A stretch of DNA of 64,000 bases from Neolewinella lacunae. Its GTDB lineage: Bacteria; Bacteroidota; Bacteroidia; Chitinophagales; Saprospiraceae. Under the pieces are notes generated by a model. That model had not been told where the DNA came from. It saw only the letters and a program-made list of their open reading frames with translations, and made no database searches. The stretch lies in NCBI RefSeq assembly GCF_014349155.1, contig NZ_JACSIT010000141.1, positions 60,919 through 124,918 of the forward strand, written 5' to 3'. The stretch's first letter is position 1. Each line of letters opens with the position of its first letter. Positions 1-64,000 of the stretch are shown here, piece after piece. The position numbers and the translations under genes are program-made.

Positions 1-353
1 TTCTCTTGGCCTCCCTCCCCCCGAGGCCGAACAGGTTCGAGCACGCAGTACGCGACGTAGGAGCAATCCTGTCATCCCGACTTCCCTTTTCTCCAGGCCT
101 CCCCCCCAGAGGCTGAACAGGTTCAAGCACGCAGTACGCGACGTAGGAGCAATCCTGTCATCCCGACTTCCCTTTTCTCCAAGCCTTCCCCCTCTCCCGA
201 GGCCGAACAGGTTCGAGCACGCAGTACGCGACGGAGGAGCAATCCTGTCATCCCGACTTCCCTTTCCTCCAGGCCTCCCCCCTCTCCCGACGCCGAACAG
301 GTTCAAGCACGCAGTACGCGACGTAGGAGCAATCCTGTCATCCCGACTTCCCT
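1..353. repeat. Tandem array, four copies of an 86-90 bp unit
   Basis: Four head-to-tail copies are visible. The shared word ACAGGTTC(G/A)AGCACGC begins near 31, 117, 207 and 297, so the periods are 86, 90 and 90 bp. Each copy then carries GCGACG(T/G)AGGAGCAATCCTG and TCATCCCGACTTCCC. A variable C-rich spacer separates the copies. The array may continue to the left of the window. No ORF with coding character lies in it. It is not CRISPR-like, because the conserved part is about two thirds of the unit and the spacers are near-identical. Confidence 0.85.
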
Positions 354-459
354 CAGAAAGGTCTGCACTTGTTGTGCTGGCCTTTTGCTTTTGGGCAACC
401 CTTCATGCCGGACCAGAGGCCTGGATCCAGCGCGACCGCTCTTGTTCCCCGGCCTTGCC
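354..459. other. Non-coding stretch between repeat array and gene end
   Basis: Together with the array this leaves 1-459 without a convincing gene. I see nothing else in it and no clear terminator for the minus-strand gene that ends at 460. Confidence 0.5.
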
Positions 460-3400
460 CTACTCCTTCACGACAGGAATAAGATTATCATCCGCCACCC
501 GGTCGATGAGCTTGTTGTAGGGGTCGATGCCCGCTTTCTCGGGGAGCGCGTCTACGTACACCACGATGGTGTGCTCGCCGGGCGTCAGCCAGCGCTTCTC
601 CAGAAAGAGCGGTTGCTTCTCCACCAAACCCTGAGCGTTGGTGCCATCCGGACCGAAGACCCCGATCTCGATCAGGCTAGGTGCTGTGGGGCGGGCCTTT
701 TCTTCTCCGGAGCCTTCGTAGCTGATCTTGCGCGTGTCGACCTTCAGCGTTACCCGGTACTTGCCATTGGCCTCTGGGGTAGGTGCGTAGACGGCAGATA
801 GGGCGCGGTTTTCGTAGAGGGTGATCTCGGCGAAGCTTTCCCGGAGGAAGTACTGCATGGAATCCGGCGTAACGGACTGAATGAAGCCATACCAATCGGC
901 CGTAGTGGCGAAGGGTGGATCTTCCTTCAGGGCGAAGCTATCCAGGAAGGCAGCAAAGCCTGCGTTGAGGCGGTCTTCGCCGATGTAGTCGGATAGGGCG
1001 TACATGATCAGGCCGCCTTTGCGGTACCAGACGTAAGCCTGGGTGTCGTTGTCCAACAGGGTTTTCTCGAACTTGCTTTCGCCGCTGCGCCCCCGCAGGT
1101 AGCTATCGAGTTCGTACTTCAGGAATTTGCCCATGCTGGCCTCGCCGTAGCGCTCTTTGGTGACCATGAGCGAGCTGTATTCGGCCATGGTTTCGGCGAT
1201 CTGGTTGGCTCCCCGGGTGGCGCTGGGGGCAATTTGGTGGCCCCACCACTGGTGCGCTACTTCGTGGGCCGTGACGGTGAAGGCGTAGTCGTTGTCCGCC
1301 GGATCCCGGAAGTCTCCCGTCCAGCCGAAATCTTCTGCGTAGGGGACGGTATTGGGGAAGGACTGGGCAAAGGTGGCGTAGCGGGGAAACTCCAGAATCC
1401 GCAATTGATCGAACTGGTAGGGACTAAAGTTTCTGGCGTAATAGGCCAGGGATGCTTTGGCCGAAGCCATGAAGCGATCAAGGTTGCGGTCGTGGTTCTT
1501 GTGGTGGAAGATTTGAATTTTGACGTCGCGGCCGTTGGTGTTCCGGTAGACGTCTTCCAGCACTTCGTAGTTGGCGGAGGAGATGTTCCAGAAATTCTGG
1601 ATTTTGCCTTCGTTGGCGTACTCGAAGTAGCGGCGGCCGTCTTTTTCGTACTCCTTCGTCAGTTTGCCCGGGGCGATGGCGATTTGATCGGGGGCCGTAC
1701 TGACAGTGGCTCTGAAGGTGACGAAGTCGGAATCGTCGCCAAACAGCAGCGTGGCGCGGCCCTGGGCATCGTCCTGGGGCGGCAGGTCGTAATCCCGGAT
1801 TTCGAGGCCGCGCTTTTTGCGTTCCAGGTCGGAGCTGATGCCCGCCCCGCTGGGGTAGCCGAAGCCGGGGAAGATGGAGTTGTTCAGAAAGGTGCCGTTG
1901 AAGACGATGTCGCGCTGGTAGCCTTCGTTTGGGAAGGCCCCGAAGCCACCCTCCACGACCATTTCCATCAGCGCGCTTTCCCCCGGCTCCAGTGGATCGG
2001 CCAGGTGGTAAATTTCGAAATCGAAGTCCTCTTCCCGCTGCACCAGTTCGGGCGCGATGCCGTCGATGGTAAAGACCGACATGATGACCGTTTTTTGGTC
2101 GTAGCTGTGGTTGATCAACAACGTATCGATGGCCGTGGCCCCCTTGTTTTTGATGCGGAACAGGCCGCGGGCTTTCACGTTGCGTTGTTCCGGGACGAGG
2201 TCGACGAAAAGCTCAGTATCCGTGATTTTGGGCTGGAGGAAACCATCGTACTTGCGGTAGCTTTTTTCGAAGGCCTCCTGTTGGTCGAGGCTTTCTTCGT
2301 TGGAAGTGTAGGTGTTTTTTACGCTCACGTTGTTGTAGATCGTGAAGCCGGAAAGGGCAAACACCGCCAGGGCCGCCGCAATGCCGAGGGCTGGTTTCAA
2401 CCCCCAATCCTGGCCGAAGCGCTGGAAGCGGCTCTTCCACGCATTGTCCGTCCCCCGCGCCCAGAACAAACCACTGAGGATGAGCAGTACGGTACCGAAG
2501 GCCAACCAGTACACGTTGAACCAGCTGACTGAGCGTACGAAGTGGCCAAAGCCATTCATATCGGAAATGAGGTAGCCCGGCCGGCTGCCAAACAAAAACA
2601 TGTTGTAGTCGATCTCCAGAATTGCCGGCACAAAGAACACCACGGCGTAGGTGCCAATGGCAACGACGTGGCCCAAAAACTTGCTGTTCACCAATACGTG
2701 CACAAAAAAGGCCAGCGACATCAGCACCAGGTACTGCGGCCAGGTGAGCAGATAAAGATCGGTGAAGTATTGCCCGAAGTCGTAATCGAAATACCCCTGT
2801 ACCGTTTGGTTGAACACCCCGAGTATCCACACCATCGTCACCAGCAGGAAGGTGACCAGCACCATGGTCATTAGTTTGCCCCCGTAGATCGCCCAGCTGG
2901 GCACCGGCAGCGCGTCGCTGATCTGATCAAACTTTACCGTCCTGTCGCGGTGCACCACCTCGCCGGTGTAGAAGACCAGGATGACCAGCACGAAGAAGAT
3001 GTAGGTCTCGTTCTTCATCTCCAGCATCGTGTAGGTGGTGGGCAGGCTGGGCGTACCGTAAATGGTGCTGCCAAACCAGCCGTCGAAAAACAGGAACAGG
3101 AGGGCCCCGGAGATGATCCCCGCGAAGTAGGGGTCGCGGAGGATCGACTTGAACTCGATCCAGGCCTGGGCAAACATGTGGCGGACGTAGCTGACCCCGT
3201 CAAACCTTTGCTGTACCGGAGGGATGGGCACTGCACCTGCGGCCGCGCCCCGGTTAAACTCTCCGGAAACGGCCTTTTTTACTTTTTCTGCCTTACCCCC
3301 CAAAAAGCGGACAAATTCAAAACGGAAAAGGGTAAACAACAGCAAGGCCAGGGCGATGCCGGGCCACAGCAGGCGGTTGATCAGCAAGTTACCCGTCAGC

Positions 3401-4104
3401 GGCGCATGAAAGGTATTCTGCTCCGGCGGGGTCAGGTATTTTGTCACCTCCTGAAATCCAAAAAGCCCGAAGGGGTCGATCAGCGAAACCAGGGACTGGT
3501 TTTCCAGGTCACTCGCCAGCGTTCCCGCCACCAGGTAAACGATGAAAAAGAGGATGCTGCCAACGTAAGACACGAAGATCTTGCGCGTCAGCGCGACCAG
3601 GCAAAAGAAGAAAGTGCCCGTAAAAATCAGGTTTGGCCAAAGGTAAACGGTGGTGCCGTAGACGTAATCGGCCAGCCGCAACGGACCGAACCGCTCCGGC
3701 TCCTCCCACTCCAGCAGGGGCCCCAGCGAGTAGCCAATCATCAAGCCCAGCACCACCCCCAGGCTGATGGCTAATAGTGTGACGAGCGACCCCGCGTAGC
3801 GACCCAGCAAATAGCCTTTCTCGGAAACCGGGTAGGTGAAGTAGTAATCCTGCACCCCGTGTTCGATATCGCGGTACACCGGCACGCCCATCACCGCCGA
3901 GGCGATCAGGACGCCGAAGATGCTCACCGTCATGAGCAGGTTGGCGACGGTGACGGCGGAATTGGCGAAGGCTTTTTCGGAGCTGGCGTTGGCCCCGTTG
4001 GCCGCCAGCAAAAAGCCGAAGAGCAGCAAGATGCCGAAGTAGGCCCAGGTGGCCGGCCGCGTGAAGCGGTACTTGAGTTCGAATTTCAGAATTTCCAGGA
4101 ACAT
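460..4104 (-). CDS. ABC transporter permease fused to M1-family aminopeptidase
   Basis: A protein of 1214 residues. The N-terminal half carries many hydrophobic segments typical of ABC-2-type permeases, in two blocks of roughly residues 1-280 and 310-590. The C-terminal half is soluble and carries a gluzincin motif, HEVAHQWWG near residue 945, followed by a glutamate in NQIAETMAEY. This is M1 aminopeptidase-like. The exopeptidase GAMEN motif is not present; the equivalent stretch reads YAEDFGW. The gene lies 63 bp downstream of the ABC ATPase on the same strand, so the two probably form one transporter. Its substrate is unknown. Residues 285-291 (RGAAAGA), between the two membrane blocks, are encoded by a copy of the dispersed 18-bp element. 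The family fusion is recognised; the physiological role is inference. Confidence 0.88.
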   Translation of the reverse strand: MFLEILKFELKYRFTRPATWAYFGILLLFGFLLAANGANASSEKAFANSAVTVANLLMTVSIFGVLIASAVMGVPVYRDIEHGVQDYYFTYPVSEKGYLLGRYAGSLVTLLAISLGVVLGLMIGYSLGPLLEWEEPERFGPLRLADYVYGTTVYLWPNLIFTGTFFFCLVALTRKIFVSYVGSILFFIVYLVAGTLASDLENQSLVSLIDPFGLFGFQEVTKYLTPPEQNTFHAPLTGNLLINRLLWPGIALALLLFTLFRFEFVRFLGGKAEKVKKAVSGEFNRGAAAGAVPIPPVQQRFDGVSYVRHMFAQAWIEFKSILRDPYFAGIISGALLFLFFDGWFGSTIYGTPSLPTTYTMLEMKNETYIFFVLVILVFYTGEVVHRDRTVKFDQISDALPVPSWAIYGGKLMTMVLVTFLLVTMVWILGVFNQTVQGYFDYDFGQYFTDLYLLTWPQYLVLMSLAFFVHVLVNSKFLGHVVAIGTYAVVFFVPAILEIDYNMFLFGSRPGYLISDMNGFGHFVRSVSWFNVYWLAFGTVLLILSGLFWARGTDNAWKSRFQRFGQDWGLKPALGIAAALAVFALSGFTIYNNVSVKNTYTSNEESLDQQEAFEKSYRKYDGFLQPKITDTELFVDLVPEQRNVKARGLFRIKNKGATAIDTLLINHSYDQKTVIMSVFTIDGIAPELVQREEDFDFEIYHLADPLEPGESALMEMVVEGGFGAFPNEGYQRDIVFNGTFLNNSIFPGFGYPSGAGISSDLERKKRGLEIRDYDLPPQDDAQGRATLLFGDDSDFVTFRATVSTAPDQIAIAPGKLTKEYEKDGRRYFEYANEGKIQNFWNISSANYEVLEDVYRNTNGRDVKIQIFHHKNHDRNLDRFMASAKASLAYYARNFSPYQFDQLRILEFPRYATFAQSFPNTVPYAEDFGWTGDFRDPADNDYAFTVTAHEVAHQWWGHQIAPSATRGANQIAETMAEYSSLMVTKERYGEASMGKFLKYELDSYLRGRSGESKFEKTLLDNDTQAYVWYRKGGLIMYALSDYIGEDRLNAGFAAFLDSFALKEDPPFATTADWYGFIQSVTPDSMQYFLRESFAEITLYENRALSAVYAPTPEANGKYRVTLKVDTRKISYEGSGEEKARPTAPSLIEIGVFGPDGTNAQGLVEKQPLFLEKRWLTPGEHTIVVYVDALPEKAGIDPYNKLIDRVADDNLIPVVKE
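3233..3250 (-). repeat. 18-bp dispersed element copy inside a CDS
   Basis: A perfect minus-strand copy of GGGCGCGGCCGCAGGTGC. It is read in frame as RGAAAGA in the permease/M1 fusion, in the hydrophilic linker before VPIPPVQQ. Confidence 0.85.
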
Positions 4105-4167
4105 GGAGGAGCGGTTGAATGGTGGGCAAGAGGGAGCAAGGGGCTACTTGATGGGCTGCCGTTTCGG

Positions 4168-5055
4168 TCAGACCAGTTCCAGTTCCATTCGTTCGCCGAT
4201 GCGGGTGAAGTACACGTCTTCCAGGTCGGCGTTTACCGCGTGGAAGGAGGCATCCGGCTGGCTTTCGCTGAAGACGTGGATTTCCGTTTTGCCGCCCTTC
4301 AGCTGGGTGGAGATCACGCGGTGGGCTTCCAGGTGGGCGGGCAGCTCGGCCTTGTGGATGGACTTGCTCCAGATGCTGCCGTTTACTTCGCGCACCAGTT
4401 CGGCGGGGTGCCCCTTGGCGATCACCTGCCCGAGGCAGATGATGGCCATGTCGTTGCAGAGGTTGGTGACGTCTTCGACGATGTGGGTGCTGAGGATGAC
4501 GATGGTGTTTTCGCCGATTTCACTGAGCAGGTTGTGGAAGCGGTTGCGCTCGGTGGGGTCCAGGCCAGCGGTGGGTTCATCGACGATGATCAGTTGGGGG
4601 TTGCCGAGGAGGGCCTGGGCGATGCCGAAGCGCTGCTTCATGCCGCCGGAGAAGGTGCCGAGGTTGCTCTTGCGTTTGTCGTAGAGGTTGACGCGATGTA
4701 GCAGGGCGGCAACGAGTTCTTTGCGTTCGGCGCGCTGGTTGATCCCCTTGAGGCTGGCGACGTGATCGAGCATGTTTTCGGCGGAGACTTTGGGGTAGAC
4801 GCCGAACTCCTGCGGAAGGTAGCCAAGGATGCGGCGGACGGCATCTTTGTCTTTCAGCACGTCAATATCCCCCAGGGTGATGCTGCCCGAATCGGCTTCT
4901 TGCAGGGTGGCGATGGTGCGCATCAGGCTCGACTTCCCGGCACCGTTGGGACCCAGCAGGCCGAACATCCCGCGCGGAATCGTCAGGTTGCAGTCGTTGA
5001 TGGCTTTTACGCCGTTGCCGTACGTCTTATTGAGGTGCTCTATGCGAAGTTCCAT
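4168..5055 (-). CDS. ABC transporter ATP-binding protein
   Basis: A protein of 295 residues. Walker A is GPNGAGKSS near residue 35, the Q-loop lies in YLPQEFG, the signature is FSGGMKQR near 140, Walker B is LIIVDEPTAGLDP, and the H-loop is in LSTHIVED. It is a DrrA/NatA-type ATPase that should drive the permease/M1 fusion encoded just downstream on the same strand. The C-terminal 80 residues are a family-typical extension. The start ATG follows directly from the first conserved strand (MELRIEHLNKTYGNG). There is a divergent neighbour with about 215 bp between the starts. Confidence 0.93.
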   Translation of the reverse strand: MELRIEHLNKTYGNGVKAINDCNLTIPRGMFGLLGPNGAGKSSLMRTIATLQEADSGSITLGDIDVLKDKDAVRRILGYLPQEFGVYPKVSAENMLDHVASLKGINQRAERKELVAALLHRVNLYDKRKSNLGTFSGGMKQRFGIAQALLGNPQLIIVDEPTAGLDPTERNRFHNLLSEIGENTIVILSTHIVEDVTNLCNDMAIICLGQVIAKGHPAELVREVNGSIWSKSIHKAELPAHLEAHRVISTQLKGGKTEIHVFSESQPDASFHAVNADLEDVYFTRIGERMELELV

Positions 5056-5189
5056 GTGCTGAGGTGATTTGGCTGCCTAAGTTCATACATCCCTTTGACT
5101 ACCTTGAAAAAAACCGACCAACCCACATTTTCTTGGTACGAAGGTGGTCCGAAGGACGTCGAATAAAGGACCAGGTGGCGTGTGGTTTT

Positions 5190-5207
5190 GGGCGCGGCCG
5201 CAGGTGC
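5190..5207 (+). repeat. 18-bp dispersed element copy
   Basis: A perfect plus-orientation GGGCGCGGCCGCAGGTGC in the divergent region between the ABC ATPase and the metal-binding protein. Confidence 0.85.
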
Positions 5208-5269
5208 AGTGGCAAGGACGGAAGAGCGGAGGAAACAACCAAAGCCCTCGCTCGGGCGTAGTGAAGGGT

Positions 5270-6325
5270 ATGCGTAGCCTGATCATCATTTTCACCTTGC
5301 TCTTGGGTTACTTACCCGGCATCCCGACCTCCTCCGGGACTATCGCCTGCGTCCGCGGACAGACTACGGTACCGACGGACGAAACCCGTCCATTGGTCCT
5401 GGCCTCCGCCTCCATCTTCGCGGATATGGCCGAGGTGATTGCCGGTGGCCTGTTGCGCGTGCAGTCCATCGTCCCCATCGGCGGCGACCCCCACATCTAC
5501 GAGCCGACGCCGGCCGACGTACAGCTCGTCTCCCGCGCCGACCTGGTGCTCATCAACGGCCTGACCTTCGAGGGCTGGATGAACGAGCTGATCGCCAACA
5601 GCGGCACGCGGGCCAACACCGTCATCATCACCCAGGGCATCGGCAGCATCGCCAGCGAGGAATACGCCAACTCCAGCGACCCCCACGCCTGGATGACGGC
5701 CAAAAATGGGCAGACCTACGCCCGCAACATTCGCGACGCCCTGATTGCCCTCGACCCCGCCAACCAAGACGTCTACACCTTCAACGCCGGCATCTACCTC
5801 CAGCAACTGGAGGACCTGGACGCGGAAATTTTCCAGCAAATCGAGAGCATCCCTCTGGAAAAGCGGGTTTTGATCACGAGCCACGACGCCTTTCGCTACT
5901 ACGGGCGCCACTACGGCATCCGCGTGGAAGCCGCGCTGGGGACAAGCACCGACGCGGAAGTCCGCACCGAAGACGTCAACCGCCTGACGCGGATCATCCG
6001 CGAAACGGGTGTGCCGGCCATCTTCGTGGAAAGCACGATCAACCCGAAGCTCATCCGGCAAATTGCTACCGACAACGGCCTCATCATCGGTGGCAGCCTC
6101 TACGCCGATTCGCTGGCCGACCCATCTTTGCCCGCTGGCACTTACCTGGGCATGCTGCGCCACAACACCCAAACCATCGTGGCGGCCCTGCGCGGCGAGG
6201 CGGTGGACAGCGGCGATGGCATGGGGCCTTCGGCGGCCCGGCAGGGCGGCTTGCTTGCCATCATCCTGGCCGTGATGCTGGGCGCTTTTTTCTATATGGT
6301 TAGGCAGTTGAATACGGGGGCCTGA
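5270..6325 (+). CDS. Zinc/manganese ABC transporter solute-binding protein (TroA/ZnuA-like)
   Basis: 351 residues from the ATG that begins a clear signal peptide (MRSLIIIFTLLLGYLPG). The frame is open further upstream, to 5144, but that part runs through the dispersed repeat. Cluster A-I features are present. Candidate metal ligands are His in GGDPHIYEP, His in SHDAFRYYG, Glu in VESTINP and Asp in SLYADSL. A second DPHAW motif is also seen. The C-terminus has a predicted membrane span (GGLLAIILAVMLGAFFYMV), which is unusual for a periplasmic binding protein and suggests membrane anchoring. No matching ATPase or permease is adjacent; the neighbouring ABC pair is of a different (export-type) class. 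Family call is firm, metal specificity is not. Confidence 0.85.
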   Translation: MRSLIIIFTLLLGYLPGIPTSSGTIACVRGQTTVPTDETRPLVLASASIFADMAEVIAGGLLRVQSIVPIGGDPHIYEPTPADVQLVSRADLVLINGLTFEGWMNELIANSGTRANTVIITQGIGSIASEEYANSSDPHAWMTAKNGQTYARNIRDALIALDPANQDVYTFNAGIYLQQLEDLDAEIFQQIESIPLEKRVLITSHDAFRYYGRHYGIRVEAALGTSTDAEVRTEDVNRLTRIIRETGVPAIFVESTINPKLIRQIATDNGLIIGGSLYADSLADPSLPAGTYLGMLRHNTQTIVAALRGEAVDSGDGMGPSAARQGGLLAIILAVMLGAFFYMVRQLNTGA

Positions 6326-6387
6326 AGTTCCCTAGCCCTGCGTTGCTGGCCAGAATTCCCTTCTTTTGCTTTCTAAGTGCTTGTTCC

Positions 6388-7128
6388 ATGCCGAAGTTTC
6401 GTCCACTGTATTTTCTGCTCTGCTTCGCGTTGGTGGGCAGTTTATTTCTGGGCTGCGACGGGCGGCGGGACATCCGCAGCTACTACTTCCCGGCGCGGGA
6501 GTTGACCGACGGACTGGTCTACGTCTACGAAAACACGGGGACCCTCCCGGGACCCGACCGCGAATACTGGTACTACCTGGGCGTGGACGTGGATACGGCC
6601 CTTTACCTCAGCGTAACGCGCTATTCGCCAGTTTTGGCTCCCGAGCAACAGGGGCGCGAAGAAATCCGCAACGACGGCGTCTACCTCCGCGAGTTGACCC
6701 TGCTGGGTACCGACAGTGCGGGCCTGGCCATCCCCACGCCCACTACGCTGCTGTTTAACCAGACCTTCCCCTTCTACCTGGAAGACCAGCCGACGAAGCC
6801 CTACGGCTACCGCATGCGCCTGAGCCCGCCGGACAACCCGGATGCGGTAACTTACGTCACGCTGAACCGCTACTTTGAGCGAGACACTACCATTGAGGTG
6901 CTGGGTGGCAGCTACCCGGCCCTCGTCTTTTCCCTGGCGGGCGAGGTGAGCGTGCGCGACCCGGAGGAGGGCGACATCAGTCCGCAGTTCACCGGCTACG
7001 AGATCTACGCCAAGGGATTGGGTCTGGTGGAGTACCGTCGGGAATTGGGCAACGGCAATTCGCTGGGCGGCCGCTTAGCCGCGCGGATGACGATGGAGGC
7101 GTTTTTGCGGGAGGAAGCAGAACAGTAA
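6388..7128 (+). CDS. Predicted lipoprotein, function unknown
   Basis: 246 residues with a lipoprotein signal, MPKFRPLYFLLCFALVGSLFLGC, whose lipobox cysteine is at residue 23. The chosen ATG begins the signal peptide; an upstream in-frame ATG at 6343 would add 15 poor residues. The mature part is soluble and rich in beta-type sequence (YYFPARELTDGLVYVYEN). No family is recognised. It lies 62 bp after the metal-binding protein on the same strand and converges on alkB with only 9 bp between the stops. Confidence 0.75.
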   Translation: MPKFRPLYFLLCFALVGSLFLGCDGRRDIRSYYFPARELTDGLVYVYENTGTLPGPDREYWYYLGVDVDTALYLSVTRYSPVLAPEQQGREEIRNDGVYLRELTLLGTDSAGLAIPTPTTLLFNQTFPFYLEDQPTKPYGYRMRLSPPDNPDAVTYVTLNRYFERDTTIEVLGGSYPALVFSLAGEVSVRDPEEGDISPQFTGYEIYAKGLGLVEYRRELGNGNSLGGRLAARMTMEAFLREEAEQ

Positions 7129-7137
7129 GCTTTCCGG

Positions 7138-8232
7138 CTAAACTGCGGCGGGCAGCCGATCCATAAACTGCTCTACCCGGGGGTTCATCACGGCAAACCA
7201 CGCGGGCGGAAACAGGGCCAGGATCATGCAGGCCGGATAACCGGTGGGCAGCTGGGGACTTTCCTCGAAGGCCCGCAGGATCTGGTACTTCCGCGTGGCC
7301 CGGTAGTGGTGGTCGCTGTGGCGGGTGAGTTCATAGAGAAAGATGCGTCCCATTTCGTGGTTGCTGTTCCAGCTGTGGATGGGCAGTACGGGCTCGTAGC
7401 GGCCGGCAGCGTTTTGGCGGCGCAGCAGGCCGTAGTGTTCGATGTAATTGACGGTCTCCAGCATCAGGAAGCCAAACACGGCCGCGGCGATGGCTACCCA
7501 TAAGCCCGTAAAGCCGAAGGAAGAGTAGACCAGGGCCAGGTAAGCCAGTTGCATCACCTGAAAGCGCAGCATGAGGTTGCGCCAGCTCAGCCAGGTCCAG
7601 CGTGGGGAGGGTGCGGTGCCTTCCTCCAGCCCAGTGTCCAATCTCTGCAGCCGTTCAGCCTCCAGCGTCCAGGCGTGCCACCAGCTCAGTACCGTGCTGC
7701 GTAGCCAAAAGGTGTAGATCGATTGGTTTTTGCGGCTGGTGGCGGGGTCGTGGGGCGTAGCGACGTAGCGGTGGTGGCCCCGGTTGTGTTCGATGAAAAA
7801 GTGCATGTAAAGGCCAAACAGCAGCAGGGCCTGCGCGAGCCACTGTTCAAAAGCCTTTTCGCGGTGGCCCAGTTCGTGGCCTACGTTGATGCCGATGGTG
7901 CCGATGAGTAAGCCGACGTTGAGGATCATCCCAGTCAGCTCGTAAGCGGCCAGCTCGCGGGTAGTCACCAGGTGCAGCAGGTACCAGACTGCCGCCACCA
8001 GGATGGGCAGGTTGAGGTAGAGCAGCCAGTCGAAAAGACTCCGCCCGGCCCGCTCCGCCTCCTCTTCCGGCGCGTGGTTTTCTGCCGAAGCCGGCAGGAT
8101 AAACTCCAGCAAGGGCAGAATAATAAAGGCGACGTAGATGCTGCCAAACGACCAAATGCCCCCCAGGTAGAGCCCGAGGAAGCCCGATAGCGGCAGGAGA
8201 TAAGCGAGGAGGTATTTCAGATCGCGGTACAT
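7138..8232 (-). CDS. alkB: AlkB-type alkane 1-monooxygenase (membrane di-iron hydroxylase)
   Basis: 364 residues from ATG 8232 (MYRDLKYLLAYLLP). The longer frame upstream has no hydrophobic start and is rejected. All four histidine boxes of the AlkB/xylene monooxygenase branch are seen: HELGH, EHNRGHH, the subgroup motif NYIEHYGLLR, and RHSDHH. Several membrane spans lie between them. The enzyme hydroxylates the terminal carbon of alkanes or fatty-acid-like chains and needs rubredoxin or ferredoxin electron donors, which are not encoded nearby. It is divergent from an acyl-CoA dehydrogenase, consistent with chain breakdown. The substrate is inferred from family only. Confidence 0.88.
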   Translation of the reverse strand: MYRDLKYLLAYLLPLSGFLGLYLGGIWSFGSIYVAFIILPLLEFILPASAENHAPEEEAERAGRSLFDWLLYLNLPILVAAVWYLLHLVTTRELAAYELTGMILNVGLLIGTIGINVGHELGHREKAFEQWLAQALLLFGLYMHFFIEHNRGHHRYVATPHDPATSRKNQSIYTFWLRSTVLSWWHAWTLEAERLQRLDTGLEEGTAPSPRWTWLSWRNLMLRFQVMQLAYLALVYSSFGFTGLWVAIAAAVFGFLMLETVNYIEHYGLLRRQNAAGRYEPVLPIHSWNSNHEMGRIFLYELTRHSDHHYRATRKYQILRAFEESPQLPTGYPACMILALFPPAWFAVMNPRVEQFMDRLPAAV

Positions 8233-8473
8233 CCTACTTTTTTTTTGATCGACGATGCAGAGGACTGGAAACGAGCGTTGGTGCACCCACCAAAGATAAG
8301 CAAGCTGTGCAAGAAAAAAGTCATTTTCCTGGGCAAATCCTCCGTAGCATTTGGCTCGCTTTTTCGTCTTTTCCTTGCTGTTGCCTGGGCCGACCTCACC
8401 CGGCACCTGCGTTTTGCGCAACTAAAGCGGACAAGTCGGGCGATAGGAATTGGCGGCCCCGGCGAAAATTCGC

Positions 8474-8481
8474 TAGCTTTG
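8474..8481 (+). promoter_or_regulatory. -7 promoter box of acyl-CoA dehydrogenase gene
   Basis: TAGCTTTG matches the Bacteroidota TAnnTTTG -7 box and lies 17 nt before the ATG. A TTGG about 20 nt upstream could serve as the -33 element. Confidence 0.6.
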
Positions 8482-8498
8482 CCCAAAAGTCGAATACC

Positions 8499-9665
8499 AT
8501 GGAATTTACCCTCAGTGAAGAGCAGTTGGCCGTCCGCGAAGCCGCCGCAGATTTTGCCCAACGCGTCTTGAAACCCGGAGTCATTGAGCGGGATACGCAC
8601 ATGACCTACCCCACCGAAGAAGTGCGGCAGATGGCGGAACTGGGCTTTATGGGCATGATGGTCAGCCCCGAATACGGCGGCGGCGGCATGGATTCGATCA
8701 GCTACGTCCTGGCCCTTGAGGAACTCTCGAAAGTTGACAACAGTTGCTCGGTCATTGCTTCGGTCAATAACAGCCTGGTCTGTTACGGCATCGAGCACTA
8801 CGGAAGCGAAGCCCAGAAAGAAAAATACCTCCGCAAACTGGCCACTGGCGAGTGGGTCGGGGCCTTTTGCCTGAGCGAGCCCGAGGCTGGCTCAGACGCC
8901 ACCCACCAGCGGACGACGGCCGTGGACATGGGCGACCACTACCTCCTGAACGGCACCAAGAACTGGATCACCAACGGCGGCACCAGTCGCCTCCACCTCG
9001 TCATTGCCCAGAGCAACCCCGAAGCCGGGCACCGTGGCATCAACTGCCTTTTGGTAGAAACCGACTGGGAAGGCGTGCAGGTGGGCGCTAAGGAAGACAA
9101 ACTGGGCATCCGCAGTTCCGATACCCATACGATCATGTACACCGACGTGAAGGTGCCGAAGGAAAACCGCCTGGGGGAGGAAGGTTCTGGCTTCAAGTTT
9201 GCGATGCAGACCCTGGCCGGTGGCCGCATCGGCATTGCCGCCCAGGCGCTGGGAATTGCCGGCGGGGCCTACGAGCTGGCCGTTGCTTACGCCAAAGAGC
9301 GCGAAGCCTTCGGCAAACCCATTGCCGACCACCAGGCCATCGCCTTTAAACTCGCCCAGATGGCCACTGACATCGAGGCCGCCAAAATGCTCGTCTACCG
9401 CGCCGCCTGGCTGAAAGATATGGGCATGGACTACTCCCAGGCCGGGGCCATGGCCAAACTCTTCGCCAGCTCGGTGGCCATGCGGCACACGGTCGAGGCC
9501 GTCCAGATCCACGGCGGCTACGGCTTCGTCAAGGAATACCACGTCGAACGCCTCATGCGCGACGCCAAAATCACCCAGATCTACGAAGGCACCAGCGAAG
9601 TACAGCAAATCGTCATCAGCCGCGGCCTGCTAAAGGGAGACCTTTACGTACCCGTGGAGCGGTGA
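8499..9665 (+). CDS. Acyl-CoA dehydrogenase (short-chain/butyryl type)
   Basis: 388 residues. The start ATG is set by the family N-terminus (MEFTLSEEQLAVREAAADFA); the open frame continues 64 codons upstream without homology. FAD-binding features are FCLSEPEAGSDA and WITNGG. The catalytic glutamate lies in the C-terminal YEGTSEVQQIVISR. It oxidises acyl-CoA to 2-enoyl-CoA in beta-oxidation and passes electrons to ETF. It is transcribed divergently from alkB. Chain-length preference cannot be read from the sequence. Confidence 0.95.
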   Translation: MEFTLSEEQLAVREAAADFAQRVLKPGVIERDTHMTYPTEEVRQMAELGFMGMMVSPEYGGGGMDSISYVLALEELSKVDNSCSVIASVNNSLVCYGIEHYGSEAQKEKYLRKLATGEWVGAFCLSEPEAGSDATHQRTTAVDMGDHYLLNGTKNWITNGGTSRLHLVIAQSNPEAGHRGINCLLVETDWEGVQVGAKEDKLGIRSSDTHTIMYTDVKVPKENRLGEEGSGFKFAMQTLAGGRIGIAAQALGIAGGAYELAVAYAKEREAFGKPIADHQAIAFKLAQMATDIEAAKMLVYRAAWLKDMGMDYSQAGAMAKLFASSVAMRHTVEAVQIHGGYGFVKEYHVERLMRDAKITQIYEGTSEVQQIVISRGLLKGDLYVPVER

Positions 9666-10210
9666 AATGGGAGTTTAATTGCCCGATTTTTATCCGAAAA
9701 AGGATAAGGATAGAAGCAAATTATTGGGCAATTCCCGCAGACACATTCGGGGAGCGGGGCGTATGGCTAAAGACGTGCCATCCCGACGGGTCCACTTCAT
9801 TTAAGCACCCACAATATTCCTATCGCAATATCCAATGCCATATTTCATACCCCGCATTCATTTTTGGCGGAAACGGAAGTGGATCATATCAGTACCTTTT
9901 AGTGGGTAAAGGTGAAGGCATTCGTACAACGGCGATGGGAGGCTCAAAAATGAATTCTCCCGGGATGCAAAATAAAAACGTGGTGATGCTGTAATGTCAG
10001 CGAATTTTCGTATTCTTGAGGCCGCGAGGACAACGATCTTCGCGAGTAAGTCACCTTCTTGGATTGCGTCATAACTTTTGAGTTAGGACTTACTTTTTTC
10101 ACTTCCACAGTTTCGCTGATTTATCAGGCGGAATTGTAGCGCACCGCCGGAGGTGTCTCTCTCACTTCTCCGGTGGTTCGTCTCTCATGACTTACTAAAT
10201 CTTAACTAGA
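9666..10210. other. 545-bp intergenic region, AT-richer, with long leader
   Basis: No convincing gene; the 110-codon frame at 9662-9994 has no coding character. A TAACTTTTG at 10072-10080 resembles a -7 box. An imperfect inverted repeat at about 10143-10176 (ACCGCCGGAG / CTCCGGTGGT) would form a hairpin in a leader of roughly 125 nt before the giant surface protein. Confidence 0.5.
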
Positions 10211-13200
10211 ATGAATTTCATTAAATCAGTTTCCCTCGCGGGGCTGCTACTCCTGTGCATACCAGCGAGCAATTTTGCGCAAGCCCCCGACTTAGGTGTG
10301 GCGACCACTTTTTCGGTGTTTACGGGCATTGGGGCTTTTAACAACGACGGAACAAGTATGATTACCGGTGATATTGGTACGAATAATGGTGCCTTCGCCG
10401 GATTTCCTCCGGGGACCGTAGAGGGAACCATTCACGTTCTCGATGCAGTCTCTTTGCAGGCCTCTGTAGACGTAGGCCTGGCGTATGCGCAGCTTGCTTC
10501 CCTAACCTGTGATGTGGTGTTGGGCGTAGGCCTTGGTAATAACCAGACCCTATCTCCGAATGTCTACTGTATTGGCGCTGCCAGCACGCTCAATGGCGAT
10601 TTGATCCTTGATGCCCAAGATGACCCTGATGCCATCTTTGTCTTCCAGATCGACGGCGCTTTATCCACGGGTGCCAATTCCCGGGTAGTGCTCATTAACG
10701 GCGCGTCCTTATGTAATGTGTACTGGCAGATCAATGGGGCCGTCGAATTGGGAAGTTTTTCCACCTTCTTGGGGACCCTCATCGCCAATGGGCAGATTGA
10801 AGCCTTGGAAGGGGCAACCATTTCAGGACGCGCACTGGCTACCGATGGGGCCATTGCGCTACACAACAACGTAATCACTCTGGGGCTACCGCCGGTTCCT
10901 TCCACCATTACTGCGAACGGGGCCATTACCTTTTGCGCGGGCGAAAGTGTGGAGCTTGCGGGGAATCTCGATGGCATTTGGAATACCGGCGAAACAACAC
11001 CATCGATTACCGTGACCAGCAGTGGCGATTACTTCGTCACCAACTCCACGATCTGTAGCAGCGTGGTTTCCAACCTGACCACAGTGACGGTTAGTCCCCT
11101 GCCTACCGTCTCCGTATCTCCCGAAACGATCGCTTTCTGTGCAGGTGAAGAAGTGATGCTGGCGGTAAATGCCAGCAGCGATGGAACCTACCTTTGGTCT
11201 ACCGGAGCAAGCACCCAGAGTATTGCCGTGACTACCGCAGGATCATTTTCTGTCACCTTCACGGACGTCAACGGTTGCACCGCCAGCGCTACGGCCAGTA
11301 CTACAGTGAACGCGTTGCCTACGGTCGACATTACGGCAGATGGGCCTACCACCTTTTGCGAAGGCAGCTCCGTCTCCCTTTGCGCCAGCAGCAGCAGTGC
11401 TTACCTGTGGAATACGGGGGCGACAGGACAATGCATCACGGTGGCGACCAGCGGAACTTACTCGGTCACTATTATGGACGTAAACGACTGTTCCTCAGAA
11501 GCCTCCATTGAGGTAACCGTCACACCAGCACCCACCTGCGACATTACGGGCAACTTCACTTTCTGCGCCGAAGGATCAACGGAACTATATGCCACCACCG
11601 GCGCGGCCTCCTACCTCTGGAGCAATGGCGCGACCGGGCAGTGCATTACCGTCAGCAGTGCCGGAAATTACACCGTTACGGTCACCGACGCGGCGGGCTG
11701 TGAAGCAACTTGTAGCCAAACGGTAACGGAAAGCCTATTACCCGTCTGCGACATCACGGGTAACCTCACCTTCTGTGAAGGCGGATCAACGGAACTCTGC
11801 GCCACCACCGGCGCAGCCTCCTACCTCTGGAGCAACGGCGCTACCGGGCAGTGTACCACCGTCAGCAGCGCCGGAAATTATTCCGTCACGGTAACCGACG
11901 CGGCGGGCTGCGAAGCAACTTGTAGCCAAACGGTTACTGAGAACTCAGCACCTACCTGCGACATCACGGGTACCCTCACCTTCTGCGGTGGCGGATCAAC
12001 GGAACTCTGCGCCACCACCGGCGCAGCCTCCTACCTCTGGAGCAACGGCGCTACCGGGCAGTGTACCACCGTCAGCAGCGCCGGAAATTATTCCGTCACG
12101 GTAACCGACGCGGCGGGCTGCGAAGCAACTTGTAGCCAAACCGTTACCGAGAGCCCAGCACCAGTGTGCAACATCACGGGGAACCTCAGCTTCTGCGGCG
12201 GAGGATCAACCGAGCTGTGTGCCTCCCCCGGCGCGGCCTCCTACCTCTGGAGCACTGGCGCTACCGGGCAGTGCATCACCGTAAACAGTGCGGGCAGTTA
12301 TGCTGTCACCGTTACCGATGCGAGTGGCTGCGTTAGCACCTGCGAACGTCAGGTCGTACTAGAAGATGTTTTCCCGCCCGCGATTATCTGCCCTGCGGAC
12401 GTAGCAGTCGAATGTGGCGAAAGCACGCTACCCGCAGCAACGGGGATGGCCACCGCCATTGATGATTGTTCCGCATCGCCCATTATTCGCTTTAACGACG
12501 CGGGAGGGTCGGCGGCAACTTGTCCCCAGATCGGGAGCATTGTCCGGACCTGGACCGCTACCGACGGCAGTGCGAACAGCAGCAGTTGTGTCCAGATTGT
12601 ACGCATTGAAGACAATACTGCGCCTACCATCGAGTGTCCGGCAGCCATCACGGTGGCCTGTTCCGATCTAGTCCCTTCGGTCAATACGCTGCTGCTTGAG
12701 GCGTTCGACGATTGTGACCAAAATGTAGTACTGACCCACACCGGAGACGTAATTACCAATCAGGTCTGTGAAAACACCTACGATTTAAGCAGAACTTACC
12801 GGGCCACCGATGCTTGTGGCAACTTCAGCGAATGCACCCAATTGATCCGGGTGACTGATCTTACCCCGCCAGTCATCAGCATCACCAACGCGCTGTTTAC
12901 CAATGGGGAGACGATTACCGTACCCTGCTTTGGTCAGGATCCCACGTGGGACCTGCCCAGCTACGATGCAGGAAGTGTTACAGCGGTGGACGAGTGTGGT
13001 GAGCCCATCTCCATCGCATTTACCCATACGCTGGAAAGCGAAGGATCGTGTGCCGAAGATGGCTACATCAGCTTGTTCCGGCTGACCTGGACGGCCACCG
13101 ACAACTGCAACAACAGCAGCAGCGTGGTATTATTCCTCGCCTTGGTCGACACCATTCCCCCCGTCCTCATCGGCGTGCCGCAAGACATTACCGTCAACTG

Positions 13201-15790
13201 CGACGATATCCCGGCCATCCCCGACTTTGTCTACGCCACGGATGAATGTCTCTGCGCCTGTATCGTCTCTTTTGAAGAATCCTTTCCCATTTCCTCCTGC
13301 CTGGATGGTCAGGTGATCGTAAGAATCTGGACGGCAACGGACCGCTGCGGCAATAAGACCATCGCCACCCAAAACATCACGCTGGTGGATACGGTAGGTC
13401 CACAGTGGGAAATCGTTCTGCCCCAACTCCAGGGAGTAGCCGACGGAACAGTGCTGGAATACCGCTGCGAAAGTGGCGGCATCCCCGAATACTTCAACTG
13501 GTTGGACGCTGCAGCCGTGAATGCCCCAAGTTCCTGCGGAGACGCTTTCGGCCTGGCTTTTGAAACCGAAACCGTCTTTTCAACCGACTGCGCGGCGGAC
13601 GGATACGTGGAGCAAAGAACCTACCGCTGGAGCGGATACGATGCCTGCGGAAACCAGTCCGTCTTCGTGCTCGTGGCCCGGGTGGTAGACCTTAAAAAAC
13701 CGCAAATCCTCAATGTGCCCAAAAGCACCTGCTGGGGGGATCCCGCCTTGGAGAACATCCATGCAACGGACGGCTGTACTGACGCTACTCTTCGCTTTTG
13801 GGACACCAACGTCCCCAACGGCTGTGGAGGAGAAAACATACGGAGAACCTACGAGGCCGTTGATGCCTGTGGCAACACCTCCCGCGCCACCACTGTACTG
13901 ATCCCCAACACCGGCAGCGGTCCCGTGCTTTCCCTCATCGGGATTGATCTGACCGACTGGAATCCTGGCGACACTCTTCAGCTGGAAGGCATCCCCACGC
14001 CCGGCCAGTACACTTACTTTAGCGTCGACAACCTCAGCGTTGAAAACGCCTGCAATTCCCTCACTTTGGCCTTTTCGGAAACAATAGTATCCGCTGGGGA
14101 TTGCGCCAGAAATGAAGCTGCGCTGATCGAATTGGAATGGACGGCAACCGATCGCTGCGGAAACAGCAGCGTGCTGAAGATCATGGCAGCAATGACCGAC
14201 GTATCTGGTCCGGAGTTTACCAACTTCGCTGCGGTCATCACCATTGGCTGCATCGACACCTTGCCAACTTTCTACGCCGTGGCCGACAGCGGCGAGGTTA
14301 CCATAGTTTTCAAGGATAGCATAATTGACGGAACCTGTGAGTTTGCATATGTCGTACAGCGCAGTATTACGGCTACGGATCTGTGCGGAAACGTTACCAC
14401 CTTGCAGCAGGTCATTCACGTCGGAAATGGGGAAGGCCCCACCATCGAAGGCCTGGAAGCCATCATTTGTGATGACCTCTCGATACCTGAAGTGAATGCC
14501 TACGATGCCTGCGCCGGCGTGTTTGTGCCCGTTACCATGCAGCAAGACACCCTGGAGTCGCGTTGCGAAGGCGTAGTGGTGAGAAGGACCTGGACGGCCG
14601 TCAACAGCTGCGGGAACATCACCCAGCAGAGCCAGGTGATTTTGCTGGACGATGAAGTGGAACCCAGAATTCACCTCCCCGGCAGCTCCGTCCTCCGCAG
14701 TTACGAAGCCTACGAAACCCACTGGGTGAGCCTCGGGCAGTGGAGTGAAATCGAAGCCCTGAACGCCCTCGGCGCAAACAGCGTCATCGTAGTAGACAAC
14801 TGCGACCAGGCCAGTACCGCCGTATTCTCTCTGGTAATTTCCTATCCCGAAGACTGCCAATCCGCCGGATACGTAGAACAACGCTTGTACACTTGGGTAG
14901 CTAGTGACGTGTGCGGCAACGCCATGCGCTTCTACTTCACCATCAATATTGTCGACGACGTGGCACCCGTGCTACTCGGCGTACCCAGCGACCTGACCAT
15001 TACTTGCGCACCACTACCCCCCGTTGCGGAGGTATTCGCAGCGGACACCCTTGATCTGGGGCCGGTTGCGTACAGCCAGACCATTGAAGACGGAGCAGAA
15101 GCTGGCGTTTTCATCGTCACCCGCACCTGGACGCTGACGGATGCCTGCGGCAATACCACAGAAAGCGTCCAGACCATCACCTGGGTGCCCGATACCTTCC
15201 TGGAGTGCAACATCATCCTGCCGGAAGACGTCGCGTGCAACTCCCACGGCGTGATTGTCCGCAGCGGCATCACCGGCGCGGTAAGCTATGACTGGGAAAT
15301 CGTTGGAGAAGAGTGCTTCATCCAGCAGGGCCAGAACACCCCGGAAATTACCATTTACGTAGGGTGGTCGACCGTGAAAATTATCCTGACGGTAACGGAT
15401 GCTTTCGGCTGCACTTCCATGTGCATGGTCTTCCTGGACTGCAACAGCATCTATGCGCTCGACCCCACGGAAACTTCCGGCGACGCTGCCCTTGGCCAGA
15501 TTGCGCTGGACGGCATCACCGAAGCAAGCACCGAGACGCTGCAAAACTTCACTTTGCTGCCCAATCCGGCCCGCGATAATGTGTCCCTCCAATTTGATGC
15601 ACCCGCCGAAGCAGACGTAGCCATTCGCTTGGTCACTGCCTACGGCGTGCTGGTCTTCCAAGACAAGATCCGCGCGCAAAAGGGTACGAATACTTACCAG
15701 GTCAACAGCTCCCAACTGCCCAAGGGCAGCTATTTGGCCCAGATCAGTACCGACCAAGGCGTACTGACCAAGGCCCTGATCATCCTGTAA
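10211..15790 (+). CDS. Giant T9SS-secreted surface protein with ice-binding-like (DUF3494), Ig/PKD-like and HYR-type repeats
   Basis: 1859 residues. Signal peptide is 1-24. A DUF3494/ice-binding-like domain spans about 25-235 (TGDIGTNNGAF, YWQINGAVELG). Ig/PKD-like repeats with the pattern YLWSTGA...TV..SG.Y.VTVTD cover about 240-720, the last four being 70-residue near-copies. HYR-like repeats (PPAIICPADVAVEC, RTWTATDACGN) cover about 720-1660. The C-terminal 75 residues form a T9SS type A sorting domain (LLPNPARDNVSLQF ... KGSYLAQIST). The repeats are rich in cysteine pairs, suggesting disulfide-stabilised stalks outside the cell. Likely an adhesin. Ice binding is not implied, since this domain occurs in many non-cold adhesins. 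A strong terminator follows. Confidence 0.9.
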   Translation: MNFIKSVSLAGLLLLCIPASNFAQAPDLGVATTFSVFTGIGAFNNDGTSMITGDIGTNNGAFAGFPPGTVEGTIHVLDAVSLQASVDVGLAYAQLASLTCDVVLGVGLGNNQTLSPNVYCIGAASTLNGDLILDAQDDPDAIFVFQIDGALSTGANSRVVLINGASLCNVYWQINGAVELGSFSTFLGTLIANGQIEALEGATISGRALATDGAIALHNNVITLGLPPVPSTITANGAITFCAGESVELAGNLDGIWNTGETTPSITVTSSGDYFVTNSTICSSVVSNLTTVTVSPLPTVSVSPETIAFCAGEEVMLAVNASSDGTYLWSTGASTQSIAVTTAGSFSVTFTDVNGCTASATASTTVNALPTVDITADGPTTFCEGSSVSLCASSSSAYLWNTGATGQCITVATSGTYSVTIMDVNDCSSEASIEVTVTPAPTCDITGNFTFCAEGSTELYATTGAASYLWSNGATGQCITVSSAGNYTVTVTDAAGCEATCSQTVTESLLPVCDITGNLTFCEGGSTELCATTGAASYLWSNGATGQCTTVSSAGNYSVTVTDAAGCEATCSQTVTENSAPTCDITGTLTFCGGGSTELCATTGAASYLWSNGATGQCTTVSSAGNYSVTVTDAAGCEATCSQTVTESPAPVCNITGNLSFCGGGSTELCASPGAASYLWSTGATGQCITVNSAGSYAVTVTDASGCVSTCERQVVLEDVFPPAIICPADVAVECGESTLPAATGMATAIDDCSASPIIRFNDAGGSAATCPQIGSIVRTWTATDGSANSSSCVQIVRIEDNTAPTIECPAAITVACSDLVPSVNTLLLEAFDDCDQNVVLTHTGDVITNQVCENTYDLSRTYRATDACGNFSECTQLIRVTDLTPPVISITNALFTNGETITVPCFGQDPTWDLPSYDAGSVTAVDECGEPISIAFTHTLESEGSCAEDGYISLFRLTWTATDNCNNSSSVVLFLALVDTIPPVLIGVPQDITVNCDDIPAIPDFVYATDECLCACIVSFEESFPISSCLDGQVIVRIWTATDRCGNKTIATQNITLVDTVGPQWEIVLPQLQGVADGTVLEYRCESGGIPEYFNWLDAAAVNAPSSCGDAFGLAFETETVFSTDCAADGYVEQRTYRWSGYDACGNQSVFVLVARVVDLKKPQILNVPKSTCWGDPALENIHATDGCTDATLRFWDTNVPNGCGGENIRRTYEAVDACGNTSRATTVLIPNTGSGPVLSLIGIDLTDWNPGDTLQLEGIPTPGQYTYFSVDNLSVENACNSLTLAFSETIVSAGDCARNEAALIELEWTATDRCGNSSVLKIMAAMTDVSGPEFTNFAAVITIGCIDTLPTFYAVADSGEVTIVFKDSIIDGTCEFAYVVQRSITATDLCGNVTTLQQVIHVGNGEGPTIEGLEAIICDDLSIPEVNAYDACAGVFVPVTMQQDTLESRCEGVVVRRTWTAVNSCGNITQQSQVILLDDEVEPRIHLPGSSVLRSYEAYETHWVSLGQWSEIEALNALGANSVIVVDNCDQASTAVFSLVISYPEDCQSAGYVEQRLYTWVASDVCGNAMRFYFTINIVDDVAPVLLGVPSDLTITCAPLPPVAEVFAADTLDLGPVAYSQTIEDGAEAGVFIVTRTWTLTDACGNTTESVQTITWVPDTFLECNIILPEDVACNSHGVIVRSGITGAVSYDWEIVGEECFIQQGQNTPEITIYVGWSTVKIILTVTDAFGCTSMCMVFLDCNSIYALDPTETSGDAALGQIALDGITEASTETLQNFTLLPNPARDNVSLQFDAPAEADVAIRLVTAYGVLVFQDKIRAQKGTNTYQVNSSQLPKGSYLAQISTDQGVLTKALIIL
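11531..12370 (+). repeat. Four in-frame 210-bp tandem repeats
   Basis: Copies begin at 11531, 11741, 11951 and 12161, with an exact period of 210 bp (70 codons). Copies 2 and 3 are almost identical at the nucleotide level; copy 4 diverges towards its end. Each codes for one Cys-rich Ig-like module. Confidence 0.92.
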
Positions 15791-15824
15791 TCTCCCGAGG
15801 CGGCTCAGGTCGCTGGATAACTGC

Positions 15825-15871
15825 AAAGCGCTTGTTTGGACCATCGATGGTCTGAGCAAGCGCTTTTGTTT
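15825..15871 (+). terminator. Rho-independent terminator of the giant surface protein gene
   Basis: Outer stem AAAGCGCTTG (15825-15834) pairs with CAAGCGCTTT (15857-15866). An inner stem GACCATCGATGGTC lies at 15839-15852. The run TTTTGTTT follows. It starts 35 bp after the stop codon. Confidence 0.85.
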
Positions 15872-15872
15872 A

Positions 15873-15890
15873 GGGCGCGGCCGCAGGTGC
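15873..15890 (+). repeat. 18-bp dispersed element copy
   Basis: A perfect plus-orientation core immediately after the terminator of the giant gene and upstream of the rhodanese lipoprotein gene. Confidence 0.85.
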
Positions 15891-15971
15891 GGTGGAACGT
15901 TGGAGGAAACGGGAGAGACTGCCAACCCTCAACACTCCCCCGGTGTTGGAAAAAATATATCTCCACCGGCT

Positions 15972-16514
15972 ATGTTACCTCGTCCATTCCGATTCTTCCA
16001 GTACCTCACTTTGCTCTTTCCACTGCTCCTGGCATCCTGCGTCCGCGCCCAGGAAGTGCCGCCCCGCCTGGCTACCGGCTACGGCCCCCTCGACGATAAG
16101 TTGTCGCGCCTGGTGAGTGCCGACGCCAACGCCCTGAGCGCCCGCGAAGCCCGGTCCCTGAAAAATGCCGTGTTTTTAGACGCCCGCGAGGCCAACGAGT
16201 ACGCCGTGAGCCACCTGCCCGGCGCCCGCCACCTGGGCTTCGATGCGCCGGATTATTCCGTCCTGGAAGGCCTCGATAAAAACCGTCCCCTGGTGGTCTA
16301 CTGCACCGTAGGCTACCGCAGCGAGCGCGCCGCCGAGCTGCTCCGCAAAAGGGGTTTTACCCAGGTGCACAATCTCTACGGCAGCCTCTACGCCTGGAAA
16401 CTCGCCGGCCTGCCCCTGGAAGACGCCCAGGGCAAAGCCACCAACAAACTGCACACCTACAATAAGAAGTGGGGCTCCTTCGTGCCCGATTCGATCGGCG
16501 AAAAAGTCTACTAG
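15972..16514 (+). CDS. Rhodanese-like domain lipoprotein
   Basis: 180 residues. The ATG at 15972 begins a signal with a lipobox (LLLASC). An upstream in-frame ATG at 15900 would bury the signal. The rhodanese domain carries FLDAREANEY, HLPGARHLGF and the active-site loop YCTVGYRSE with the cysteine that accepts sulfane sulfur. Its natural substrate in the envelope is unknown. Its stop codon shares CTAG with the convergent DUF192 gene. The bases for the lipobox region (16032-16050) match a variant of the dispersed element with one extra base. Confidence 0.88.
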   Translation: MLPRPFRFFQYLTLLFPLLLASCVRAQEVPPRLATGYGPLDDKLSRLVSADANALSAREARSLKNAVFLDAREANEYAVSHLPGARHLGFDAPDYSVLEGLDKNRPLVVYCTVGYRSERAAELLRKRGFTQVHNLYGSLYAWKLAGLPLEDAQGKATNKLHTYNKKWGSFVPDSIGEKVY

Positions 16515-17080
16515 AACGCAATCCGGTCGCCCGGCGCCAGGCCATGGCGGGCGGCAAAGCCGGCATTGACCTCCAGCACGTAGGCAGCGGGCCCCTCGCT
16601 GGTGATGCGATCCAGGCTCTTCGGCGGGTTATCGGGCCGGATGTTGACGATGCGGTAATTGGCGTCGATGAAGATCAGGTCCAGGGGAATGTAGGTGTTC
16701 AACATCCAGAACGCCTGGGGCTCCGTGGCGGGCATGATGAAGAGCATACCCTGATCTTCTTCCATACTTTGGCGGTACATCAGGCCCTGGACGATGGATT
16801 CGTTGTCGTCGGCAATCTCGATGTCCAAAGTAGCTAAAACCTCTTCGGTCGTGCTGCGGAAGATGGTCAGGTCGCCCTCGTCAGTGAAGCGCGGCCCCGT
16901 TACGGCGGGCGTCCTCGGAATGCTCAGCAGGACGAAGGAGAGCAGGGCCAGGAGGAGCAGACCAAGGAAGAGGTAGCGGCGCAGCGGACTCTTCTTTTTG
17001 GGTTGGTACTTATCCGTCAGGGAAGGACGCTTGGGGGAAGAGGACTGCTTGGCCACGGAGCGGGAGTTTGGGAGGGGCAA
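16511..17080 (-). CDS. DUF192 family protein, membrane-anchored
   Basis: 189 residues. A basic N-terminus of about 35 residues precedes one membrane span (YLFLGLLLLALLSFVLL). The DUF192 domain follows (GLMYRQSMEEDQGMLFI, FWMLNTYIPLDLIFID, VLEVNAGFAARHGL). The domain is widespread and its function unsettled; the topology places it in the periplasm. It converges on the rhodanese gene, the two stops overlapping by 3 bp. Confidence 0.88.
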   Translation of the reverse strand: MPLPNSRSVAKQSSSPKRPSLTDKYQPKKKSPLRRYLFLGLLLLALLSFVLLSIPRTPAVTGPRFTDEGDLTIFRSTTEEVLATLDIEIADDNESIVQGLMYRQSMEEDQGMLFIMPATEPQAFWMLNTYIPLDLIFIDANYRIVNIRPDNPPKSLDRITSEGPAAYVLEVNAGFAARHGLAPGDRIAF

Positions 17081-17176
17081 ATATACGTTCCTTGCAACCC
17101 ACTCTCCGTTTAGGTGTTGTGGTGTTGACTTTCCGACGAAATAACACTCCCCTACGCCAATTCAGCTCCCTACTCC

Positions 17177-17812
17177 ATGGTCGTACTCGGCGCCCCCAGC
17201 ATCATTCCTTCTACTTCCGCCACTGCGGCCGTACGCCGGGCCGAAGCACTCATCCCTACGCCCTTCGGGGACTTCCGGATGCTGGCCTACGCCGATGAGC
17301 CGGATGCCTACGCTCCGCACCTGGCGCTGGTCCACCCGGAAATGAAGCCGGATACGGAAGTGATCGTTCGTATCCACTCCGAGTGCATCACCGGCGACTT
17401 ATTCGGTTCCAAGCGCTGCGACTGCGGCGAGCAACTCAACCGCTCCATGCGCATCGTCTCGGCGGGCAAAGGCATCCTGATCTACCTGCGGCAGGAAGGC
17501 CGCGGCATCGGCATCATCAATAAACTGAAGGCTTACCAGCTCCAGGACCACGGAATGGACACCATCCAGGCCAACGTTCACCTCGGCCTCGAGATCGACG
17601 CCCGCCACTACGAAGTCGCCCAGGAAATGCTGGCCGACCTGGGAATCAGCAAAATCCAGCTGCTGACGAACAACCCGGAAAAAATCGAAGCTTTCGAAAA
17701 CGGGCCGGTGGAAGTCGTACGCCGCTTACCCATCATCATCGACCCGGGAAAGGAAAACCTGGCCTACCTGCGCACTAAGGAGATTAGTATGGGGCATTGG
17801 TTGAAGCTGTAG
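17177..17812 (+). CDS. ribA: GTP cyclohydrolase II
   Basis: 211 residues, stand-alone RibA without a fused RibB domain. The zinc site is in ECITGDLFGSKRCDCG (Cys-x10-Cys-x-Cys). The catalytic region is YLRQEGRGIGIINKLKAY, and LLTNNPEKI is present. It converts GTP to the first pyrimidine intermediate of riboflavin synthesis. No other rib genes are nearby. The TAG stop codon is the first triplet of a TAGTTCA heptamer array. Confidence 0.94.
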   Translation: MVVLGAPSIIPSTSATAAVRRAEALIPTPFGDFRMLAYADEPDAYAPHLALVHPEMKPDTEVIVRIHSECITGDLFGSKRCDCGEQLNRSMRIVSAGKGILIYLRQEGRGIGIINKLKAYQLQDHGMDTIQANVHLGLEIDARHYEVAQEMLADLGISKIQLLTNNPEKIEAFENGPVEVVRRLPIIIDPGKENLAYLRTKEISMGHWLKL

Positions 17813-17879
17813 TTCATAGTTCATAGTTCATAGTTCATAGTTCATAGTTCATAGTTCATAGTTCATTGTTCATAGTTCC
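17810..17879 (+). repeat. TAGTTCA heptamer microsatellite
   Basis: Eight perfect TAGTTCA units followed by TTGTTCA and TAGTTCC. The array starts with the ribA stop codon. Confidence 0.93.
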
Positions 17880-17927
17880 TTTGCTCCCCTTATTCCCTTA
17901 TTCCTTTATTCCCTTATTCCCTTACTT
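17880..17927 (+). repeat. Homopyrimidine-rich TTATTCCC tract
   Basis: Imperfect repeats of TTATTCCC lie directly before the TTG start of purN. They resemble tracts of the same type near 33345, 37181, 39178 and 62421. Confidence 0.7.
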
Positions 17928-18515
17928 TTGAAGTTAGCACTCTTCGTTTCCGGTACCGGCTCGAACGCCCGGGTGATTATTGATCGCTTTCGGGCCCACC
18001 CCGAAGATGGAGTGGAAGTGGTTTTGTTGGTGAGCAACAAAGCCACTGCGGGTGCCCTGCTGATGGCCGCCGAGCGGGACGTGCCGACGCTGGTGCTGGA
18101 CCGTGAGGAATTTTACGGAGGCACTACCCTGCTGAACGACCTTGCCCGCTTTGGGGTGGACTTCATCGCCCTGGCGGGTTTTCTCTGGTTGGTCCCGGCC
18201 TACCTCGTGGCGGCCTTCCCGCAGCGCATCGTCAACATCCATCCCGCGCTCTTGCCCGCCTACGGAGGGAAGGGCATGTACGGGGAGCGGGTTCACCGCG
18301 CCGTCAAAGCCAACGGCGAGGCAGAAAGTGGCATCACCATCCACTACGTCAACGAGCACTACGACGAGGGCGATACGCTCTTCCAGGCCGCCGTTCGCCT
18401 GGAAGAACACGATACGCCCGCCGAAATCGCCGCCCTGGTGCTCCGGTTGGAACACGCCAACTACTGGCGCGTTCTCAAAAAACTGGCGGAGTCAGAAAAA
18501 ATTCTTTCAACTTAG
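17928..18515 (+). CDS. purN: Phosphoribosylglycinamide formyltransferase
   Basis: 195 residues. Purine biosynthesis: transfers formyl from 10-formyl-THF to GAR. The N-terminus KLALFVSGTGSN is the conserved start of the family. The catalytic Asn and His are in VNIHPALLP, and the Asp is in HYVNEHYDEGDTLFQ. The start is a TTG, since no ATG precedes the family N-terminus. It sits immediately behind a simple-repeat tract, so the ribosome-binding region is repeat DNA. Confidence 0.93.
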   Translation: MKLALFVSGTGSNARVIIDRFRAHPEDGVEVVLLVSNKATAGALLMAAERDVPTLVLDREEFYGGTTLLNDLARFGVDFIALAGFLWLVPAYLVAAFPQRIVNIHPALLPAYGGKGMYGERVHRAVKANGEAESGITIHYVNEHYDEGDTLFQAAVRLEEHDTPAEIAALVLRLEHANYWRVLKKLAESEKILST

Positions 18516-18537
18516 CTTATTATGTAAACTAAGTTCG

Positions 18538-18545
18538 TATTTTTG
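18538..18545 (+). promoter_or_regulatory. -7 promoter box of nadE
   Basis: TATTTTTG matches TAnnTTTG and lies 21 nt before the nadE ATG. Confidence 0.5.
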
Positions 18546-18566
18546 CTCGTCCAAAGTCCCTGCCTT

Positions 18567-20207
18567 ATGAATATTGCCCTGGCTCAGATCAACATCCACG
18601 TCGGTAACTTCGAGGCCAACCTGGCCAAGATGCTGGAGTACACTGCGCGAGCCAAAGCTCAGGGAGCCGACATCATCGCTTTCCCCGAACTGGCCACGGT
18701 AGGCTACCCTCCCCGCGATTTTCTGGAATTTTCCGACTTCATTGACAAGGCCGAGCACGTCATTGCCGAGCTGGCCAAGGCGGCCGACGGCATTGCCATC
18801 GTGGTGGGCTCCGTTTCCCGCAACCCTGTGGTGGAAGGCAAAGACCTCTACAACAGCGTCTATTTTCTGGCCGGCGGGCGGGTCCAGCAAGTCCAGCACA
18901 AGACCCTGCTGCCCACCTACGACATTTTCGACGAGTACCGCTATTTCGAGCCCGCCTCCGAATGGGGCGTGGTTCGTTACCAGGATAAGACGATTGCAAT
19001 GGTCGTCTGTGAAGACAGCTGGAACGTGGGCAACGAAAACCCGCTGTACAAGATCAACCCGATGGACCAGATGATGGCCTACCAGCCCGACCTGATCATC
19101 AACGTTTCGGCCTCGCCCTTTGCCTACGACCACGCCGCCGAGCGCATTGAGGTGCTCCAGACCAACTGCCGCCGCTACAACCTCCCCATGTACTACGTCA
19201 ACCACGTCGGGGCCCAGACGGAGGTGCTCTTCGACGGGGCATCGATTGTTTTGCACGCCGACGGGACGGTCATTGACGAGATGCCCTACTTCCGCGAAGC
19301 CATGCGGATTTACAACACGGAGGAAGTCAATGCCAAGGACAACGTCAGTGGCGAAGTACCCAAAGACAAGCTGACCCTCATCCACGACGCCATCGTGATG
19401 GGCATCCAGAACTACTTTGGCAAGCTCGGTTTCCAGCGGGCGATCCTGGGGTTGAGCGGTGGCATTGATTCGGCGTTGGTGGCAGTGTTGGCCGCGCGGG
19501 CACTGGGGCCGGAAAACGTCCGTTGCATCCTCCTGCCGAGCCAGCACAGCTCCGACCACAGCGTCAACGACGCACGGCAGTTGGCCGAAAACCTGGGTTG
19601 CCAGTACGACATCGTACCCATCGAAGGCATTTACGACGCTTACCTGGAGGCACTGCGGCCGCACTTCTGGGGCACGGCCGAGGGCCTGACCGAAGAAAAC
19701 CTGCAGGCCCGCGCCCGGGGGATGCTGCTGATGGCCTTCAGCAACAAGTTTGGCCACATCCTGCTCAACACCAGCAACAAATCGGAAATGGCCGTCGGCT
19801 ACGGCACGCTCTACGGCGACATGTGCGGGGGCTTGAGCGTGATCGGCGACCTCTACAAAACCGAGTGCTTTGCGCTGGCCCGCTACATCAACAAAGACGG
19901 CGAGGTCATCCCCGCCAACATCATCAGCAAGCCGCCGAGTGCGGAGCTTCGCCCGGGGCAGCTCGACTCGGATAGCCTGCCGCCTTACGACTTGCTCGAC
20001 CAGGTCTTGTACCAGTACATCGAAAAGCGGCAGAGCCCGCAGGACATCATCGCCATGGGCTTCGAGGAGGCGCTGGTGCGTAAGACCCTGCGGCTGGTCA
20101 ACATCAACGAGTTCAAGCGGTACCAGACGGCGCCGGTGCTGCGCGTGAGCAGCAAATCTTTCGGCATGGGCCGCCGCATGCCCATCGTGGCGAAGTACCT
20201 GAATTGA
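18567..20207 (+). CDS. nadE: Glutamine-dependent NAD+ synthetase
   Basis: 546 residues in two domains. The N-terminal nitrilase-type glutaminase has the Glu-Lys-Cys triad in FPELATVGYPP, KTLLPTYDIFDEYRYF and VVCEDSW. The C-terminal NAD synthase has the PP-loop LSGGIDSALVAVLAARALG near residue 300. It amidates deamido-NAD using glutamine as ammonia donor. ATG 18567 is chosen because NIALAQINIHVG is the conserved first strand; an ATG 24 bp upstream is in frame. nadB is in the same window but not linked. Confidence 0.96.
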   Translation: MNIALAQINIHVGNFEANLAKMLEYTARAKAQGADIIAFPELATVGYPPRDFLEFSDFIDKAEHVIAELAKAADGIAIVVGSVSRNPVVEGKDLYNSVYFLAGGRVQQVQHKTLLPTYDIFDEYRYFEPASEWGVVRYQDKTIAMVVCEDSWNVGNENPLYKINPMDQMMAYQPDLIINVSASPFAYDHAAERIEVLQTNCRRYNLPMYYVNHVGAQTEVLFDGASIVLHADGTVIDEMPYFREAMRIYNTEEVNAKDNVSGEVPKDKLTLIHDAIVMGIQNYFGKLGFQRAILGLSGGIDSALVAVLAARALGPENVRCILLPSQHSSDHSVNDARQLAENLGCQYDIVPIEGIYDAYLEALRPHFWGTAEGLTEENLQARARGMLLMAFSNKFGHILLNTSNKSEMAVGYGTLYGDMCGGLSVIGDLYKTECFALARYINKDGEVIPANIISKPPSAELRPGQLDSDSLPPYDLLDQVLYQYIEKRQSPQDIIAMGFEEALVRKTLRLVNINEFKRYQTAPVLRVSSKSFGMGRRMPIVAKYLN

Positions 20208-20216
20208 TGGATTTTT

Positions 20217-20334
20217 GGGCGCGGACGCAGGTGCTGTGGCCGCCCCCCGGGGAGAGCAATGGAAGGCCGCCTGGTCCGTTGGCCCGGACTTCCCCCGCTA
20301 CCTGCGACTGGCCTCTGCACCTGCGGCCGCGCCC
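20217..20334. repeat. Facing pair of 18-bp dispersed elements
   Basis: Left copy GGGCGCGGACGCAGGTGC (20217-20234) and right copy GCACCTGCGGCCGCGCCC (20317-20334) form inverted repeats around 82 bp of GC-rich sequence. One A/C difference breaks perfect pairing. The pair starts 9 bp after the nadE stop and ends 35 bp before the next ATG. Confidence 0.85.
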
Positions 20335-20369
20335 CAAACATTTCCCTTAAACCTTAAACCATTGACGCC

Positions 20370-21143
20370 ATGAAAGGAGCCATTATTGGGGACATCGTGG
20401 GCAGCCGCCTGGAACGCAGCGGGCCGAAAACCACCGATTTTGACCTCTTCACCACCCAGTGCCGCTTTACCGACGACACTGTTCTGACCATTGCCGTGGC
20501 CGACGCCATCCTCCACCAAAAGGACTACGGCGAGAACATCAAAGCCTACGCCCTGCGCTACCCCGAAGCGGGTTACGGCGGGACCTTCCGGCAGTGGATG
20601 CGCGACGAACTGAGCGAACCCTACGCCAGCTGGGGCAATGGCTCGGCGATGCGGGTGAGCCCGGTGGGTTGGTTGTTCAATGACCTTGACCGGGTGCTGG
20701 CGGAGGCAGAAAAATCCGCGCTACCCACCCACGGCCACCCGGAAGGCATCAAGGGCGCGCAGGCCATCGCGAGTGCGATATTTCTGGCGCGGCAGGGCGC
20801 TGGGAAAGAAGACATCCGGCAATTCATCACCGACCGTTTTGGCTATCGGCTCCGCCGGACGGTGGAGGAGATTCGGCCGGACTACGTCTTTGACGTCAGT
20901 TGTGCGGGGAGTGTCCCGGAGGCCATCATTGCTTTTCTCGACGCCCGCGACCTGGAAGACGCCATCCGGCTGGCGGTGTCTTTGGGCGGAGATACGGACA
21001 CCCAGGCGGCCATGGCGGGCTGTATCGCCGAGGCCTTCTTCGGCGGCATCCACCCCCGGCTCGAAGACGTGATGAATGCCTTTTTACCGGCCGAATTTAT
21101 CGACACCATTGCCGCATTTGATGCGGCGATGGAGGTGGGCTGA
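20370..21143 (+). CDS. ADP-ribosylglycohydrolase family protein
   Basis: 257 residues. The two metal-binding motifs of the DraG/ARH family are present: the early acidic motif FTDDT near residue 33 and the late GGDTDTQAAMAG near 210. The start MKGAIIGDIVGSR is family-typical. Members remove ADP-ribose from proteins or nucleic acids; the target here cannot be told. It is convergent with the MoxR ATPase gene, with 6 bp between them. Confidence 0.92.
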   Translation: MKGAIIGDIVGSRLERSGPKTTDFDLFTTQCRFTDDTVLTIAVADAILHQKDYGENIKAYALRYPEAGYGGTFRQWMRDELSEPYASWGNGSAMRVSPVGWLFNDLDRVLAEAEKSALPTHGHPEGIKGAQAIASAIFLARQGAGKEDIRQFITDRFGYRLRRTVEEIRPDYVFDVSCAGSVPEAIIAFLDARDLEDAIRLAVSLGGDTDTQAAMAGCIAEAFFGGIHPRLEDVMNAFLPAEFIDTIAAFDAAMEVG

Positions 21144-21149
21144 AGCGTT

Positions 21150-22241
21150 TTACTTCATCACCTCCCAGAGGTCTTCCCAGCCTTTGCGGTTGCGGACGAC
21201 GACTTCGAGGTACTCCCGCCAGATGGGGCCGTCCTGGCCCTGGTCTTTGATGACGGCGCCGGAGAGGCTGGCCACGAGAAATTCGGGGGATAGCTCGCCG
21301 CCGCCGAAGTGGTGGCTGAGGGCGCGGGACTGGTTGACGACCGAGATGGCCTCGGCGGTGGAGAGGGTGGCGCTGGGGGGTTTAAGCTGGGTGCGGCCGT
21401 CTTCGGTGCGCCCAGTGCGGAGTTCGCGGAAGATGGTGACCAGGCGGCGGATTTCGGCGGCGGCGTCTTTTTGGATGGGGGGGAGTTCCATGCCGGCGGC
21501 GGCGGCGCTGCTGCGGTCGGTGACGATGCGGATTTCCTCTTCCAGGGTGGCGGGCAGTGGGAGGACGACGGTGTTGAAGCGCCGGCGCAGGGCGCTCGAA
21601 AGTTCATTGACGCCTTTGTCGCGGTCGTTGGCCGTAGCGATGATGTTGAAACCCCGCACGGCGGATACGGCGGTATTGAGCTCGGGGATGGGCAGGATCT
21701 TTTCGGAGAGGACAGTGATGAGGGCATCCTGAACATCGCTGGGGATGCGCGTGAGTTCTTCGAGGCGGACGAGTTTGCCCGTCTGCATCCCAATCATTAC
21801 GGGGCTGGGGACGAGGGCGGCGGCGCTGGGCCCTTCGGAGAGCAAGCGGGCGTAATTCCAGCCGTAGCGGAGGGCGTCTTCGCTCATGCCTGCCGTCCCC
21901 TGAACGAGGAGGGTAGAGTTGCCGCTGATGGCGGCGGCGAGGTGTTCGCTGACCCAGGTTTTGGCCGTGCCGGGGACGCCTACGAGGAGGAGGGCCCGGT
22001 CAGTAACCAGGCTGGCTACGGCTACTTCGAGCAGGCGGCGGTCGCCGAAATACTTGGTGCTGATTTCGGTCCCATCGGGCAGGGTATCGCCTGCGAGGTA
22101 ATTGACTACCGCGCGGGGGCTCAGCAGCCAGCCGGTGGGGCGGGGCAACTGATCGGAGGCAGCGAGGGCAGCCAGTTCGGCGGCGTAGGCCGTCTCGGCG
22201 TGGGGGCGAAGAACAGCGGGGGCAGCGGGGGTTTTGGCCAC
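21150..22241 (-). CDS. MoxR-like AAA+ ATPase
   Basis: 363 residues from a GTG at 22241. Walker A is GVPGTAKTW, Walker B is LVRLEELTRIP, sensor 1 is NIIATAND, and the arginine finger region is SSALRRRFN. MoxR ATPases act as chaperones or activators, usually beside a VWA-domain partner; none is nearby. The frame continues to an ATG at 22334, but that extension is basic and low in coding character and crosses a likely -7 box, so GTG is preferred. HAETAYAAELAAL near the N-terminus resembles the MoxR subgroup found in SWIM/VWA gene clusters (from memory). Confidence 0.85.
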   Translation of the reverse strand: MAKTPAAPAVLRPHAETAYAAELAALAASDQLPRPTGWLLSPRAVVNYLAGDTLPDGTEISTKYFGDRRLLEVAVASLVTDRALLLVGVPGTAKTWVSEHLAAAISGNSTLLVQGTAGMSEDALRYGWNYARLLSEGPSAAALVPSPVMIGMQTGKLVRLEELTRIPSDVQDALITVLSEKILPIPELNTAVSAVRGFNIIATANDRDKGVNELSSALRRRFNTVVLPLPATLEEEIRIVTDRSSAAAAGMELPPIQKDAAAEIRRLVTIFRELRTGRTEDGRTQLKPPSATLSTAEAISVVNQSRALSHHFGGGELSPEFLVASLSGAVIKDQGQDGPIWREYLEVVVRNRKGWEDLWEVMK

Positions 22242-22257
22242 GGGGCAGATTTTGGCC

Positions 22258-22265
22258 CCAAGATA
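22258..22265 (-). promoter_or_regulatory. Possible -7 box of the MoxR gene
   Basis: TATCTTGG on the minus strand, 16 nt before the GTG start; one base off TAnnTTTG. It supports the shorter start. Confidence 0.4.
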
Positions 22266-22435
22266 AAGCCATCTTTTCCTTCGCCGCCCGGGGGGCGTAA
22301 AATGGCCGACAAAAGCGGGTGGAAAAAAGTGCATTAATTTGGCGCTGCTTGCAACCCTCTATTGCGCCTGCCGTCCTTCTTAACATACCGCACTACAACG
22401 CAAAAACAGTGGGAGCACAACCAACCATAATACCA

Positions 22436-22999
22436 ATGCCGACAGCAGCCGACTTTCGCGACACACACCGCGAACTTGTGCTGGGCTGCCAGCGTAAAGA
22501 CCGTAACGCCCAGCGTGCGCTCTACGGCCACTACGCCAAGCCTATGTACAACTTGTGCCTGAGAATGCTCCGCCATTCCCACGACGCCGAGGACGTCTTA
22601 CAGGTAGCCTTTGTAGACGTTTTCAGCAAGATTGACACCTTCAATTTCGAAGCCTCGATCAGTGCCTGGATCAAGCGAATCGTAGTAAACCGTTGCATCG
22701 ATCACCTGAAGAAGCGGCGCTTGCTGACCACGGACTTTGACCCCGACCGCCACGACATCATTGCGGATACGACGGACACTGCACCTGCGGTCAGCGCCGA
22801 AAAAATGAGCGTCGAGCGCATCAAAAAAGCTACCCTGGAGCTGAGCGAAGGCTACCGGGTGGTCCTATCGCTCTATCTTTTCGAGGGCTACGACCACGAG
22901 GAGATTGCCCAGATTCTGGACATCAGCGTCGGGACCAGCAAATCACAGTACAGCCGGGCCAAAAAGCGCCTGGCCGCATTATTAAACGAACAAAAATAA
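22436..22999 (+). CDS. ECF RNA polymerase sigma factor
   Basis: 187 residues. Region 2 is seen in ALYGHYAKPMYNLCLRML and DAEDVLQVAFVDVF. Region 4 has the helix-turn-helix HEEIAQILDISVGTSKSQYSRAKKRL. The chosen ATG begins MPTAADFRDTHRELV; the longer frame to 22319 adds 39 unlikely residues. It is followed after 8 bp by a membrane protein with anti-sigma layout and then a DUF4097-like protein, so a self-contained envelope-response operon is likely. Confidence 0.93.
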   Translation: MPTAADFRDTHRELVLGCQRKDRNAQRALYGHYAKPMYNLCLRMLRHSHDAEDVLQVAFVDVFSKIDTFNFEASISAWIKRIVVNRCIDHLKKRRLLTTDFDPDRHDIIADTTDTAPAVSAEKMSVERIKKATLELSEGYRVVLSLYLFEGYDHEEIAQILDISVGTSKSQYSRAKKRLAALLNEQK

Positions 23000-23007
23000 T
23001 CCTCCCT

Positions 23008-23706
23008 ATGCCTACTGATAAGCTTGAGGATTTCATCCTCCAAAACCGGGAAACTTTTGACGCCGAAGCCCCCGCCGAGGGCGTGTGGGACCGCATCGAG
23101 GCGGCGCTCTGCGTACAAGAGGATGACTGCGACCCCTTCGAATCTTTCGTTGCTAAGCGGCGGGAAGACTTTGACGGAACTACCCCCCCTCCCCGGCTGG
23201 AGGGCCGGATCTTTGCGGCCCTCGACGAGGTGGAGACGGCCGCAACCCCGCAACTACGAACGGTCCAGCGCCGACGGGCCTGGCTGCCCCTGCTGGGCAT
23301 TGCGGCCAGTTTGCTCCTCCTGTTGGCCACCGCCTTTACCCTGGGCAACAGCCGGGGCTACCGGAGCGCCGAAGAAGACCGGCTGGCGGCAGAGATTGCG
23401 CGGATTGACCCCGACTTTGCCGAAGTCGAAAGCTTTTACCGCAGCAAAATTGCGGACCAGGTGACGGCGGTGACCCAGGCTAATCACGATCCTCAATTGA
23501 TTGAAGACCTGGCGGCCATCGACGAAGCAACGGAAGACATCCGCAATGCGCTACTCGAAGTGCCCGTTTCCCAACGCGCCGACCTCGTCCAAAAACTCAT
23601 CGGCACCTACCGTACCAAACTCGATATTCTTCTCCGCATCCAGCGGCAATTACCCCCTCCCCCAATGGAGGAAGCAACTACTCAATCAAACAACAATGAA
23701 ATTTAA
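23008..23706 (+). CDS. Membrane protein, probable anti-sigma factor
   Basis: 232 residues. A cytoplasmic N-terminal part of about 90 residues repeats the pattern ENRETFDAE.P...W.RI (LEDFILQNRETFDAEAP, then FESFVAKRREDFDGTTP). One membrane span follows (LPLLGIAASLLLLLATAFTLG), then a periplasmic part of about 110 residues with coiled-coil character. No zinc motif. The role is inferred from its place directly behind the sigma factor and its topology; no family name is certain. Its end overlaps the next gene by 11 bp. Confidence 0.75.
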   Translation: MPTDKLEDFILQNRETFDAEAPAEGVWDRIEAALCVQEDDCDPFESFVAKRREDFDGTTPPPRLEGRIFAALDEVETAATPQLRTVQRRRAWLPLLGIAASLLLLLATAFTLGNSRGYRSAEEDRLAAEIARIDPDFAEVESFYRSKIADQVTAVTQANHDPQLIEDLAAIDEATEDIRNALLEVPVSQRADLVQKLIGTYRTKLDILLRIQRQLPPPPMEEATTQSNNNEI

Positions 23707-24847
23707 ACACATCATCAGCGCCCTGCTGCCCATCCTCCTGCTGTTGGCAGGGACAGAGCTGGGGGCAGCCCCCTGGCTCAGGGCCCAGGACTTTGAAAAG
23801 AACTATTCCAAAACCTTTCCCATTTCCGGCAATGGAACCGTACGCCTGGACAATCGCTACGGGGAGATCAAGGTGGAAACCTGGACCCGGAGCGAGGTAC
23901 AGATTGATGTACGCGTGAAAGTTTCCGCTTCCTCCAAGGAAAATGCCGACCGCGCCTTCAACCGCATTGAAATCACCTTTTCCGGTTCGGGCAACAGCGC
24001 TTCGGCGGTGACTTCCATCGGTGAGGGCGGGAACAAGAGCTGGTTCCGGCAGGTAATGGACGGCGACTGGGGCTGGAACAACAATTCCAACGATTTCCGC
24101 ATCTACTACACCGTGAAAATGCCCGCCTCTGCTAATCTGGAAACCACGGCAAAGTACTGCGACGTCAGTCTGCCCAACCTGAATGGCAATACCGTGCTGA
24201 CGGTTGGTTACGGCGATTTGGTAGCTGGCGACCTGGCCGGCACCAACGAAATCTCCGTCTCCTACGGCTCGGCCCGCGTCGCCCTGCTGGGAAAAGAAAG
24301 CTCGTTCAAGGTACGCTACGGCGAAGGGGTGCTGACTAAGGTAGGCGACCTGCGGTACGACGGCCGCTACAGCGACTGCCGCATCGGGACGGCCAAAAAG
24401 CTCACGGTGGACATCGGCTACGAAGAGCTCGAAATTGAAAGCGCCGAAGAACTGCGCATGACCGGGAGCTACAACGACCTGGAAATTGCCAAGGTGGGCC
24501 GCATCTTTTTGGATGGCAATTACTGCGACTTCTCTATCGGCCGCGTCACCAAAGAGATCGAAGTAGACGGAAGCTACGGCGACCTGGAAATTGAAGACCT
24601 AGCCGCCGGCTTCGAGCGGGTCTATATCCGCACCCGTTACATTGACGTGGTCCTTGACGTGGAGGCGGGCGCTGGCTACACCATGGATCTTGTGACCCGC
24701 TACGGCGACATCTCCATCGACGAAAGCCGGGCCAAAGTGAATTCCTCCAAAGAAAGCAACAGCCGGACCGTCAGAGGCACTATGCCGGGTAACGGCATGG
24801 GAAAGATCGACATCAGCACCAGCTACGGCGATATCGAAATCGATTAA
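23696..24847 (+). CDS. Secreted DUF4097-like beta-repeat protein
   Basis: 383 residues from the ATG overlapping the previous stop region. Signal peptide MKFKHIISALLPILLLLAG is clear; the frame is open upstream to 23501 only as a shadow. The body is a run of short strands of the type YGDLVAGDLAG, YGSARVALLG, YNDLEIAKVG, typical of DUF4097/adhesin-like right-handed folds. It is the third gene of the sigma operon and may be the sensed or protective envelope component (inference). A strong terminator follows at 24887. Confidence 0.82.
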   Translation: MKFKHIISALLPILLLLAGTELGAAPWLRAQDFEKNYSKTFPISGNGTVRLDNRYGEIKVETWTRSEVQIDVRVKVSASSKENADRAFNRIEITFSGSGNSASAVTSIGEGGNKSWFRQVMDGDWGWNNNSNDFRIYYTVKMPASANLETTAKYCDVSLPNLNGNTVLTVGYGDLVAGDLAGTNEISVSYGSARVALLGKESSFKVRYGEGVLTKVGDLRYDGRYSDCRIGTAKKLTVDIGYEELEIESAEELRMTGSYNDLEIAKVGRIFLDGNYCDFSIGRVTKEIEVDGSYGDLEIEDLAAGFERVYIRTRYIDVVLDVEAGAGYTMDLVTRYGDISIDESRAKVNSSKESNSRTVRGTMPGNGMGKIDISTSYGDIEID

Positions 24848-24886
24848 CTCCAGATTTAAGTGTTTTTACTAGTCTCAAATGGTTGT

Positions 24887-24922
24887 GAGGTGCTCCGCTT
24901 TCCGGGGCACCTCTTTTTTTTT
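24887..24922 (+). terminator. Rho-independent terminator after the sigma operon
   Basis: Stem GAGGTGC (24887-24893) with GCACCTC (24907-24913), partly extended inside, followed by nine T. Confidence 0.9.
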
Positions 24923-24982
24923 CAGCGGCACGCTAAAGACTGGCTTGGCGCGAGTGGCTAACTTGTTTATCCCGAGAATGCT

Positions 24983-24990
24983 TATCTTTG
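24983..24990 (+). promoter_or_regulatory. -7 promoter box of TPR membrane protein gene
   Basis: TATCTTTG, a perfect TAnnTTTG, 48 nt before the ATG at 25039. Confidence 0.65.
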
Positions 24991-25038
24991 CGCTCGCTTT
25001 CGAGCCTCCCGCCGGGAGGCAACAAAACAATTTGGAAA

Positions 25039-25794
25039 ATGGCAAAGAAAAACAACATCGGACGTCGCCCCACTGGCACGCCAAGCACGGGCCGAAAAGG
25101 CGGTACGGGGACTACCACCGTAGAGGGTGATGATACTTTAGTAGACATCGTTGAGGTACGCAACCAGGGCCTGGACTTCTTCGAACGCCACCGGAACACG
25201 ATTGTGTACGGTGCGCTCATCGTTGCCGCCCTCGTGATTGGGTACGTCGTTTACAATACCTTCGTGAAGCTGCCCGCCGAGAAAAACGCCGCTGCCGAAA
25301 TGCAACAGGCCCAGGTGCAGTTTGAGCGCGACAGCTTTGCCCTGGCGCTGACCAACCCCGGACAGGGCTTCCCCGGTTTCCTGGACATCATCGATAACTA
25401 CGGCAGCACCGAAGCCGGCAACCTGGCCAACTACTACGCCGCCGTGAGCTACCTCAACCTCGGGCAGTACGAAGCCGCCCTGGATTTTGCCAAGTCTTTC
25501 AAGGCCAAGGGTCGCCTTCTGCCCACCATGAAGTTTGGCGTCATTGGCGACGCAGAAAGCGAACTCGGCAATACGGAAGCCGCCATGGATGCCTACCAAA
25601 AAGCCATCGATGCCGCAGGCGACAACTTCCTGACCGGCGGTTACTACCAGAACAAAGTAGCCCTCCTGCTGCGCACCCAGGGCCGCAACGAAGAAGCCCT
25701 CACCGCCTTCCGTCGCCTGAAGTCCGATTTCGGCCAAAGCCCCGAAGCCGCCGCTGCCGATAAATACATCGCGCTGCTCGAAGCTGGCCAATAA
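25039..25794 (+). CDS. TPR membrane protein (YfgM/YbgF-like)
   Basis: 251 residues. A basic, glycine-rich N-terminus (MAKKNNIGRRPTG) and a short soluble part precede one membrane span (IVYGALIVAALVIGYVVY, about residues 56-75). Tetratricopeptide-like helices follow (NLANYYAAVSYLNLGQYEAAL, NTEAAMDAYQKAID, GRNEEALTAFRRL). This resembles the YfgM ancillary SecYEG subunit by topology; that name is an inference. ATG 25039 is chosen because the upstream frame reads through promoter sequence. Confidence 0.82.
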   Translation: MAKKNNIGRRPTGTPSTGRKGGTGTTTVEGDDTLVDIVEVRNQGLDFFERHRNTIVYGALIVAALVIGYVVYNTFVKLPAEKNAAAEMQQAQVQFERDSFALALTNPGQGFPGFLDIIDNYGSTEAGNLANYYAAVSYLNLGQYEAALDFAKSFKAKGRLLPTMKFGVIGDAESELGNTEAAMDAYQKAIDAAGDNFLTGGYYQNKVALLLRTQGRNEEALTAFRRLKSDFGQSPEAAAADKYIALLEAGQ

Positions 25795-25806
25795 GGCGCT
25801 TTAGCT

Positions 25807-25824
25807 CCCGGACACTCGTCCGGG
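25807..25824. terminator. Small hairpin between convergent genes
   Basis: CCCGGAC ACTC GTCCGGG, a 7-bp perfect stem 12 bp after the TPR gene stop. No T-run follows. Confidence 0.45.
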
Positions 25825-25836
25825 ACGGATTGAATC

Positions 25837-25884
25837 AAATAGTAAGCGCGGTACCGGATGCATCCGGTACCGCGCTTACTATTT
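25837..25884. terminator. 48-bp perfect palindrome, likely bidirectional terminator
   Basis: The 24-nt arm at 25837-25860 (AAATAGTAAGCGCGG...) is exactly reverse-complementary to 25861-25884. It lies between the convergent TPR gene and htpG. A terminal AAAT/ATTT makes it usable on both strands. Confidence 0.7.
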
Positions 25885-25912
25885 GGTGGCAGCAGCAGGG
25901 TCCGCTTATTCC

Positions 25913-27808
25913 CTACGCCATCATCTTCATGGAGCGTTCGATGAAGGCCTTCAGGTCGGCACCGGAGAGCATTTGCTGGCTCAGCAGGGCCAACTGGTAG
26001 AGGTGGCGGGCACTTTCCTCGCGCTCGGCGGTATCGGTTTTGGCCAGCAGGCCAGACTTTACCACGGGGCTGTTGGCGTTGATGATGACCTGGTACATAT
26101 CGGGAAACATGCTCGTATCCATGCCCTGGAGCATCTGCATCTCCTTCATCCGCCGCATGAACTCGGGGCGAACGATTTGCACGGGCGCATCGGTGGTATC
26201 CAGGGGCTTAACTTCAACGGAGCCGGCCTGGCCGACGATGCCTTTGAAGAGTTCCGATACCGTGCCGCGCTCTTCTTCGGAGAGCAGGTTTTCCTTCTCT
26301 TCGTCTTTCTGCACGAGCTGATCGGGGGTGGCCGAGTCTACCCGTACGAAAGTGATTTTTTCTTCCTTTGCCTCCAGCGACTGGATGAAGGGCGCATCGA
26401 TGGCGTGCTCCAGCTGAAGAACGTCGTAACCCCGGTCGGTGGCGGCGCTCACCAGGGTGTGCTGCTTTTCGGCGTCGGCGGTGTAGATGCCCACCAGCCG
26501 GTCGTACTTATCGGTCTGATTTTCCTTGATGCGCTCGCGGTACTCTTCGAGGGTGAACTTCTTGCCCTCCGTGTTTTCCAGCAGGACGAACTTGGTGGCC
26601 CGGTCGTAGAATTTCTCCTCGGAGATCATGCCGTACTTTACGAAGACGCCGAGATCGGCCCACTTAGACTCATAGTCTTCGCGGTTGTCTTTGAAGAGGC
26701 TGCTGAGCTTTTCGCCCACCTTCTTGGTGATGTAGCTGGTGATTTTCTTGACGTTGGAATCCGCCTGGAGGTAGGAACGGGATACGTTCAGCGGAATGTC
26801 CGGTGAATCGATCACGCCGTGGAGGAGGGTCAGGAACTCGGGGACGATTTCCTTGACGTTATCCGTAACGTAGACCTGGTTGCTGTAGAGCTGTATCTTG
26901 TTGCGCTGCAACTCCAGGCTTCCGGAGAGTTTCGGGAAGTAGAGGACCCCGGTGAGGTGGAAAGGGTAATCGATGTTGAGGTGGATCCAGAACATCGGTG
27001 GCTGGCCCATGGGATAGAGCTCGCGGTAGAAGTCTTTGTAGTCCTGGTCCGTCAGGTCCGCCGGGTTTTTCTTCCAGAGTGGGTCAGTGTTGTTGATGAT
27101 GTTATCGACCTCGGTCTCTACCTTTTTGGGCTTGGGTTTTTCTTCGCCTTCCACTACGGCTTCGTCGGACTCTTCGTAAGTCGTTTCGGTACGGGTACCA
27201 AAGCGGATGGGAACGGGTAAGAAGCGGGCGTACTTATTGAGGAGGGCTTCGATTTCTGCGTCCTGGAGGTACTGCTTGCTGTCTTCGGAGATGTGGAGGA
27301 TGACGTCGGTACCGTAGAAGTCGCGTTCGGCGGGGCCGATTTCGTAGCTGGGGTCGCCTTCGCAGGTCCAGCGGACGGCTTCGCTGCCTTCCTGGTAGGA
27401 TTTGGTGACGACTTCGACGCGGTCGGCGACCATGAACGCGGAATAGAAGCCCAGGCCAAAATGGCCGATGATGCTGGCTTCGTCCTTGTACTTGTCCACA
27501 AAATCCTGGGCGGAAGAGAGGGCAACCTGGTTGAGGTACTTTTTCACCTCCTCTTCGGTCATTCCGATGCCGCGGTCGCGGATGGTCAGTGTGCCGGCGG
27601 TTTCGTCGATGAGGATATCGATGGTGGTATCGGTTACCGGGTCTTTGACCTCGCCTTTGCGGGCCAGGGTCTTGAGTTTGCTGGTTGCGTCAACGGCGTT
27701 AGAGACGAGCTCGCGCAGGAAAATTTCCTGATCGGAGTAAAGAAACTTCTTGATGATGGGAAAGATGTTCTCCGTTTGAACCGAGATATTGCCTTTCTGC
27801 ATAGTCAT
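25913..27808 (-). CDS. htpG: Molecular chaperone HtpG (Hsp90)
   Basis: 631 residues from the ATG in MTMQKGNISVQTENIF. The frame extends 25 codons further upstream with no homology. GHKL ATPase motifs are seen: IFLRELVSNAVDAT, IRDRGIGMT and GHFGLGFYSAFM. The middle-domain arginine is in PLNVSRSYLQ. The acidic linker near residue 215 (ESDEAVVEGEEKPKPKK) is longer than in E. coli HtpG. Dimeric ATP-dependent chaperone in the cytoplasm. No heat-shock operator was seen. Confidence 0.96.
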   Translation of the reverse strand: MTMQKGNISVQTENIFPIIKKFLYSDQEIFLRELVSNAVDATSKLKTLARKGEVKDPVTDTTIDILIDETAGTLTIRDRGIGMTEEEVKKYLNQVALSSAQDFVDKYKDEASIIGHFGLGFYSAFMVADRVEVVTKSYQEGSEAVRWTCEGDPSYEIGPAERDFYGTDVILHISEDSKQYLQDAEIEALLNKYARFLPVPIRFGTRTETTYEESDEAVVEGEEKPKPKKVETEVDNIINNTDPLWKKNPADLTDQDYKDFYRELYPMGQPPMFWIHLNIDYPFHLTGVLYFPKLSGSLELQRNKIQLYSNQVYVTDNVKEIVPEFLTLLHGVIDSPDIPLNVSRSYLQADSNVKKITSYITKKVGEKLSSLFKDNREDYESKWADLGVFVKYGMISEEKFYDRATKFVLLENTEGKKFTLEEYRERIKENQTDKYDRLVGIYTADAEKQHTLVSAATDRGYDVLQLEHAIDAPFIQSLEAKEEKITFVRVDSATPDQLVQKDEEKENLLSEEERGTVSELFKGIVGQAGSVEVKPLDTTDAPVQIVRPEFMRRMKEMQMLQGMDTSMFPDMYQVIINANSPVVKSGLLAKTDTAEREESARHLYQLALLSQQMLSGADLKAFIERSMKMMA

Positions 27809-27932
27809 TATGATGTTGGTGTTGGGGTCGGTTCCGCAAACTGCGTTCCAGCCGTATCGTCCTGACAAGTTGTCGGCCGGCATCGGGCCTGGCTCCTTGT
27901 CCGTTCTCCCCCCGTCGGGGGGTCGGGGGGGA

Positions 27933-27950
27933 GCACCTGCGGCCGCGCCC
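27933..27950 (-). repeat. 18-bp dispersed element copy
   Basis: A perfect minus-orientation core between the divergent htpG and S15 peptidase genes. It is preceded on the plus strand by a CCCCCCGTCGGGGGG-type tract. A similar C/G tract adjoins the copy at 57613. Confidence 0.85.
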
Positions 27951-28021
27951 TAACGATAAAACGGTGTCGCGCGGACGACTCCATAGCGAAGCCAATTGGA
28001 ACGATGCTCCGCTAAAAACCC

Positions 28022-28029
28022 TATCTTCC
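28022..28029 (+). promoter_or_regulatory. -7 box 4 nt before the S15 peptidase start
   Basis: TATCTTCC, close to TAnnTTTG, ends exactly 4 nt before ATG 28034. This predicts a leaderless transcript. A TTGG lies 22 nt upstream. Confidence 0.5.
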
Positions 28030-28033
28030 CGGC

Positions 28034-29839
28034 ATGAAAAAGCGCATCTACCTCCTGGCCCTCTGTTACTGCCTGCCGCTCCTGTTGCTGGCCCAACCCC
28101 CCGAGAAAACGCTGCCGGTCTTTGCCGACGGGGAAGCCCAGGTGGTGCCTGGCTTTGCGGATGAGAGTAAGTGGATTCGCCACGATTTGTGGGTAGAAAC
28201 GACGTTTGATACCGACGGCGACGCGCGGCCCGACCGCATGCACGTGAGCGTGACGCGGCCGCCGCAGACCGAAACGGAGGGCCTGAAACTGCCTATTGTG
28301 TACGTTACCAGCCCCTACTTTGCGGGGGTCGCCGAGGGCGGGCAGGAGTTGTTTTGGGACGTGCGCCACGAGTTGGGCGTTGCGGGGCCGGAGCACATCC
28401 ACCCCGAGGTGGTGCGGCGGGGGAAGCGCCCCGTCATTTCGAATTCTCACCTGACGGAATGGGTGCCGCGGGGTTACATTGTAGTTCATTCCTCCTCGCC
28501 GGGGACGGGCCTTTCGCAGGGGGCCCCGACGGTGGGTGGCCCCAACGAGTCTTTGGCTCCCAAGGCCGTCATCGATTGGCTCTGCGGCCGCGCCAAGGGC
28601 TACACCGAAGCTACGGGCGGCGAAGAAGTGAAGGCCTACTGGTCTTCCGGCAAGGTAGGCATGACGGGCACCTCCTACAACGGCACCCTGCCCCTGGCGG
28701 CGGCCACTACGGGCGTGCCCGGGCTGGAGGCCATCATCCCCATCGCCCCTAACACTTCCTACTACCACTATTACCGCTCCAATGGCCTGGTGCGGTCGCC
28801 GGGCGGCTACCTGGGGGAAGACATTGACGTGCTCTACGACTTTATCCACAGCGGCGATGAAGCCAAGCGGGCCTACAACAACGCCACGGTGCGCGATAAG
28901 GAAATGAAGGAGGGCATGGACCGGATTACGGGCGACTACAACGACTTCTGGGCTGGCCGCGACTACCTCAACCACATGGCGGGGATGAAGGCGGCCCTGC
29001 TGATGTCGCACGGCTTCAACGACTGGAACGTGATGCCCGAACACAGCTACCGCATCTACGCCAAAGCGCGGGAGATGGGCCTGCCCGCCAAAATCTATTA
29101 CCACCAGGATGGTCACGGGGGGCCGCCGCCCATGTCGATGATGAACCGCTGGTTTACCCGCTACCTGCACGGCGTGGAGAATGGCGTGGAAGATGAACCG
29201 CGGTCCTGGATTGTCCGCGAATACGCAGACCCCCAGGAACCCACGGCCTACCCCGACTACCCGCACCCGGAGGCCCGGGAGGTCACCTTCTACCCCAGCG
29301 CCGGTGCGCCGGGCGTGGGCGGGCTGGGCACCACGCGGACCAAAGCCATGAAAAAAGAAACGCTGGTGGATAATTTCTCCTTCAATGCGGCGGCCCTGGC
29401 GGCAGCTGACTACACCGAGCACCGCCTCTTGTACGCTACCCCCGTGCTGGAAAAAGACGTCCACCTTTCGGGCACGCCGCGCGTGACGGTGCGCCTGGCC
29501 AGCAGCAAGCCGGCGGCCAATCTCTCCGTGTACCTCGTTTCCCTGCCCTGGGAGGAAAAGCGGCGTGGCCGGATTACCGACAACCTCATCACGCGCGGCT
29601 GGGCCGACCCGCAAAACCGCACTTCGCTGCGGGAGAGCGCGCCGCTCGTCCCCGGCACTTTTTACGACGTCACTTTTGACCTTATGCCCGACGACCAGGT
29701 GATCCGCGCCGGGCAGCAAATCGGGCTCCTCATTTTTTCCAGCGACAAAGAGTTCACGCTCCACCCCCAACCAGGCACGCAGCTGACGGTGGATTTGGCG
29801 GGGACTTCGGTTACCTTGCCGATTGTGGGGGGGTGGTAG
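28034..29839 (+). CDS. Xaa-Pro dipeptidyl-peptidase, S15 / CocE-NonD family, secreted
   Basis: 601 residues with a signal peptide (MKKRIYLLALCYCLPLLLLAQ). The alpha/beta-hydrolase triad is visible: Ser in GMTGTSYNGTLPLAAA, Asp in SHGFNDWNV, His in YHQDGHGG. The C-terminal jelly-roll domain of the family follows (LSGTPRVTVRLASSKPAANLSVYLV). It would release Xaa-Pro dipeptides or cleave esters in the periplasm or outside. Divergent from htpG. Confidence 0.92.
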   Translation: MKKRIYLLALCYCLPLLLLAQPPEKTLPVFADGEAQVVPGFADESKWIRHDLWVETTFDTDGDARPDRMHVSVTRPPQTETEGLKLPIVYVTSPYFAGVAEGGQELFWDVRHELGVAGPEHIHPEVVRRGKRPVISNSHLTEWVPRGYIVVHSSSPGTGLSQGAPTVGGPNESLAPKAVIDWLCGRAKGYTEATGGEEVKAYWSSGKVGMTGTSYNGTLPLAAATTGVPGLEAIIPIAPNTSYYHYYRSNGLVRSPGGYLGEDIDVLYDFIHSGDEAKRAYNNATVRDKEMKEGMDRITGDYNDFWAGRDYLNHMAGMKAALLMSHGFNDWNVMPEHSYRIYAKAREMGLPAKIYYHQDGHGGPPPMSMMNRWFTRYLHGVENGVEDEPRSWIVREYADPQEPTAYPDYPHPEAREVTFYPSAGAPGVGGLGTTRTKAMKKETLVDNFSFNAAALAAADYTEHRLLYATPVLEKDVHLSGTPRVTVRLASSKPAANLSVYLVSLPWEEKRRGRITDNLITRGWADPQNRTSLRESAPLVPGTFYDVTFDLMPDDQVIRAGQQIGLLIFSSDKEFTLHPQPGTQLTVDLAGTSVTLPIVGGW

Positions 29840-29966
29840 TGATGGGGGAGGTAGATTGCTTGCGGGGAACCTTTCGCGAAATAATTTCACTAGATCATCT
29901 TGGATTTCCTTAAAAACTTTGCCAACCTAGCCGATAAGCTGTATTTTGCGTGAAAATATCACGCGC

Positions 29967-31334
29967 ATGTTGATTCGAGTCGTCCTGGAAAACATCTTCT
30001 CCTTCGGGAAGCAGCGGGAGTTTAACATGCTCCCATACAAGCGTCTAGGGACATTACCCCATCACCAGTATGACCTGGGGGGCATCTCTCTTTTGAAAAT
30101 GGCCAGCGTCTACGGGGCGAATGGGGCGGGAAAGTCCAATTTGATCAAAACATTGGAGCTGCTACAGTCTTTCGTCCGGGAAGGCAAATATCCCTATGGC
30201 CTCAAGGATTCTGCCTTCAAGTTCAACTCCGGCCCTGGAGTTCCCCAGACCATTGCCCTTGAGTTTATCGAGCAAGATATTGCGTATGTATATGCCGTTC
30301 AACTCAAAGGCAACGTAGTATTCAGGGAAGAGTTATACCGATCAGGTTTATCTGATGCAGAAGACGTACTGATCTATGAACGTTTCACCAAGGAGGACAA
30401 AACGGTAATTAATTTTGCAGAAGGGTTCAATAGTTCTGACCAAGGGAAAGTTTTGAAAGACATCTTGGTATCCGATTTCATTCACCCGGATATACTTATC
30501 TTAAAACTTTTGTCTAACAGAGAAAGTGACTATTTTGACGATTGCCGAAAAGCATTCCAATGGATCACCAAAACGTTAGTCATCATACTTCCTGCTTATA
30601 AGCCGAATGCACTAGCGGAAATACTCGATAATAACAGTGGCTTCAAGTCTTACGCAGAAGACATGATGCGTGCTTTTAACGTTGGTATTTCTTCTTTGCA
30701 GATAGAGAAGAAAAGCGTTCAGGAGTTCTTTGGAGAGGACAATGAAAGAGATGTATTTTCCATATTGGAAATGCTGGAGGATTCTCCTGGTTCCCTGGTA
30801 AGAAGCCGAACCCAAGGAAACGATGACTATGTAGTAGTTAAAGAGAACGATAAATACTGGGTGAAACAACTCCGCATCAACCACAGCACATTAAATAAAG
30901 AAGCCGCATTTGACCTGGCTGAAGAATCCGATGGAACCAATAGGCTACTGGACTTCGTGCCAGCTTTCCGGGCCTTGAGCGAAGGGAGAAAGGTATTCTT
31001 GATTGACGAGATAGAAAGGAGCATCCATCCGCTTTTGATCAAGAAATTGGTGGAAAAATTTTCTTTGGATACTTCCAGTCAGGGCCAGCTCATCTTCACC
31101 ACCCACGAATCCAATCTCCTGGACCAATCGATTTTCAGGCAGGATGAAATCTGGTTTGCGGAGAAAGATACTTTGGGCAGTACTGATTTGTATTCCCTAA
31201 GTAAATTCAAAGAGCACAAAACGCTTGACATCCAAAAAGGCTATCTTTCCGGTCGCTACGGTGCTATTCCGTTTCTGAACGACCTTGAAACCCTAAACTG
31301 GCACCAGTATGATACTGAAGAAGCGACTCTTTGA
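29967..31334 (+). CDS. AAA15-type ATPase, partner of RloB (RloA/AbiLi-like)
   Basis: 455 residues. An SMC/OLD-like N-terminus (LIRVVLENIFSFGKQREF) precedes Walker A YGANGAGKSN at residues 49-58. Late motifs are Walker B KVFLIDEIERSIHP and H-loop IFTTHES. ATG 29967 is chosen over the TTG at 29946 because the conserved strand starts there. The gene is visibly AT-richer than its neighbours, overlaps the RloB gene by 26 bp and is flanked by housekeeping genes, which suggests acquisition. AAA15 + RloB pairs are associated with restriction loci and with the abortive-infection system AbiL (from memory). Defence function is inferred. Confidence 0.8.
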   Translation: MLIRVVLENIFSFGKQREFNMLPYKRLGTLPHHQYDLGGISLLKMASVYGANGAGKSNLIKTLELLQSFVREGKYPYGLKDSAFKFNSGPGVPQTIALEFIEQDIAYVYAVQLKGNVVFREELYRSGLSDAEDVLIYERFTKEDKTVINFAEGFNSSDQGKVLKDILVSDFIHPDILILKLLSNRESDYFDDCRKAFQWITKTLVIILPAYKPNALAEILDNNSGFKSYAEDMMRAFNVGISSLQIEKKSVQEFFGEDNERDVFSILEMLEDSPGSLVRSRTQGNDDYVVVKENDKYWVKQLRINHSTLNKEAAFDLAEESDGTNRLLDFVPAFRALSEGRKVFLIDEIERSIHPLLIKKLVEKFSLDTSSQGQLIFTTHESNLLDQSIFRQDEIWFAEKDTLGSTDLYSLSKFKEHKTLDIQKGYLSGRYGAIPFLNDLETLNWHQYDTEEATL

Positions 31335-31971
31335 GCGGGAAGAACCCAGCGAAGACGCCAAAAAAATATTCATATTCTGCGAAGGTAAGAAGCGAGAAAA
31401 CGCCTATTTCAATTATTTCAAAGCAATTGATAGTCGCATCAACATCGAGGTCTACGAATTGAGTGGCCAGGAAGACAACTCTCCTTGGGGCCTGTACAAA
31501 ATCGCTGTTTCATCCATTTACGGTGACCCAAAAAATAATATTTTGCCAAAGTACGAAGCCCGCCCTTCCGACGAAGTTTGGCTGGTCATTGACCTTGATA
31601 CGGACAAGTTCGACTCTAGGACTCCGCAGATTGCCCACATCAATGCTGCAATAGCCACCAAAAGCAATTGGGCCCTGGTAAAAAGCAACCCTTGCTTCGA
31701 AGTATGGCTCTATTACCATCATTTGTCCGCTAAACCAGAAATTGAAAATATTGACACTTGCAGAGCGTGGAAATCATATGTAAATACCGAAATCCCTGGG
31801 GGATTTGACTCAAGAAAGCACCCCCTTCTTATTTCTACCGCCATCGCGAATGCTGTGGCCAACTTTAGCCCGAACCAATTAGAAGTGGGCACAACCGAGG
31901 TCCACTTACTGGGCCAAAGCATTTACCACACCATCAAGGATAAAATTGATGCGATTTTGGGTGCGCTATAA
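31309..31971 (+). CDS. RloB-family TOPRIM-like protein
   Basis: 220 residues. RloB domain motifs are seen: [10 protein letters not shown] (acidic residue of a TOPRIM fold), [10 protein letters not shown] (DxD), and [13 protein letters not shown]. These fit a nuclease-like metal site. It begins inside the ATPase gene (26-bp overlap), so translation is probably coupled and the two proteins act together. The AT-rich composition is shared with the partner. Possible role: effector nuclease released when the ATPase senses phage (inference by analogy with AbiL and PARIS-type pairs). Confidence 0.8.
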
Positions 31972-32014
31972 AAGGGGTTCCAGTTAGCCAGTCGCTCTCC
32001 TTGAAAATCTCCTT

Positions 32015-32022
32015 TACCTTTG
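32015..32022 (+). promoter_or_regulatory. -7 promoter box of proA
   Basis: TACCTTTG, perfect TAnnTTTG. It is followed 4 nt later by an out-of-frame ATG that opens a 5-codon ORF ending at 32044. The proA ATG is at 32070. Confidence 0.6.
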
Positions 32023-32069
32023 CCCCATGCCCCATCCAGGGTAACCCCGCTACCGCCGATACTTTTTCC

Positions 32070-33344
32070 ATGACAACGAATTCCCCCGATCTATCCACCG
32101 CCATCCGGGCCGCGCTGGGCGAGTTGCGCGCGGCCGCCGCTGCACTCAACCGGCAGCCCGTGGAGCGCTTCAACGCCTGCCTGCGCACGCTGGCCGACCT
32201 GACGGAGGCCAACACCGCCACTTTGCTGGACGCCAACGCCGAAGACTTAGCCAGGATGGACCCTGCCGACCCCAAGTACGACCGCCTGGAACTGACCCCG
32301 CTGCGCCTGCGCGCCATTGCAGAAGACCTGCGGCGGGTGGCGGAACTGCCCAGTCCGCTGGGGCGGGAATTGGAAAACCGGGCCCTGGGCAATGGCCTCC
32401 GGCTCCGTCGCCTGAGTGTACCCATCGGCGTAGTAGGGGTAGTCTTTGAATCGCGGCCCAACGTTACTTTCGACGTCTTTGCCCTTAACCTCAAGGCGGG
32501 CAACGCCACGGTGCTGAAGGGGAGCCGCGATGCCGCCGCCAGCAACCTGGCCATCAAAAAACTCATTGACGCGGCGCTCATCACAACGGGCTTACCCGCC
32601 GCCTGCTACCTGGCGCCAGCCGAACGCAGCGCCCTGGCCCCAATCCTCCAGGCCGTGGGCCTGGTAGACGTCATCATCCCCCGTGGCAGCCAGGGACTGA
32701 TCGATTTCGTCCGGGACAACGCCAGCGTACCCGTCATCGAAACCGGCGCGGGCATCTGCCACACCTACGTCGATGCTACCGCTCATCTGGACTGGGCCCG
32801 CAACATCATCACCAACGCCAAAAGCCGCCGCGTCAGCGTTTGCAATGCCCTCGACTGCCTCTTGCTGCACCGCCGGCAATTGCCGCATTTACCCGGCTTG
32901 CTCACGGAACTGGGAGAAAAACACCGGTGCGAAGTCTACGCCGACCCCGCCGCCTACGCGGCATTGGAGGGATACTACCCCGCCGACCTGCTCCACGCCG
33001 CTACGGCAGACAGCTTCGGAACCGAATTTTTGAGCATGCGCCTGGCGATTAAAACGGTGGATGACCTGGCCGAAGCCACCGAGCACATTGGCCGCTACGG
33101 CAGCCGCCACAGCGAAGCCATCGTCAGCGATGACCCCGCGAGCGTTGAACGGTTTTTGCGGGAGGTCGACGCCGCCGTCGTTTACGCTAACACCAGCACG
33201 GCCTTCACCGACGGCGGGCAATTTGAGCTCGGCGCCGAAATCGGCATCAGCACCCAGAAATTGCACGCCCGCGGACCGATGGGCCTGGACGCCCTTACGA
33301 GCTACAAGTGGCTGGTGGAAGGAGAAGGGCAGGTAAGGGAATAA
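32070..33344 (+). CDS. proA: Glutamate-5-semialdehyde dehydrogenase
   Basis: 424 residues. The second step of proline synthesis: NADPH-dependent reduction of gamma-glutamyl phosphate. The catalytic cysteine is in [16 protein letters not shown]. Further family motifs are [18 protein letters not shown] and [12 protein letters not shown]. No proB is nearby. ATG 32070 is chosen because the 23 codons upstream lack family sequence. A homopurine tract and a dispersed 18-bp element follow the gene. Confidence 0.95.
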
Positions 33345-33427
33345 AGGGGGAAAGGAATAAAGGGGGAAAGTAGGAAGGGAATAAAGGATTAAAGGCGGAA
33401 GGGGGTAAGGGGAAAAAGGAGTAAGGG
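33345..33427 (+). repeat. Homopurine tract (GGAATAAAGGG-like repeats)
   Basis: About 80 nt of nearly pure A/G built from variants of GGAATAAAGG, starting next to the proA stop. Confidence 0.7.
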
Positions 33428-33442
33428 CGCGGCCGCAGGTGC
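33425..33442 (+). repeat. 18-bp dispersed element copy
   Basis: A perfect plus-orientation core between convergent proA and the DUF4230 gene. The following CGGGCAAGTCG resembles flanks of other copies. Confidence 0.85.
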
Positions 33443-33527
33443 CGGGCAAGTCGTGAAAGCGAGGCATGAGCCTGCTGTGCAGTCACTCGCTCGGGAAACC
33501 TTGTCGATAACTGCCAAAACCGCAATC

Positions 33528-34154
33528 CTATTCCAGCAAGGTGGGAGGAACGGGCGCGGCGGCTTCCAGCACGAGGGTATAACCTGATGCCTCTACCAGG
33601 AAGGTGATCGTCTCGATCAAGGCGTTGCCTTCGGTGCGGGCTTTATCGATGAGGTGGCTGCTGAGGGCCTTGTCGCGGAGCCGTTCTTTGGCCTGTTTGT
33701 TCATCAGGCTGTAGTCTTCGGCGGTGAAGGTATTGAACCAGCTCTCTTCGAGGTTGCGGTAGACCAACTCGTGGTCGATGGCTAAAATCTCGGGGTCCGG
33801 GAAGTTGCTGAGGGTGACGGTGCGGGTGGCCTCGTCTACGTGGATCTCCAGTTGTTCCAGGTCGTAGCCGACCAGGACGGTGCCCTGGACCTGCACCATC
33901 GCCTCCTTGCGGAAGGTAAAGCGGGTAGGCAGCGGAAGGTAAAAAGTGACGTCCCTGGTTTGGCCGGAGTTGAAAATTTCGCTCACGTCTCCTTCTACGG
34001 TGACCAACTTAGTGACCTTACGGACGCGCTCCAGCAAGATGGTGGCCTCTTCTTTGGTAACCTGTTGCCCGGTATTGCTGAAGCCCCAGAAGGCGGCGAT
34101 GCCCAGCAGAAAAGCGAGCAAGGCGACGATGAGGAGGATAGGGATGCTGCGCAT
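33528..34154 (-). CDS. DUF4230 domain protein
   Basis: 208 residues. One N-terminal membrane segment (IPILLIVALLAFLLGIAAFWGF) precedes a periplasmic DUF4230 domain (VTVEGDVSEIFN, VQGTVLVGYDLEQL, VTLSNFPDPEILAIDHEL). The function of the family is unknown. The gene is convergent with proA and divergent from the methyltransferase gene. Confidence 0.85.
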   Translation of the reverse strand: MRSIPILLIVALLAFLLGIAAFWGFSNTGQQVTKEEATILLERVRKVTKLVTVEGDVSEIFNSGQTRDVTFYLPLPTRFTFRKEAMVQVQGTVLVGYDLEQLEIHVDEATRTVTLSNFPDPEILAIDHELVYRNLEESWFNTFTAEDYSLMNKQAKERLRDKALSSHLIDKARTEGNALIETITFLVEASGYTLVLEAAAPVPPTLLE

Positions 34155-34280
34155 GGGCGGAAGATTTTTGGAAAGATGGGGGGTGGCTTCGGTGGGTCGC
34201 CTGCCTTACAAACGCAATTTAGGGCGGCAACGATCAGGAAGCGGCGCAGGATTTTTGCTGCAGGGCGATGGCCGGTGTTC

Positions 34281-34288
34281 TATCTTCG
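34281..34288 (+). promoter_or_regulatory. -7 box 4 nt before methyltransferase start
   Basis: TATCTTCG ends 4 nt before ATG 34293. A TTTTTG lies at 34252-34257. Confidence 0.5.
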
Positions 34289-34292
34289 CGCC

Positions 34293-35474
34293 ATGGGAAG
34301 TCCGTTACTGGAATTTTGGTCTGCCGCGCGCGCTGCTGCCGCCAAGGGAGAATTATTGAAACTCACCCTGAGCAAGCCCCGCCACGGCGGGAATGACTTG
34401 CCGCGCAACCGCTACGCCCGGCTGGTGCAGATCAAAGGACGTACCCAGCTCCAGATCACCCACCGCTACGAAGACCGGGAGGAAGTGAAAAACCACCTGA
34501 TTGGCATGGGCATCTCCTTGCTCGAAAGCGCGCTGGGCGTAGACTACGGCAATGCCGACTTATTCACCACCCACGAGCAGTTCAGCATTACCCTGACGCG
34601 GAAGGGCAACGCGCGCTTTTTACGCAAAACCCTGCACCTGCGGCCGCGCCCCACCGACCCCGTAGTACAGGAACACGACCGGGCCAAGCACCGCGAAATC
34701 CCCGCCGACCGCATGTACCTGCACGACCTGGGCATTACCAACGAGCGCGGCGAGGTGCTCCGCGACGGTAAGCGCAAGTACAAGCAGATCAATAAGTTTG
34801 TGGAAATCATCGATGGCCTGCTCCGCGATTTCCCCCTCGCCAACGGAGCCCACATCGTCGATATGGGATCGGGCAGTGGCTACCTCACCTTTGCCCTCTA
34901 CGACCACGTGGTCAATTCCCTTGGCCTCGACGTGACGGTAACGGGCGTTGAGCTGCGCCCTAAACTGGTGGAAAAATGCCGGATGGTAGCCCTCAAGAGT
35001 GGTTTCGATGGCCTGCATTTTACCGAGGGCAGCATCGATGGTTTTACCGCCGACCGCATTGACGTCCTCATCGCCCTGCACGCCTGCGATACGGCCACCG
35101 ACGATGCCCTGTTCAAGGGCCTGCAAGCCAAAGCCGACATCATGGTGGTGGCCCCCTGCTGCCAGAAGCAGGTGCGCCGCGAAATGGAAGTGCCCGAAGA
35201 AATGAAGCCCCTGCTCGGCAACGGCATCCTCCTGGAATGGCAGGCCGCGATGCTTACCGACGGCATCCGGGCCCTGCTGCTGGAAGCCGAAGGCTACCAA
35301 ACCAAACTCTTTGAGTTCATCCCCCTGGAGCACACCGCCAAAAATGTGATGATCACCGCCGTCAAAGGCCGTAAACGCGCGGAGGCCAAGGAGGAAGTCA
35401 AAGCCCTCAAAAAGCGCTTCGGCGTAACGCGGCACCACCTGCAAGACCTGCTGAAAGCGAAGAAAAAAGTGTGA
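34293..35474 (+). CDS. SAM-dependent methyltransferase (class I)
   Basis: 393 residues from ATG 34293 (MGSPLLEFW); the open frame further upstream is a shadow of the DUF4230 gene. An N-terminal domain of about 185 residues precedes the Rossmann fold with the SAM loop VDMGSGSGYLTFAL. Later motifs are ALHACDTATDDAL and VAPCCQKQVR, the layout of the GSTCD-like / methyltransferase 31 group. The substrate is unknown. Residues 114-120 (LHLRPRP) are encoded by an in-frame copy of the dispersed 18-bp element, just after FLRKT and before a conserved-looking DRAKHREIP stretch. Confidence 0.85.
   Translation: MGSPLLEFWSAARAAAAKGELLKLTLSKPRHGGNDLPRNRYARLVQIKGRTQLQITHRYEDREEVKNHLIGMGISLLESALGVDYGNADLFTTHEQFSITLTRKGNARFLRKTLHLRPRPTDPVVQEHDRAKHREIPADRMYLHDLGITNERGEVLRDGKRKYKQINKFVEIIDGLLRDFPLANGAHIVDMGSGSGYLTFALYDHVVNSLGLDVTVTGVELRPKLVEKCRMVALKSGFDGLHFTEGSIDGFTADRIDVLIALHACDTATDDALFKGLQAKADIMVVAPCCQKQVRREMEVPEEMKPLLGNGILLEWQAAMLTDGIRALLLEAEGYQTKLFEFIPLEHTAKNVMITAVKGRKRAEAKEEVKALKKRFGVTRHHLQDLLKAKKKV
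34634..34651 (-). repeat. 18-bp dispersed element copy inside a CDS
   Basis: A perfect GCACCTGCGGCCGCGCCC. It is read in the methyltransferase as the end of Leu114, then HLRPRP. Confidence 0.85.
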
Positions 35475-35578
35475 CGCCCAGCGGCCAAACCTCTTGCCCC
35501 GCCGTCCGTTTCGTGAACGGGCCCCGCAACAGTGGCGCGCTGCCACTTAATTGACCAACCAAGCCACCGGTATTCATC

Positions 35579-37180
35579 ATGCTGCAAACCGACGTTCTCA
35601 TCATCGGCTCCGGAATCGCCGGACTAAGCACGGGCATCAAACTGTCCTTGCTCCGCCCCGACCTGAAAATTGATGTCCTCACCAAAGTAAACGAGCGGGA
35701 AAGCAACACCAGCTACGCCCAGGGCGGCGTGGCGGCGGTGTGGGACCATGGCTCGGACAACTACGAAAAGCACATCGCCGATACCCTCGACGCGGGAGCG
35801 GGATTGTGTGATGAACACATCGTCCGCATCGTCGTCGAAGAAGGCCCCACGCGGGTGGAAGAGATCATCGATTGGGGTACGCGTTTCGATACGGACCGCT
35901 TTAAGAAGTACGACCTGGGCCGGGAGGGCGGACACTCCGAAAACCGCATTCTCCACTACAAAGACCTGACGGGCTGGGAGATCCAACGCGCCCTGAGTGC
36001 TAAGGCCGCGACGCTGAAGAACCTCACGGTGCACGAACACTATTTCGCCCTCGACCTGCTCACCCAGCACCACCTGGGCTACATTGTGACGAAGTTGACG
36101 CCTGACATCACCTGCTACGGCGCCTACGTCCTGAACCGGCAAACGGGGGAGATCGAGAAAATCCTGGCCCGGAACACCGTGCTGGCGGCCGGGGGGAATG
36201 GACAGATTTACCGCAGCACCACCAACCCCGTCATTGCAACGGGCGACGGCATTGCCATGGCCTACCGCGCCAAGGTCCACCTCGAAAACATGGAATTTGT
36301 ACAGTTTCACCCCACGGCGCTGTACAATCCCGGTTTAGACCCGCAAGCCTTTCTCGTCAGCGAGGCCGTCCGGGGCGAAGGGGCTATTCTGAAGCGGCCC
36401 GACGGTACGGAGTTTATGCACGACTACGACCCCCGCGGCTCTTTGGCTCCCCGCGACATCGTGGCCCGCGCCATCGACAACGAGATGAAGCTGGCGGGAC
36501 TGGAATTTATGTGCCTGGACTGCACGCACATCCCCGCCGAACACTTCATCCGCCACTTCCCCACCATCCACGAAAAGTGCAAGAGCATTGGCATTGACCC
36601 CGCCAAAGACCTCATTCCCGTCTGCCCCGCCTGCCACTACATGTGCGGTGGCGTGAAGGTAGACGAGTACGGCAAGACGAGCGTCAACCAGCTCTTCGCC
36701 TGCGGGGAGTGCACCAGCACGGGCCTGCACGGTGCCAACCGCCTGGCCAGCAACAGCCTTTTGGAAGCCCTGGTTTTTGGCCACCGCATCGCCCACTGCA
36801 TCGCCGCCAACATCGATACGGCCCAGGTGCCCGACGGCATTCCGAACTGGAACCGGACGGCTACGAGCAAACCCGACGAGCAGGTACTCATCACCCAGAG
36901 CACCAAGGAGCTCAAAGAGGTGATGTCCAGCTACGTCGGCATCGTGCGGAGCAACAAACGCCTCGAACGGGCCCGCAACCGCCTGGAATTGCTGGGTACG
37001 GAAACCGAAGACCTCTACAAAAACAGCCTGGTAAGCACCCAGCTCTGCGAACTGCGCAACCTCATTACGGTGGGTTTCCTCGTCACCAAAGCCGCCAGCC
37101 TCCGCCACGAAAGCCGCGGCCTGCACTATACGACCGACTACCCGGAGAAAGCGGACTTTGTGCAGTACAGCATTATTTAA
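35579..37180 (+). CDS. nadB: L-aspartate oxidase
   Basis: 533 residues. FAD-dependent oxidation of aspartate to iminoaspartate, the first step of de novo NAD synthesis. The dinucleotide loop is IIGSGIAGLSTG, the flavin-binding loop is NTSYAQGGVAAV, and the active-site region is SEAVRGEGAIL. CGECTSTGLHGANRLASNS is typical of the family, and the C-terminal helical domain is complete. nadA and nadC are not in the window. Confidence 0.95.
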   Translation: MLQTDVLIIGSGIAGLSTGIKLSLLRPDLKIDVLTKVNERESNTSYAQGGVAAVWDHGSDNYEKHIADTLDAGAGLCDEHIVRIVVEEGPTRVEEIIDWGTRFDTDRFKKYDLGREGGHSENRILHYKDLTGWEIQRALSAKAATLKNLTVHEHYFALDLLTQHHLGYIVTKLTPDITCYGAYVLNRQTGEIEKILARNTVLAAGGNGQIYRSTTNPVIATGDGIAMAYRAKVHLENMEFVQFHPTALYNPGLDPQAFLVSEAVRGEGAILKRPDGTEFMHDYDPRGSLAPRDIVARAIDNEMKLAGLEFMCLDCTHIPAEHFIRHFPTIHEKCKSIGIDPAKDLIPVCPACHYMCGGVKVDEYGKTSVNQLFACGECTSTGLHGANRLASNSLLEALVFGHRIAHCIAANIDTAQVPDGIPNWNRTATSKPDEQVLITQSTKELKEVMSSYVGIVRSNKRLERARNRLELLGTETEDLYKNSLVSTQLCELRNLITVGFLVTKAASLRHESRGLHYTTDYPEKADFVQYSII

Positions 37181-37216
37181 GGGGGGAAAGGAGTAAAGGA
37201 GGAAAGGAGTAAAGGA
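37181..37216 (+). repeat. Homopurine tract between convergent genes
   Basis: GGAAAGGAGTAAAGGA repeats fill the gap between the nadB stop and the prs stop. Confidence 0.65.
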
Positions 37217-37219
37217 GCC

Positions 37220-38185
37220 CTAGCGCTCTTCGACGAAGAGGGCGGAGATCGATTCGTTGTCGTGGACGTTGCGGATGGCCGTGGCAAAGAGCTGGGCGGA
37301 GGAGAGGACCTTGATCTTGGCAGAAATTTGCTTGAGGGGGACGGCGTCGCAAACGATGAGGGTTTCGAGGGCAGATTTTTCGATGCGTTCGTAGGCGGAA
37401 CCACTCAGGATGGGGTGGCTGGCGATGGCCCGGACGCTTTTGGCGCCGTTTTCCATGATCAGGTCGGCGGCGCGGCAGAGGGTTCCGGCGGTGTCGACGA
37501 GATCGTCGACGAGGATGACGTCGGCCCCGGTGACGTCGCCGATGAGGGTCATGCCCTCAATTTCACCGGCGCGTTTGCGGTATTTGTCGCAGATGACGAT
37601 ATCGCGGGCGAAGTATTTGGCGTAGGCACGGGCCCGTTTTACGCCGCCCATATCGGGGCTGGCGAAGGTGACGTTGCTCATGTCTTGTCCCTGAAAGTAA
37701 GGCATGTAGATGGCCTGACTCTGGAGGTGATCGACGGGGATATCGAAAAAGCCCTGGATTTGGTCGGCGTGCAAATCGAGGGTCATGATGCGGTCGGCGC
37801 CCGCTTCGACGAGGAGGTTGGCGATGAGTTTGGCGCTGATGGGTACGCGGGGCTGGTCTTTGCGGTCTTGGCGGGCGTAGCCGAAGTAGGGGATAACGGC
37901 GCAGATGTAGCCGGCCGAGGCGCGCCGGGCGGCGTCGATGGTAAGCAGCATTTCCATCAGGTTTTCGTGGGGCTGAAAGGTGCTGCCAATGATGAAGACG
38001 TATTCGCCACGGATGCTTTGCCGGATGATGGGCTGCATTTCGCCGTCGTTGAAGCGGGCGACTTCGAGTTCCCCCAGTTCCTGCCCGTAGGCGGCGGCGA
38101 TTTTTTCGGAAAGAAAGCGGCTGCCCGTGATCGAGAGGATCGTCACGTGGTCAGTCATCGGGGTGAGACGGGGCTTGTGGGACAT
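37220..38185 (-). CDS. prs: Ribose-phosphate pyrophosphokinase
   Basis: 321 residues. Makes PRPP from ribose-5-phosphate and ATP. The PRPP loop is DVILVDDLVDTAGTL, the flexible loop region is YFGYARQDRKD, and MTLDLHADQIQGFF is the family signature. ATG 38185 is chosen because a -7 box lies exactly 4 nt upstream; an internal ATG at 38158 (MTDHVTILS) is the alternative. It is divergent from trmB across a TAGTTCA-type repeat. Confidence 0.95.
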   Translation of the reverse strand: MSHKPRLTPMTDHVTILSITGSRFLSEKIAAAYGQELGELEVARFNDGEMQPIIRQSIRGEYVFIIGSTFQPHENLMEMLLTIDAARRASAGYICAVIPYFGYARQDRKDQPRVPISAKLIANLLVEAGADRIMTLDLHADQIQGFFDIPVDHLQSQAIYMPYFQGQDMSNVTFASPDMGGVKRARAYAKYFARDIVICDKYRKRAGEIEGMTLIGDVTGADVILVDDLVDTAGTLCRAADLIMENGAKSVRAIASHPILSGSAYERIEKSALETLIVCDAVPLKQISAKIKVLSSAQLFATAIRNVHDNESISALFVEER

Positions 38186-38189
38186 TTGG

Positions 38190-38197
38190 CAAAGTTA
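38190..38197 (-). promoter_or_regulatory. -7 box 4 nt before prs start
   Basis: TAACTTTG on the minus strand, perfect TAnnTTTG, with 4 nt to the ATG. Predicted leaderless. Confidence 0.65.
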
Positions 38198-38202
38198 GGG
38201 GA

Positions 38203-38326
38203 TTAGTTCATAGTTCAGTAGTTCATAGTTCAGTAGTTCATAGTTCAGTAGTTCGGTAGTTCGGTAGTTCATAGGTCGTGGTTAGCTGGTGCTGGGCAAC
38301 TAACGACTACTGAACTATGAACTGTA
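38203..38326. repeat. TAGTTCA-type repeat element between divergent promoters
   Basis: Left side: alternating AGTTCATAGTTCAGT and GTTCGGTA units. Right side: inverted arm GGCAACTAACGACTACTGAA followed by CTATGAACT. The element fills the space between the -7 boxes of prs and trmB. The right arm resembles that of the element at 58786-58856. Confidence 0.8.
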
Positions 38327-38329
38327 GAA

Positions 38330-38337
38330 TATCTTTG
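38330..38337 (+). promoter_or_regulatory. -7 promoter box of trmB
   Basis: TATCTTTG, 3 nt after the repeat element and 50 nt before the trmB ATG. Confidence 0.6.
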
Positions 38338-38387
38338 CGCCCCGTTGCTGCGTGGCGGCGCGCACATTCAAGTTAATCCTTTTCCGC

Positions 38388-39131
38388 ATGTCTACCCGGA
38401 ATAAGCTCCAGAAATTTGCCGAAATCCTGCAGCTCCCCAACGTTTACGAAAATTTCGACCCCCGCAACCCTGCGCTCATCGGGGCTGGCGGCCAGGCCGT
38501 AGACCGGCGGGGCAACTGGGCCCAGGGGCATTTCGGAAACGCCAACCCCATTACCCTCGAGCTTGCCTGCGGGCGCGGGGAGTACACGGTAGATCTGGCA
38601 CGGCAGTACCCCGGCCGTAACTTCCTGGGTGTTGACATCAAAGGGGCCCGCATCTGGAAGGGGGCCAAAATCGCCCAGGCGGAAGGCCTTCACAACGCCG
38701 CCTTCCTCCGTACCCGCATCGAGATCATCGCCACCTTTTTTGCGCCGGGGGAGATCGACGAAATCTGGATCACCTTCCCCGACCCCTTCCTCAAAAAAGG
38801 CAAGGAAAACCGCCGCCTCACCGCCCCCCGCTTTCTGCGCCAGTACCGCCATCTGTTGCGCCCCGGCGGGCTCGTCCACCTGAAAACCGACAGCCGCGAA
38901 CTCTACGACTGGACGCAGCAGACCTTCGCCCACCAGCCCGCCGTGGAAGTCTTGTACCACGACCACGACATCTACGCCAAGCCCCTGCCCCTGCCCGAGT
39001 TGAGCACAGAAACGTACTACGAAAAACTCCACAAGGGCCTGGGCAAAACCATCACTTACACCCAGTTCCGCTTCGGCCCGCCGGAGGTGGAATTGCTGGG
39101 TGGGAAGGGCATACCGGGCTTCGAGGTGTGA
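38388..39131 (+). CDS. trmB: tRNA (guanine-N7-)-methyltransferase
   Basis: 247 residues from ATG 38388. The SAM site is ELACGRGEYTVDLA. The TrmB signature appears as IWITFPDPFLKKGKENRR (usual core FPDPW), and the C-terminal TYYEKLHKGLGKTI is present. Methylates G46 of tRNA. The upstream in-frame ATG (38352) lies in the leader. Confidence 0.92.
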   Translation: MSTRNKLQKFAEILQLPNVYENFDPRNPALIGAGGQAVDRRGNWAQGHFGNANPITLELACGRGEYTVDLARQYPGRNFLGVDIKGARIWKGAKIAQAEGLHNAAFLRTRIEIIATFFAPGEIDEIWITFPDPFLKKGKENRRLTAPRFLRQYRHLLRPGGLVHLKTDSRELYDWTQQTFAHQPAVEVLYHDHDIYAKPLPLPELSTETYYEKLHKGLGKTITYTQFRFGPPEVELLGGKGIPGFEV

Positions 39132-39158
39132 GGACGGGCCTGGCCTTCAACCTGCCCG

Positions 39159-39176
39159 GCACCTGCGGCCGCGCCC
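39159..39176 (-). repeat. 18-bp dispersed element copy
   Basis: A perfect minus-orientation core, 27 bp after the trmB stop. Confidence 0.85.
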
Positions 39177-39205
39177 TCCATTCCCTTACTCCTTTCCCCC
39201 TTTAC

Positions 39206-39213
39206 TATCTTTG
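39206..39213 (+). promoter_or_regulatory. -7 promoter box of glyS
   Basis: TATCTTTG directly after a homopyrimidine tract (39178-39205), 55 nt before the ATG. Confidence 0.6.
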
Positions 39214-39268
39214 CAGCCCCGTAGCCAACCCGGCTGCGGCACAGACTCCAAACTGAAGACCACTCACC

Positions 39269-40834
39269 ATGGCTAACCCCACCTTTGCCGATTTCAAAAA
39301 ACTGACCGCCCACGCCAAGGATTACGGTTTCGTCTTTCAAAGCTCCGAAATTTACGACGGCCTGGCCGCCGCCTACGATTACGGCCCCCTGGGCGTACTG
39401 CTGAAGAACAACCTGAAGGAGTACTGGTGGCGCAGCATGGTACAACTGCACGAGAACATCGTGGGCCTGGACGCCTCGATCTTCATGCACCCCAAGACCT
39501 GGAAAGCCTCCGGCCACGTCGATGCCTTCAACGACCCGCTGGTGGACAACAAGGACAGCAAGAAGCGTTTCCGCGCCGACGTCCTCATCGAAGAACAGCT
39601 CGATAAGATCGAGGGCAAAATGACCAAGGAGATCGAAAAAGCCGCCAAACGATTCGGCGAGGCTTTCGACGAGGCCCAGTTCCGCGCCACCAACCCCAAC
39701 GTGCTCCGTTACGCCGCTGAACACGAAACGATCAGCAAGCGCCTGGCCACGGCCATGACCAACGGCGATATGCAGGAACTCCACCAGCTCATCGTCGATC
39801 TCGGCATCAGCGACCCCGATACGGGCAGTAAGAACTGGACGGAAGTGCGGCAGTTCAACCTCATGTTCTCCACCCAGCTGGGCAACGTGGCGGGCGAGGA
39901 AGGCAAACTTTACCTCCGGCCGGAAACCGCCCAGGGCATTTTTGTCAACTTCCTCAATGTTCAGAAATCTACCCGCCAGAAGCTGCCCTTCGGCATCGCC
40001 CAAATTGGCAAAGCTTTCCGCAACGAGATCGTCGCCCGGCAGTTCATCTTCCGCATGCGCGAATTTGAACAGATGGAAATGCAATTTTTCATCCAGCCCG
40101 GCACCCAGCAGGAATGGTACGCCTACTGGAAGGAAACCCGTATGAAGTGGCACCTGGCCCTGGGCCACCCGGCGGAAAAACTCCGCTTCCACGATCACGA
40201 TAACCTGGCCCACTACGCCGATGCGGCCGTCGATATCCAATTCGATTTCCCCTTCGGCTTTAAGGAACTCGAAGGCATCCACAGCCGGACGGACTTCGAC
40301 CTCGGTGCCCACCAGGAGCTCTCGGGCAAGAAAATGACCTACTTCGACCCCGAGCGCAACGAGAGCTACGTGCCCTACGTGCTGGAAACGTCCATCGGTG
40401 CCGACCGCCTCTTCCTGGCCACCCTCAGCTACGCCCTGCGCGAAGAGATGGTGCCCGGCCAGGACGACCCCACCAACGTGCGCGACGTGCTGGCTCTCCA
40501 CCCCGCCCTGGCACCCATCAAAGTGGCCATCCTCCCGCTCAAACGCACCGAAGAACGCATCGTCAAGATCGCCAAAGACATCTTCAACGATCTCCGCTTC
40601 CGCTTCGATGTGCAGTACGACGACACCGGCTCCATTGGCAAACTCTACCGTCGCCAGGACGCCATCGGCACTCCCTTTTGCGTCACGGTCGACTACGACA
40701 GCATCGACGACGGCACCGTCACCATCCGCGACCGCGACACGCTCCAGCAGGAACGCATCAAGATCAGCGAGCTGGCCGCCTTCATTGGCCCCAAGGTTGA
40801 TATGGCCAATTTGCTGGCCGCCGCCGCCCGTTAA
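39269..40834 (+). CDS. glyS: Glycine--tRNA ligase, dimeric alpha2 type
   Basis: 521 residues, the eukaryote/archaea-like alpha2 GlyRS that Bacteroidota use. The N-terminus matches the family (GFVFQSSEIYDGLAAAYDYGPLG). Motif 2 is FRNEIVARQFIFRMREFEQMEM and motif 3 is ETSIGADRLFLATL. The C-terminal anticodon-binding domain begins at LAPIKVAILPL. A 130-residue insertion between motifs 1 and 2 contains ELHQLIVDLGISD. Confidence 0.96.
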   Translation: MANPTFADFKKLTAHAKDYGFVFQSSEIYDGLAAAYDYGPLGVLLKNNLKEYWWRSMVQLHENIVGLDASIFMHPKTWKASGHVDAFNDPLVDNKDSKKRFRADVLIEEQLDKIEGKMTKEIEKAAKRFGEAFDEAQFRATNPNVLRYAAEHETISKRLATAMTNGDMQELHQLIVDLGISDPDTGSKNWTEVRQFNLMFSTQLGNVAGEEGKLYLRPETAQGIFVNFLNVQKSTRQKLPFGIAQIGKAFRNEIVARQFIFRMREFEQMEMQFFIQPGTQQEWYAYWKETRMKWHLALGHPAEKLRFHDHDNLAHYADAAVDIQFDFPFGFKELEGIHSRTDFDLGAHQELSGKKMTYFDPERNESYVPYVLETSIGADRLFLATLSYALREEMVPGQDDPTNVRDVLALHPALAPIKVAILPLKRTEERIVKIAKDIFNDLRFRFDVQYDDTGSIGKLYRRQDAIGTPFCVTVDYDSIDDGTVTIRDRDTLQQERIKISELAAFIGPKVDMANLLAAAAR

Positions 40835-40847
40835 GGCTTGTTTTTCA

Positions 40848-40865
40848 GGGCGCGGCCGCAGGTGC
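40848..40865 (+). repeat. 18-bp dispersed element copy
   Basis: A perfect plus-orientation core, 13 bp after the glyS stop. Confidence 0.85.
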
Positions 40866-40952
40866 AAGGCAAGTTGACCGAGCAAAGATTGGCTGTCGTG
40901 CAACCATCTATTGTTGGGAAACCTTTACCTTAAGCACCAAATTCTTCTTTCC

Positions 40953-41234
40953 ATGACCATCTACCGGATTAAGCTACTCGATGCTGAAGCCTTAGCCATC
41001 CTGCAAAGCCTTGATAAAGTAGGTCTCATTCAGGTTTTGGAAAAAGAAGAGGTGGAAACAGAGGACACGCCCGATGCCGCTACTTTAGAAAAGCGCGTCT
41101 TGGCGCGGCTTGATGCCTTGGAAATCCCCCCCCCCAGTGAGGAGGAACTGGAAGACCTCTTCGCCGAAATGAAGGAGCAGCGGATAAAAGAGGCTGATGC
41201 CAGACGCCAAGTCGCGAAGCTGGGAGCAGAATGA
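40953..41234 (+). CDS. Probable antitoxin of a PIN toxin-antitoxin pair
   Basis: 93 residues, acidic and helical (EEVETEDTPDAATLEKRVLARL). No family is recognised with certainty. The call rests on its small size, its AT-richer composition, and a 4-bp ATGA overlap with the PIN-domain gene, the usual antitoxin-first order. ATG 40953 is chosen; an upstream in-frame ATG (40911) is possible. Confidence 0.65.
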   Translation: MTIYRIKLLDAEALAILQSLDKVGLIQVLEKEEVETEDTPDAATLEKRVLARLDALEIPPPSEEELEDLFAEMKEQRIKEADARRQVAKLGAE

Positions 41235-41638
41235 GGTTCACTGTCGATCCTAATTTATGGATCAGCGCCCTGATGCGCGGCAAGGTAATTAAGCTGGATG
41301 TTTTACTCGGCACCAAGACCATCCGAATGGTGTTCAGCCCGGACCTCTTGCAGAAGTTCTACGACAGTTCAATGCGGGATAAGTTCCGGCGGTGGTTTAG
41401 CGAAGAAGACGTGGACAACCTTATTCAACTCATCAGTCGGGAGGGGGAGGAAGTTAGGATCACTAGTCGAGTAGATATTTGTAGGGACCCTAAAGACAAC
41501 TACTTGTTGGCTCTGGTCAAAGATTCCGGGGCAGATTTCCTCGTCACTGGTGATAGAGACCTGCTCGTCATTAAGCACTTCGCAGGAGCAAAGATCATTA
41601 GCTACCAAAATTTCGTCGAAGAACTTGATCGGCTGTAG
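41231..41638 (+). CDS. PIN-domain toxin (COG1569-like)
   Basis: 135 residues. PIN-type acidic positions are visible: Asp in FTVDPNLWISAL, Asp in ICRDPKDNYLLAL, and the last pair in FLVTGDRDLLVI. This is the pattern of the putative toxin component COG1569, an RNase. Translationally coupled to the upstream antitoxin candidate. RNA target unknown. Confidence 0.82.
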   Translation: MRFTVDPNLWISALMRGKVIKLDVLLGTKTIRMVFSPDLLQKFYDSSMRDKFRRWFSEEDVDNLIQLISREGEEVRITSRVDICRDPKDNYLLALVKDSGADFLVTGDRDLLVIKHFAGAKIISYQNFVEELDRL

Positions 41639-41658
41639 TCTTGTTAACAACCCACAGT

Positions 41659-42870
41659 ATGGCAAATGAATGGAACGTCGGCAAGAAAGAAGTCGGCCTC
41701 AAAAAAGAAATCGAACAGGCGGTAGTAGTGGGCCTCGTGACGCGTATGCAGACCGAGGAACAAGTCAGCGAGTACCTCGATGAGCTGGAATTTCTGGCCC
41801 TGACGGCTGGTGCGGAGACGACCCGCCGCTTCGTCCAGAAACTCGATACGCCCGATAAGCGCACCTTCGTCGGCAGCGGCAAAGCAGCCGAAATCGCCAA
41901 GTACGTCGAGGAGCACGAAAACATCACCATGGTCATCTTCGACGATGACCTGAGTGGCAAGCAAACTTCCATCCTCGAAGAGATGATGAAGGTCAAGATC
42001 ATCGACCGCTCCTCGCTCATCCTAGACATCTTCGCCGGGCGCGCCCAAACGGCCCAGGCCAAAACCCAGGTGGAACTGGCCCAGATGCAGTACATGCTGC
42101 CCCGCCTGCGCGGCCTCTGGACCCACTTGGAGCGCCAGCGCGGGGGCATCGGCATGCGCGGTCCGGGAGAAACGGAGATTGAGACCGACCGCCGGATCAT
42201 CCGCGATAAGATCAGCAAACTCAAAAAAGACCTCGAGAAGCTCGACCGGCAGGCAGAAACGCGCCGCAAGGGCCGCGATGCGATGGTCCGCGTGGCCTTG
42301 GTGGGCTATACCAACGTTGGCAAATCCACGCTGATGAACCTCCTGACAAAAAGTGAAGTCTTCGCCGAAGACAAACTCTTCGCCACCCTGGATACCACCG
42401 TACGGAAAACCGCTTTCCAGGGCGTGCCTTTCTTACTGACCGACACCGTTGGGTTCATCCGTAAGCTGCCTCACCACCTCGTGGAAAGCTTCAAGTCTAC
42501 GCTCGATGAGGTGCGGGAAAGCGACATCCTGCTCCACGTTGTCGACGTGGCCCACCCGCAGTACGACGACCAGATCCGGACGGTCCAGGGACTGTTGAAA
42601 GACCTCAATGCCTCGGATAAGCCCACCTTGCTCGTTTTCAATAAGATCGACCTGTTCCGCGAACGCAACTACGACCTCTACCTCGACCAGGAAGGCCGCG
42701 AGGAAGTAGAAGAAAGCCTCCGCCAGAGCCTATCCGGCCAGTTTGGTGCCGAGGCCATCCTCCTCTCCGCTCATACCAGGGAGAACCTGGATAAGCTACG
42801 GCAGCGCCTGGTGGAGATGGTCAAAGAAGAGTACCAAACGAACTACCCTTACGTAGCCAAACAGTGGTAA
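41659..42870 (+). CDS. hflX: Ribosome-associated GTPase HflX
   Basis: 403 residues. The N-terminal HflX domain (KRTFVGSGKAAEI-like stretch, FDDDLSGKQ, RGGIGMRGPGETEIETDRR) is followed by a GTPase domain: G1 GYTNVGKST, G3 DTVGFI, G4 NKID, G5 SAHT. It splits stalled ribosomes in other bacteria. ATG 41659 follows the PIN gene by 20 bp; a TTG further upstream is less likely. Confidence 0.95.
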   Translation: MANEWNVGKKEVGLKKEIEQAVVVGLVTRMQTEEQVSEYLDELEFLALTAGAETTRRFVQKLDTPDKRTFVGSGKAAEIAKYVEEHENITMVIFDDDLSGKQTSILEEMMKVKIIDRSSLILDIFAGRAQTAQAKTQVELAQMQYMLPRLRGLWTHLERQRGGIGMRGPGETEIETDRRIIRDKISKLKKDLEKLDRQAETRRKGRDAMVRVALVGYTNVGKSTLMNLLTKSEVFAEDKLFATLDTTVRKTAFQGVPFLLTDTVGFIRKLPHHLVESFKSTLDEVRESDILLHVVDVAHPQYDDQIRTVQGLLKDLNASDKPTLLVFNKIDLFRERNYDLYLDQEGREEVEESLRQSLSGQFGAEAILLSAHTRENLDKLRQRLVEMVKEEYQTNYPYVAKQW

Positions 42871-42987
42871 AGCCCCCCCTTTGGGCACTGCGGGGCGGCC
42901 CCAACTTTAGTACGGAGGAAGGTAAATAATCCCGTACCCTTTTCGTTTTTTTGCGGTTGCCCCGCAGTTGATTACGCTCACCCCCGA

Positions 42988-44109
42988 ATGGCCAATGCTA
43001 TGACCGATACCCAGTTGAACGCCTACGCCCACTTGTTGGTCAATTACTGCGTAAGTCTGCGGGCGGGCGAACGCCTTTTTGTAAACTCCACCACCTTGGC
43101 GGCACCTCTGGTCGCCGCCATTCAGCGGGAGGTGCTCAAGGCCGGGGGGCACCTGGAATACAGCCTGGCGGTGGAGGGGCAGAGCGAAGCCTTCCGGGAA
43201 TACGGCAGTGTGGAGCAGTTTGCCTACGTTCCCACCCTCTATCGCAAGGGATTGGAAGAGTTTGAGGCCTACCTCAGCATCAGCGCACCTTTCGACCTGC
43301 GCCAGCCTCCCGCTGCCCCGGATTTGCAAGAAGCCCGCCGCAATGCGTTGCAACCCGTGATGAAAAGCTACTTCGAGCGCACCGCCGATCGCCGCCTGAA
43401 GCGTAGCCTCTGCGTTTTCCCCTGCCCTGCACTGGCCGCCGAGGCCGACATGACCCTGGAAGAGTACACCGCCTTCGTCGCCCAGGCCACCAAGATCGAC
43501 CAAGCCGACCCGCAAGCGGCCTGGCTGGAGGTCCGCCAGCGTCAGCAGGCCGTCGTTGACCACCTCAACGCCTGCTCCGAGTTTCGCTACGTCAATGACC
43601 GTACGGACATCACCTTCACCACCCGGGGTCGTACCTGGATCAACAGCGACGGCCAGACGAACATGCCCAGTGGCGAGGTCTATACCAGTCCCGAAGAAGA
43701 CTCGGTCAACGGCACCATTTACTTCGACTATCCCGCCATTCGCGATGGGCAGACCGTCCAGGGTGTCACCCTGTGGGTAAAGGACGGCGAAATCCAGCGC
43801 TGGCACGCCGAAAGCGGGCAGGAAGTGCTGGACGAGACCTTCGCCATTGCCGGCACCCGCCGCTTCGGGGAGGTGGCCGTGGGAACCAATTACACCATTG
43901 ACCGGTTCAGCAAAAACATCCTCTTCGATGAGAAAATTGGCGGCACCGTCCACATGGCCATCGGCCAGAGTTACGCCCAGGCCGGTGGAAAAAACGAGAG
44001 TTCCGTACATTGGGACCTGATAGCCGACATGAAAAACGGCGGAAGAATCGTGGCTGACGGCAAAGAAATTTACCGCAATGGCCATTTTATCCAAGAATTG
44101 TGGCCCTAA
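42988..44109 (+). CDS. M29-family aminopeptidase
   Basis: 373 residues. The M29 (AmpS/AmpT/PepS) metal and catalytic set is visible: Glu in NMPSGEVYTSP, Glu in RFGEVAVGTN, His and Tyr in GGTVHMAIGQSY, and HxD in SSVHWDLIADM. Cytoplasmic dimeric leucyl-type aminopeptidase. Two ATGs are possible, 42988 and 43000. Confidence 0.93.
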   Translation: MANAMTDTQLNAYAHLLVNYCVSLRAGERLFVNSTTLAAPLVAAIQREVLKAGGHLEYSLAVEGQSEAFREYGSVEQFAYVPTLYRKGLEEFEAYLSISAPFDLRQPPAAPDLQEARRNALQPVMKSYFERTADRRLKRSLCVFPCPALAAEADMTLEEYTAFVAQATKIDQADPQAAWLEVRQRQQAVVDHLNACSEFRYVNDRTDITFTTRGRTWINSDGQTNMPSGEVYTSPEEDSVNGTIYFDYPAIRDGQTVQGVTLWVKDGEIQRWHAESGQEVLDETFAIAGTRRFGEVAVGTNYTIDRFSKNILFDEKIGGTVHMAIGQSYAQAGGKNESSVHWDLIADMKNGGRIVADGKEIYRNGHFIQELWP

Positions 44110-44229
44110 CTCGCCCTTTGGGCCCTTACCACCTATTTTTTTCACCTTGTTTACCTACCTTGCAACGCTTTCTATCTACTGCATTATAGGAACTACACCG
44201 GGAACGTAAAACTGAATTAACCTCAAACC

Positions 44230-44988
44230 GTGAACGAGAACATTGCCTTTCTAGAGCTGAAATATGGGAACATCTACGGAGGCTACCCCAATTTCTACGC
44301 CATCAGTGAAATCGCCCTGCTCGTCTTCGAGCGTGGCTCCAACAAAATATTCCTCGAAAGCTGGATCAACCAGGCCAACGTGGACATCGTAGACGTTTTT
44401 GCCGAGACCGACGAGCTCGGCCACACCGTCAAACGCGTCCGCGAAGTGCTCAACATGCGCACCAACCGCCGCTTTCCTTACGACGAGGAATTCCGCCTGG
44501 CCGACAACGACCTCCAGTTTGCCTTCCGCAACCTGCGCTCTACCAAAGCGGCCGTGAAGAACTTCCTCCTCAAGAACTTCCGCAAGTACCGCTTTCAGGA
44601 CCTGATCGTCTTTGATGGCCGCCGCGACATTTTCCTCTGCGAGCGATCCGGGGTAAATTTCGATTACCTCAACATCATCGACATCCAGAAGAACCTCAAC
44701 CGGGAGACCGACTACCTCTTCAGCCTCAACAAGCTGGCCGTGGTCATCGATTTCCACACCGACCGTTCTTACCTCCGTTCGAACAACCTGGAGTACTGGC
44801 TGCACCCCATTGCCGCCCGCCAGATTGTGCCGGGCACTGCGGCCTTCGACGCCGCCCGCCTGCTGATGGTCTTCAATGAGTACAACGAACGCCACGAAGA
44901 CTTCATGATCAAGGCCGCTATCCTCCTCAACAAAGTCCAGAAACGGAAAGAAGAGAATAAGGACAGCGGAGCCGAAGACCTGGAATAG
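44230..44988 (+). CDS. Conserved-looking protein of unknown function
   Basis: 252 residues, GTG start. Soluble, no signal. The opening ENIAFLELKYGNIYGGYPN and the later DLIVFDGRRDIFLCE and AARLLMVFNEYN recall the order of acidic strands in RNase H-like exonucleases, but the usual DxE is replaced by E-x-K, so an enzymatic role is doubtful. No family named. A strong terminator follows at 45031. TACCTTGC at 44156-44163 may be its -7 box. Confidence 0.75.
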   Translation: MNENIAFLELKYGNIYGGYPNFYAISEIALLVFERGSNKIFLESWINQANVDIVDVFAETDELGHTVKRVREVLNMRTNRRFPYDEEFRLADNDLQFAFRNLRSTKAAVKNFLLKNFRKYRFQDLIVFDGRRDIFLCERSGVNFDYLNIIDIQKNLNRETDYLFSLNKLAVVIDFHTDRSYLRSNNLEYWLHPIAARQIVPGTAAFDAARLLMVFNEYNERHEDFMIKAAILLNKVQKRKEENKDSGAEDLE

Positions 44989-45030
44989 CCTTCGGGAAAG
45001 GCCCACCGCCACCTTCCGCTACCAAGAGAA

Positions 45031-45067
45031 AGCCCCTGCGTTCAGTAACGGTACGCAGGGGCTTTTT
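45031..45067 (+). terminator. Rho-independent terminator
   Basis: Stem AGCCCCTGCG (45031-45040) with CGCAGGGGCT (45054-45063), 13-nt loop, followed by a T-run. Confidence 0.9.
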
Positions 45068-45136
45068 TGCACCACCAAGGCTGGAAAAGCGTCGGGCGGG
45101 AGGGGTAAAGCAATTGCTCTCCTCCCCCTCGCCAGG

Positions 45137-48100
45137 CTATTCCGCCAATACGGCCAACAGGCCCCGGAGAGGAACCTTGGCCTGGTCTACCCGGTAGTGC
45201 AGGTCGTAACGCAGTTCCTGCAGGGCTTTTTCAATGCGGAAGGCATCGAGTAAGACTTCCAGGTCTTTTTCGTCAGCGGGCAGCAGGCGCGTACCCTCCG
45301 TTGCACTGCGGTACGCGGTCAGGAATTCAGCGGAGAGGTAGCGTTCGGCGGAGAGCAGCCAGTCTTCCAGGCGGTCGGCATTCTCTTGCCGCAGGTTCAG
45401 GCTCAGGTCTTCGTAGACGAGGCCAGCCGCGTAGGAGATGGAACGCATGAGGTTGGCCAGGTCCTTCGCAGGGCTGCGGCGGAGGGTTCGTTGGCTGAAG
45501 CTGCGGTCGGGGTCACCGTCGAAATTGTGAATCACAAAGCCATCTTCCGTTAGCGAAATTTGTTCGAGCGTAAAATCTCCGTGGATGCGGATTTTATCGG
45601 ACTCAATCTTGTGGTCAAAGATCCGCTTGAGCACTTCATGGATGCGATCTTCCTGGGCGATGAGGGCCTCGGCCAGGCCGGTGCCTTCTTCGTCCAGTTC
45701 CGCCAGGCGTTGTTTGATCAGGTCGATGGTACTGCGCACTTCCCCCTTCAGGCCGGCGTAAACGCTGCGCTGGTAGTGGAGGGAGAGGGGCTCGGGGGCG
45801 AAGCTCTTGTCTCCGTTGGCCTCGTACATCAGGCTATGGAACGCCGCGAAGGTCCGCCCCAGATCGGCCACTCTAGCGATGAAGGGAGCCCCGAGGGTGA
45901 GGCGGATGGTTTCGGGCATATCCCGGTACATCACCTCTTCGGTAGCCGCAACGGGGTCGGGGGCACTGTCCTCCAGCTGTTGCAGGCGGGTAACGATGTC
46001 TTCTCCGTAGCGTTGCAGGTTGTTGCGGACGTAATCCCAGCTGGATCCTTCCCCCGCCGTGCGGTTTTCAAAAATGGCCAGCGTAGCGTTCATCCCCTTG
46101 CGTGGGGCAAAATGGAGGCTGCCCGCCAGCTGCGGCGCACTGCCAAAACCCCGTTGGTTGAGAATCCGCTTTACCTCCAGGTCCGGCACATCGGCATCGT
46201 GGATGCGGCGGTAGAATTTCACGTTGTAATCTTTGCTCTGCAACAACTGGTATTCGGTGCCGGAATGCAGCAGGCGCAGTTCTTGGCCGCTGGCGTGGCG
46301 CAAATCGTCGTGGCCAGTGAACACCAGGCCCGACTCCGGAGCTAAATCGGGAATACCATGCAGCAATGCAGCGCGGAAGTTCTCGTCGTACAAAGCGTCG
46401 GAAACCACCATGGTCTGACCGTCCACCGTGGCCAGGCAGACGACTTCTTCACGGGTGCCGTAGGCCGCATCTTCGGCCGCTGGGTGAAGTACCAGCGGGA
46501 GTTGGATCATCTCCGGCAGCCCCTTCAGAAAGCCAACGCTGAGGAATACCCAGCCACTCAGTCCACCACCCAAAACGGGGCTGACGTAATCGAGGATGGT
46601 CACGCTTTCCAGCTCAGCGGCTTTGTTGCCCATCCAGCTGACGGAGCGCAGATAAGCCGGCAGTACTTCCTTTTCCAGGGTTCGGAGATTGGCCCTGCTA
46701 AAGAGCGCCTCCACCGAAGCAGCCGTGAGCGCCGGACCGGTCAGCTGGCGGTGGTCCTGCCCGCTGTTGGCCGCCGATTCCAGTTGGAGCCAAAAGTAAC
46801 CGTGCCCCACCATGGTCACCACGTAAGGGTCGTGGTCGACATCCCGAAAGTGGGTCTGGCCAAAGACTTCCCGCACCCGGCTGCCCGCATAATCGCTCAG
46901 GTCCAACTCCACCGCCTGGGGGTGACGGCTGAGGTTAATCACTACGGCCACCCGCTCCTCTTCGTACTCTCTGACGAAGGCCAGGACGTGGCCGTTTTCG
47001 GGCTTGAGCCAGTGGATCGTTCCCCGCCCGAAGACGCGGAAATTACGGCGCTTGGCCAGCAGGCGCTTAGTCCAGTTCAGTAGGCTGTTGGGCGTCTGCT
47101 GCTGTCGCTTGACGTTGATCCAGCGGTAGCTGTACTCCGTATCCCGAATGACGGGCAGGTAGAGACTATGCGGGTTGGCCGTGCTGAAGCCAGCGTTCTC
47201 CTCGTTGTTCCACTGCATGGGCGTACGCACGCCATCCCGGTCTTTGAGGTAGAAGTTGTCGCCCATCCCGATCTCGTCTCCGTAGTAGAGTACGGGCGTG
47301 CCGGGGAGGCTGAGCAGCAAGACATTGAGCAGTTCAATCTTGTTGCGGTCGTTGTCCATCAAGGGGGCCAGGCGGCGGCGGATGCCCACGTTGATGCGGG
47401 CGGTGCGGTCGGCAGCGTAAGTGTTGTACATGAAATCCCGCTCCTCCTCAGTAACCATCTCCAGGGTCAGCTCGTCGTGGTTGCGCAGGAAGGTGGCCCA
47501 CTGGCAATTGGGCGGGATGGCCGGCGTCTGATCAAAAATATCGGTGATCGGGTGGCGGTTTTCCACCTTCACACTCATGTACATGCGCGGCATGAGCGGG
47601 AAGTGGTAGTTCATGTGGCACTCGTCGCCGTCGCCAAAGTAGCTGGCGCTGTCTTCGGGCCACATATTGGCTTCGGCCAGGAAAAGGACATTGTCGTAGT
47701 TGTCGTCAACGTGCTTGCGCAGCTTTTTCAGGAAGGCGTGGGTCTCGGGCAGGTTCTCGCCGTTGGTCCCTTCCCGTTCGAAGAGGTAGGGGATGGCGTC
47801 GAGCCGGAAGCCGTCGATGCCCATATTCATCCAGTAGTCGAGCACGGCAAAAATCTCCCGCTGCACGTCTTCACTGTCGTAGTTCAGGTCGGGCTGGTGG
47901 CTGAAAAAGCGGTGCCAGTAGTACTGCTTGGCGACGGGGTCCCAGGTCCAGTTGCTCGTCTCGGTGTCCGTAAAGATGATGCGCACGTCAGGCCACTTCT
48001 GGTCGTCGTCGCTCCAGACGTAGTAGTTCCGTTCGGGGCTGCCTTCGGGGGCGCGGCGGGCGCGCTGGAACCAGGGGTGCTGGTCGGAGGTGTGGTTGAT

Positions 48101-48418
48101 GACAAGCTCGGTGATAACCTGTAGGTTCCGGGCGTGGGCCGCGTCGAGAAAGCGCTTGAAATCAGCAATGTTGCCGTAGGGCGAAGAGACGTTGTAGTAA
48201 TCCTGGATGTCGTAACCATCGTCCCGCAGCGGACTGGGGTAGAAAGGCAAGAGCCAGATGGCCGTGATGCCGAGTTCTTCCAGGTAATCGAGCCGTTGCT
48301 CCAGGCCCGCGAAATCGCCGATCCCGTCGCCGTTGCTGTCGTAAAATCCTTTGATGTTGAGTTCGTAAATGATGGCATCCTTGTACCATAAGGGTTCGCG
48401 ACGATAATTCTGGCTCAT
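45137..48418 (-). CDS. treS: Trehalose synthase / maltokinase fusion
   Basis: 1093 residues. The N-terminal GH13 trehalose synthase spans about 1-560: nucleophile Asp in GFRLDAIPYLFER, acid/base Glu in FLAEANMWPED, third acid in FLRNHDEL. The C-terminal maltokinase-like part of about 430 residues has HGDFTLEQ and HNFDGDP, where known maltokinases typically have HGD.HLGQ and DFEGEP, so the second metal-binding Asp appears as Asn. It interconverts trehalose and maltose and would phosphorylate maltose for the GlgE route. No glgE or glgB is in the window. Divergence in the kinase half leaves its activity open. Confidence 0.9.
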   Translation of the reverse strand: MSQNYRREPLWYKDAIIYELNIKGFYDSNGDGIGDFAGLEQRLDYLEELGITAIWLLPFYPSPLRDDGYDIQDYYNVSSPYGNIADFKRFLDAAHARNLQVITELVINHTSDQHPWFQRARRAPEGSPERNYYVWSDDDQKWPDVRIIFTDTETSNWTWDPVAKQYYWHRFFSHQPDLNYDSEDVQREIFAVLDYWMNMGIDGFRLDAIPYLFEREGTNGENLPETHAFLKKLRKHVDDNYDNVLFLAEANMWPEDSASYFGDGDECHMNYHFPLMPRMYMSVKVENRHPITDIFDQTPAIPPNCQWATFLRNHDELTLEMVTEEERDFMYNTYAADRTARINVGIRRRLAPLMDNDRNKIELLNVLLLSLPGTPVLYYGDEIGMGDNFYLKDRDGVRTPMQWNNEENAGFSTANPHSLYLPVIRDTEYSYRWINVKRQQQTPNSLLNWTKRLLAKRRNFRVFGRGTIHWLKPENGHVLAFVREYEEERVAVVINLSRHPQAVELDLSDYAGSRVREVFGQTHFRDVDHDPYVVTMVGHGYFWLQLESAANSGQDHRQLTGPALTAASVEALFSRANLRTLEKEVLPAYLRSVSWMGNKAAELESVTILDYVSPVLGGGLSGWVFLSVGFLKGLPEMIQLPLVLHPAAEDAAYGTREEVVCLATVDGQTMVVSDALYDENFRAALLHGIPDLAPESGLVFTGHDDLRHASGQELRLLHSGTEYQLLQSKDYNVKFYRRIHDADVPDLEVKRILNQRGFGSAPQLAGSLHFAPRKGMNATLAIFENRTAGEGSSWDYVRNNLQRYGEDIVTRLQQLEDSAPDPVAATEEVMYRDMPETIRLTLGAPFIARVADLGRTFAAFHSLMYEANGDKSFAPEPLSLHYQRSVYAGLKGEVRSTIDLIKQRLAELDEEGTGLAEALIAQEDRIHEVLKRIFDHKIESDKIRIHGDFTLEQISLTEDGFVIHNFDGDPDRSFSQRTLRRSPAKDLANLMRSISYAAGLVYEDLSLNLRQENADRLEDWLLSAERYLSAEFLTAYRSATEGTRLLPADEKDLEVLLDAFRIEKALQELRYDLHYRVDQAKVPLRGLLAVLAE

Positions 48419-48526
48419 ACCTGCTTTGCTTGCTGTGGTTTAACGCTGTAAAAACGGCATCGCAGGCCAGATGTCCAAACTCCCCGGAGGATAAGTTGAG
48501 AAATATCGTCGGCATTAGCCTGAGAT

Positions 48527-48621
48527 GGGCGCGGACGCAGGTGCAGGGGCTACGACGAGGAGCGAGGGAGGGTTGGCAAACCTTGCTCCTTCGTTCTTTC
48601 CTGGCACCTGCGGCCGCGCCC
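48527..48621. repeat. Facing pair of 18-bp dispersed elements
   Basis: Left GGGCGCGGACGCAGGTGC (48527-48544), right GCACCTGCGGCCGCGCCC (48604-48621), 59 bp apart. The right copy ends 10 bp before the crp-like gene's stop codon. Same A/C asymmetry as the pair at 20217-20334. Confidence 0.85.
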
Positions 48622-48631
48622 ACCTGCCCCA

Positions 48632-49321
48632 TCACTCCATCACCTCCAGTAGCCGCTCCATATCCCGCACCAGCATGCGCTTGCGGTCAAAAGTGAGGAT
48701 GTTTTGTCGCCGCAGTTCGTTCAAGACGCTGTTGACCGTTTGCCGGCTGGTGCCCGTCAGATCGGCAATCTCCTGGTGGGTGAGCATGTTGCGGACTTCC
48801 CGCTCGTAGCCCACCGTGCGGCCCCGGCTCCTGGCGAGTTCGTGGAGGAATTCGAGGATGCGGCTGCGGCTGGATTTAAACATCAGGTTTTCCAGGCGCT
48901 GCTCGAGGGCGAGGGTACGGCTACCGATGAGGCGCAAAAAGTAGACGTGTAGTTCGCTGCGCTCCTTGAGCATTTTCTGCAAGTGGCTCTTTTCTAAGAC
49001 GCAGAGGGTGGTTTCTTCCAGGGTGTAGGCGAAGTCGCGGCGCGTCTCTTCGCCTACCAGCGCCAATTCACCGAACACCTGCCCGGGCGCGAGGATGGCT
49101 TTGGTGATTTCCTTGCCGTCGTTGCCGTAGGTGCCAATTTTGATGCGGCCATTGGTGATCAAAAAAATTTTGTCGGCAGTTTCCTGTGGCAGGTAGATGT
49201 ACTGGTGTGCTCCGTAAACGGGGTGGTGGTTGGTGTGGAGGAGCCCCATGCCCACTTTTTTCGGGCAGAATAGATGTTGTAAATCGATGTTTTCGACGTA
49301 CCAAAGGTGCTGGTCAACCAT
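48632..49321 (-). CDS. Crp/Fnr-family transcriptional regulator
   Basis: 229 residues. An N-terminal cyclic-nucleotide-binding beta-roll (IKIGTYGNDGKEITKAIL, PGQVFGELALVGEETRRDFAY) is followed by a dimerisation helix and a winged HTH (LTHQEIADLTGTSRQTVNSVLNELRR). The stretch FGELAL plus RRDFAY fits the phosphate-binding cassette (FGELAL....R..T/S) only in part, so the ligand is not certain. No Fe-S cysteine set of FNR type. It lies downstream of, and in the same direction as, the large cyclase gene. Confidence 0.9.
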   Translation of the reverse strand: MVDQHLWYVENIDLQHLFCPKKVGMGLLHTNHHPVYGAHQYIYLPQETADKIFLITNGRIKIGTYGNDGKEITKAILAPGQVFGELALVGEETRRDFAYTLEETTLCVLEKSHLQKMLKERSELHVYFLRLIGSRTLALEQRLENLMFKSSRSRILEFLHELARSRGRTVGYEREVRNMLTHQEIADLTGTSRQTVNSVLNELRRQNILTFDRKRMLVRDMERLLEVME

Positions 49322-49366
49322 ATTAAGGTGGGATTTGAACTAACACCAAGACGCCTGAGCCCAGGG

Positions 49367-49374
49367 CGAAGTTA
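49367..49374 (-). promoter_or_regulatory. Possible -7 box of the crp-like gene
   Basis: TAACTTCG on the minus strand about 45 nt before the ATG. It is directly preceded by TGTGA, a CRP half-site word, so autoregulation is possible but not shown. Confidence 0.35.
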
Positions 49375-49451
49375 TCACAGTTCCATTACAAATAAGTGTC
49401 GGAATCCGACGCTCCTTTGCGCTGCTCCTACCCTGGGCGGTGCGGCCGGGT

Positions 49452-52400
49452 TTACGCCCCCCGCAGCAGCTTAATGTTGTGGTTGTAAAGGAATTTCGGC
49501 GTCCGTTCGTAGCACTTTTCGAACAGGGCCAGGGCGCGTTGCCGGGCCTCTTCGTCGTCTCCGTCGTTGATGCGGAAGCGGGCGAGGTAGACCTCGGCGC
49601 GCCGGTCATCACTCAGGTCTTCCTGGGCCAGGATGTCGGATATGGTCCAGAGTGCTTCCTCCTTGTTGGCTGCGTCGTAAGCTGCCAGCGCCCGGGCGTG
49701 CAGCAGGCGGGCCCCGGTGAGCAATTCGGGGTTGCCGAGGCTTTCGGCGATGGCGACGGCTTCTTCTTCCACCGCCCGGAGGGCTTCCAGCTGCCCATCG
49801 GCCAACAGCACCTGTCCCTTTTCTTCCAGGCTGGAGCCGAGTACCAGGCGGTTGTTGGTGGACCGGGCCACCTCGATGGCCTGGTCGTAATACATCAAAG
49901 AGACCTCGTGTTGCCCCTGCAAGAAGTAAATGTCTCCCAGCGTATTGACGGCCTTGGCCACGCCCTTGCGGTAGCCCAGTTCCCGGCTGATGCTCAGGCT
50001 GCGGTCGAGGTGCTGGATGGCTTCGGTGAATTTGCCCATGACGCTGCATAGGTCGCCAATGAGGCCCTCGGTGACGGCAATGCCCTGGCGGTCGCCGAGT
50101 TCGTGGCAGATCTGTAGGTCGCGTACAAAATGATCCAGGGCTTCCTGGTACTTACCCTGCCGCTCGAAGACGCTGCCCAGGCTGCCGAGGCCGATGGCTT
50201 GCAGGCGCTTGTTGCCCAGTTCTTTGGCCAGTTCCAGCCCGGCGTAGTGCTGCTGCATGGCCTTTTCGTAGTCGCCGCTCTCGAAGTAGATGATCCCCAG
50301 GTTGGTGTGCAGGCTGGCCAGGCCCATCACGTCTTCGTTGGCTTCGTGGAGGGGGATCTGATCCAGGACGACCTTGATGGCTTCGGGGTAGTTGCCCAGG
50401 TTCATGTGGGTCAGCCCGAGGTGACTGATGGTTTCTGCGGCGCTGGAGGTACCCACGCTGCCGAAGCCGTGGTCCAGGGATTTATCATAGTACGTCAGCG
50501 CATCGTGGTAGTGGGCGGTACGGAAGTACAGATGGCCCATGTTGCTGTAGGCCTTGGCGATGCCGAAAATGTCGTCCACCGATTCAAAAAGGCTGGCGGC
50601 TACGCGCAGGTAATCCATGGCCTTATCGTACTCTCCTTTGAAGGTGTGCAAGCGCCCGAGGTGGTTGTTGGTACGCCCCAACAGAAGGATATCGCGGCTG
50701 GCTTTGGCAATGCGTTGCGCCTCTTCGTAGGCAGACTGGGCTTCGTTCCAGCGGCCTACGATTTCGAGGACCTTACCGCGATTGATGTGGGTATTGACGG
50801 TGACCTCCTGATCGGGGCGGGCACTGAATTTTTCGATGAGCCGCTCGTAAAGGTCCAGGGCCTGTTGGTTCTGGTAGTTGGCCCGGGCGTAGTTGGCCGC
50901 CTTACCGAGGTATTCTACCGTTTTGGCTTTTGCCCCCGCGTTTTCGTAGTGGAAGGCCAGGTCAACGTAGCGCTCTTCGATGTTATCGGCGTACAGCTTT
51001 TCAATGGCCTGGGCAATCTGCCGGTGGAGCTGTTGCAGGCGGGTGGTCAGTTGCATGCTGTACACCGCTTCGCGCAGCAGGGAATGGCGAAAGATGTAGC
51101 GCAGTTCATTCATCGCACTCCAGATCTGGCCCCGCTCGGCCGTAGCGATCTGTTCGCGCAGGCGGGGCATCACTTCTTCGGCCGTCGCTACCCCCGAATC
51201 CTGGCGCATGACTTCCGAAAGGACGGGGAGCTCAAACTCCCGCCCAATCACCGCAGCAGCCTTTACGGTTTCCCGGACCAGATCCGATAGGCGATCAATG
51301 CGCGCAGTGAGGATGGAAGAGATGCTGGTAGAGAGTTTGATGCTTTCGTCGCTGAGGTTCAAGACGCCGTCCGCATCAGCCTCCAACAAGTCATTTTCCC
51401 GGAAATATTCCAGGACCTGCTCCAGGTAGAAAGGGTTGCTGTTGGTGGCGCCCAGCAGGGTGGCCAGGCACTCATCGGCAATGGGTGCATTGAGCGTCGT
51501 CTCGGCCATGCGGCGCACGGCTTCGGTGGTCAGGGGGGCCACTTCCACGCGCAGGATGTTGAGCTCCCCGCTCTCCCGGGGAAGGCCCGCGAAGAGATCG
51601 GCGTACTTGCCATTATCGTCGGCCCGCGCCGTAGCGATGATGAGCAAGGGCAGGTTGGTGGTTTCCCGGACCAGCTCCCGGACCAGAATGCGGCTGTCGT
51701 CGTCAATCCAGTGGATGTCTTCGAGTTCCAGTACCGTTGGTTCCAGGAGGGCTTCGGCGACCAGGAGGTTGACAATGGCGGCAATCGTGTTTTGGTAGCG
51801 TCCCTGGGCATCGAGCTGGTTCCAGAGCGTATGCGGTACCGGTAAGCCGAGGAGGGCCGCCAGGACGGATTCCGTCCGGCCCAGTTCATTGCTGGCAGCC
51901 TCCGCCCGGGGGGAAGACAATTTGCGGAGTTGCTGCCGGACCTGGTTCAGCCGGAACTGAAAACGGCGGCGATTTTGGATGCCGCCCAGGTCGATGCTCT
52001 GCCGGAACATTCGCCGCAGGAGGTACACGAAGGGGTTAAAGGGCTTGCGCAGGATCTGATCGGCACTACCGAGGAGCCAGTTCACGGGCCCCTGCAGGTT
52101 CAGTTGCCGGCGGACCTCGTGGGTCAGGCGGCTTTTGCCAATACCTGCTTCGCCCAGGACGTAGGCGATACCCGGGCGTTTACCTTCAAACAAAGGCTGG
52201 GCAAACTCCAGCAACGCTGCCGTCTCCCGCTCGCGGCCAATGAGTTCCCCCCCGTAGCTCGGTTTGCCGAGGGCTTGCCGACGGCCATTGAGGGCAAAGG
52301 TGGGCACCGCAGATTGGATGCCTTTGTACTGGATATTGCCGCGCAGCTCGAAACGAAAATGCGGCGCCTTGGCCAGTTCTTCGTCAACCAGAATGTCTTG

Positions 52401-53504
52401 CCAGTCGGCCGAACCCATAATCCGGGCGGCGAGGTTGACGCGGTTGCCTACGCAGGCATACTGCGCCCGCTCCTTGCCGCCTACGATGCCGGTAAAGGCA
52501 GTACCCACCGTCATGCCAATCCGGAAGCGGAAATCTTGCTCGGTGTCCTCGCGCAACTGGGTCAATTCGTTTTCTACCGTCAGCGCAAACTCCAGGGCCC
52601 GCACCGCATTGTTTTCGTAAGAAACCGGCGCGCCGAAGAAGACCACCATCAGGGAGCCTTTGTCGCCGTAATCCACCTCCTTAAAGTAGCCTCCAAAGTC
52701 ATTGACCTGGTTCAAGACTACGGTCGCAAACTGGTCGAGCGCTTCGTGGGTGACGACGGATTCAAAGGAAATAAAAGTAGAGACCACCGTGCGGAATTCC
52801 CCCAACTGGTCATACCGTGCCACTTCGGCGGGTAGGAATTGGGTGGCCACCGCAAGGTCCACGCTGGGTAAGGCCAGGCGCTCTACGGGGTGATCCAGCT
52901 GTTCTGCGGGAAGTTCCCCGACCAGGAGAAAAGCCCCCTCCTCCCGCTCTTCGGTCAAAATCAGTCGCCCCTCCAGCAAGTTGTTCATCAGGTCGTCAAT
53001 GACGATCTCCCCTTCGGTAGCGCAAGACTGGCAGTAGGACGCGCGGTCAATGGCCTTGCCCCGGAAGTAGAAAGCCTTAAGTTCTTCACCCACGATGCCG
53101 AAGTTGACGGTGCCTGCGGCAATACCCGCCTTAACGCCAATGGTATACTCATCGCCAAAACGGTTGCCGCGGGCGGAAAAGCTGCGGCGCGCCAGATCGG
53201 CGGTATGCAACAGGTGCAAGGCGTGCCGGCGGTCAAGCGGAAGCGGAAAGACCGCCGTGAAAGCATCCCCCGCGAAGTAGGGGATGAAACCTCCGCGCGC
53301 GTAAACCAGCGCCACCAGCGGCTCAAATACCTCGTTGAGGATCAGGGAAAGGCGCTCCGCCCCCGAAACGCCTTCCTTCATCAATGATTCCGTCAATGCC
53401 GTAAAGCCCGATAGGTCAACGTTGAGCGTGAACGCACTCAACTCGCCAACGCGGTCTCCGGCCAATAGCCGCTGTTGAATAAAGGGAGGAATGAGGGGCT
53501 GCAT
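49452..53504 (-). CDS. Soluble-adenylyl-cyclase-like protein: two class III cyclase domains, AAA ATPase, TPR
   Basis: 1350 residues. C1 (about 20-195) has metal-binding Asp30 in NVDLSGFT and Asp80 in FAGDAF but carries Asp153 where the transition-state Asn should be. C2 (about 235-405) lacks the first metal Asp (FISFES) but has Lys282 in GDKGSLMVVFFG and Asn357/Arg361 in GNRVNLAAR. The two halves therefore complement each other, as in mammalian sAC. An AAA/NTPase follows (Walker A GEAGIGKS at 451, Walker B LELEDIHWID), then about 500 residues of TPR repeats. Likely product is cAMP. The Crp-family gene follows 130 bp downstream on the same strand. Confidence 0.88.
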   Translation of the reverse strand: MQPLIPPFIQQRLLAGDRVGELSAFTLNVDLSGFTALTESLMKEGVSGAERLSLILNEVFEPLVALVYARGGFIPYFAGDAFTAVFPLPLDRRHALHLLHTADLARRSFSARGNRFGDEYTIGVKAGIAAGTVNFGIVGEELKAFYFRGKAIDRASYCQSCATEGEIVIDDLMNNLLEGRLILTEEREEGAFLLVGELPAEQLDHPVERLALPSVDLAVATQFLPAEVARYDQLGEFRTVVSTFISFESVVTHEALDQFATVVLNQVNDFGGYFKEVDYGDKGSLMVVFFGAPVSYENNAVRALEFALTVENELTQLREDTEQDFRFRIGMTVGTAFTGIVGGKERAQYACVGNRVNLAARIMGSADWQDILVDEELAKAPHFRFELRGNIQYKGIQSAVPTFALNGRRQALGKPSYGGELIGRERETAALLEFAQPLFEGKRPGIAYVLGEAGIGKSRLTHEVRRQLNLQGPVNWLLGSADQILRKPFNPFVYLLRRMFRQSIDLGGIQNRRRFQFRLNQVRQQLRKLSSPRAEAASNELGRTESVLAALLGLPVPHTLWNQLDAQGRYQNTIAAIVNLLVAEALLEPTVLELEDIHWIDDDSRILVRELVRETTNLPLLIIATARADDNGKYADLFAGLPRESGELNILRVEVAPLTTEAVRRMAETTLNAPIADECLATLLGATNSNPFYLEQVLEYFRENDLLEADADGVLNLSDESIKLSTSISSILTARIDRLSDLVRETVKAAAVIGREFELPVLSEVMRQDSGVATAEEVMPRLREQIATAERGQIWSAMNELRYIFRHSLLREAVYSMQLTTRLQQLHRQIAQAIEKLYADNIEERYVDLAFHYENAGAKAKTVEYLGKAANYARANYQNQQALDLYERLIEKFSARPDQEVTVNTHINRGKVLEIVGRWNEAQSAYEEAQRIAKASRDILLLGRTNNHLGRLHTFKGEYDKAMDYLRVAASLFESVDDIFGIAKAYSNMGHLYFRTAHYHDALTYYDKSLDHGFGSVGTSSAAETISHLGLTHMNLGNYPEAIKVVLDQIPLHEANEDVMGLASLHTNLGIIYFESGDYEKAMQQHYAGLELAKELGNKRLQAIGLGSLGSVFERQGKYQEALDHFVRDLQICHELGDRQGIAVTEGLIGDLCSVMGKFTEAIQHLDRSLSISRELGYRKGVAKAVNTLGDIYFLQGQHEVSLMYYDQAIEVARSTNNRLVLGSSLEEKGQVLLADGQLEALRAVEEEAVAIAESLGNPELLTGARLLHARALAAYDAANKEEALWTISDILAQEDLSDDRRAEVYLARFRINDGDDEEARQRALALFEKCYERTPKFLYNHNIKLLRGA

Positions 53505-53566
53505 ACGGGTGGCTAAAGATACGCCGTCGGGCCGGTTCTGCCCCAGACCCCAACGGCAAAAACAAA

Positions 53567-53598
53567 ATGGCCGCCCGTTTTCAGTAACGGGCGGCCAT
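53567..53598 (-). terminator. Terminator hairpin read on the minus strand
   Basis: ATGGCCGCCCGTT (53567-53579) pairs perfectly with AACGGGCGGCCAT (53586-53598) around TTCAGT. On the minus strand it is followed by TTTTGTTTTTG. It would end transcripts coming from 54783 or from the small frame at 53812. Confidence 0.75.
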
Positions 53599-53719
53599 AC
53601 GGGGGAAGATTAAAGTCAAAAACAGACTGTTTTTCTATAACTGGGCAAGTATCAGAATAAAAGTAACTAAAACAAGGGGTCTAAATATAGCTAGTCTGTT
53701 CATCCGAATAAACTTCCTC

Positions 53720-53812
53720 TTAGTAACTGCGGGATCCATCAATGAGGGCGGAAGACAGGCTAAGTCCACCACCGATGGCGCAGGCAAGAAGGAAAACGTA
53801 CAACATTGTCAT
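53720..53812 (-). CDS. Possible 30-residue small membrane protein
   Basis: ATG at 53812, TAA at 53720. The peptide begins MTMLYVFLLACAIGGGLSLS and ends with a polar tail (GSRSY). The first 20 residues could span the membrane. TAGCTTTG at 53891-53898 on the same strand fits a -7 box, and a terminator lies about 120 bp downstream. No homolog is known to me; it could be chance. Confidence 0.4.
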   Translation of the reverse strand: MTMLYVFLLACAIGGGLSLSSALIDGSRSY

Positions 53813-53890
53813 GGTATGTAGAATTGATGAGTAAGTAAAAAGGTGACAAAGTTGCTCATGGAATAGAACGTAAATAACCAAAATCTACAG

Positions 53891-53898
53891 CAAAGCTA
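53891..53898 (-). promoter_or_regulatory. -7 box upstream of the small ORF
   Basis: TAGCTTTG on the minus strand, perfect TAnnTTTG, 78 nt before ATG 53812, and the only such box in this gap. Confidence 0.4.
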
Positions 53899-54006
53899 CA
53901 AACCACGAATGTTAAATAACTGTAACGGGCCTTCTTCTTGACGGAATGGTATCAAACGAAGGGGAAAAGGATTCTGCTTCCCTACCTGCCGCTTGCGGGC
54001 GAAAGC

Positions 54007-54783
54007 TTAGAAGGTCGGATCAAGCAGACTGATCTCGGCGTAGAGGTGCTCCGTGGGTGGTGCAGGTTCCAGCGGAGCGCCCTCCGGAAGGTGGTAAATG
54101 CGCACCCCACCCGTGGGCAAATGGATGGGGAACAGGTGGTGCAGGTCCGCCTGTCCGATCACCCGGACTTTGGTCTCCTGGAGCGCGGAAGAATCGATGA
54201 GGTAGTAAGCGTAGTCCGGGTCGGGGGGCGGCACCCGCGATAAATCCAGCAACGCAATATTTTCGCGCTCCAGGTAGTGCACCCGGATGTTGTTGATGCC
54301 AAAAACTGAAGCGTGGGCCTTGAGGCTGTCCCAGTTCATTTCCGACTTTTGGAGATTTTTCAGTTGCAGCTCAAAACTTTTGCCATCCTGGGCGTGGCGG
54401 GCTTTTTCCGCCAGCAGTTCCTGTTTGAGCGTCTGGTTGGACCGGAACAGAAAGCCACAAAGCGCCACCAACAGCAGGCAGGCAACGCTCAGGGCGTAGC
54501 GCCAGATGACCAGCGTGTGATTGCGTTCCGTCATCCGGACGATCATCTCCTGGTCGAGGTCGGCAAAGTCGCGGTGGTTCCGCAGAGGTCGGCCAGCGGG
54601 AGTGGGGATGCCCGAGATACCGTCGGCGTAGTCCTCCAGTTGCTTGCGGAGATGCTCCAGGTCCTTGCGGGCCTCGGGGTCCTTGGCAATGAGGTCTTCC
54701 ACCCACTCGCTCTCTTCGCGGTTGGTTAGCCCCAGGACGTACTGTTCCAACAGCTCATGCTTATCGAAATCGTCCTGGTTCAT
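54007..54783 (-). CDS. Membrane protein with anti-sigma (RskA-like) layout
   Basis: 258 residues from ATG 54783 (MNQDDFDKHELLEQYVLG). The N-terminal cytoplasmic helices LLEQYVLGLTNREESEWVEDLI fit anti-sigma domains. One membrane span (VIWRYALSVACLLLVALCGFLF) and a coiled coil follow. The C-terminus resembles RskA-type domains (WDSLKAHASVFGINNIRVHYL, PDPDYAYYLIDSSAL). No sigma gene is adjacent, so any partner is elsewhere. The frame runs on upstream to 54885 through leader sequence. Confidence 0.72.
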   Translation of the reverse strand: MNQDDFDKHELLEQYVLGLTNREESEWVEDLIAKDPEARKDLEHLRKQLEDYADGISGIPTPAGRPLRNHRDFADLDQEMIVRMTERNHTLVIWRYALSVACLLLVALCGFLFRSNQTLKQELLAEKARHAQDGKSFELQLKNLQKSEMNWDSLKAHASVFGINNIRVHYLERENIALLDLSRVPPPDPDYAYYLIDSSALQETKVRVIGQADLHHLFPIHLPTGGVRIYHLPEGAPLEPAPPTEHLYAEISLLDPTF

Positions 54784-54862
54784 GCTGGTTACGTTCGAGG
54801 TTAATGTTAAGGGTAGGAGGTGCAGGTTATCCACTATAACGAGGCCTTCCCAAAAGTGTTCA

Positions 54863-54897
54863 GCGGGGTGCCTGGGCTTGCCCAACCTGCACCCCGC
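54863..54897 (-). promoter_or_regulatory. Nested hairpin in the leader of the anti-sigma-like gene
   Basis: Outer stem GCGGGGTGC / GCACCCCGC (54863-54871, 54889-54897). Inner stem TGGGC-TT-GCCCA (54873-54884). No T-run on either side, so more likely a leader structure than a terminator. Confidence 0.4.
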
Positions 54898-55008
54898 AAC
54901 ATCGGTACAACCGCTAAAGGTATGAATGTTTGGACAGTCTCAGGCCTCGCTCGTCGGTCAAGTCCCCCCGGGCGGAGAAAATGCCGTACGTTTTGGCGCT
55001 CAGAACAG

Positions 55009-55026
55009 GGGCGCGGCCGCAGGTGC
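55009..55026 (+). repeat. 18-bp dispersed element copy
   Basis: A perfect plus-orientation core in the divergent region before the epimerase gene. Confidence 0.85.
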
Positions 55027-55110
55027 TGGCGTAGGGACAAGGAGCAAAGGAAGTGCGGCGTCGTTTGGCATCGACGACTTATTTTAGGCCCCAACTAAGT
55101 CGCTTCCCGC

Positions 55111-56142
55111 TTGCAAATTACCGTCCACCCCTATGATCTGCCGCTGGCCAATCCCTTCCGCATTGCCCACGAAAGCCGAACGGTACAGCCTACCCTGATC
55201 GTCGGGCTGACCGAACCCTCCCTCGGCCTGGTAGGCTACGGCGAAGCGCCCATGACGCGCTATTACGGGCTCGACAGCGCGACCTCCACCGCCGAACTCC
55301 TCGCCCTGGCACCTGCGTTCGCGCCCTACAAAACCCTGGAGCCGACCGAACTGCACGCCCTGCTGGACGAGCACGCTCCCCACCTCAATCCTTTCCTGCG
55401 CTGCGCCCTCGACGTGGGCGCACACGACCTCTGGGGCTGGCGGCACGCCCAGCGCACGGGCCTGCTCTGGGACCAGGAGCAGAGCCGACGGGTCCCCACC
55501 TGCTACACCATCGGCCTGGGGCCCATCGACGAGATGATTGCCAAACTCCGCGCTTTCCCCTGGCCCGTTTACAAAATCAAAATGGGCCGGGGCGACGACG
55601 ACGTGGCCATCATCCGCGCGCTGCGGGCCCACACCACCGCCCCTTTTTACGTGGACGCCAATACGGGCTGGACGGCCCGGCAAACCATCGAGTACTCGAC
55701 TGCCCTGGCCGAACTTGGTGTGGTCTTCATCGAACAACCTCTCCCGCCAGCAGATCTGGCCGGCGCCCGCGAAGTCCACCAACACAGTGCATTGCCCATT
55801 TTTGCCGACGAAAGCTGCCAGACGGAAGCCGACGTCGACCGCTGCGCCGAATATTTCTCCGGTATCAACATCAAGGTGGTGAAATGCGGTGGGCTACTGC
55901 CCGCGCGGCGCATGATCGCCCGGGCCCGCAGCCTGGGCCTGCAAGTGATGGCGGGCTGCATGACGGAAAGCAGCGTGGGCATCAGCGGCATCGCCCAACT
56001 CCTGCCCGAACTGGATTTTGCCGACCTGGACGGCGCTATGCTCCTGGCCCAAGACCCCGCCCGCGGCGTCACCTTCGACCCCGCTACGGGATTTGCGCAG
56101 TACCCCGACCGGCCGGGGAACGGGGCTTGGCTGGTGGGGTAG
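55111..56142 (+). CDS. Dipeptide epimerase (enolase superfamily, L-Ala-D/L-Glu type)
   Basis: 343 residues, TTG start. Muconate-lactonising-enzyme subgroup: KxK in VYKIKMGRG, metal ligands in YVDANTGW, FIEQPL and FADES, and the second lysine in NIKVVKCGG. Substrate loop GCMTESSVGI is typical of Ala-Glu epimerases that recycle murein peptides. No ATG precedes ITVHPYDLPLANPFRIAH. Bases 55309-55326 (APAFAP) differ from the dispersed element at two positions. Confidence 0.9.
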   Translation: MQITVHPYDLPLANPFRIAHESRTVQPTLIVGLTEPSLGLVGYGEAPMTRYYGLDSATSTAELLALAPAFAPYKTLEPTELHALLDEHAPHLNPFLRCALDVGAHDLWGWRHAQRTGLLWDQEQSRRVPTCYTIGLGPIDEMIAKLRAFPWPVYKIKMGRGDDDVAIIRALRAHTTAPFYVDANTGWTARQTIEYSTALAELGVVFIEQPLPPADLAGAREVHQHSALPIFADESCQTEADVDRCAEYFSGINIKVVKCGGLLPARRMIARARSLGLQVMAGCMTESSVGISGIAQLLPELDFADLDGAMLLAQDPARGVTFDPATGFAQYPDRPGNGAWLVG

Positions 56143-56222
56143 TGGGCCAACCGGTGTGCTTTAGCAGCCCCCCCATACTGATGTATGTCAGGGTATCCAC
56201 TGTGACAAAATCCATTGCCCTT

Positions 56223-56714
56223 CTATTGTCGCCACAACTTTACAAAGGCATCATGATCAAAGCCCAGGTATTCTGGCTGAATGATCAACCCTTGGATGCC
56301 ATTCCACTCCAGCTCCCACTCCCTTGGGGATAGCGAATCAGAATTCATCGTCAGTTGCCCTTTGACAAAAGTTAAAGCCGAATATCTGCCCGACAGGTTT
56401 CCGGATTGCGAACAATTGAACGTGAATTCCCCCTGGTCATTTACCTCTCTTAAAACAGCATTGGACGGGGATTCATACGTTGTATACACCAGATGATAGG
56501 TGAAATCTGCTTTCAGTTCAAAGCTTAACTCTAAGCATTGATTTTGGTAGCAATTGGTATTGGTGGTGATGAACTCAGGGCTCCCCCACTTGCCGATAAT
56601 GACGCTGCGGTCCTCCTCCGCACACCCTGAACCGGGCTGATCATCGTCGCTACCGATACATCCGAAAAACATGCTCAATAATAGGGACAGTAGAAGGATG
56701 GTGCGGTGAATCAT
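56223..56714 (-). CDS. Predicted lipoprotein, lipocalin-like
   Basis: 163 residues with lipoprotein signal MIHRTILLLSLLLSMFFGC. The mature part has the short-strand pattern of Bacteroidota lipocalin-like proteins (IIGKWGSPEFI at its start, FELKADFTYHLV, TFVKGQLTMNSDSL). Several cysteines may pair. AT-richer than its neighbours. Function unknown. Confidence 0.75.
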   Translation of the reverse strand: MIHRTILLLSLLLSMFFGCIGSDDDQPGSGCAEEDRSVIIGKWGSPEFITTNTNCYQNQCLELSFELKADFTYHLVYTTYESPSNAVLREVNDQGEFTFNCSQSGNLSGRYSALTFVKGQLTMNSDSLSPREWELEWNGIQGLIIQPEYLGFDHDAFVKLWRQ

Positions 56715-56816
56715 TGTTTTGCATTTTATAGTTGGACCACTTTAGGGACAAGTCAGCTTGCTACCGGAAACTCCCGCAAACGGGCAAAACTCCGCCAAGG
56801 CCAGGCGTTTCCCACT

Positions 56817-58709
56817 TCACACTCCCTGCAACTCCACCAACTTGCCGTACACCCCGCCCCGGTGGAGCAACTCGGCGTGGGTGCCGCGTTCCACGATGCG
56901 GCCTTGTTCGAGCACGACGATCTCGTCGGCGGCCTGGATGGTGGACAGGCGGTGGGCGATGACCAGCGCGGTGCGGCCCGCCATGAGCTTCTGCAGGGCG
57001 TCTTGTACGAGGCGTTCGGATTCGGAATCGAGGGCGGAGGTGGCCTCATCGAGGATCAGAACCTCGGGATCGCGCAGGATGGCCCGGGCGATGGTAAGGC
57101 GCTGCCGCTGTCCGCCGCTGAGCTTGGCCCCGCGGTCGCCGATGTTGGTGTGGTAACCCTGGGGGCTGGCCGCGATAAAGTCGTGAGCGTTCGCGATCCG
57201 GGCGGCGGCTTCCACCCGGGCTGCGGTAATGCCCGGCAGGCCAAAGACGATGTTGTTGTAGATGCTGTCGTTAAACAAAATGGCTTCCTGGGAGACGATG
57301 CCAAAATGGCTGCGGAGCGTGGGCAGGTCGTAGTCGCGCAAATCCCGGCCGTGGAGGAGAATCTGGCCAGCCGTCGGGTCGTAAAAGCGGGGCAGCAGGT
57401 CGGCAATGGTGCTCTTGCCACCGCCGGAGGCTCCCACCAGGGCCAGCACTTTGCCCGGCGGCAGCGCCAGGTCAATGTCTTCCAGCACCAGGGGGCCATT
57501 TTCGGTGTAACGGAAGCCGACGCCTCTGAAGACGATGCCTGACTTCCCCTGCTCTCCCCCTTCGGGGGTTGGGGGGGCAACCCTTCTCCCCCCTTCGGGG
57601 GGCCGGGGGGGAGCACCTGCGGCCGCGCCCACCGGACCTGCCGCTACCGCAGCCAACATGGGATTGGGCGTATCCAGCACGCTTTCCACCCGCTGCATGG
57701 CCCCCATGCCCTTCTGCACGTCGTACCAGGCTTTGGAGAATTTTTTGGCGGGGTCAATAACCATGTAAAAGGCAAAGATGAAGGACATGAAAGTGCCCGC
57801 CTCCAGCGCCCCGCTGAAGACCTGCCGCGAACCATACCAAAGCAACAGGGCCACGGTGGCGATGCCCAGAAACTCGGTGAGGGGACTGGAAAGGTCGCGG
57901 CGCCAGAGCAGCCGTACGAGCTTGCGCCGGTAGTCGTTGTTCAGCTGGGCAAACTGCCCTGCCTGAAAGGCTTCGGCGCGGAAGCTTTTGATGATGCGCA
58001 ATCCACCCAGGCTTTCTTCCGTCCGGCTGACGATCTCGCCCAGCTTTTCCTGGACTTCGCCGCTGCTGCGCTTCAGCCTTTTGCCAATGCCACCAATGAC
58101 GACGCCCGTGAAGATCATGAGGCCAAAAACGAACAGCGTAAGTTGCGGACTCACCAAAATCATGAAGGCCAAGGAGCCCACAATGATGAGGGGCTCCCGG
58201 AAAATGGCTTCCAGAACGTTGAGGATGCTCGACTCCACTTCCTGCACGTCGCTCGTAATGCGGCTCAGGAGGTTGCCCTTGCGCTCTTCGGTAAAGTAAG
58301 CCAGCGGCAAACTCAGCAGGTGGCCGTAAAGGGCATTGCGCAAATCGCGAATGATGCCGCTGCGCACCGGTGCCATGAAGAACAGCGCCAGGTAGCGGAA
58401 GAGGTTCTTGAGGAGAAACGACAGCAAAATGAGCCCGCAGACGTAGGCCAGGGCCGTCTCCCGGCCGTAATCGCTGATCCAGTTTGTAATGTGGAAACCC
58501 GCAAATTGCTGGAAATCAGCAAAGGATTTGAGCTGCTCAGGGGCCGAAGCTACCGCCTTAGTCTGGTCAAACAAGATCTCCAGAAACGGTGCAAAAAGCG
58601 GAATGGAAACCACCGTGAAAAGGGCCGTAAGCACGTTGCTGACGATGGCCAGGGTCACCAGGCCGCGGTAATTGCCCAGATAGCCAATGAGGCGGCGGAA
58701 AGAAGACAT
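56817..58709 (-). CDS. ABC exporter, MsbA-like (fused permease and ATPase)
   Basis: 630 residues from ATG 58709 (MSSFRRLIGYLGNYRG); the frame continues 11 codons upstream. Six membrane helices lie in the first 330 residues, with the coupling-helix region NALYGHLLSLPLAYFTEERK. The ATPase has Walker A VGASGGGKST, signature LSGGQRQRL, and Walker B EVLILDEATSALDSES. Likely lipid or lipid A-type export at the inner membrane. Between the two domains an inserted Gly/Pro/Ala-rich linker (residues about 355-395) contains VGAAAGAP encoded by the dispersed 18-bp element plus two C/G-rich tracts. Confidence 0.93.
   Translation of the reverse strand: MSSFRRLIGYLGNYRGLVTLAIVSNVLTALFTVVSIPLFAPFLEILFDQTKAVASAPEQLKSFADFQQFAGFHITNWISDYGRETALAYVCGLILLSFLLKNLFRYLALFFMAPVRSGIIRDLRNALYGHLLSLPLAYFTEERKGNLLSRITSDVQEVESSILNVLEAIFREPLIIVGSLAFMILVSPQLTLFVFGLMIFTGVVIGGIGKRLKRSSGEVQEKLGEIVSRTEESLGGLRIIKSFRAEAFQAGQFAQLNNDYRRKLVRLLWRRDLSSPLTEFLGIATVALLLWYGSRQVFSGALEAGTFMSFIFAFYMVIDPAKKFSKAWYDVQKGMGAMQRVESVLDTPNPMLAAVAAGPVGAAAGAPPRPPEGGRRVAPPTPEGGEQGKSGIVFRGVGFRYTENGPLVLEDIDLALPPGKVLALVGASGGGKSTIADLLPRFYDPTAGQILLHGRDLRDYDLPTLRSHFGIVSQEAILFNDSIYNNIVFGLPGITAARVEAAARIANAHDFIAASPQGYHTNIGDRGAKLSGGQRQRLTIARAILRDPEVLILDEATSALDSESERLVQDALQKLMAGRTALVIAHRLSTIQAADEIVVLEQGRIVERGTHAELLHRGGVYGKLVELQGV
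57613..57630 (-). repeat. 18-bp dispersed element copy inside a CDS
   Basis: A perfect core in frame in the exporter, at the linker between membrane and ATPase domains. It is adjacent to CCCCTTCGGGG-type tracts. Confidence 0.85.
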
Positions 58710-58785
58710 GCGCTGTAGGAACTGTGTAATGATGAATCCCAAAAAGAAACGCGCGGGAAGGGTAAAGTTTGATGGTTTGGTAGGC

Positions 58786-58856
58786 GTTAGTTCAGTAGTT
58801 CATAGTTCAGTAGTCGTTAGTCAGTAGCCCTGGCAACTATGAACTATGAACTAGTA
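58786..58856. repeat. TAGTTCA-type repeat element with inverted arms
   Basis: TTAGTTCAGTAGTTCATAGT on the left and the inverted arm ACTATGAACTATGAACTA on the right, around GCCCTGGCA. It sits between divergent genes, 22 bp before the -7 box of the aminotransferase gene. Confidence 0.78.
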
Positions 58857-58878
58857 AACTCCCGACCAAGCCGTCCCT

Positions 58879-58886
58879 TACCTTTG
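58879..58886 (+). promoter_or_regulatory. -7 box 4 nt before aminotransferase start
   Basis: TACCTTTG, perfect TAnnTTTG, then CCCC and the ATG. Predicted leaderless. Confidence 0.65.
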
Positions 58887-58890
58887 CCCC

Positions 58891-60072
58891 ATGTCCCAAC
58901 GCGCTAATTTTCTACGTCACGTTGCCCAAACCAGCCCCTCCCCCATGGGCCTGGAGATTGCCGGTGGGCAAGGCATCTACCTCTACACTACGGATGGCAG
59001 AGAATACCTGGATTTGATTGCGGGCATCGGCGTAAGCGCGCTGGGCCACAACCATCCGGAGGTGGTCCGGGCCGTTCAGGATCAGGCCCAGACGTACATG
59101 CACACCCTGGTGTACGGTGAGTTCGTGCTGGCCCCGCAGGCGGCCTTTGCGACCCTGCTGGCCGGGCAGTTGCCGGAAGGTTTGGACAATGTCTATTTCG
59201 TCAACTCCGGTGCCGAAGCCACCGAGGGAGCCATGAAACTGGCCAAACGGGCAACTGGCCGCCGCGAATTCATCAGCGCCCGGCGCTCCTACCACGGCAG
59301 TACCCAGGGTGCCGCCAGCCTGCAGTGGCCCCACGATTTCACGGCGGCCTTCCAGCCCCTGTTGCCCGAGGTGCAGCACCTTGATTTCAACTGCGACTTT
59401 TGCCTGGAGCGCATCACCGAGCGCACCGCCGCCGTGATCCTGGAAACCATCCAGGCCGAATGGGGCATCCGCAAGCCCCGCCCGGAATGGCTGCAGGCCG
59501 TACGGGCACGCTGCGATGCAACGGGGGCACTATTGATCCTGGACGAAATCCAGGCGGGCACCGGAAGAACGGGAACCCTTTTCGCCTTCGAGCAGTACGG
59601 CGTAGTGCCCGATATTCTCCTCCTGGCCAAGGGCTTCGGCGGCGGTATGCCCCTGGGTGCTTTCATCGCCCGCCGGGAACTGATGACCCTGCTGACCGCA
59701 GACCCCGTGCTGGGCCACATCACCACCTTCGGCGGACACCCCGTGTGCTGTGCCGCCGGGCTGGCTACCTTCCAGGTATTACGCCAACAGCCGGCGCTGC
59801 TCAGCAGCATCCCCCACAAAGAAGCGCTGTTTCGGGAACTGCTCGTTCACCCCAAAATCCGACAGGTGCGTTCTGCCGGGCTCTGGCTGGCCGTGGAACT
59901 CGACGATTTCGCGGAGGTCCGCCGCACCATCAGCCGTTGTCTTGACCGGGGCCTGATCACCGACTGGTTTTTGTGGAACGACCGCAGCCTCCGCATCGCT
60001 CCGCCATTGATCATCACCGAAGCGGAAATCCGGAAGGCCTGCGCCATTATTTTGGCCGCACTGGAAGACTAG
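58891..60072 (+). CDS. Class III PLP-dependent aminotransferase
   Basis: 393 residues, fold type I. PLP features: NSGAEATEGAMKLAKR, Asp in LILDEIQAGTGRTG, and the Schiff-base lysine in LLLAKGFGGGMPLGAF. It resembles acetylornithine / 4-aminobutyrate / ornithine aminotransferases; the exact substrate cannot be assigned and no arg genes are adjacent. The TAG stop lies inside the following inverted repeat. Confidence 0.92.
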   Translation: MSQRANFLRHVAQTSPSPMGLEIAGGQGIYLYTTDGREYLDLIAGIGVSALGHNHPEVVRAVQDQAQTYMHTLVYGEFVLAPQAAFATLLAGQLPEGLDNVYFVNSGAEATEGAMKLAKRATGRREFISARRSYHGSTQGAASLQWPHDFTAAFQPLLPEVQHLDFNCDFCLERITERTAAVILETIQAEWGIRKPRPEWLQAVRARCDATGALLILDEIQAGTGRTGTLFAFEQYGVVPDILLLAKGFGGGMPLGAFIARRELMTLLTADPVLGHITTFGGHPVCCAAGLATFQVLRQQPALLSSIPHKEALFRELLVHPKIRQVRSAGLWLAVELDDFAEVRRTISRCLDRGLITDWFLWNDRSLRIAPPLIITEAEIRKACAIILAALED

Positions 60073-60146
60073 TGGTCTGTCCAACTTAAATTTTCGGGTA
60101 ATCTGCTAGTAGATTACCCGAATTTTAAATGTTGACTGACCACTAG
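60069..60146. terminator. 78-bp inverted repeat between convergent genes
   Basis: Two 36-nt arms around GCTAGT, with 29 of 36 positions complementary. The ends are CTAGTGGTC and GACCACTAG. It overlaps the aminotransferase stop codon and ends 2 bp before the next gene's stop. Either a bidirectional terminator or a small palindromic element. Confidence 0.7.
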
Positions 60147-60148
60147 CC

Positions 60149-60796
60149 TTACTGGGCCAGTTTCAGGGTATTGGCAAACTGCTCTTTGGTAGGCAGCGTG
60201 GTCAGCATGATGAGCTTGGCAGAGATGGGGCGGCGCTGGGGCCCAAAGCCGGAGTTGGAGGGGCGTACCCAAGCCATGCTTTCCTGGTCTCCGCTGATGG
60301 CCTGGACTTGCCAGATGGCGTCCATGGCATCAACGTTGGCGTCGAGGGTAAGCTTGGGGAACTTCTCCTGGTAATCGAGGTACCATACCCCGGCGTAGGT
60401 CTGCCGGTTCCAGTGCCCGCCCTTGAAGGTACCGTCGTTGGCGAACTGGAACCACTGTCCGGTACCCGCCACTTTTTGAGGAACGCTGGCCTGGTTATCG
60501 TTGTAAAACTCGAAACACCAGACGTTGCGCGTAAGGACCTGGGCTTCCGTGCGCGTCATATCCGGCAAAAAGGCCCGGCCGTGGCCTCCCAGGGAAGTAC
60601 GTACGGCGTTTAAATCCTCCGCCGCCGGAATCTGGTGCAGGTAGAGGGGTTTGTACTGGGCCGTGTCCTGGTCCCGGCTGGCCACGTAAGCTGCGGTACT
60701 TTCCAGATTGCCGGCGTTCGTCGAAGCGTTTTTGCCATCGCCGGTACAGGCCGTGAAAAGGATCAGGAAACAAAACAGGAGAAACGGATACTTCAT
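60149..60796 (-). CDS. Predicted lipoprotein, function unknown
   Basis: 215 residues from ATG 60796, lipoprotein signal MKYPFLLFCFLILFTAC. The mature part has FYNDNQASVPQKVAGTGQWFQF and GTFKGGHWNRQTYAGVWYLD, the pattern of lipocalin-like small envelope proteins. An in-frame ATG 15 bp upstream is possible. No family assigned. Confidence 0.75.
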   Translation of the reverse strand: MKYPFLLFCFLILFTACTGDGKNASTNAGNLESTAAYVASRDQDTAQYKPLYLHQIPAAEDLNAVRTSLGGHGRAFLPDMTRTEAQVLTRNVWCFEFYNDNQASVPQKVAGTGQWFQFANDGTFKGGHWNRQTYAGVWYLDYQEKFPKLTLDANVDAMDAIWQVQAISGDQESMAWVRPSNSGFGPQRRPISAKLIMLTTLPTKEQFANTLKLAQ

Positions 60797-60909
60797 TTTC
60801 GTGGGATTCATTGAGGAGCCAAAGTTACGGCTCCGGCGCTATTTACGGGGCCCGTAGGGAGGGATTAACCAGTTGTTGTGAAGCAGCCGCAGCCGGGCGC
60901 GTATACGCA

Positions 60910-60944
60910 AGAAGCCCCACCGGAGGGCTTCCAGTGGGGCTTCT
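60910..60944 (-). terminator. Hairpin after the nqr operon
   Basis: AGAAGCCCCAC pairs with GTGGGGCTTCT around a 13-nt loop, 23 bp past the nqrF stop on the minus strand. The T-run is weak. Confidence 0.6.
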
Positions 60945-60966
60945 CTTCCGCTGACGCGCGGTAGGC

Positions 60967-62271
60967 CTAACCTCCGAAGTCGTCAAAGGCGATGTTCTCC
61001 TGGGGCACGCCGAGCTCGTCGAGGGCTTTGATGACCGACTGGTTCATCATCGGGGGGCCACAGAAGTAGTATTCGATTTCTTCTGGCTCGGGGTGCTTGG
61101 TCAGGTACTGCTCCATAACTACGGGCATGATGAAGCCTTTGAAGCCGTCGCCGGGGGCATCGATATTTTCTTTCACCTGCCAGTTGTCTTCGGGCAGCGG
61201 ATTATCGAGGGCCACGTAGAACTTGAAGTTCGGGTATTCCTTCTCAATGGCGCGGAATTGCTCAATGTAGAAGAGCTCGCGCTTCGTGCGTCCGCCGTAC
61301 CAGAAAGACACCTTACGGTCGGTGGTCTTCAGCGTGTGGAAGAGGTGGAAGAGGTGGCTACGGAGGGGGGCCATACCAGCACCACCACCGATGTAGACCA
61401 TCTCTTTCTTCGTAGGCTTGATGAAGAATTCACCGTAGGGGCCGGAGATCATCACTTTGTCGCCGGGCTTTTGGTCGAATACGTAGCTGGAGCACACGCC
61501 GGGGTTAACGTCCATCCAGCCGTTGGTCTTACGATCAAATGGCGGGGTAGCGATGCGGATGTTGAGCATGATGATGTTGCCCTCCGCGGGGTGGTTGGCC
61601 ATGGAGTAGGCCCGGAATTGCTCTTCGTCGTTGACCATTTTCAGGTCCCACAGCTTGAAGTTGTCCCACTCGCTCTGGAACTTATTGGGGTCATCACCAT
61701 GGTGCTCGGGGTGGGCCGTGATGTCCATATTCTTGTACTCCACGGTTACGCGGGGCACGTCGATCTGGATGTAACCACCGGACTCAAAGTCCATCGTCTC
61801 ACCAGCGGGAAGTTCTACCACGAACTCCTTGATGAAGGAGGCTACGTTGTAGTTTGACTTAACCGTACACTCGAATTTCTTGATGCCGAAGATTTCTTCC
61901 GGAATCTGGATTTCCATGTCCTGCCGCACTTTCACCTGGCAGGCCAGGCGCTTGTGCTCGGCCACTTCGCGGCGCGTGAGGTGGTTGAGTTCCGTAGGGA
62001 GTACGTCGCCACCGCCCGCCGTGATATGGCATTCACACATGGCACAAGTGCCGCCGCCGCCACAGGCGGAGGGCAGGAAGACGCTGTTGTCCGAAAGAAC
62101 GGAGAGCAGCGAGCTGCCGGGCTGCACGAGGAGGGGTTTTTCGGTATCGCCGTTGACGATGATCTTCACCTGCCCCTGGGGTACCAGGCGCTTGCGGGCC
62201 ACCAGAAGGATGGAGATAAGAGCCAGTACGACAGCGGTAAAAATCACTACCGCGAGAATAATCGTTTGCAT
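60967..62271 (-). CDS. nqrF: Na+-translocating NADH:quinone reductase subunit F
   Basis: 434 residues. An N-terminal membrane helix ([21 protein letters not shown]) precedes a 2Fe-2S domain with [10 protein letters not shown] and a fourth Cys in RLACQ. The FAD domain has [10 protein letters not shown] and the NADH domain has [13 protein letters not shown] and [10 protein letters not shown]. It is the electron entry subunit, taking electrons from NADH. Last gene of the operon, as in other bacteria. Confidence 0.96.
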
Positions 62272-62420
62272 CTTATTAGAAGATTTATAGTTCCCGAACC
62301 ATCCAATGGAGAAGGTCCGTGTTTTTTGTTTACTGCTAAAAGAGGGTTTGGGGCCGACTGTTTAGCGATCTGTATAAAAATAAAGCGACAATAACCGAAG
62401 GAAAGCAGGGACGAAAGCAT

Positions 62421-62473
62421 CAATCCCCTTTAATCCTTTAATCCTTTACCCCCTTATTCCTTTAATCCCTTAC
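62421..62473 (-). repeat. Homopyrimidine tract between nqrE and nqrF
   Basis: CCTTTAATCCTTTA-type repeats lie in the gap between nqrE and nqrF; they may affect transcript stability between the two genes. Confidence 0.6.
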
Positions 62474-63078
62474 TTAGCGGGGCTCCAGCCACCGAACACC
62501 GCCGGGTCGATACCGGAGAGGCTCAGGAAAGCCAGGCCCATCAGGCCCGTCAGCAGGAAGGCCATCCCCAGGCCGCGCAGGGCGGGCGGAACATTGCTGT
62601 AGCGGATCCGCTCCCGGATGGCAGCAATGGCAATGATGGCCAGGAACCAGCCGAAGCCACCACCGAGGCCAAAGGCAACCGATTCGCCCAGGTTGTACTC
62701 CCGGCTTACCATGAAAAGGCTTCCGCCCAGGATGGCACAGTTAACCGTGATGAGCGGCAAGAAGATACCGAGGGCGGCGTAGAGGCCGGGGCTGAACTTC
62801 TCCACCACCATTTCCACCAGCTGCACCATTGAAGCGATAACGGCAATGAAAATGATGAAGCGCAGGAACTCCAGCTCAAAATTTACCAGCAGGTACTCAT
62901 TGATCAACCAGTTGATCGGCATCGTAATGCCCAGTACAAAGATGACCGCCAAGCCCAGACCAAAGGCCGTGGAAAGCGACTTAGACACCGCCAGGAAGGA
63001 ACACATGCCCAGGAAGTAAGCCAGGATCATGTTCTCAATGAAGGCCGACTTAATGAAGATATTAATGAAATCACCCAT
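62470..63078 (-). CDS. nqrE: Na+-NQR subunit E
   Basis: 202 residues from ATG 63078 (MGDFINIFIKSAFIENMILAYFLGMCSFLAVS); the longer frame to 63159 is leader. Six membrane spans, with the half-channel cysteine in LGMCSFLAVS and the second in TVNCAILGG, which in this family bind an Fe centre together with NqrD. Confidence 0.96.
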   Translation of the reverse strand: MGDFINIFIKSAFIENMILAYFLGMCSFLAVSKSLSTAFGLGLAVIFVLGITMPINWLINEYLLVNFELEFLRFIIFIAVIASMVQLVEMVVEKFSPGLYAALGIFLPLITVNCAILGGSLFMVSREYNLGESVAFGLGGGFGWFLAIIAIAAIRERIRYSNVPPALRGLGMAFLLTGLMGLAFLSLSGIDPAVFGGWSPAK

Positions 63079-63159
63079 GGGGGATAGAATTGTAGTAATG
63101 GAGTAAGATGGAGCAAGCAACGGTGCCCGGCCCTGGGCCCGGCACGTCTGGTACTGCAC

Positions 63160-63885
63160 CTAGGAAATGTCCACCAGCTTGGGGTTACGCGCCCGCTGCC
63201 ACCAGATCATCACGGCAATCACGAACATGGCCGCAACCGACATCACCATCAGGTTATTATTGGCGTACCAGCCGAAGAAAGTATTGCCCCACTGCCCGGT
63301 CGTGGCCGTATCAATCAGGTAGTTTTCGCCGGGGCCAATAATCTGGATGGCAATGGGACTGCCCGCAAAAAGGCTGCCTTTACCGAAAAGCTCCCGTACG
63401 AAACCAACGGCCACCAGGATCAGTCCGTAGCCCAGTCCGTTGCCAATGCCATCCAGGAAAGAACGCCAGGGCTTGTTGGCCATGGCGAAAGCTTCCAGAC
63501 GGCCCATCACGATACAGTTGGTGATGATCAGGCCAATGTAGACCGAAAGTTGCTTGTAAATGGGGAAGTTCACCGCCTTGAGCGCCTCGTTCACCAGGGT
63601 CACCAGCGTAGCAATGATGACCAGCTGCACGATCAGACGTACGGCTTTGGGGATGGTGTTGCGCAGCAGCGAAGTGACCAGGTTGGAAGCCGCCGTAACG
63701 AACACTACGGCAACGGCCATTACCAGCGAAGGGTAGACCAATGACGTTACCGCCAGCGCCGAACAAACGCCCAGGACCTGCACGGTGATCGGGTTGTTGT
63801 CCAGCAACGGATCACGCAGCAGTGCCTTCTCTTTTTTCCCGAACAAGGGCTCTTGCTCGGCTACTTTTGCTTTGGTGGTTGACAT
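63160..63885 (-). CDS. nqrD: Na+-NQR subunit D
   Basis: 241 residues. Soluble N-terminus, then six membrane spans; cysteines in VLGVCSALAVTS and ITNCIVMGRLEAFA match the NqrD/NqrE half-site layout. 81 bp separate it from nqrE. ATG 63885. Confidence 0.96.
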   Translation of the reverse strand: MSTTKAKVAEQEPLFGKKEKALLRDPLLDNNPITVQVLGVCSALAVTSLVYPSLVMAVAVVFVTAASNLVTSLLRNTIPKAVRLIVQLVIIATLVTLVNEALKAVNFPIYKQLSVYIGLIITNCIVMGRLEAFAMANKPWRSFLDGIGNGLGYGLILVAVGFVRELFGKGSLFAGSPIAIQIIGPGENYLIDTATTGQWGNTFFGWYANNNLMVMSVAAMFVIAVMIWWQRARNPKLVDIS

Positions 63886-63924
63886 ATGCTATTGTTTGGG
63901 GAATGCCGCCGCAGCGGGCCACAT

Positions 63925-64000
63925 TTATTTTTTGGAGGCACCGTCGGCCTCTTCCATGTAGGGTTGGTAAGCCTGCAGGCCTTCGTAGAGCATCTTCGAA
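63925..64000 (-). CDS. nqrC: Na+-NQR subunit C, C-terminal end only
   Basis: The last 24 codons and the TAA stop of the upstream gene on the minus strand (ending EEADGASKK). It is assigned from its position directly before nqrD and from the YEGLQAYQPYMEE ending, which fits NqrC. The rest lies beyond the window. Confidence 0.7.
   Translation of the reverse strand, partial: SKMLYEGLQAYQPYMEEADGASKK

Follow-up and report, generated by a model that had tools for sequence, protein, structure and literature searches.

Sites in the window

An 18-bp repeat is scattered through the window, the whole 64-kb stretch of Neolewinella lacunae DNA analysed here, in gaps between genes and inside several genes. 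Its sites, and the hairpin inserts that accompany two of them, are as follows.

3233..3250, minus strand: exact motif encoding GAAAGA, in an ABC-permease/M1-peptidase gene at a place of variable sequence
5190..5207, plus strand: exact motif, intergenic
15873..15890, plus strand: exact motif, intergenic, convergent with 16032
16032..16050, minus strand: motif in the CGCAGGATGC form, antisense in the N-terminus of a rhodanese-domain gene (...LLLASCVRAQ, signal-peptide-like by eye)
20217..20234, plus strand: motif with spacer GGA, 9 bp 3′ of the stop of an NAD synthase gene, convergent with 20317
20317..20334, minus strand: exact motif, convergent partner of 20217
27906..27932, minus strand: C-rich hairpin insert TCCCCCCCGACCCCCCGACGGGGGGAG, separating the core of the 27933 site from its tail
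27933..27950, minus strand: exact motif, intergenic, followed by the insert above
33425..33442, plus strand: exact motif, intergenic
34634..34651, minus strand: exact motif, antisense within a methyltransferase ORF, upstream of the recognised domain
39159..39176, minus strand: exact motif, intergenic, 27 bp past a stop
40848..40865, plus strand: exact motif, 13 bp 3′ of the stop codon that ends a class II tRNA synthetase gene
48527..48544, plus strand: motif with spacer GGA, forming a convergent pair with 48604 at 77 bp
48604..48621, minus strand: exact motif, convergent partner of 48527
55009..55026, plus strand: exact motif, intergenic
55309..55326, minus strand: motif with spacer GAA, within an enolase-like (MR_MLE_C) gene on the antisense strand
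57586..57612, minus strand: hairpin insert TCCCCCCCGGCCCCCCGAAGGGGGGAG, adjoining the 57613 site
57613..57630, minus strand: exact motif within an ABC exporter gene, in the part for the variable linker, with the insert above next to it

All 14 copies of the preliminary description were confirmed at their positions; 12 are exact, and those at 20217 and 48527 carry GGAC. A simple gene caller likewise places 11 of the 14 between genes, the copies at 3233, 34634 and 57613 being genic, and the reported closeness to stop codons holds for 20217, 40848, 48604 and 39159 (9, 13, 10 and 27 bp, respectively). Allowing up to three mismatches, the window yields 16 matches where shuffles predict 0.25, a density beyond chance, as had been claimed; a three-mismatch match at 32126 was dropped because it lacks the core. 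Beyond the original 14, the sites at 55309 (spacer GAA) and 16032 (CGCAGGATGC form) are of the same kind. The weaker flanking words noted earlier are real and belong to a weak tail that follows the core on its downstream side. Compared with Rfam at gathering scores, the window gave no match.

Form, abundance and strictness of the motif

The Neolewinella 18-bp repeat is an asymmetric site, GGGCGC-NNN-CGCAGGTGC, with a weak downstream tail. Its own genome (5.82 Mb, with some N) holds 1,019 copies of the 18-mer at one mismatch or fewer (519 forward, 500 reverse), against 1 + 0 matches for a control in which the pattern is read backwards, and 1,057 strict sites. The 18-mer is thus neither confined to the window nor equally dense in the control, and the proposed count across relatives found strict sites in 20 of the 21 Neolewinella genomes, this one included. 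Outside the genus, the 18-mer occurred in none of 39 genomes. The preliminary description knew of no family with this core, and literature searches also found none: they returned no paper on the 18-mer, on a Lewinella REP, or on uptake sequences in Bacteroidota or Saprospiraceae. A search on Bacteroidetes with DNA uptake sequence retrieved only Neisseria work, and one on Neolewinella with repeat retrieved papers unrelated by title.

The core is kept against its flanks, and perfect sites outnumber those with one mismatch. In 464 kb of the 5.82 Mb, a non-random sample made up of parts of the first contigs listed and the window, there are 99 perfect cores and 17 one-base variants; 13 of the variants are changed at the two end positions (11 at position 1, two at position 18) and four at the 13 fixed positions from 2 to 17, while the N3 spacer varies freely. 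This strictness is not absolute, since six sites in the 464 kb begin TTGCGC, with both left-end bases changed, and a small sample of genome G001 has nine perfect sites to six one-base variants.

Sites are evenly spaced: the CV of their spacing is 0.57, compared with 0.95 when sites are placed at random between genes, and none of 1000 such placements was as even. The motif is non-palindromic and hugely over-represented on both strands, which are balanced in further counts as well (56/52 and 233/215). By the sign of GC skew, 24 pieces of genome G013, where skew is a weak guide to the replichore, show no strand bias either (38/37 and 18/15). The number of sites per 20 kb correlates with GC content (r 0.57 in G000, 0.50 in G013). 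Called genes contain 35 of the 118 sites examined in the own genome; the calls come from our simple caller, and the class outside genes takes in sites near the ends of pieces.

Dialects across the genus

Lineages spell the motif differently around a common CGC(A/G)GGT half. G001, the only genome of the genus without the standard motif, has its own dialect, KGGCGNCGGAGCGCAGGTAA, in 448 copies with at most one mismatch; at the same threshold this form has 47 copies in G006 and 0-2 in each of the other 19 genomes. G013 uses GGGCGCTGCCGC(A/G)GGTGC. For G011 and G017 the listing was anchored on CGCAGGTGCA, and that half is shared there by construction. Strict sites are few in G004 (7), G006 (13) and G010 (1), and 140 kb sampled from G004 revealed no clear dialect. 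No comparable word emerged from 168 kb of G021 or 184 kb of G023, which represent two further genera of the family; the top z there was 9, versus 20.8 in G001. In the marine genus Neolewinella, a short and strictly conserved mark thus recurs roughly every 4 kb with a spelling that differs between species, in the manner of the DNA-uptake tags of Neisseria and Haemophilus; some phage sequences carry it too.

Sites within protein-coding genes

Conserved proteins bear on how sites arise. In PheT, the core lies at identical codons in eight of 19 aligned species (G018, partial, and G009, without a match, were left out), and the segment is gap-free. A rough estimate for all four conserved core codons being frozen is 1.4e-5; the per-residue rates behind it were computed with the core codons included, at a locus picked because it bears the motif. 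An aminotransferase and an OmpA domain, compared in two PDB alignments each, also show no gap through the site. Nine genic sites fall within the first 45 codons, and for eight of them the antisense strand gives (T/S)CxxAQ, which is signal-peptide-like by eye. The linker of the ABC exporter at 57613, for which at least 15 of 21 orthologues were aligned, varies so much that an insertion could not be distinguished from substitutions. The preliminary description of a dispersed, mostly intergenic element with a weaker conserved flank stands. Its suggestion of a longer palindromic or mobile element, of which the 18-mer would be the best-conserved end, is not supported, given the lack of gaps in three conserved proteins.

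Sites in phage contigs

Two tailed-phage contigs, found through the motif itself and of unproven host, each carry at least eight sites of a loose form that leaves position 13 unspecified, near the host density; with A at that position the counts are four and seven. The first has six loose sites in 21.1 kb of L364, spaced 3.0-5.3 kb apart, and two more in L493, and the second has eight in the pieces examined. Five remote relatives have no site in 98.8 kb; these are AT-rich (GC 0.33-0.42) and probably infect other hosts. A phage scan with the GGA form gave 17 new loci among the 20 matches listed, with 10 extra sites versus none for a control pattern. The G013-type word matched at least 113 stretches, mostly by chance, since among the matches listed there were 11 extra sites versus eight for the control. 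The G001-type word matched one stretch, with no further site.

Uptake machinery

In Neisseriaceae, the DNA uptake sequence (DUS) is read by ComP, a minor pilin of the type IV class, and a reader of this class is predicted for the uptake signal sequence (USS) of Pasteurellaceae. The type IV pilus ATPase family PF00437 was found in none of the 21 Neolewinella genomes, against matches in 13 of 14 control genomes, so a receptor of the type IV minor pilin kind, as in the known cases, cannot be at work here. ComEC is present in all 21 genomes, and at least two neighbouring HHH_3 repeats in 20. These lend weak support, since the families also match in 10 and 11 of the 14 controls, respectively. Together they resemble the Riemerella system, as outlined in excerpts of PMC8459023. 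Riemerella transformation also requires a surface protein of the DUF5689 family, which is found in only one of the 21 genomes (G010). The literature searches described above, made with other terms, turned up no account of Neolewinella being naturally transformed.

Comparison with known systems

REP and REPIN elements, with their RAYT transposases, form hundreds of mostly intergenic copies and inverted pairs. The Neolewinella motif is alike in copy number, intergenic bias and inverted pairs, but it sits gap-free in conserved genes, its core is nearly all-or-none, and Y1_Tnp does not track it. Chi occurs about once per 4-5 kb, may be phage-borne and has a strand bias along replichores. Its density is comparable and phages may carry sites, whereas the Neolewinella motif is much longer and has no strand bias.

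DNA uptake sequences are known only in Neisseriaceae and Pasteurellaceae, according to one 2025 paper. In the parts of PMC3630211, PMC2397512 and PMC1939737 drawn on here, neisserial DUS number 1,965 to 4,549 copies in eight dialects with a fixed CTG core; the majority are intergenic, often as inverted repeats that serve as terminators, and are conserved against permissive surroundings. They are scarce in acquired DNA (PMC2397512, in part). The Neolewinella motif shares lineage dialects with a common core, mostly intergenic placement, inverted pairs and an excess on both strands. It differs in its sequence, with 15 fixed bases and an inner free spacer, in its genus lacking the type IV pilus ATPase, in its presence in two phage contigs, and in that its role in uptake is one we infer. 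USS combine a short strict core with a longer, weaker motif around it, of which 29 bp were analysed in H. influenzae, and have no orientation bias; their spacing is even according to one author cited in PMC1939737, and less even than compaction needs according to that paper itself, again from part of its text. A strict core with a weak tail and no orientation bias are common to both, while the core sequence and its length, the phylum and the receptor differ. Both DUS and USS measure 9-12 nt, and the Neolewinella motif is longer.

Competing explanations

The motif behaves as a maintained site rather than as a mobile element. A REP- or MITE-like element, whose copies would be insertions, whose convergent pairs would be the intact unit and whose solo sites would be relics, would suit several features: 11 of 14 close pairs are convergent with matching tails (three are divergent, none tandem), a clear partner was seen downstream of six of 81 tested solos (of 83) and upstream of none, 22 of the 118 sites from the own genome have a hairpin insert at a constant position behind the core, and six of 108 G013 sites have a common upstream repeat. 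The last two features show that some longer units are copied; tail and pair statistics were computed on sites picked by their core. An in-frame insertion in the ABC-exporter linker is possible too. This reading is nevertheless improbable, given the gap-free genic sites compared and a core that stays intact beside a weakly conserved tail, lacking the even decay expected of dead copies. Downstream and upstream partner scores are also alike (means -24.9 and -25.6, Mann-Whitney p 0.67), and the notion of solos as halves of decayed pairs was rejected on the partner counts. The suggested link to a REP-type transposase was not borne out: Y1_Tnp genes occur in 19 of 21 genomes and do not track copy number, none being found in the fragmented assemblies of G007 and G018, with 354 and 665 copies, while G001 has three such genes and no motif copy. 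The own genome has two Y1 loci: L214 is free of sites, and L231 has a single one, of the CGCAGGATGC form, close to its edge. REP/RAYT was rejected because these genes neither track the copies nor are flanked by them. A terminator or regulator site is very unlikely. Several copies lie 0-30 bp 3′ of stop codons, convergent pairs can form hairpins, and density is slightly higher in convergent gaps (1.87 per kb, versus 1.59 in divergent and 1.29 in tandem gaps), but all orientations to genes occur among 81 intergenic sites (24/24/18/15), many sites are genic and most are solo. A signal for site-specific recombination or phage packaging would explain occurrence in both host and phage DNA, yet some thousand dispersed sites with a free spacer, even spacing and dialects are unlike such sites as known, which leaves it with hardly any probability.

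The main rival, possible though on balance not favoured, is an intracellular tag read on every replicon by a nucleoid or repair factor, or by a mark-sparing nuclease, Chi-like in effect. The spaced loose sites of the two phage contigs, their absence from the five remote relatives and the even spacing in the host argue for it. Against it, G013 lacks the strand bias of Chi and KOPS, the motif is far longer than Chi, the phages were found via the motif with an unproven host, the remote relatives probably have other hosts, and prophages of a transformable host could acquire sites through the same drive. More doubtful is the fuller proposal that a mark of about 15 bases, specific to the dialect and repeated every 4 kb or so on host and phage replicons, is read by Neolewinella, which would handle unmarked DNA as foreign, the phages having copied the mark; we know of no described system with such a sequence-based self/non-self password inside the cell.

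A proposed self-DNA tag in Neolewinella

We give about even odds to the best explanation, in which the repeat is a self-DNA tag kept by molecular drive, most likely working like a DNA uptake sequence. A sequence-specific Neolewinella DNA-recognition factor would read the motif; DNA with perfect sites would preferentially be taken up from related cells and recombined, swapping mutant sites for perfect ones. New sites would arise by substitution in permissive sequence, such as gaps, signal-peptide-like N-termini, linkers and some conserved folds. ComEC would serve as the inner-membrane channel, and the surface receptor would be pilus-independent. Several observations sit uneasily with a plain uptake sequence: the missing PF00437 ATPase, the single DUF5689 genome, the phage-borne sites and the poverty of G004, G006 and G010, as well as the imperfect strictness, the longer flanks common to some G013 copies and the length of the motif.

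If the self-DNA tag is real, it would be a third, unrelated case of sequence-tagged DNA exchange, in Bacteroidota and without the type IV pilus ATPase, with several spellings in one genus and a phage-borne mark, and such exchange would have evolved again with other machinery. The receptor would then be findable in harmless marine strains by its co-variation with dialect.

Distribution of the motif

All 14 copies of the 18-bp element listed for the window in the preliminary description were recovered as it describes. The genome-wide count, made at up to one mismatch, gave 519 forward and 500 reverse copies in N. lacunae (5.82 Mb in 154 contigs); the reversed control gave 1 and 0. The strict form GGGCGCNNNCGCAGGTGC, with 15 fixed bases around a free 3-base spacer, has 538 and 519 copies. 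Related genomes were searched as proposed there: among 60, comprising this one, 20 of the same genus and 39 from other genera of the family and order, the motif was found in 20, all Neolewinella. It is absent from those 39 and, among the 21 genus members, from G001 alone. Strict-site numbers vary widely across the genus, with 1,057 in N. lacunae (G000), 13 in G006, 7 in G004 and 1 in G010. Among the matches listed, named records carrying the 18-mer belong to Neolewinella agarilytica, N. persica, N. aurantiaca and Lewinella/Saprospiraceae/Bacteroidia MAGs, and the remaining records hold a single match each.

Anatomy and dialects

The core is strictly kept. A sample of 464 kb of the N. lacunae genome, made up of the window and 20 further pieces, holds 99 perfect strict sites. 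One-base variants change position 1 in 11 cases, position 18 in 2 and one of the fixed positions 2-17 in 4; scrambled-motif controls gave almost no matches. The spacer's three bases vary. Exceptions to the strict left end are a TTGCGC start at six sites of this sample, and a form one base longer, CGCAGGATGC, occurs eight times. The core is followed by a weakly conserved tail, some 25 bp long and approximately AGGGGAAGGACAAGGAGCAAGGG, in which position +4 is G in 85 of 96 insert-free sites; a C-rich hairpin is inserted between core and tail in 22 of 118 sites. Close pairs (n=14) are convergent in 11 cases, divergent in 3 and never tandem.

C-rich hairpins TCCCCCCCGRCCCCCCGAAGGGGGGAG in a constant position following the core
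27906-27932, window
57586-57612, window
L038-L057, sampled pieces

Core-adjoining hairpins account for 24 of the 35 such hairpins in the sample, and the hairpin looks like a second dispersed repeat favouring the motif. Related C-rich hairpins stand in the tail, 5' of GGAGCA.

Other genus members use dialects, whose spellings have the half CGC(A/G)GGT in common. G013 carries GGGCGCTGCCGC(A/G)GGTGC at 108 loose sites in 480 kb, compared with 0, 0, 0 and 1 for four control patterns, and GGGCGGGNNCGCAGGTGCA is frequent in G011 and G017 in a listing anchored on CGCAGGTGCA. The top over-represented words of G001 are pieces of KGGCGNCGGAGCGCAGGTAA, which at up to one mismatch occurs 448 times in that whole genome, 47 times in G006 and 0 to 2 times in the other 19; a 220-kb sample of G001 held 9 perfect and 6 one-change sites, 5 of the latter changed at the ends. 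G004 showed no clear dialect in 140 kb. G006 has both its 13 strict N. lacunae-type sites and its 47 mostly one-mismatch G001-type sites, and is perhaps a lineage losing or changing its dialect.

Placement and sites inside genes

By our own simple gene caller, 83 of 118 strict sites fall outside genes, and intergenic sites occur in every orientation relative to flanking genes. The 101 merged sites lie on average 4.4 kb apart and are spaced more evenly than chance (CV 0.57 vs 0.95, 95% range 0.78-1.17; none of 1000 random intergenic placements was as low). The dispersion index per 20 kb is 0.46 in N. lacunae and 0.64 in G013, whose sites show no strand bias by GC-skew sign.

In PheT, the core occupies identical codons in eight species (G000, G002, G003, G005, G007, G013, G014 and G019), and is decayed in G015, and ten more species have different codons there; none of the 19 aligned species has a gap in this segment (G018, partial, and G009, missing, were omitted). 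Across those eight species the core codons of four conserved residues (A, R, Q and V) are invariant, and the spacer residue switches among P, T and A. The four frozen codons have a rough chance of 1.4e-5, at rates that include these codons and for a locus chosen for holding the motif. An aminotransferase and an OmpA domain likewise align without gaps across the site. The first 45 codons, 11.6% of coding length, hold nine of the 35 genic sites; eight of the nine encode (T/S)CxxAQ from the antisense strand and by eye resemble signal-peptide ends.

The preliminary description had also raised the end of a mobile element; a REP or MITE end was rejected as the identity of the motif. Copy 57613, set in a linker of variable sequence, gives no information on origin. 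The counterpart of copy 3233 has an identical core in G005, reads GGGCGGGGCC... in G007, carries one core change in G019, and in G013 is GGGCGCTCGC... within a gapped linker. This last belongs to a group of 6 among the 108 G013 sites with a common upstream repeat, a sign that a longer unit has been copied. What the six copies (pieces L190, L238, L241 and L248) share is a stretch around AATGCGGGACGAGTT that can fold into a small hairpin and is joined to (G/T)GGCGCTCGCGC, another motif-adjacent repeat.

Possible roles: uptake sequence or intracellular tag

The motif is best read as a self-DNA tag that forms dialects within the genus Neolewinella. An uptake sequence is its most likely role, at about even chances. 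Strict cores, dialects, permissive places, pairing, spacing and absent strand bias liken it to the DNA uptake sequences of Neisseriaceae and Pasteurellaceae (DUS/USS), of which these are hallmarks (PMC3630211, PMC2397512, PMC1939737). ComEC is present in 21 of 21 genus genomes. Neighbouring HHH_3 repeats, found in 20 of 21, resemble the HHH protein required for transformation of Riemerella anatipestifer (PMC8459023). Both families are common in bacteria, and their support for uptake is therefore weak. The HHH_3 open frame (about 370-520 aa, two or three repeats, 20/21 genomes; L339-L341; G000:C120:115750-116124) encodes a candidate DNA-binding competence protein. PF00437 was found in none of the 21 genomes and DUF5689 in G010 only, so an uptake receptor would be new.

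A tag acting inside the cell ranks next, as a tentative reading. Its chief evidence, two phage contigs with spaced motif sites, is also what weighs most against a plain uptake sequence; both were picked via the motif itself, with Neolewinella as putative host.

Phage contigs with spaced sites
3300012037_000001, 38.7 kb, tape measure and helicase by PHROGs
3300009467_000002, 44.6 kb, tape measure

The former has six loose sites (any base at position 13) in 21.1 kb, spaced 3.0-5.3 kb, and two in another piece, with A at position 13 in 4 of the 8; the latter has at least eight in the pieces examined, seven with that A. Many sites of both have tail-like flanks, as judged by eye. Pieces L364, L372, L493 and L501 are from tailed-phage contigs carrying spaced host-type motifs. 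Five remote relatives of these phages (GC 0.33-0.42) hold no site in 98.8 kb. The exact 18-mer occurs in 22 IMG/VR stretches, 11 of which lack a second site even in loose form and look like chance matches.

The pilin-receptor feature of DUS, tested in Neolewinella, did not hold there and sets the motif apart from DUS members. We infer uptake through the motif, which would otherwise work in the genus as DUS do.
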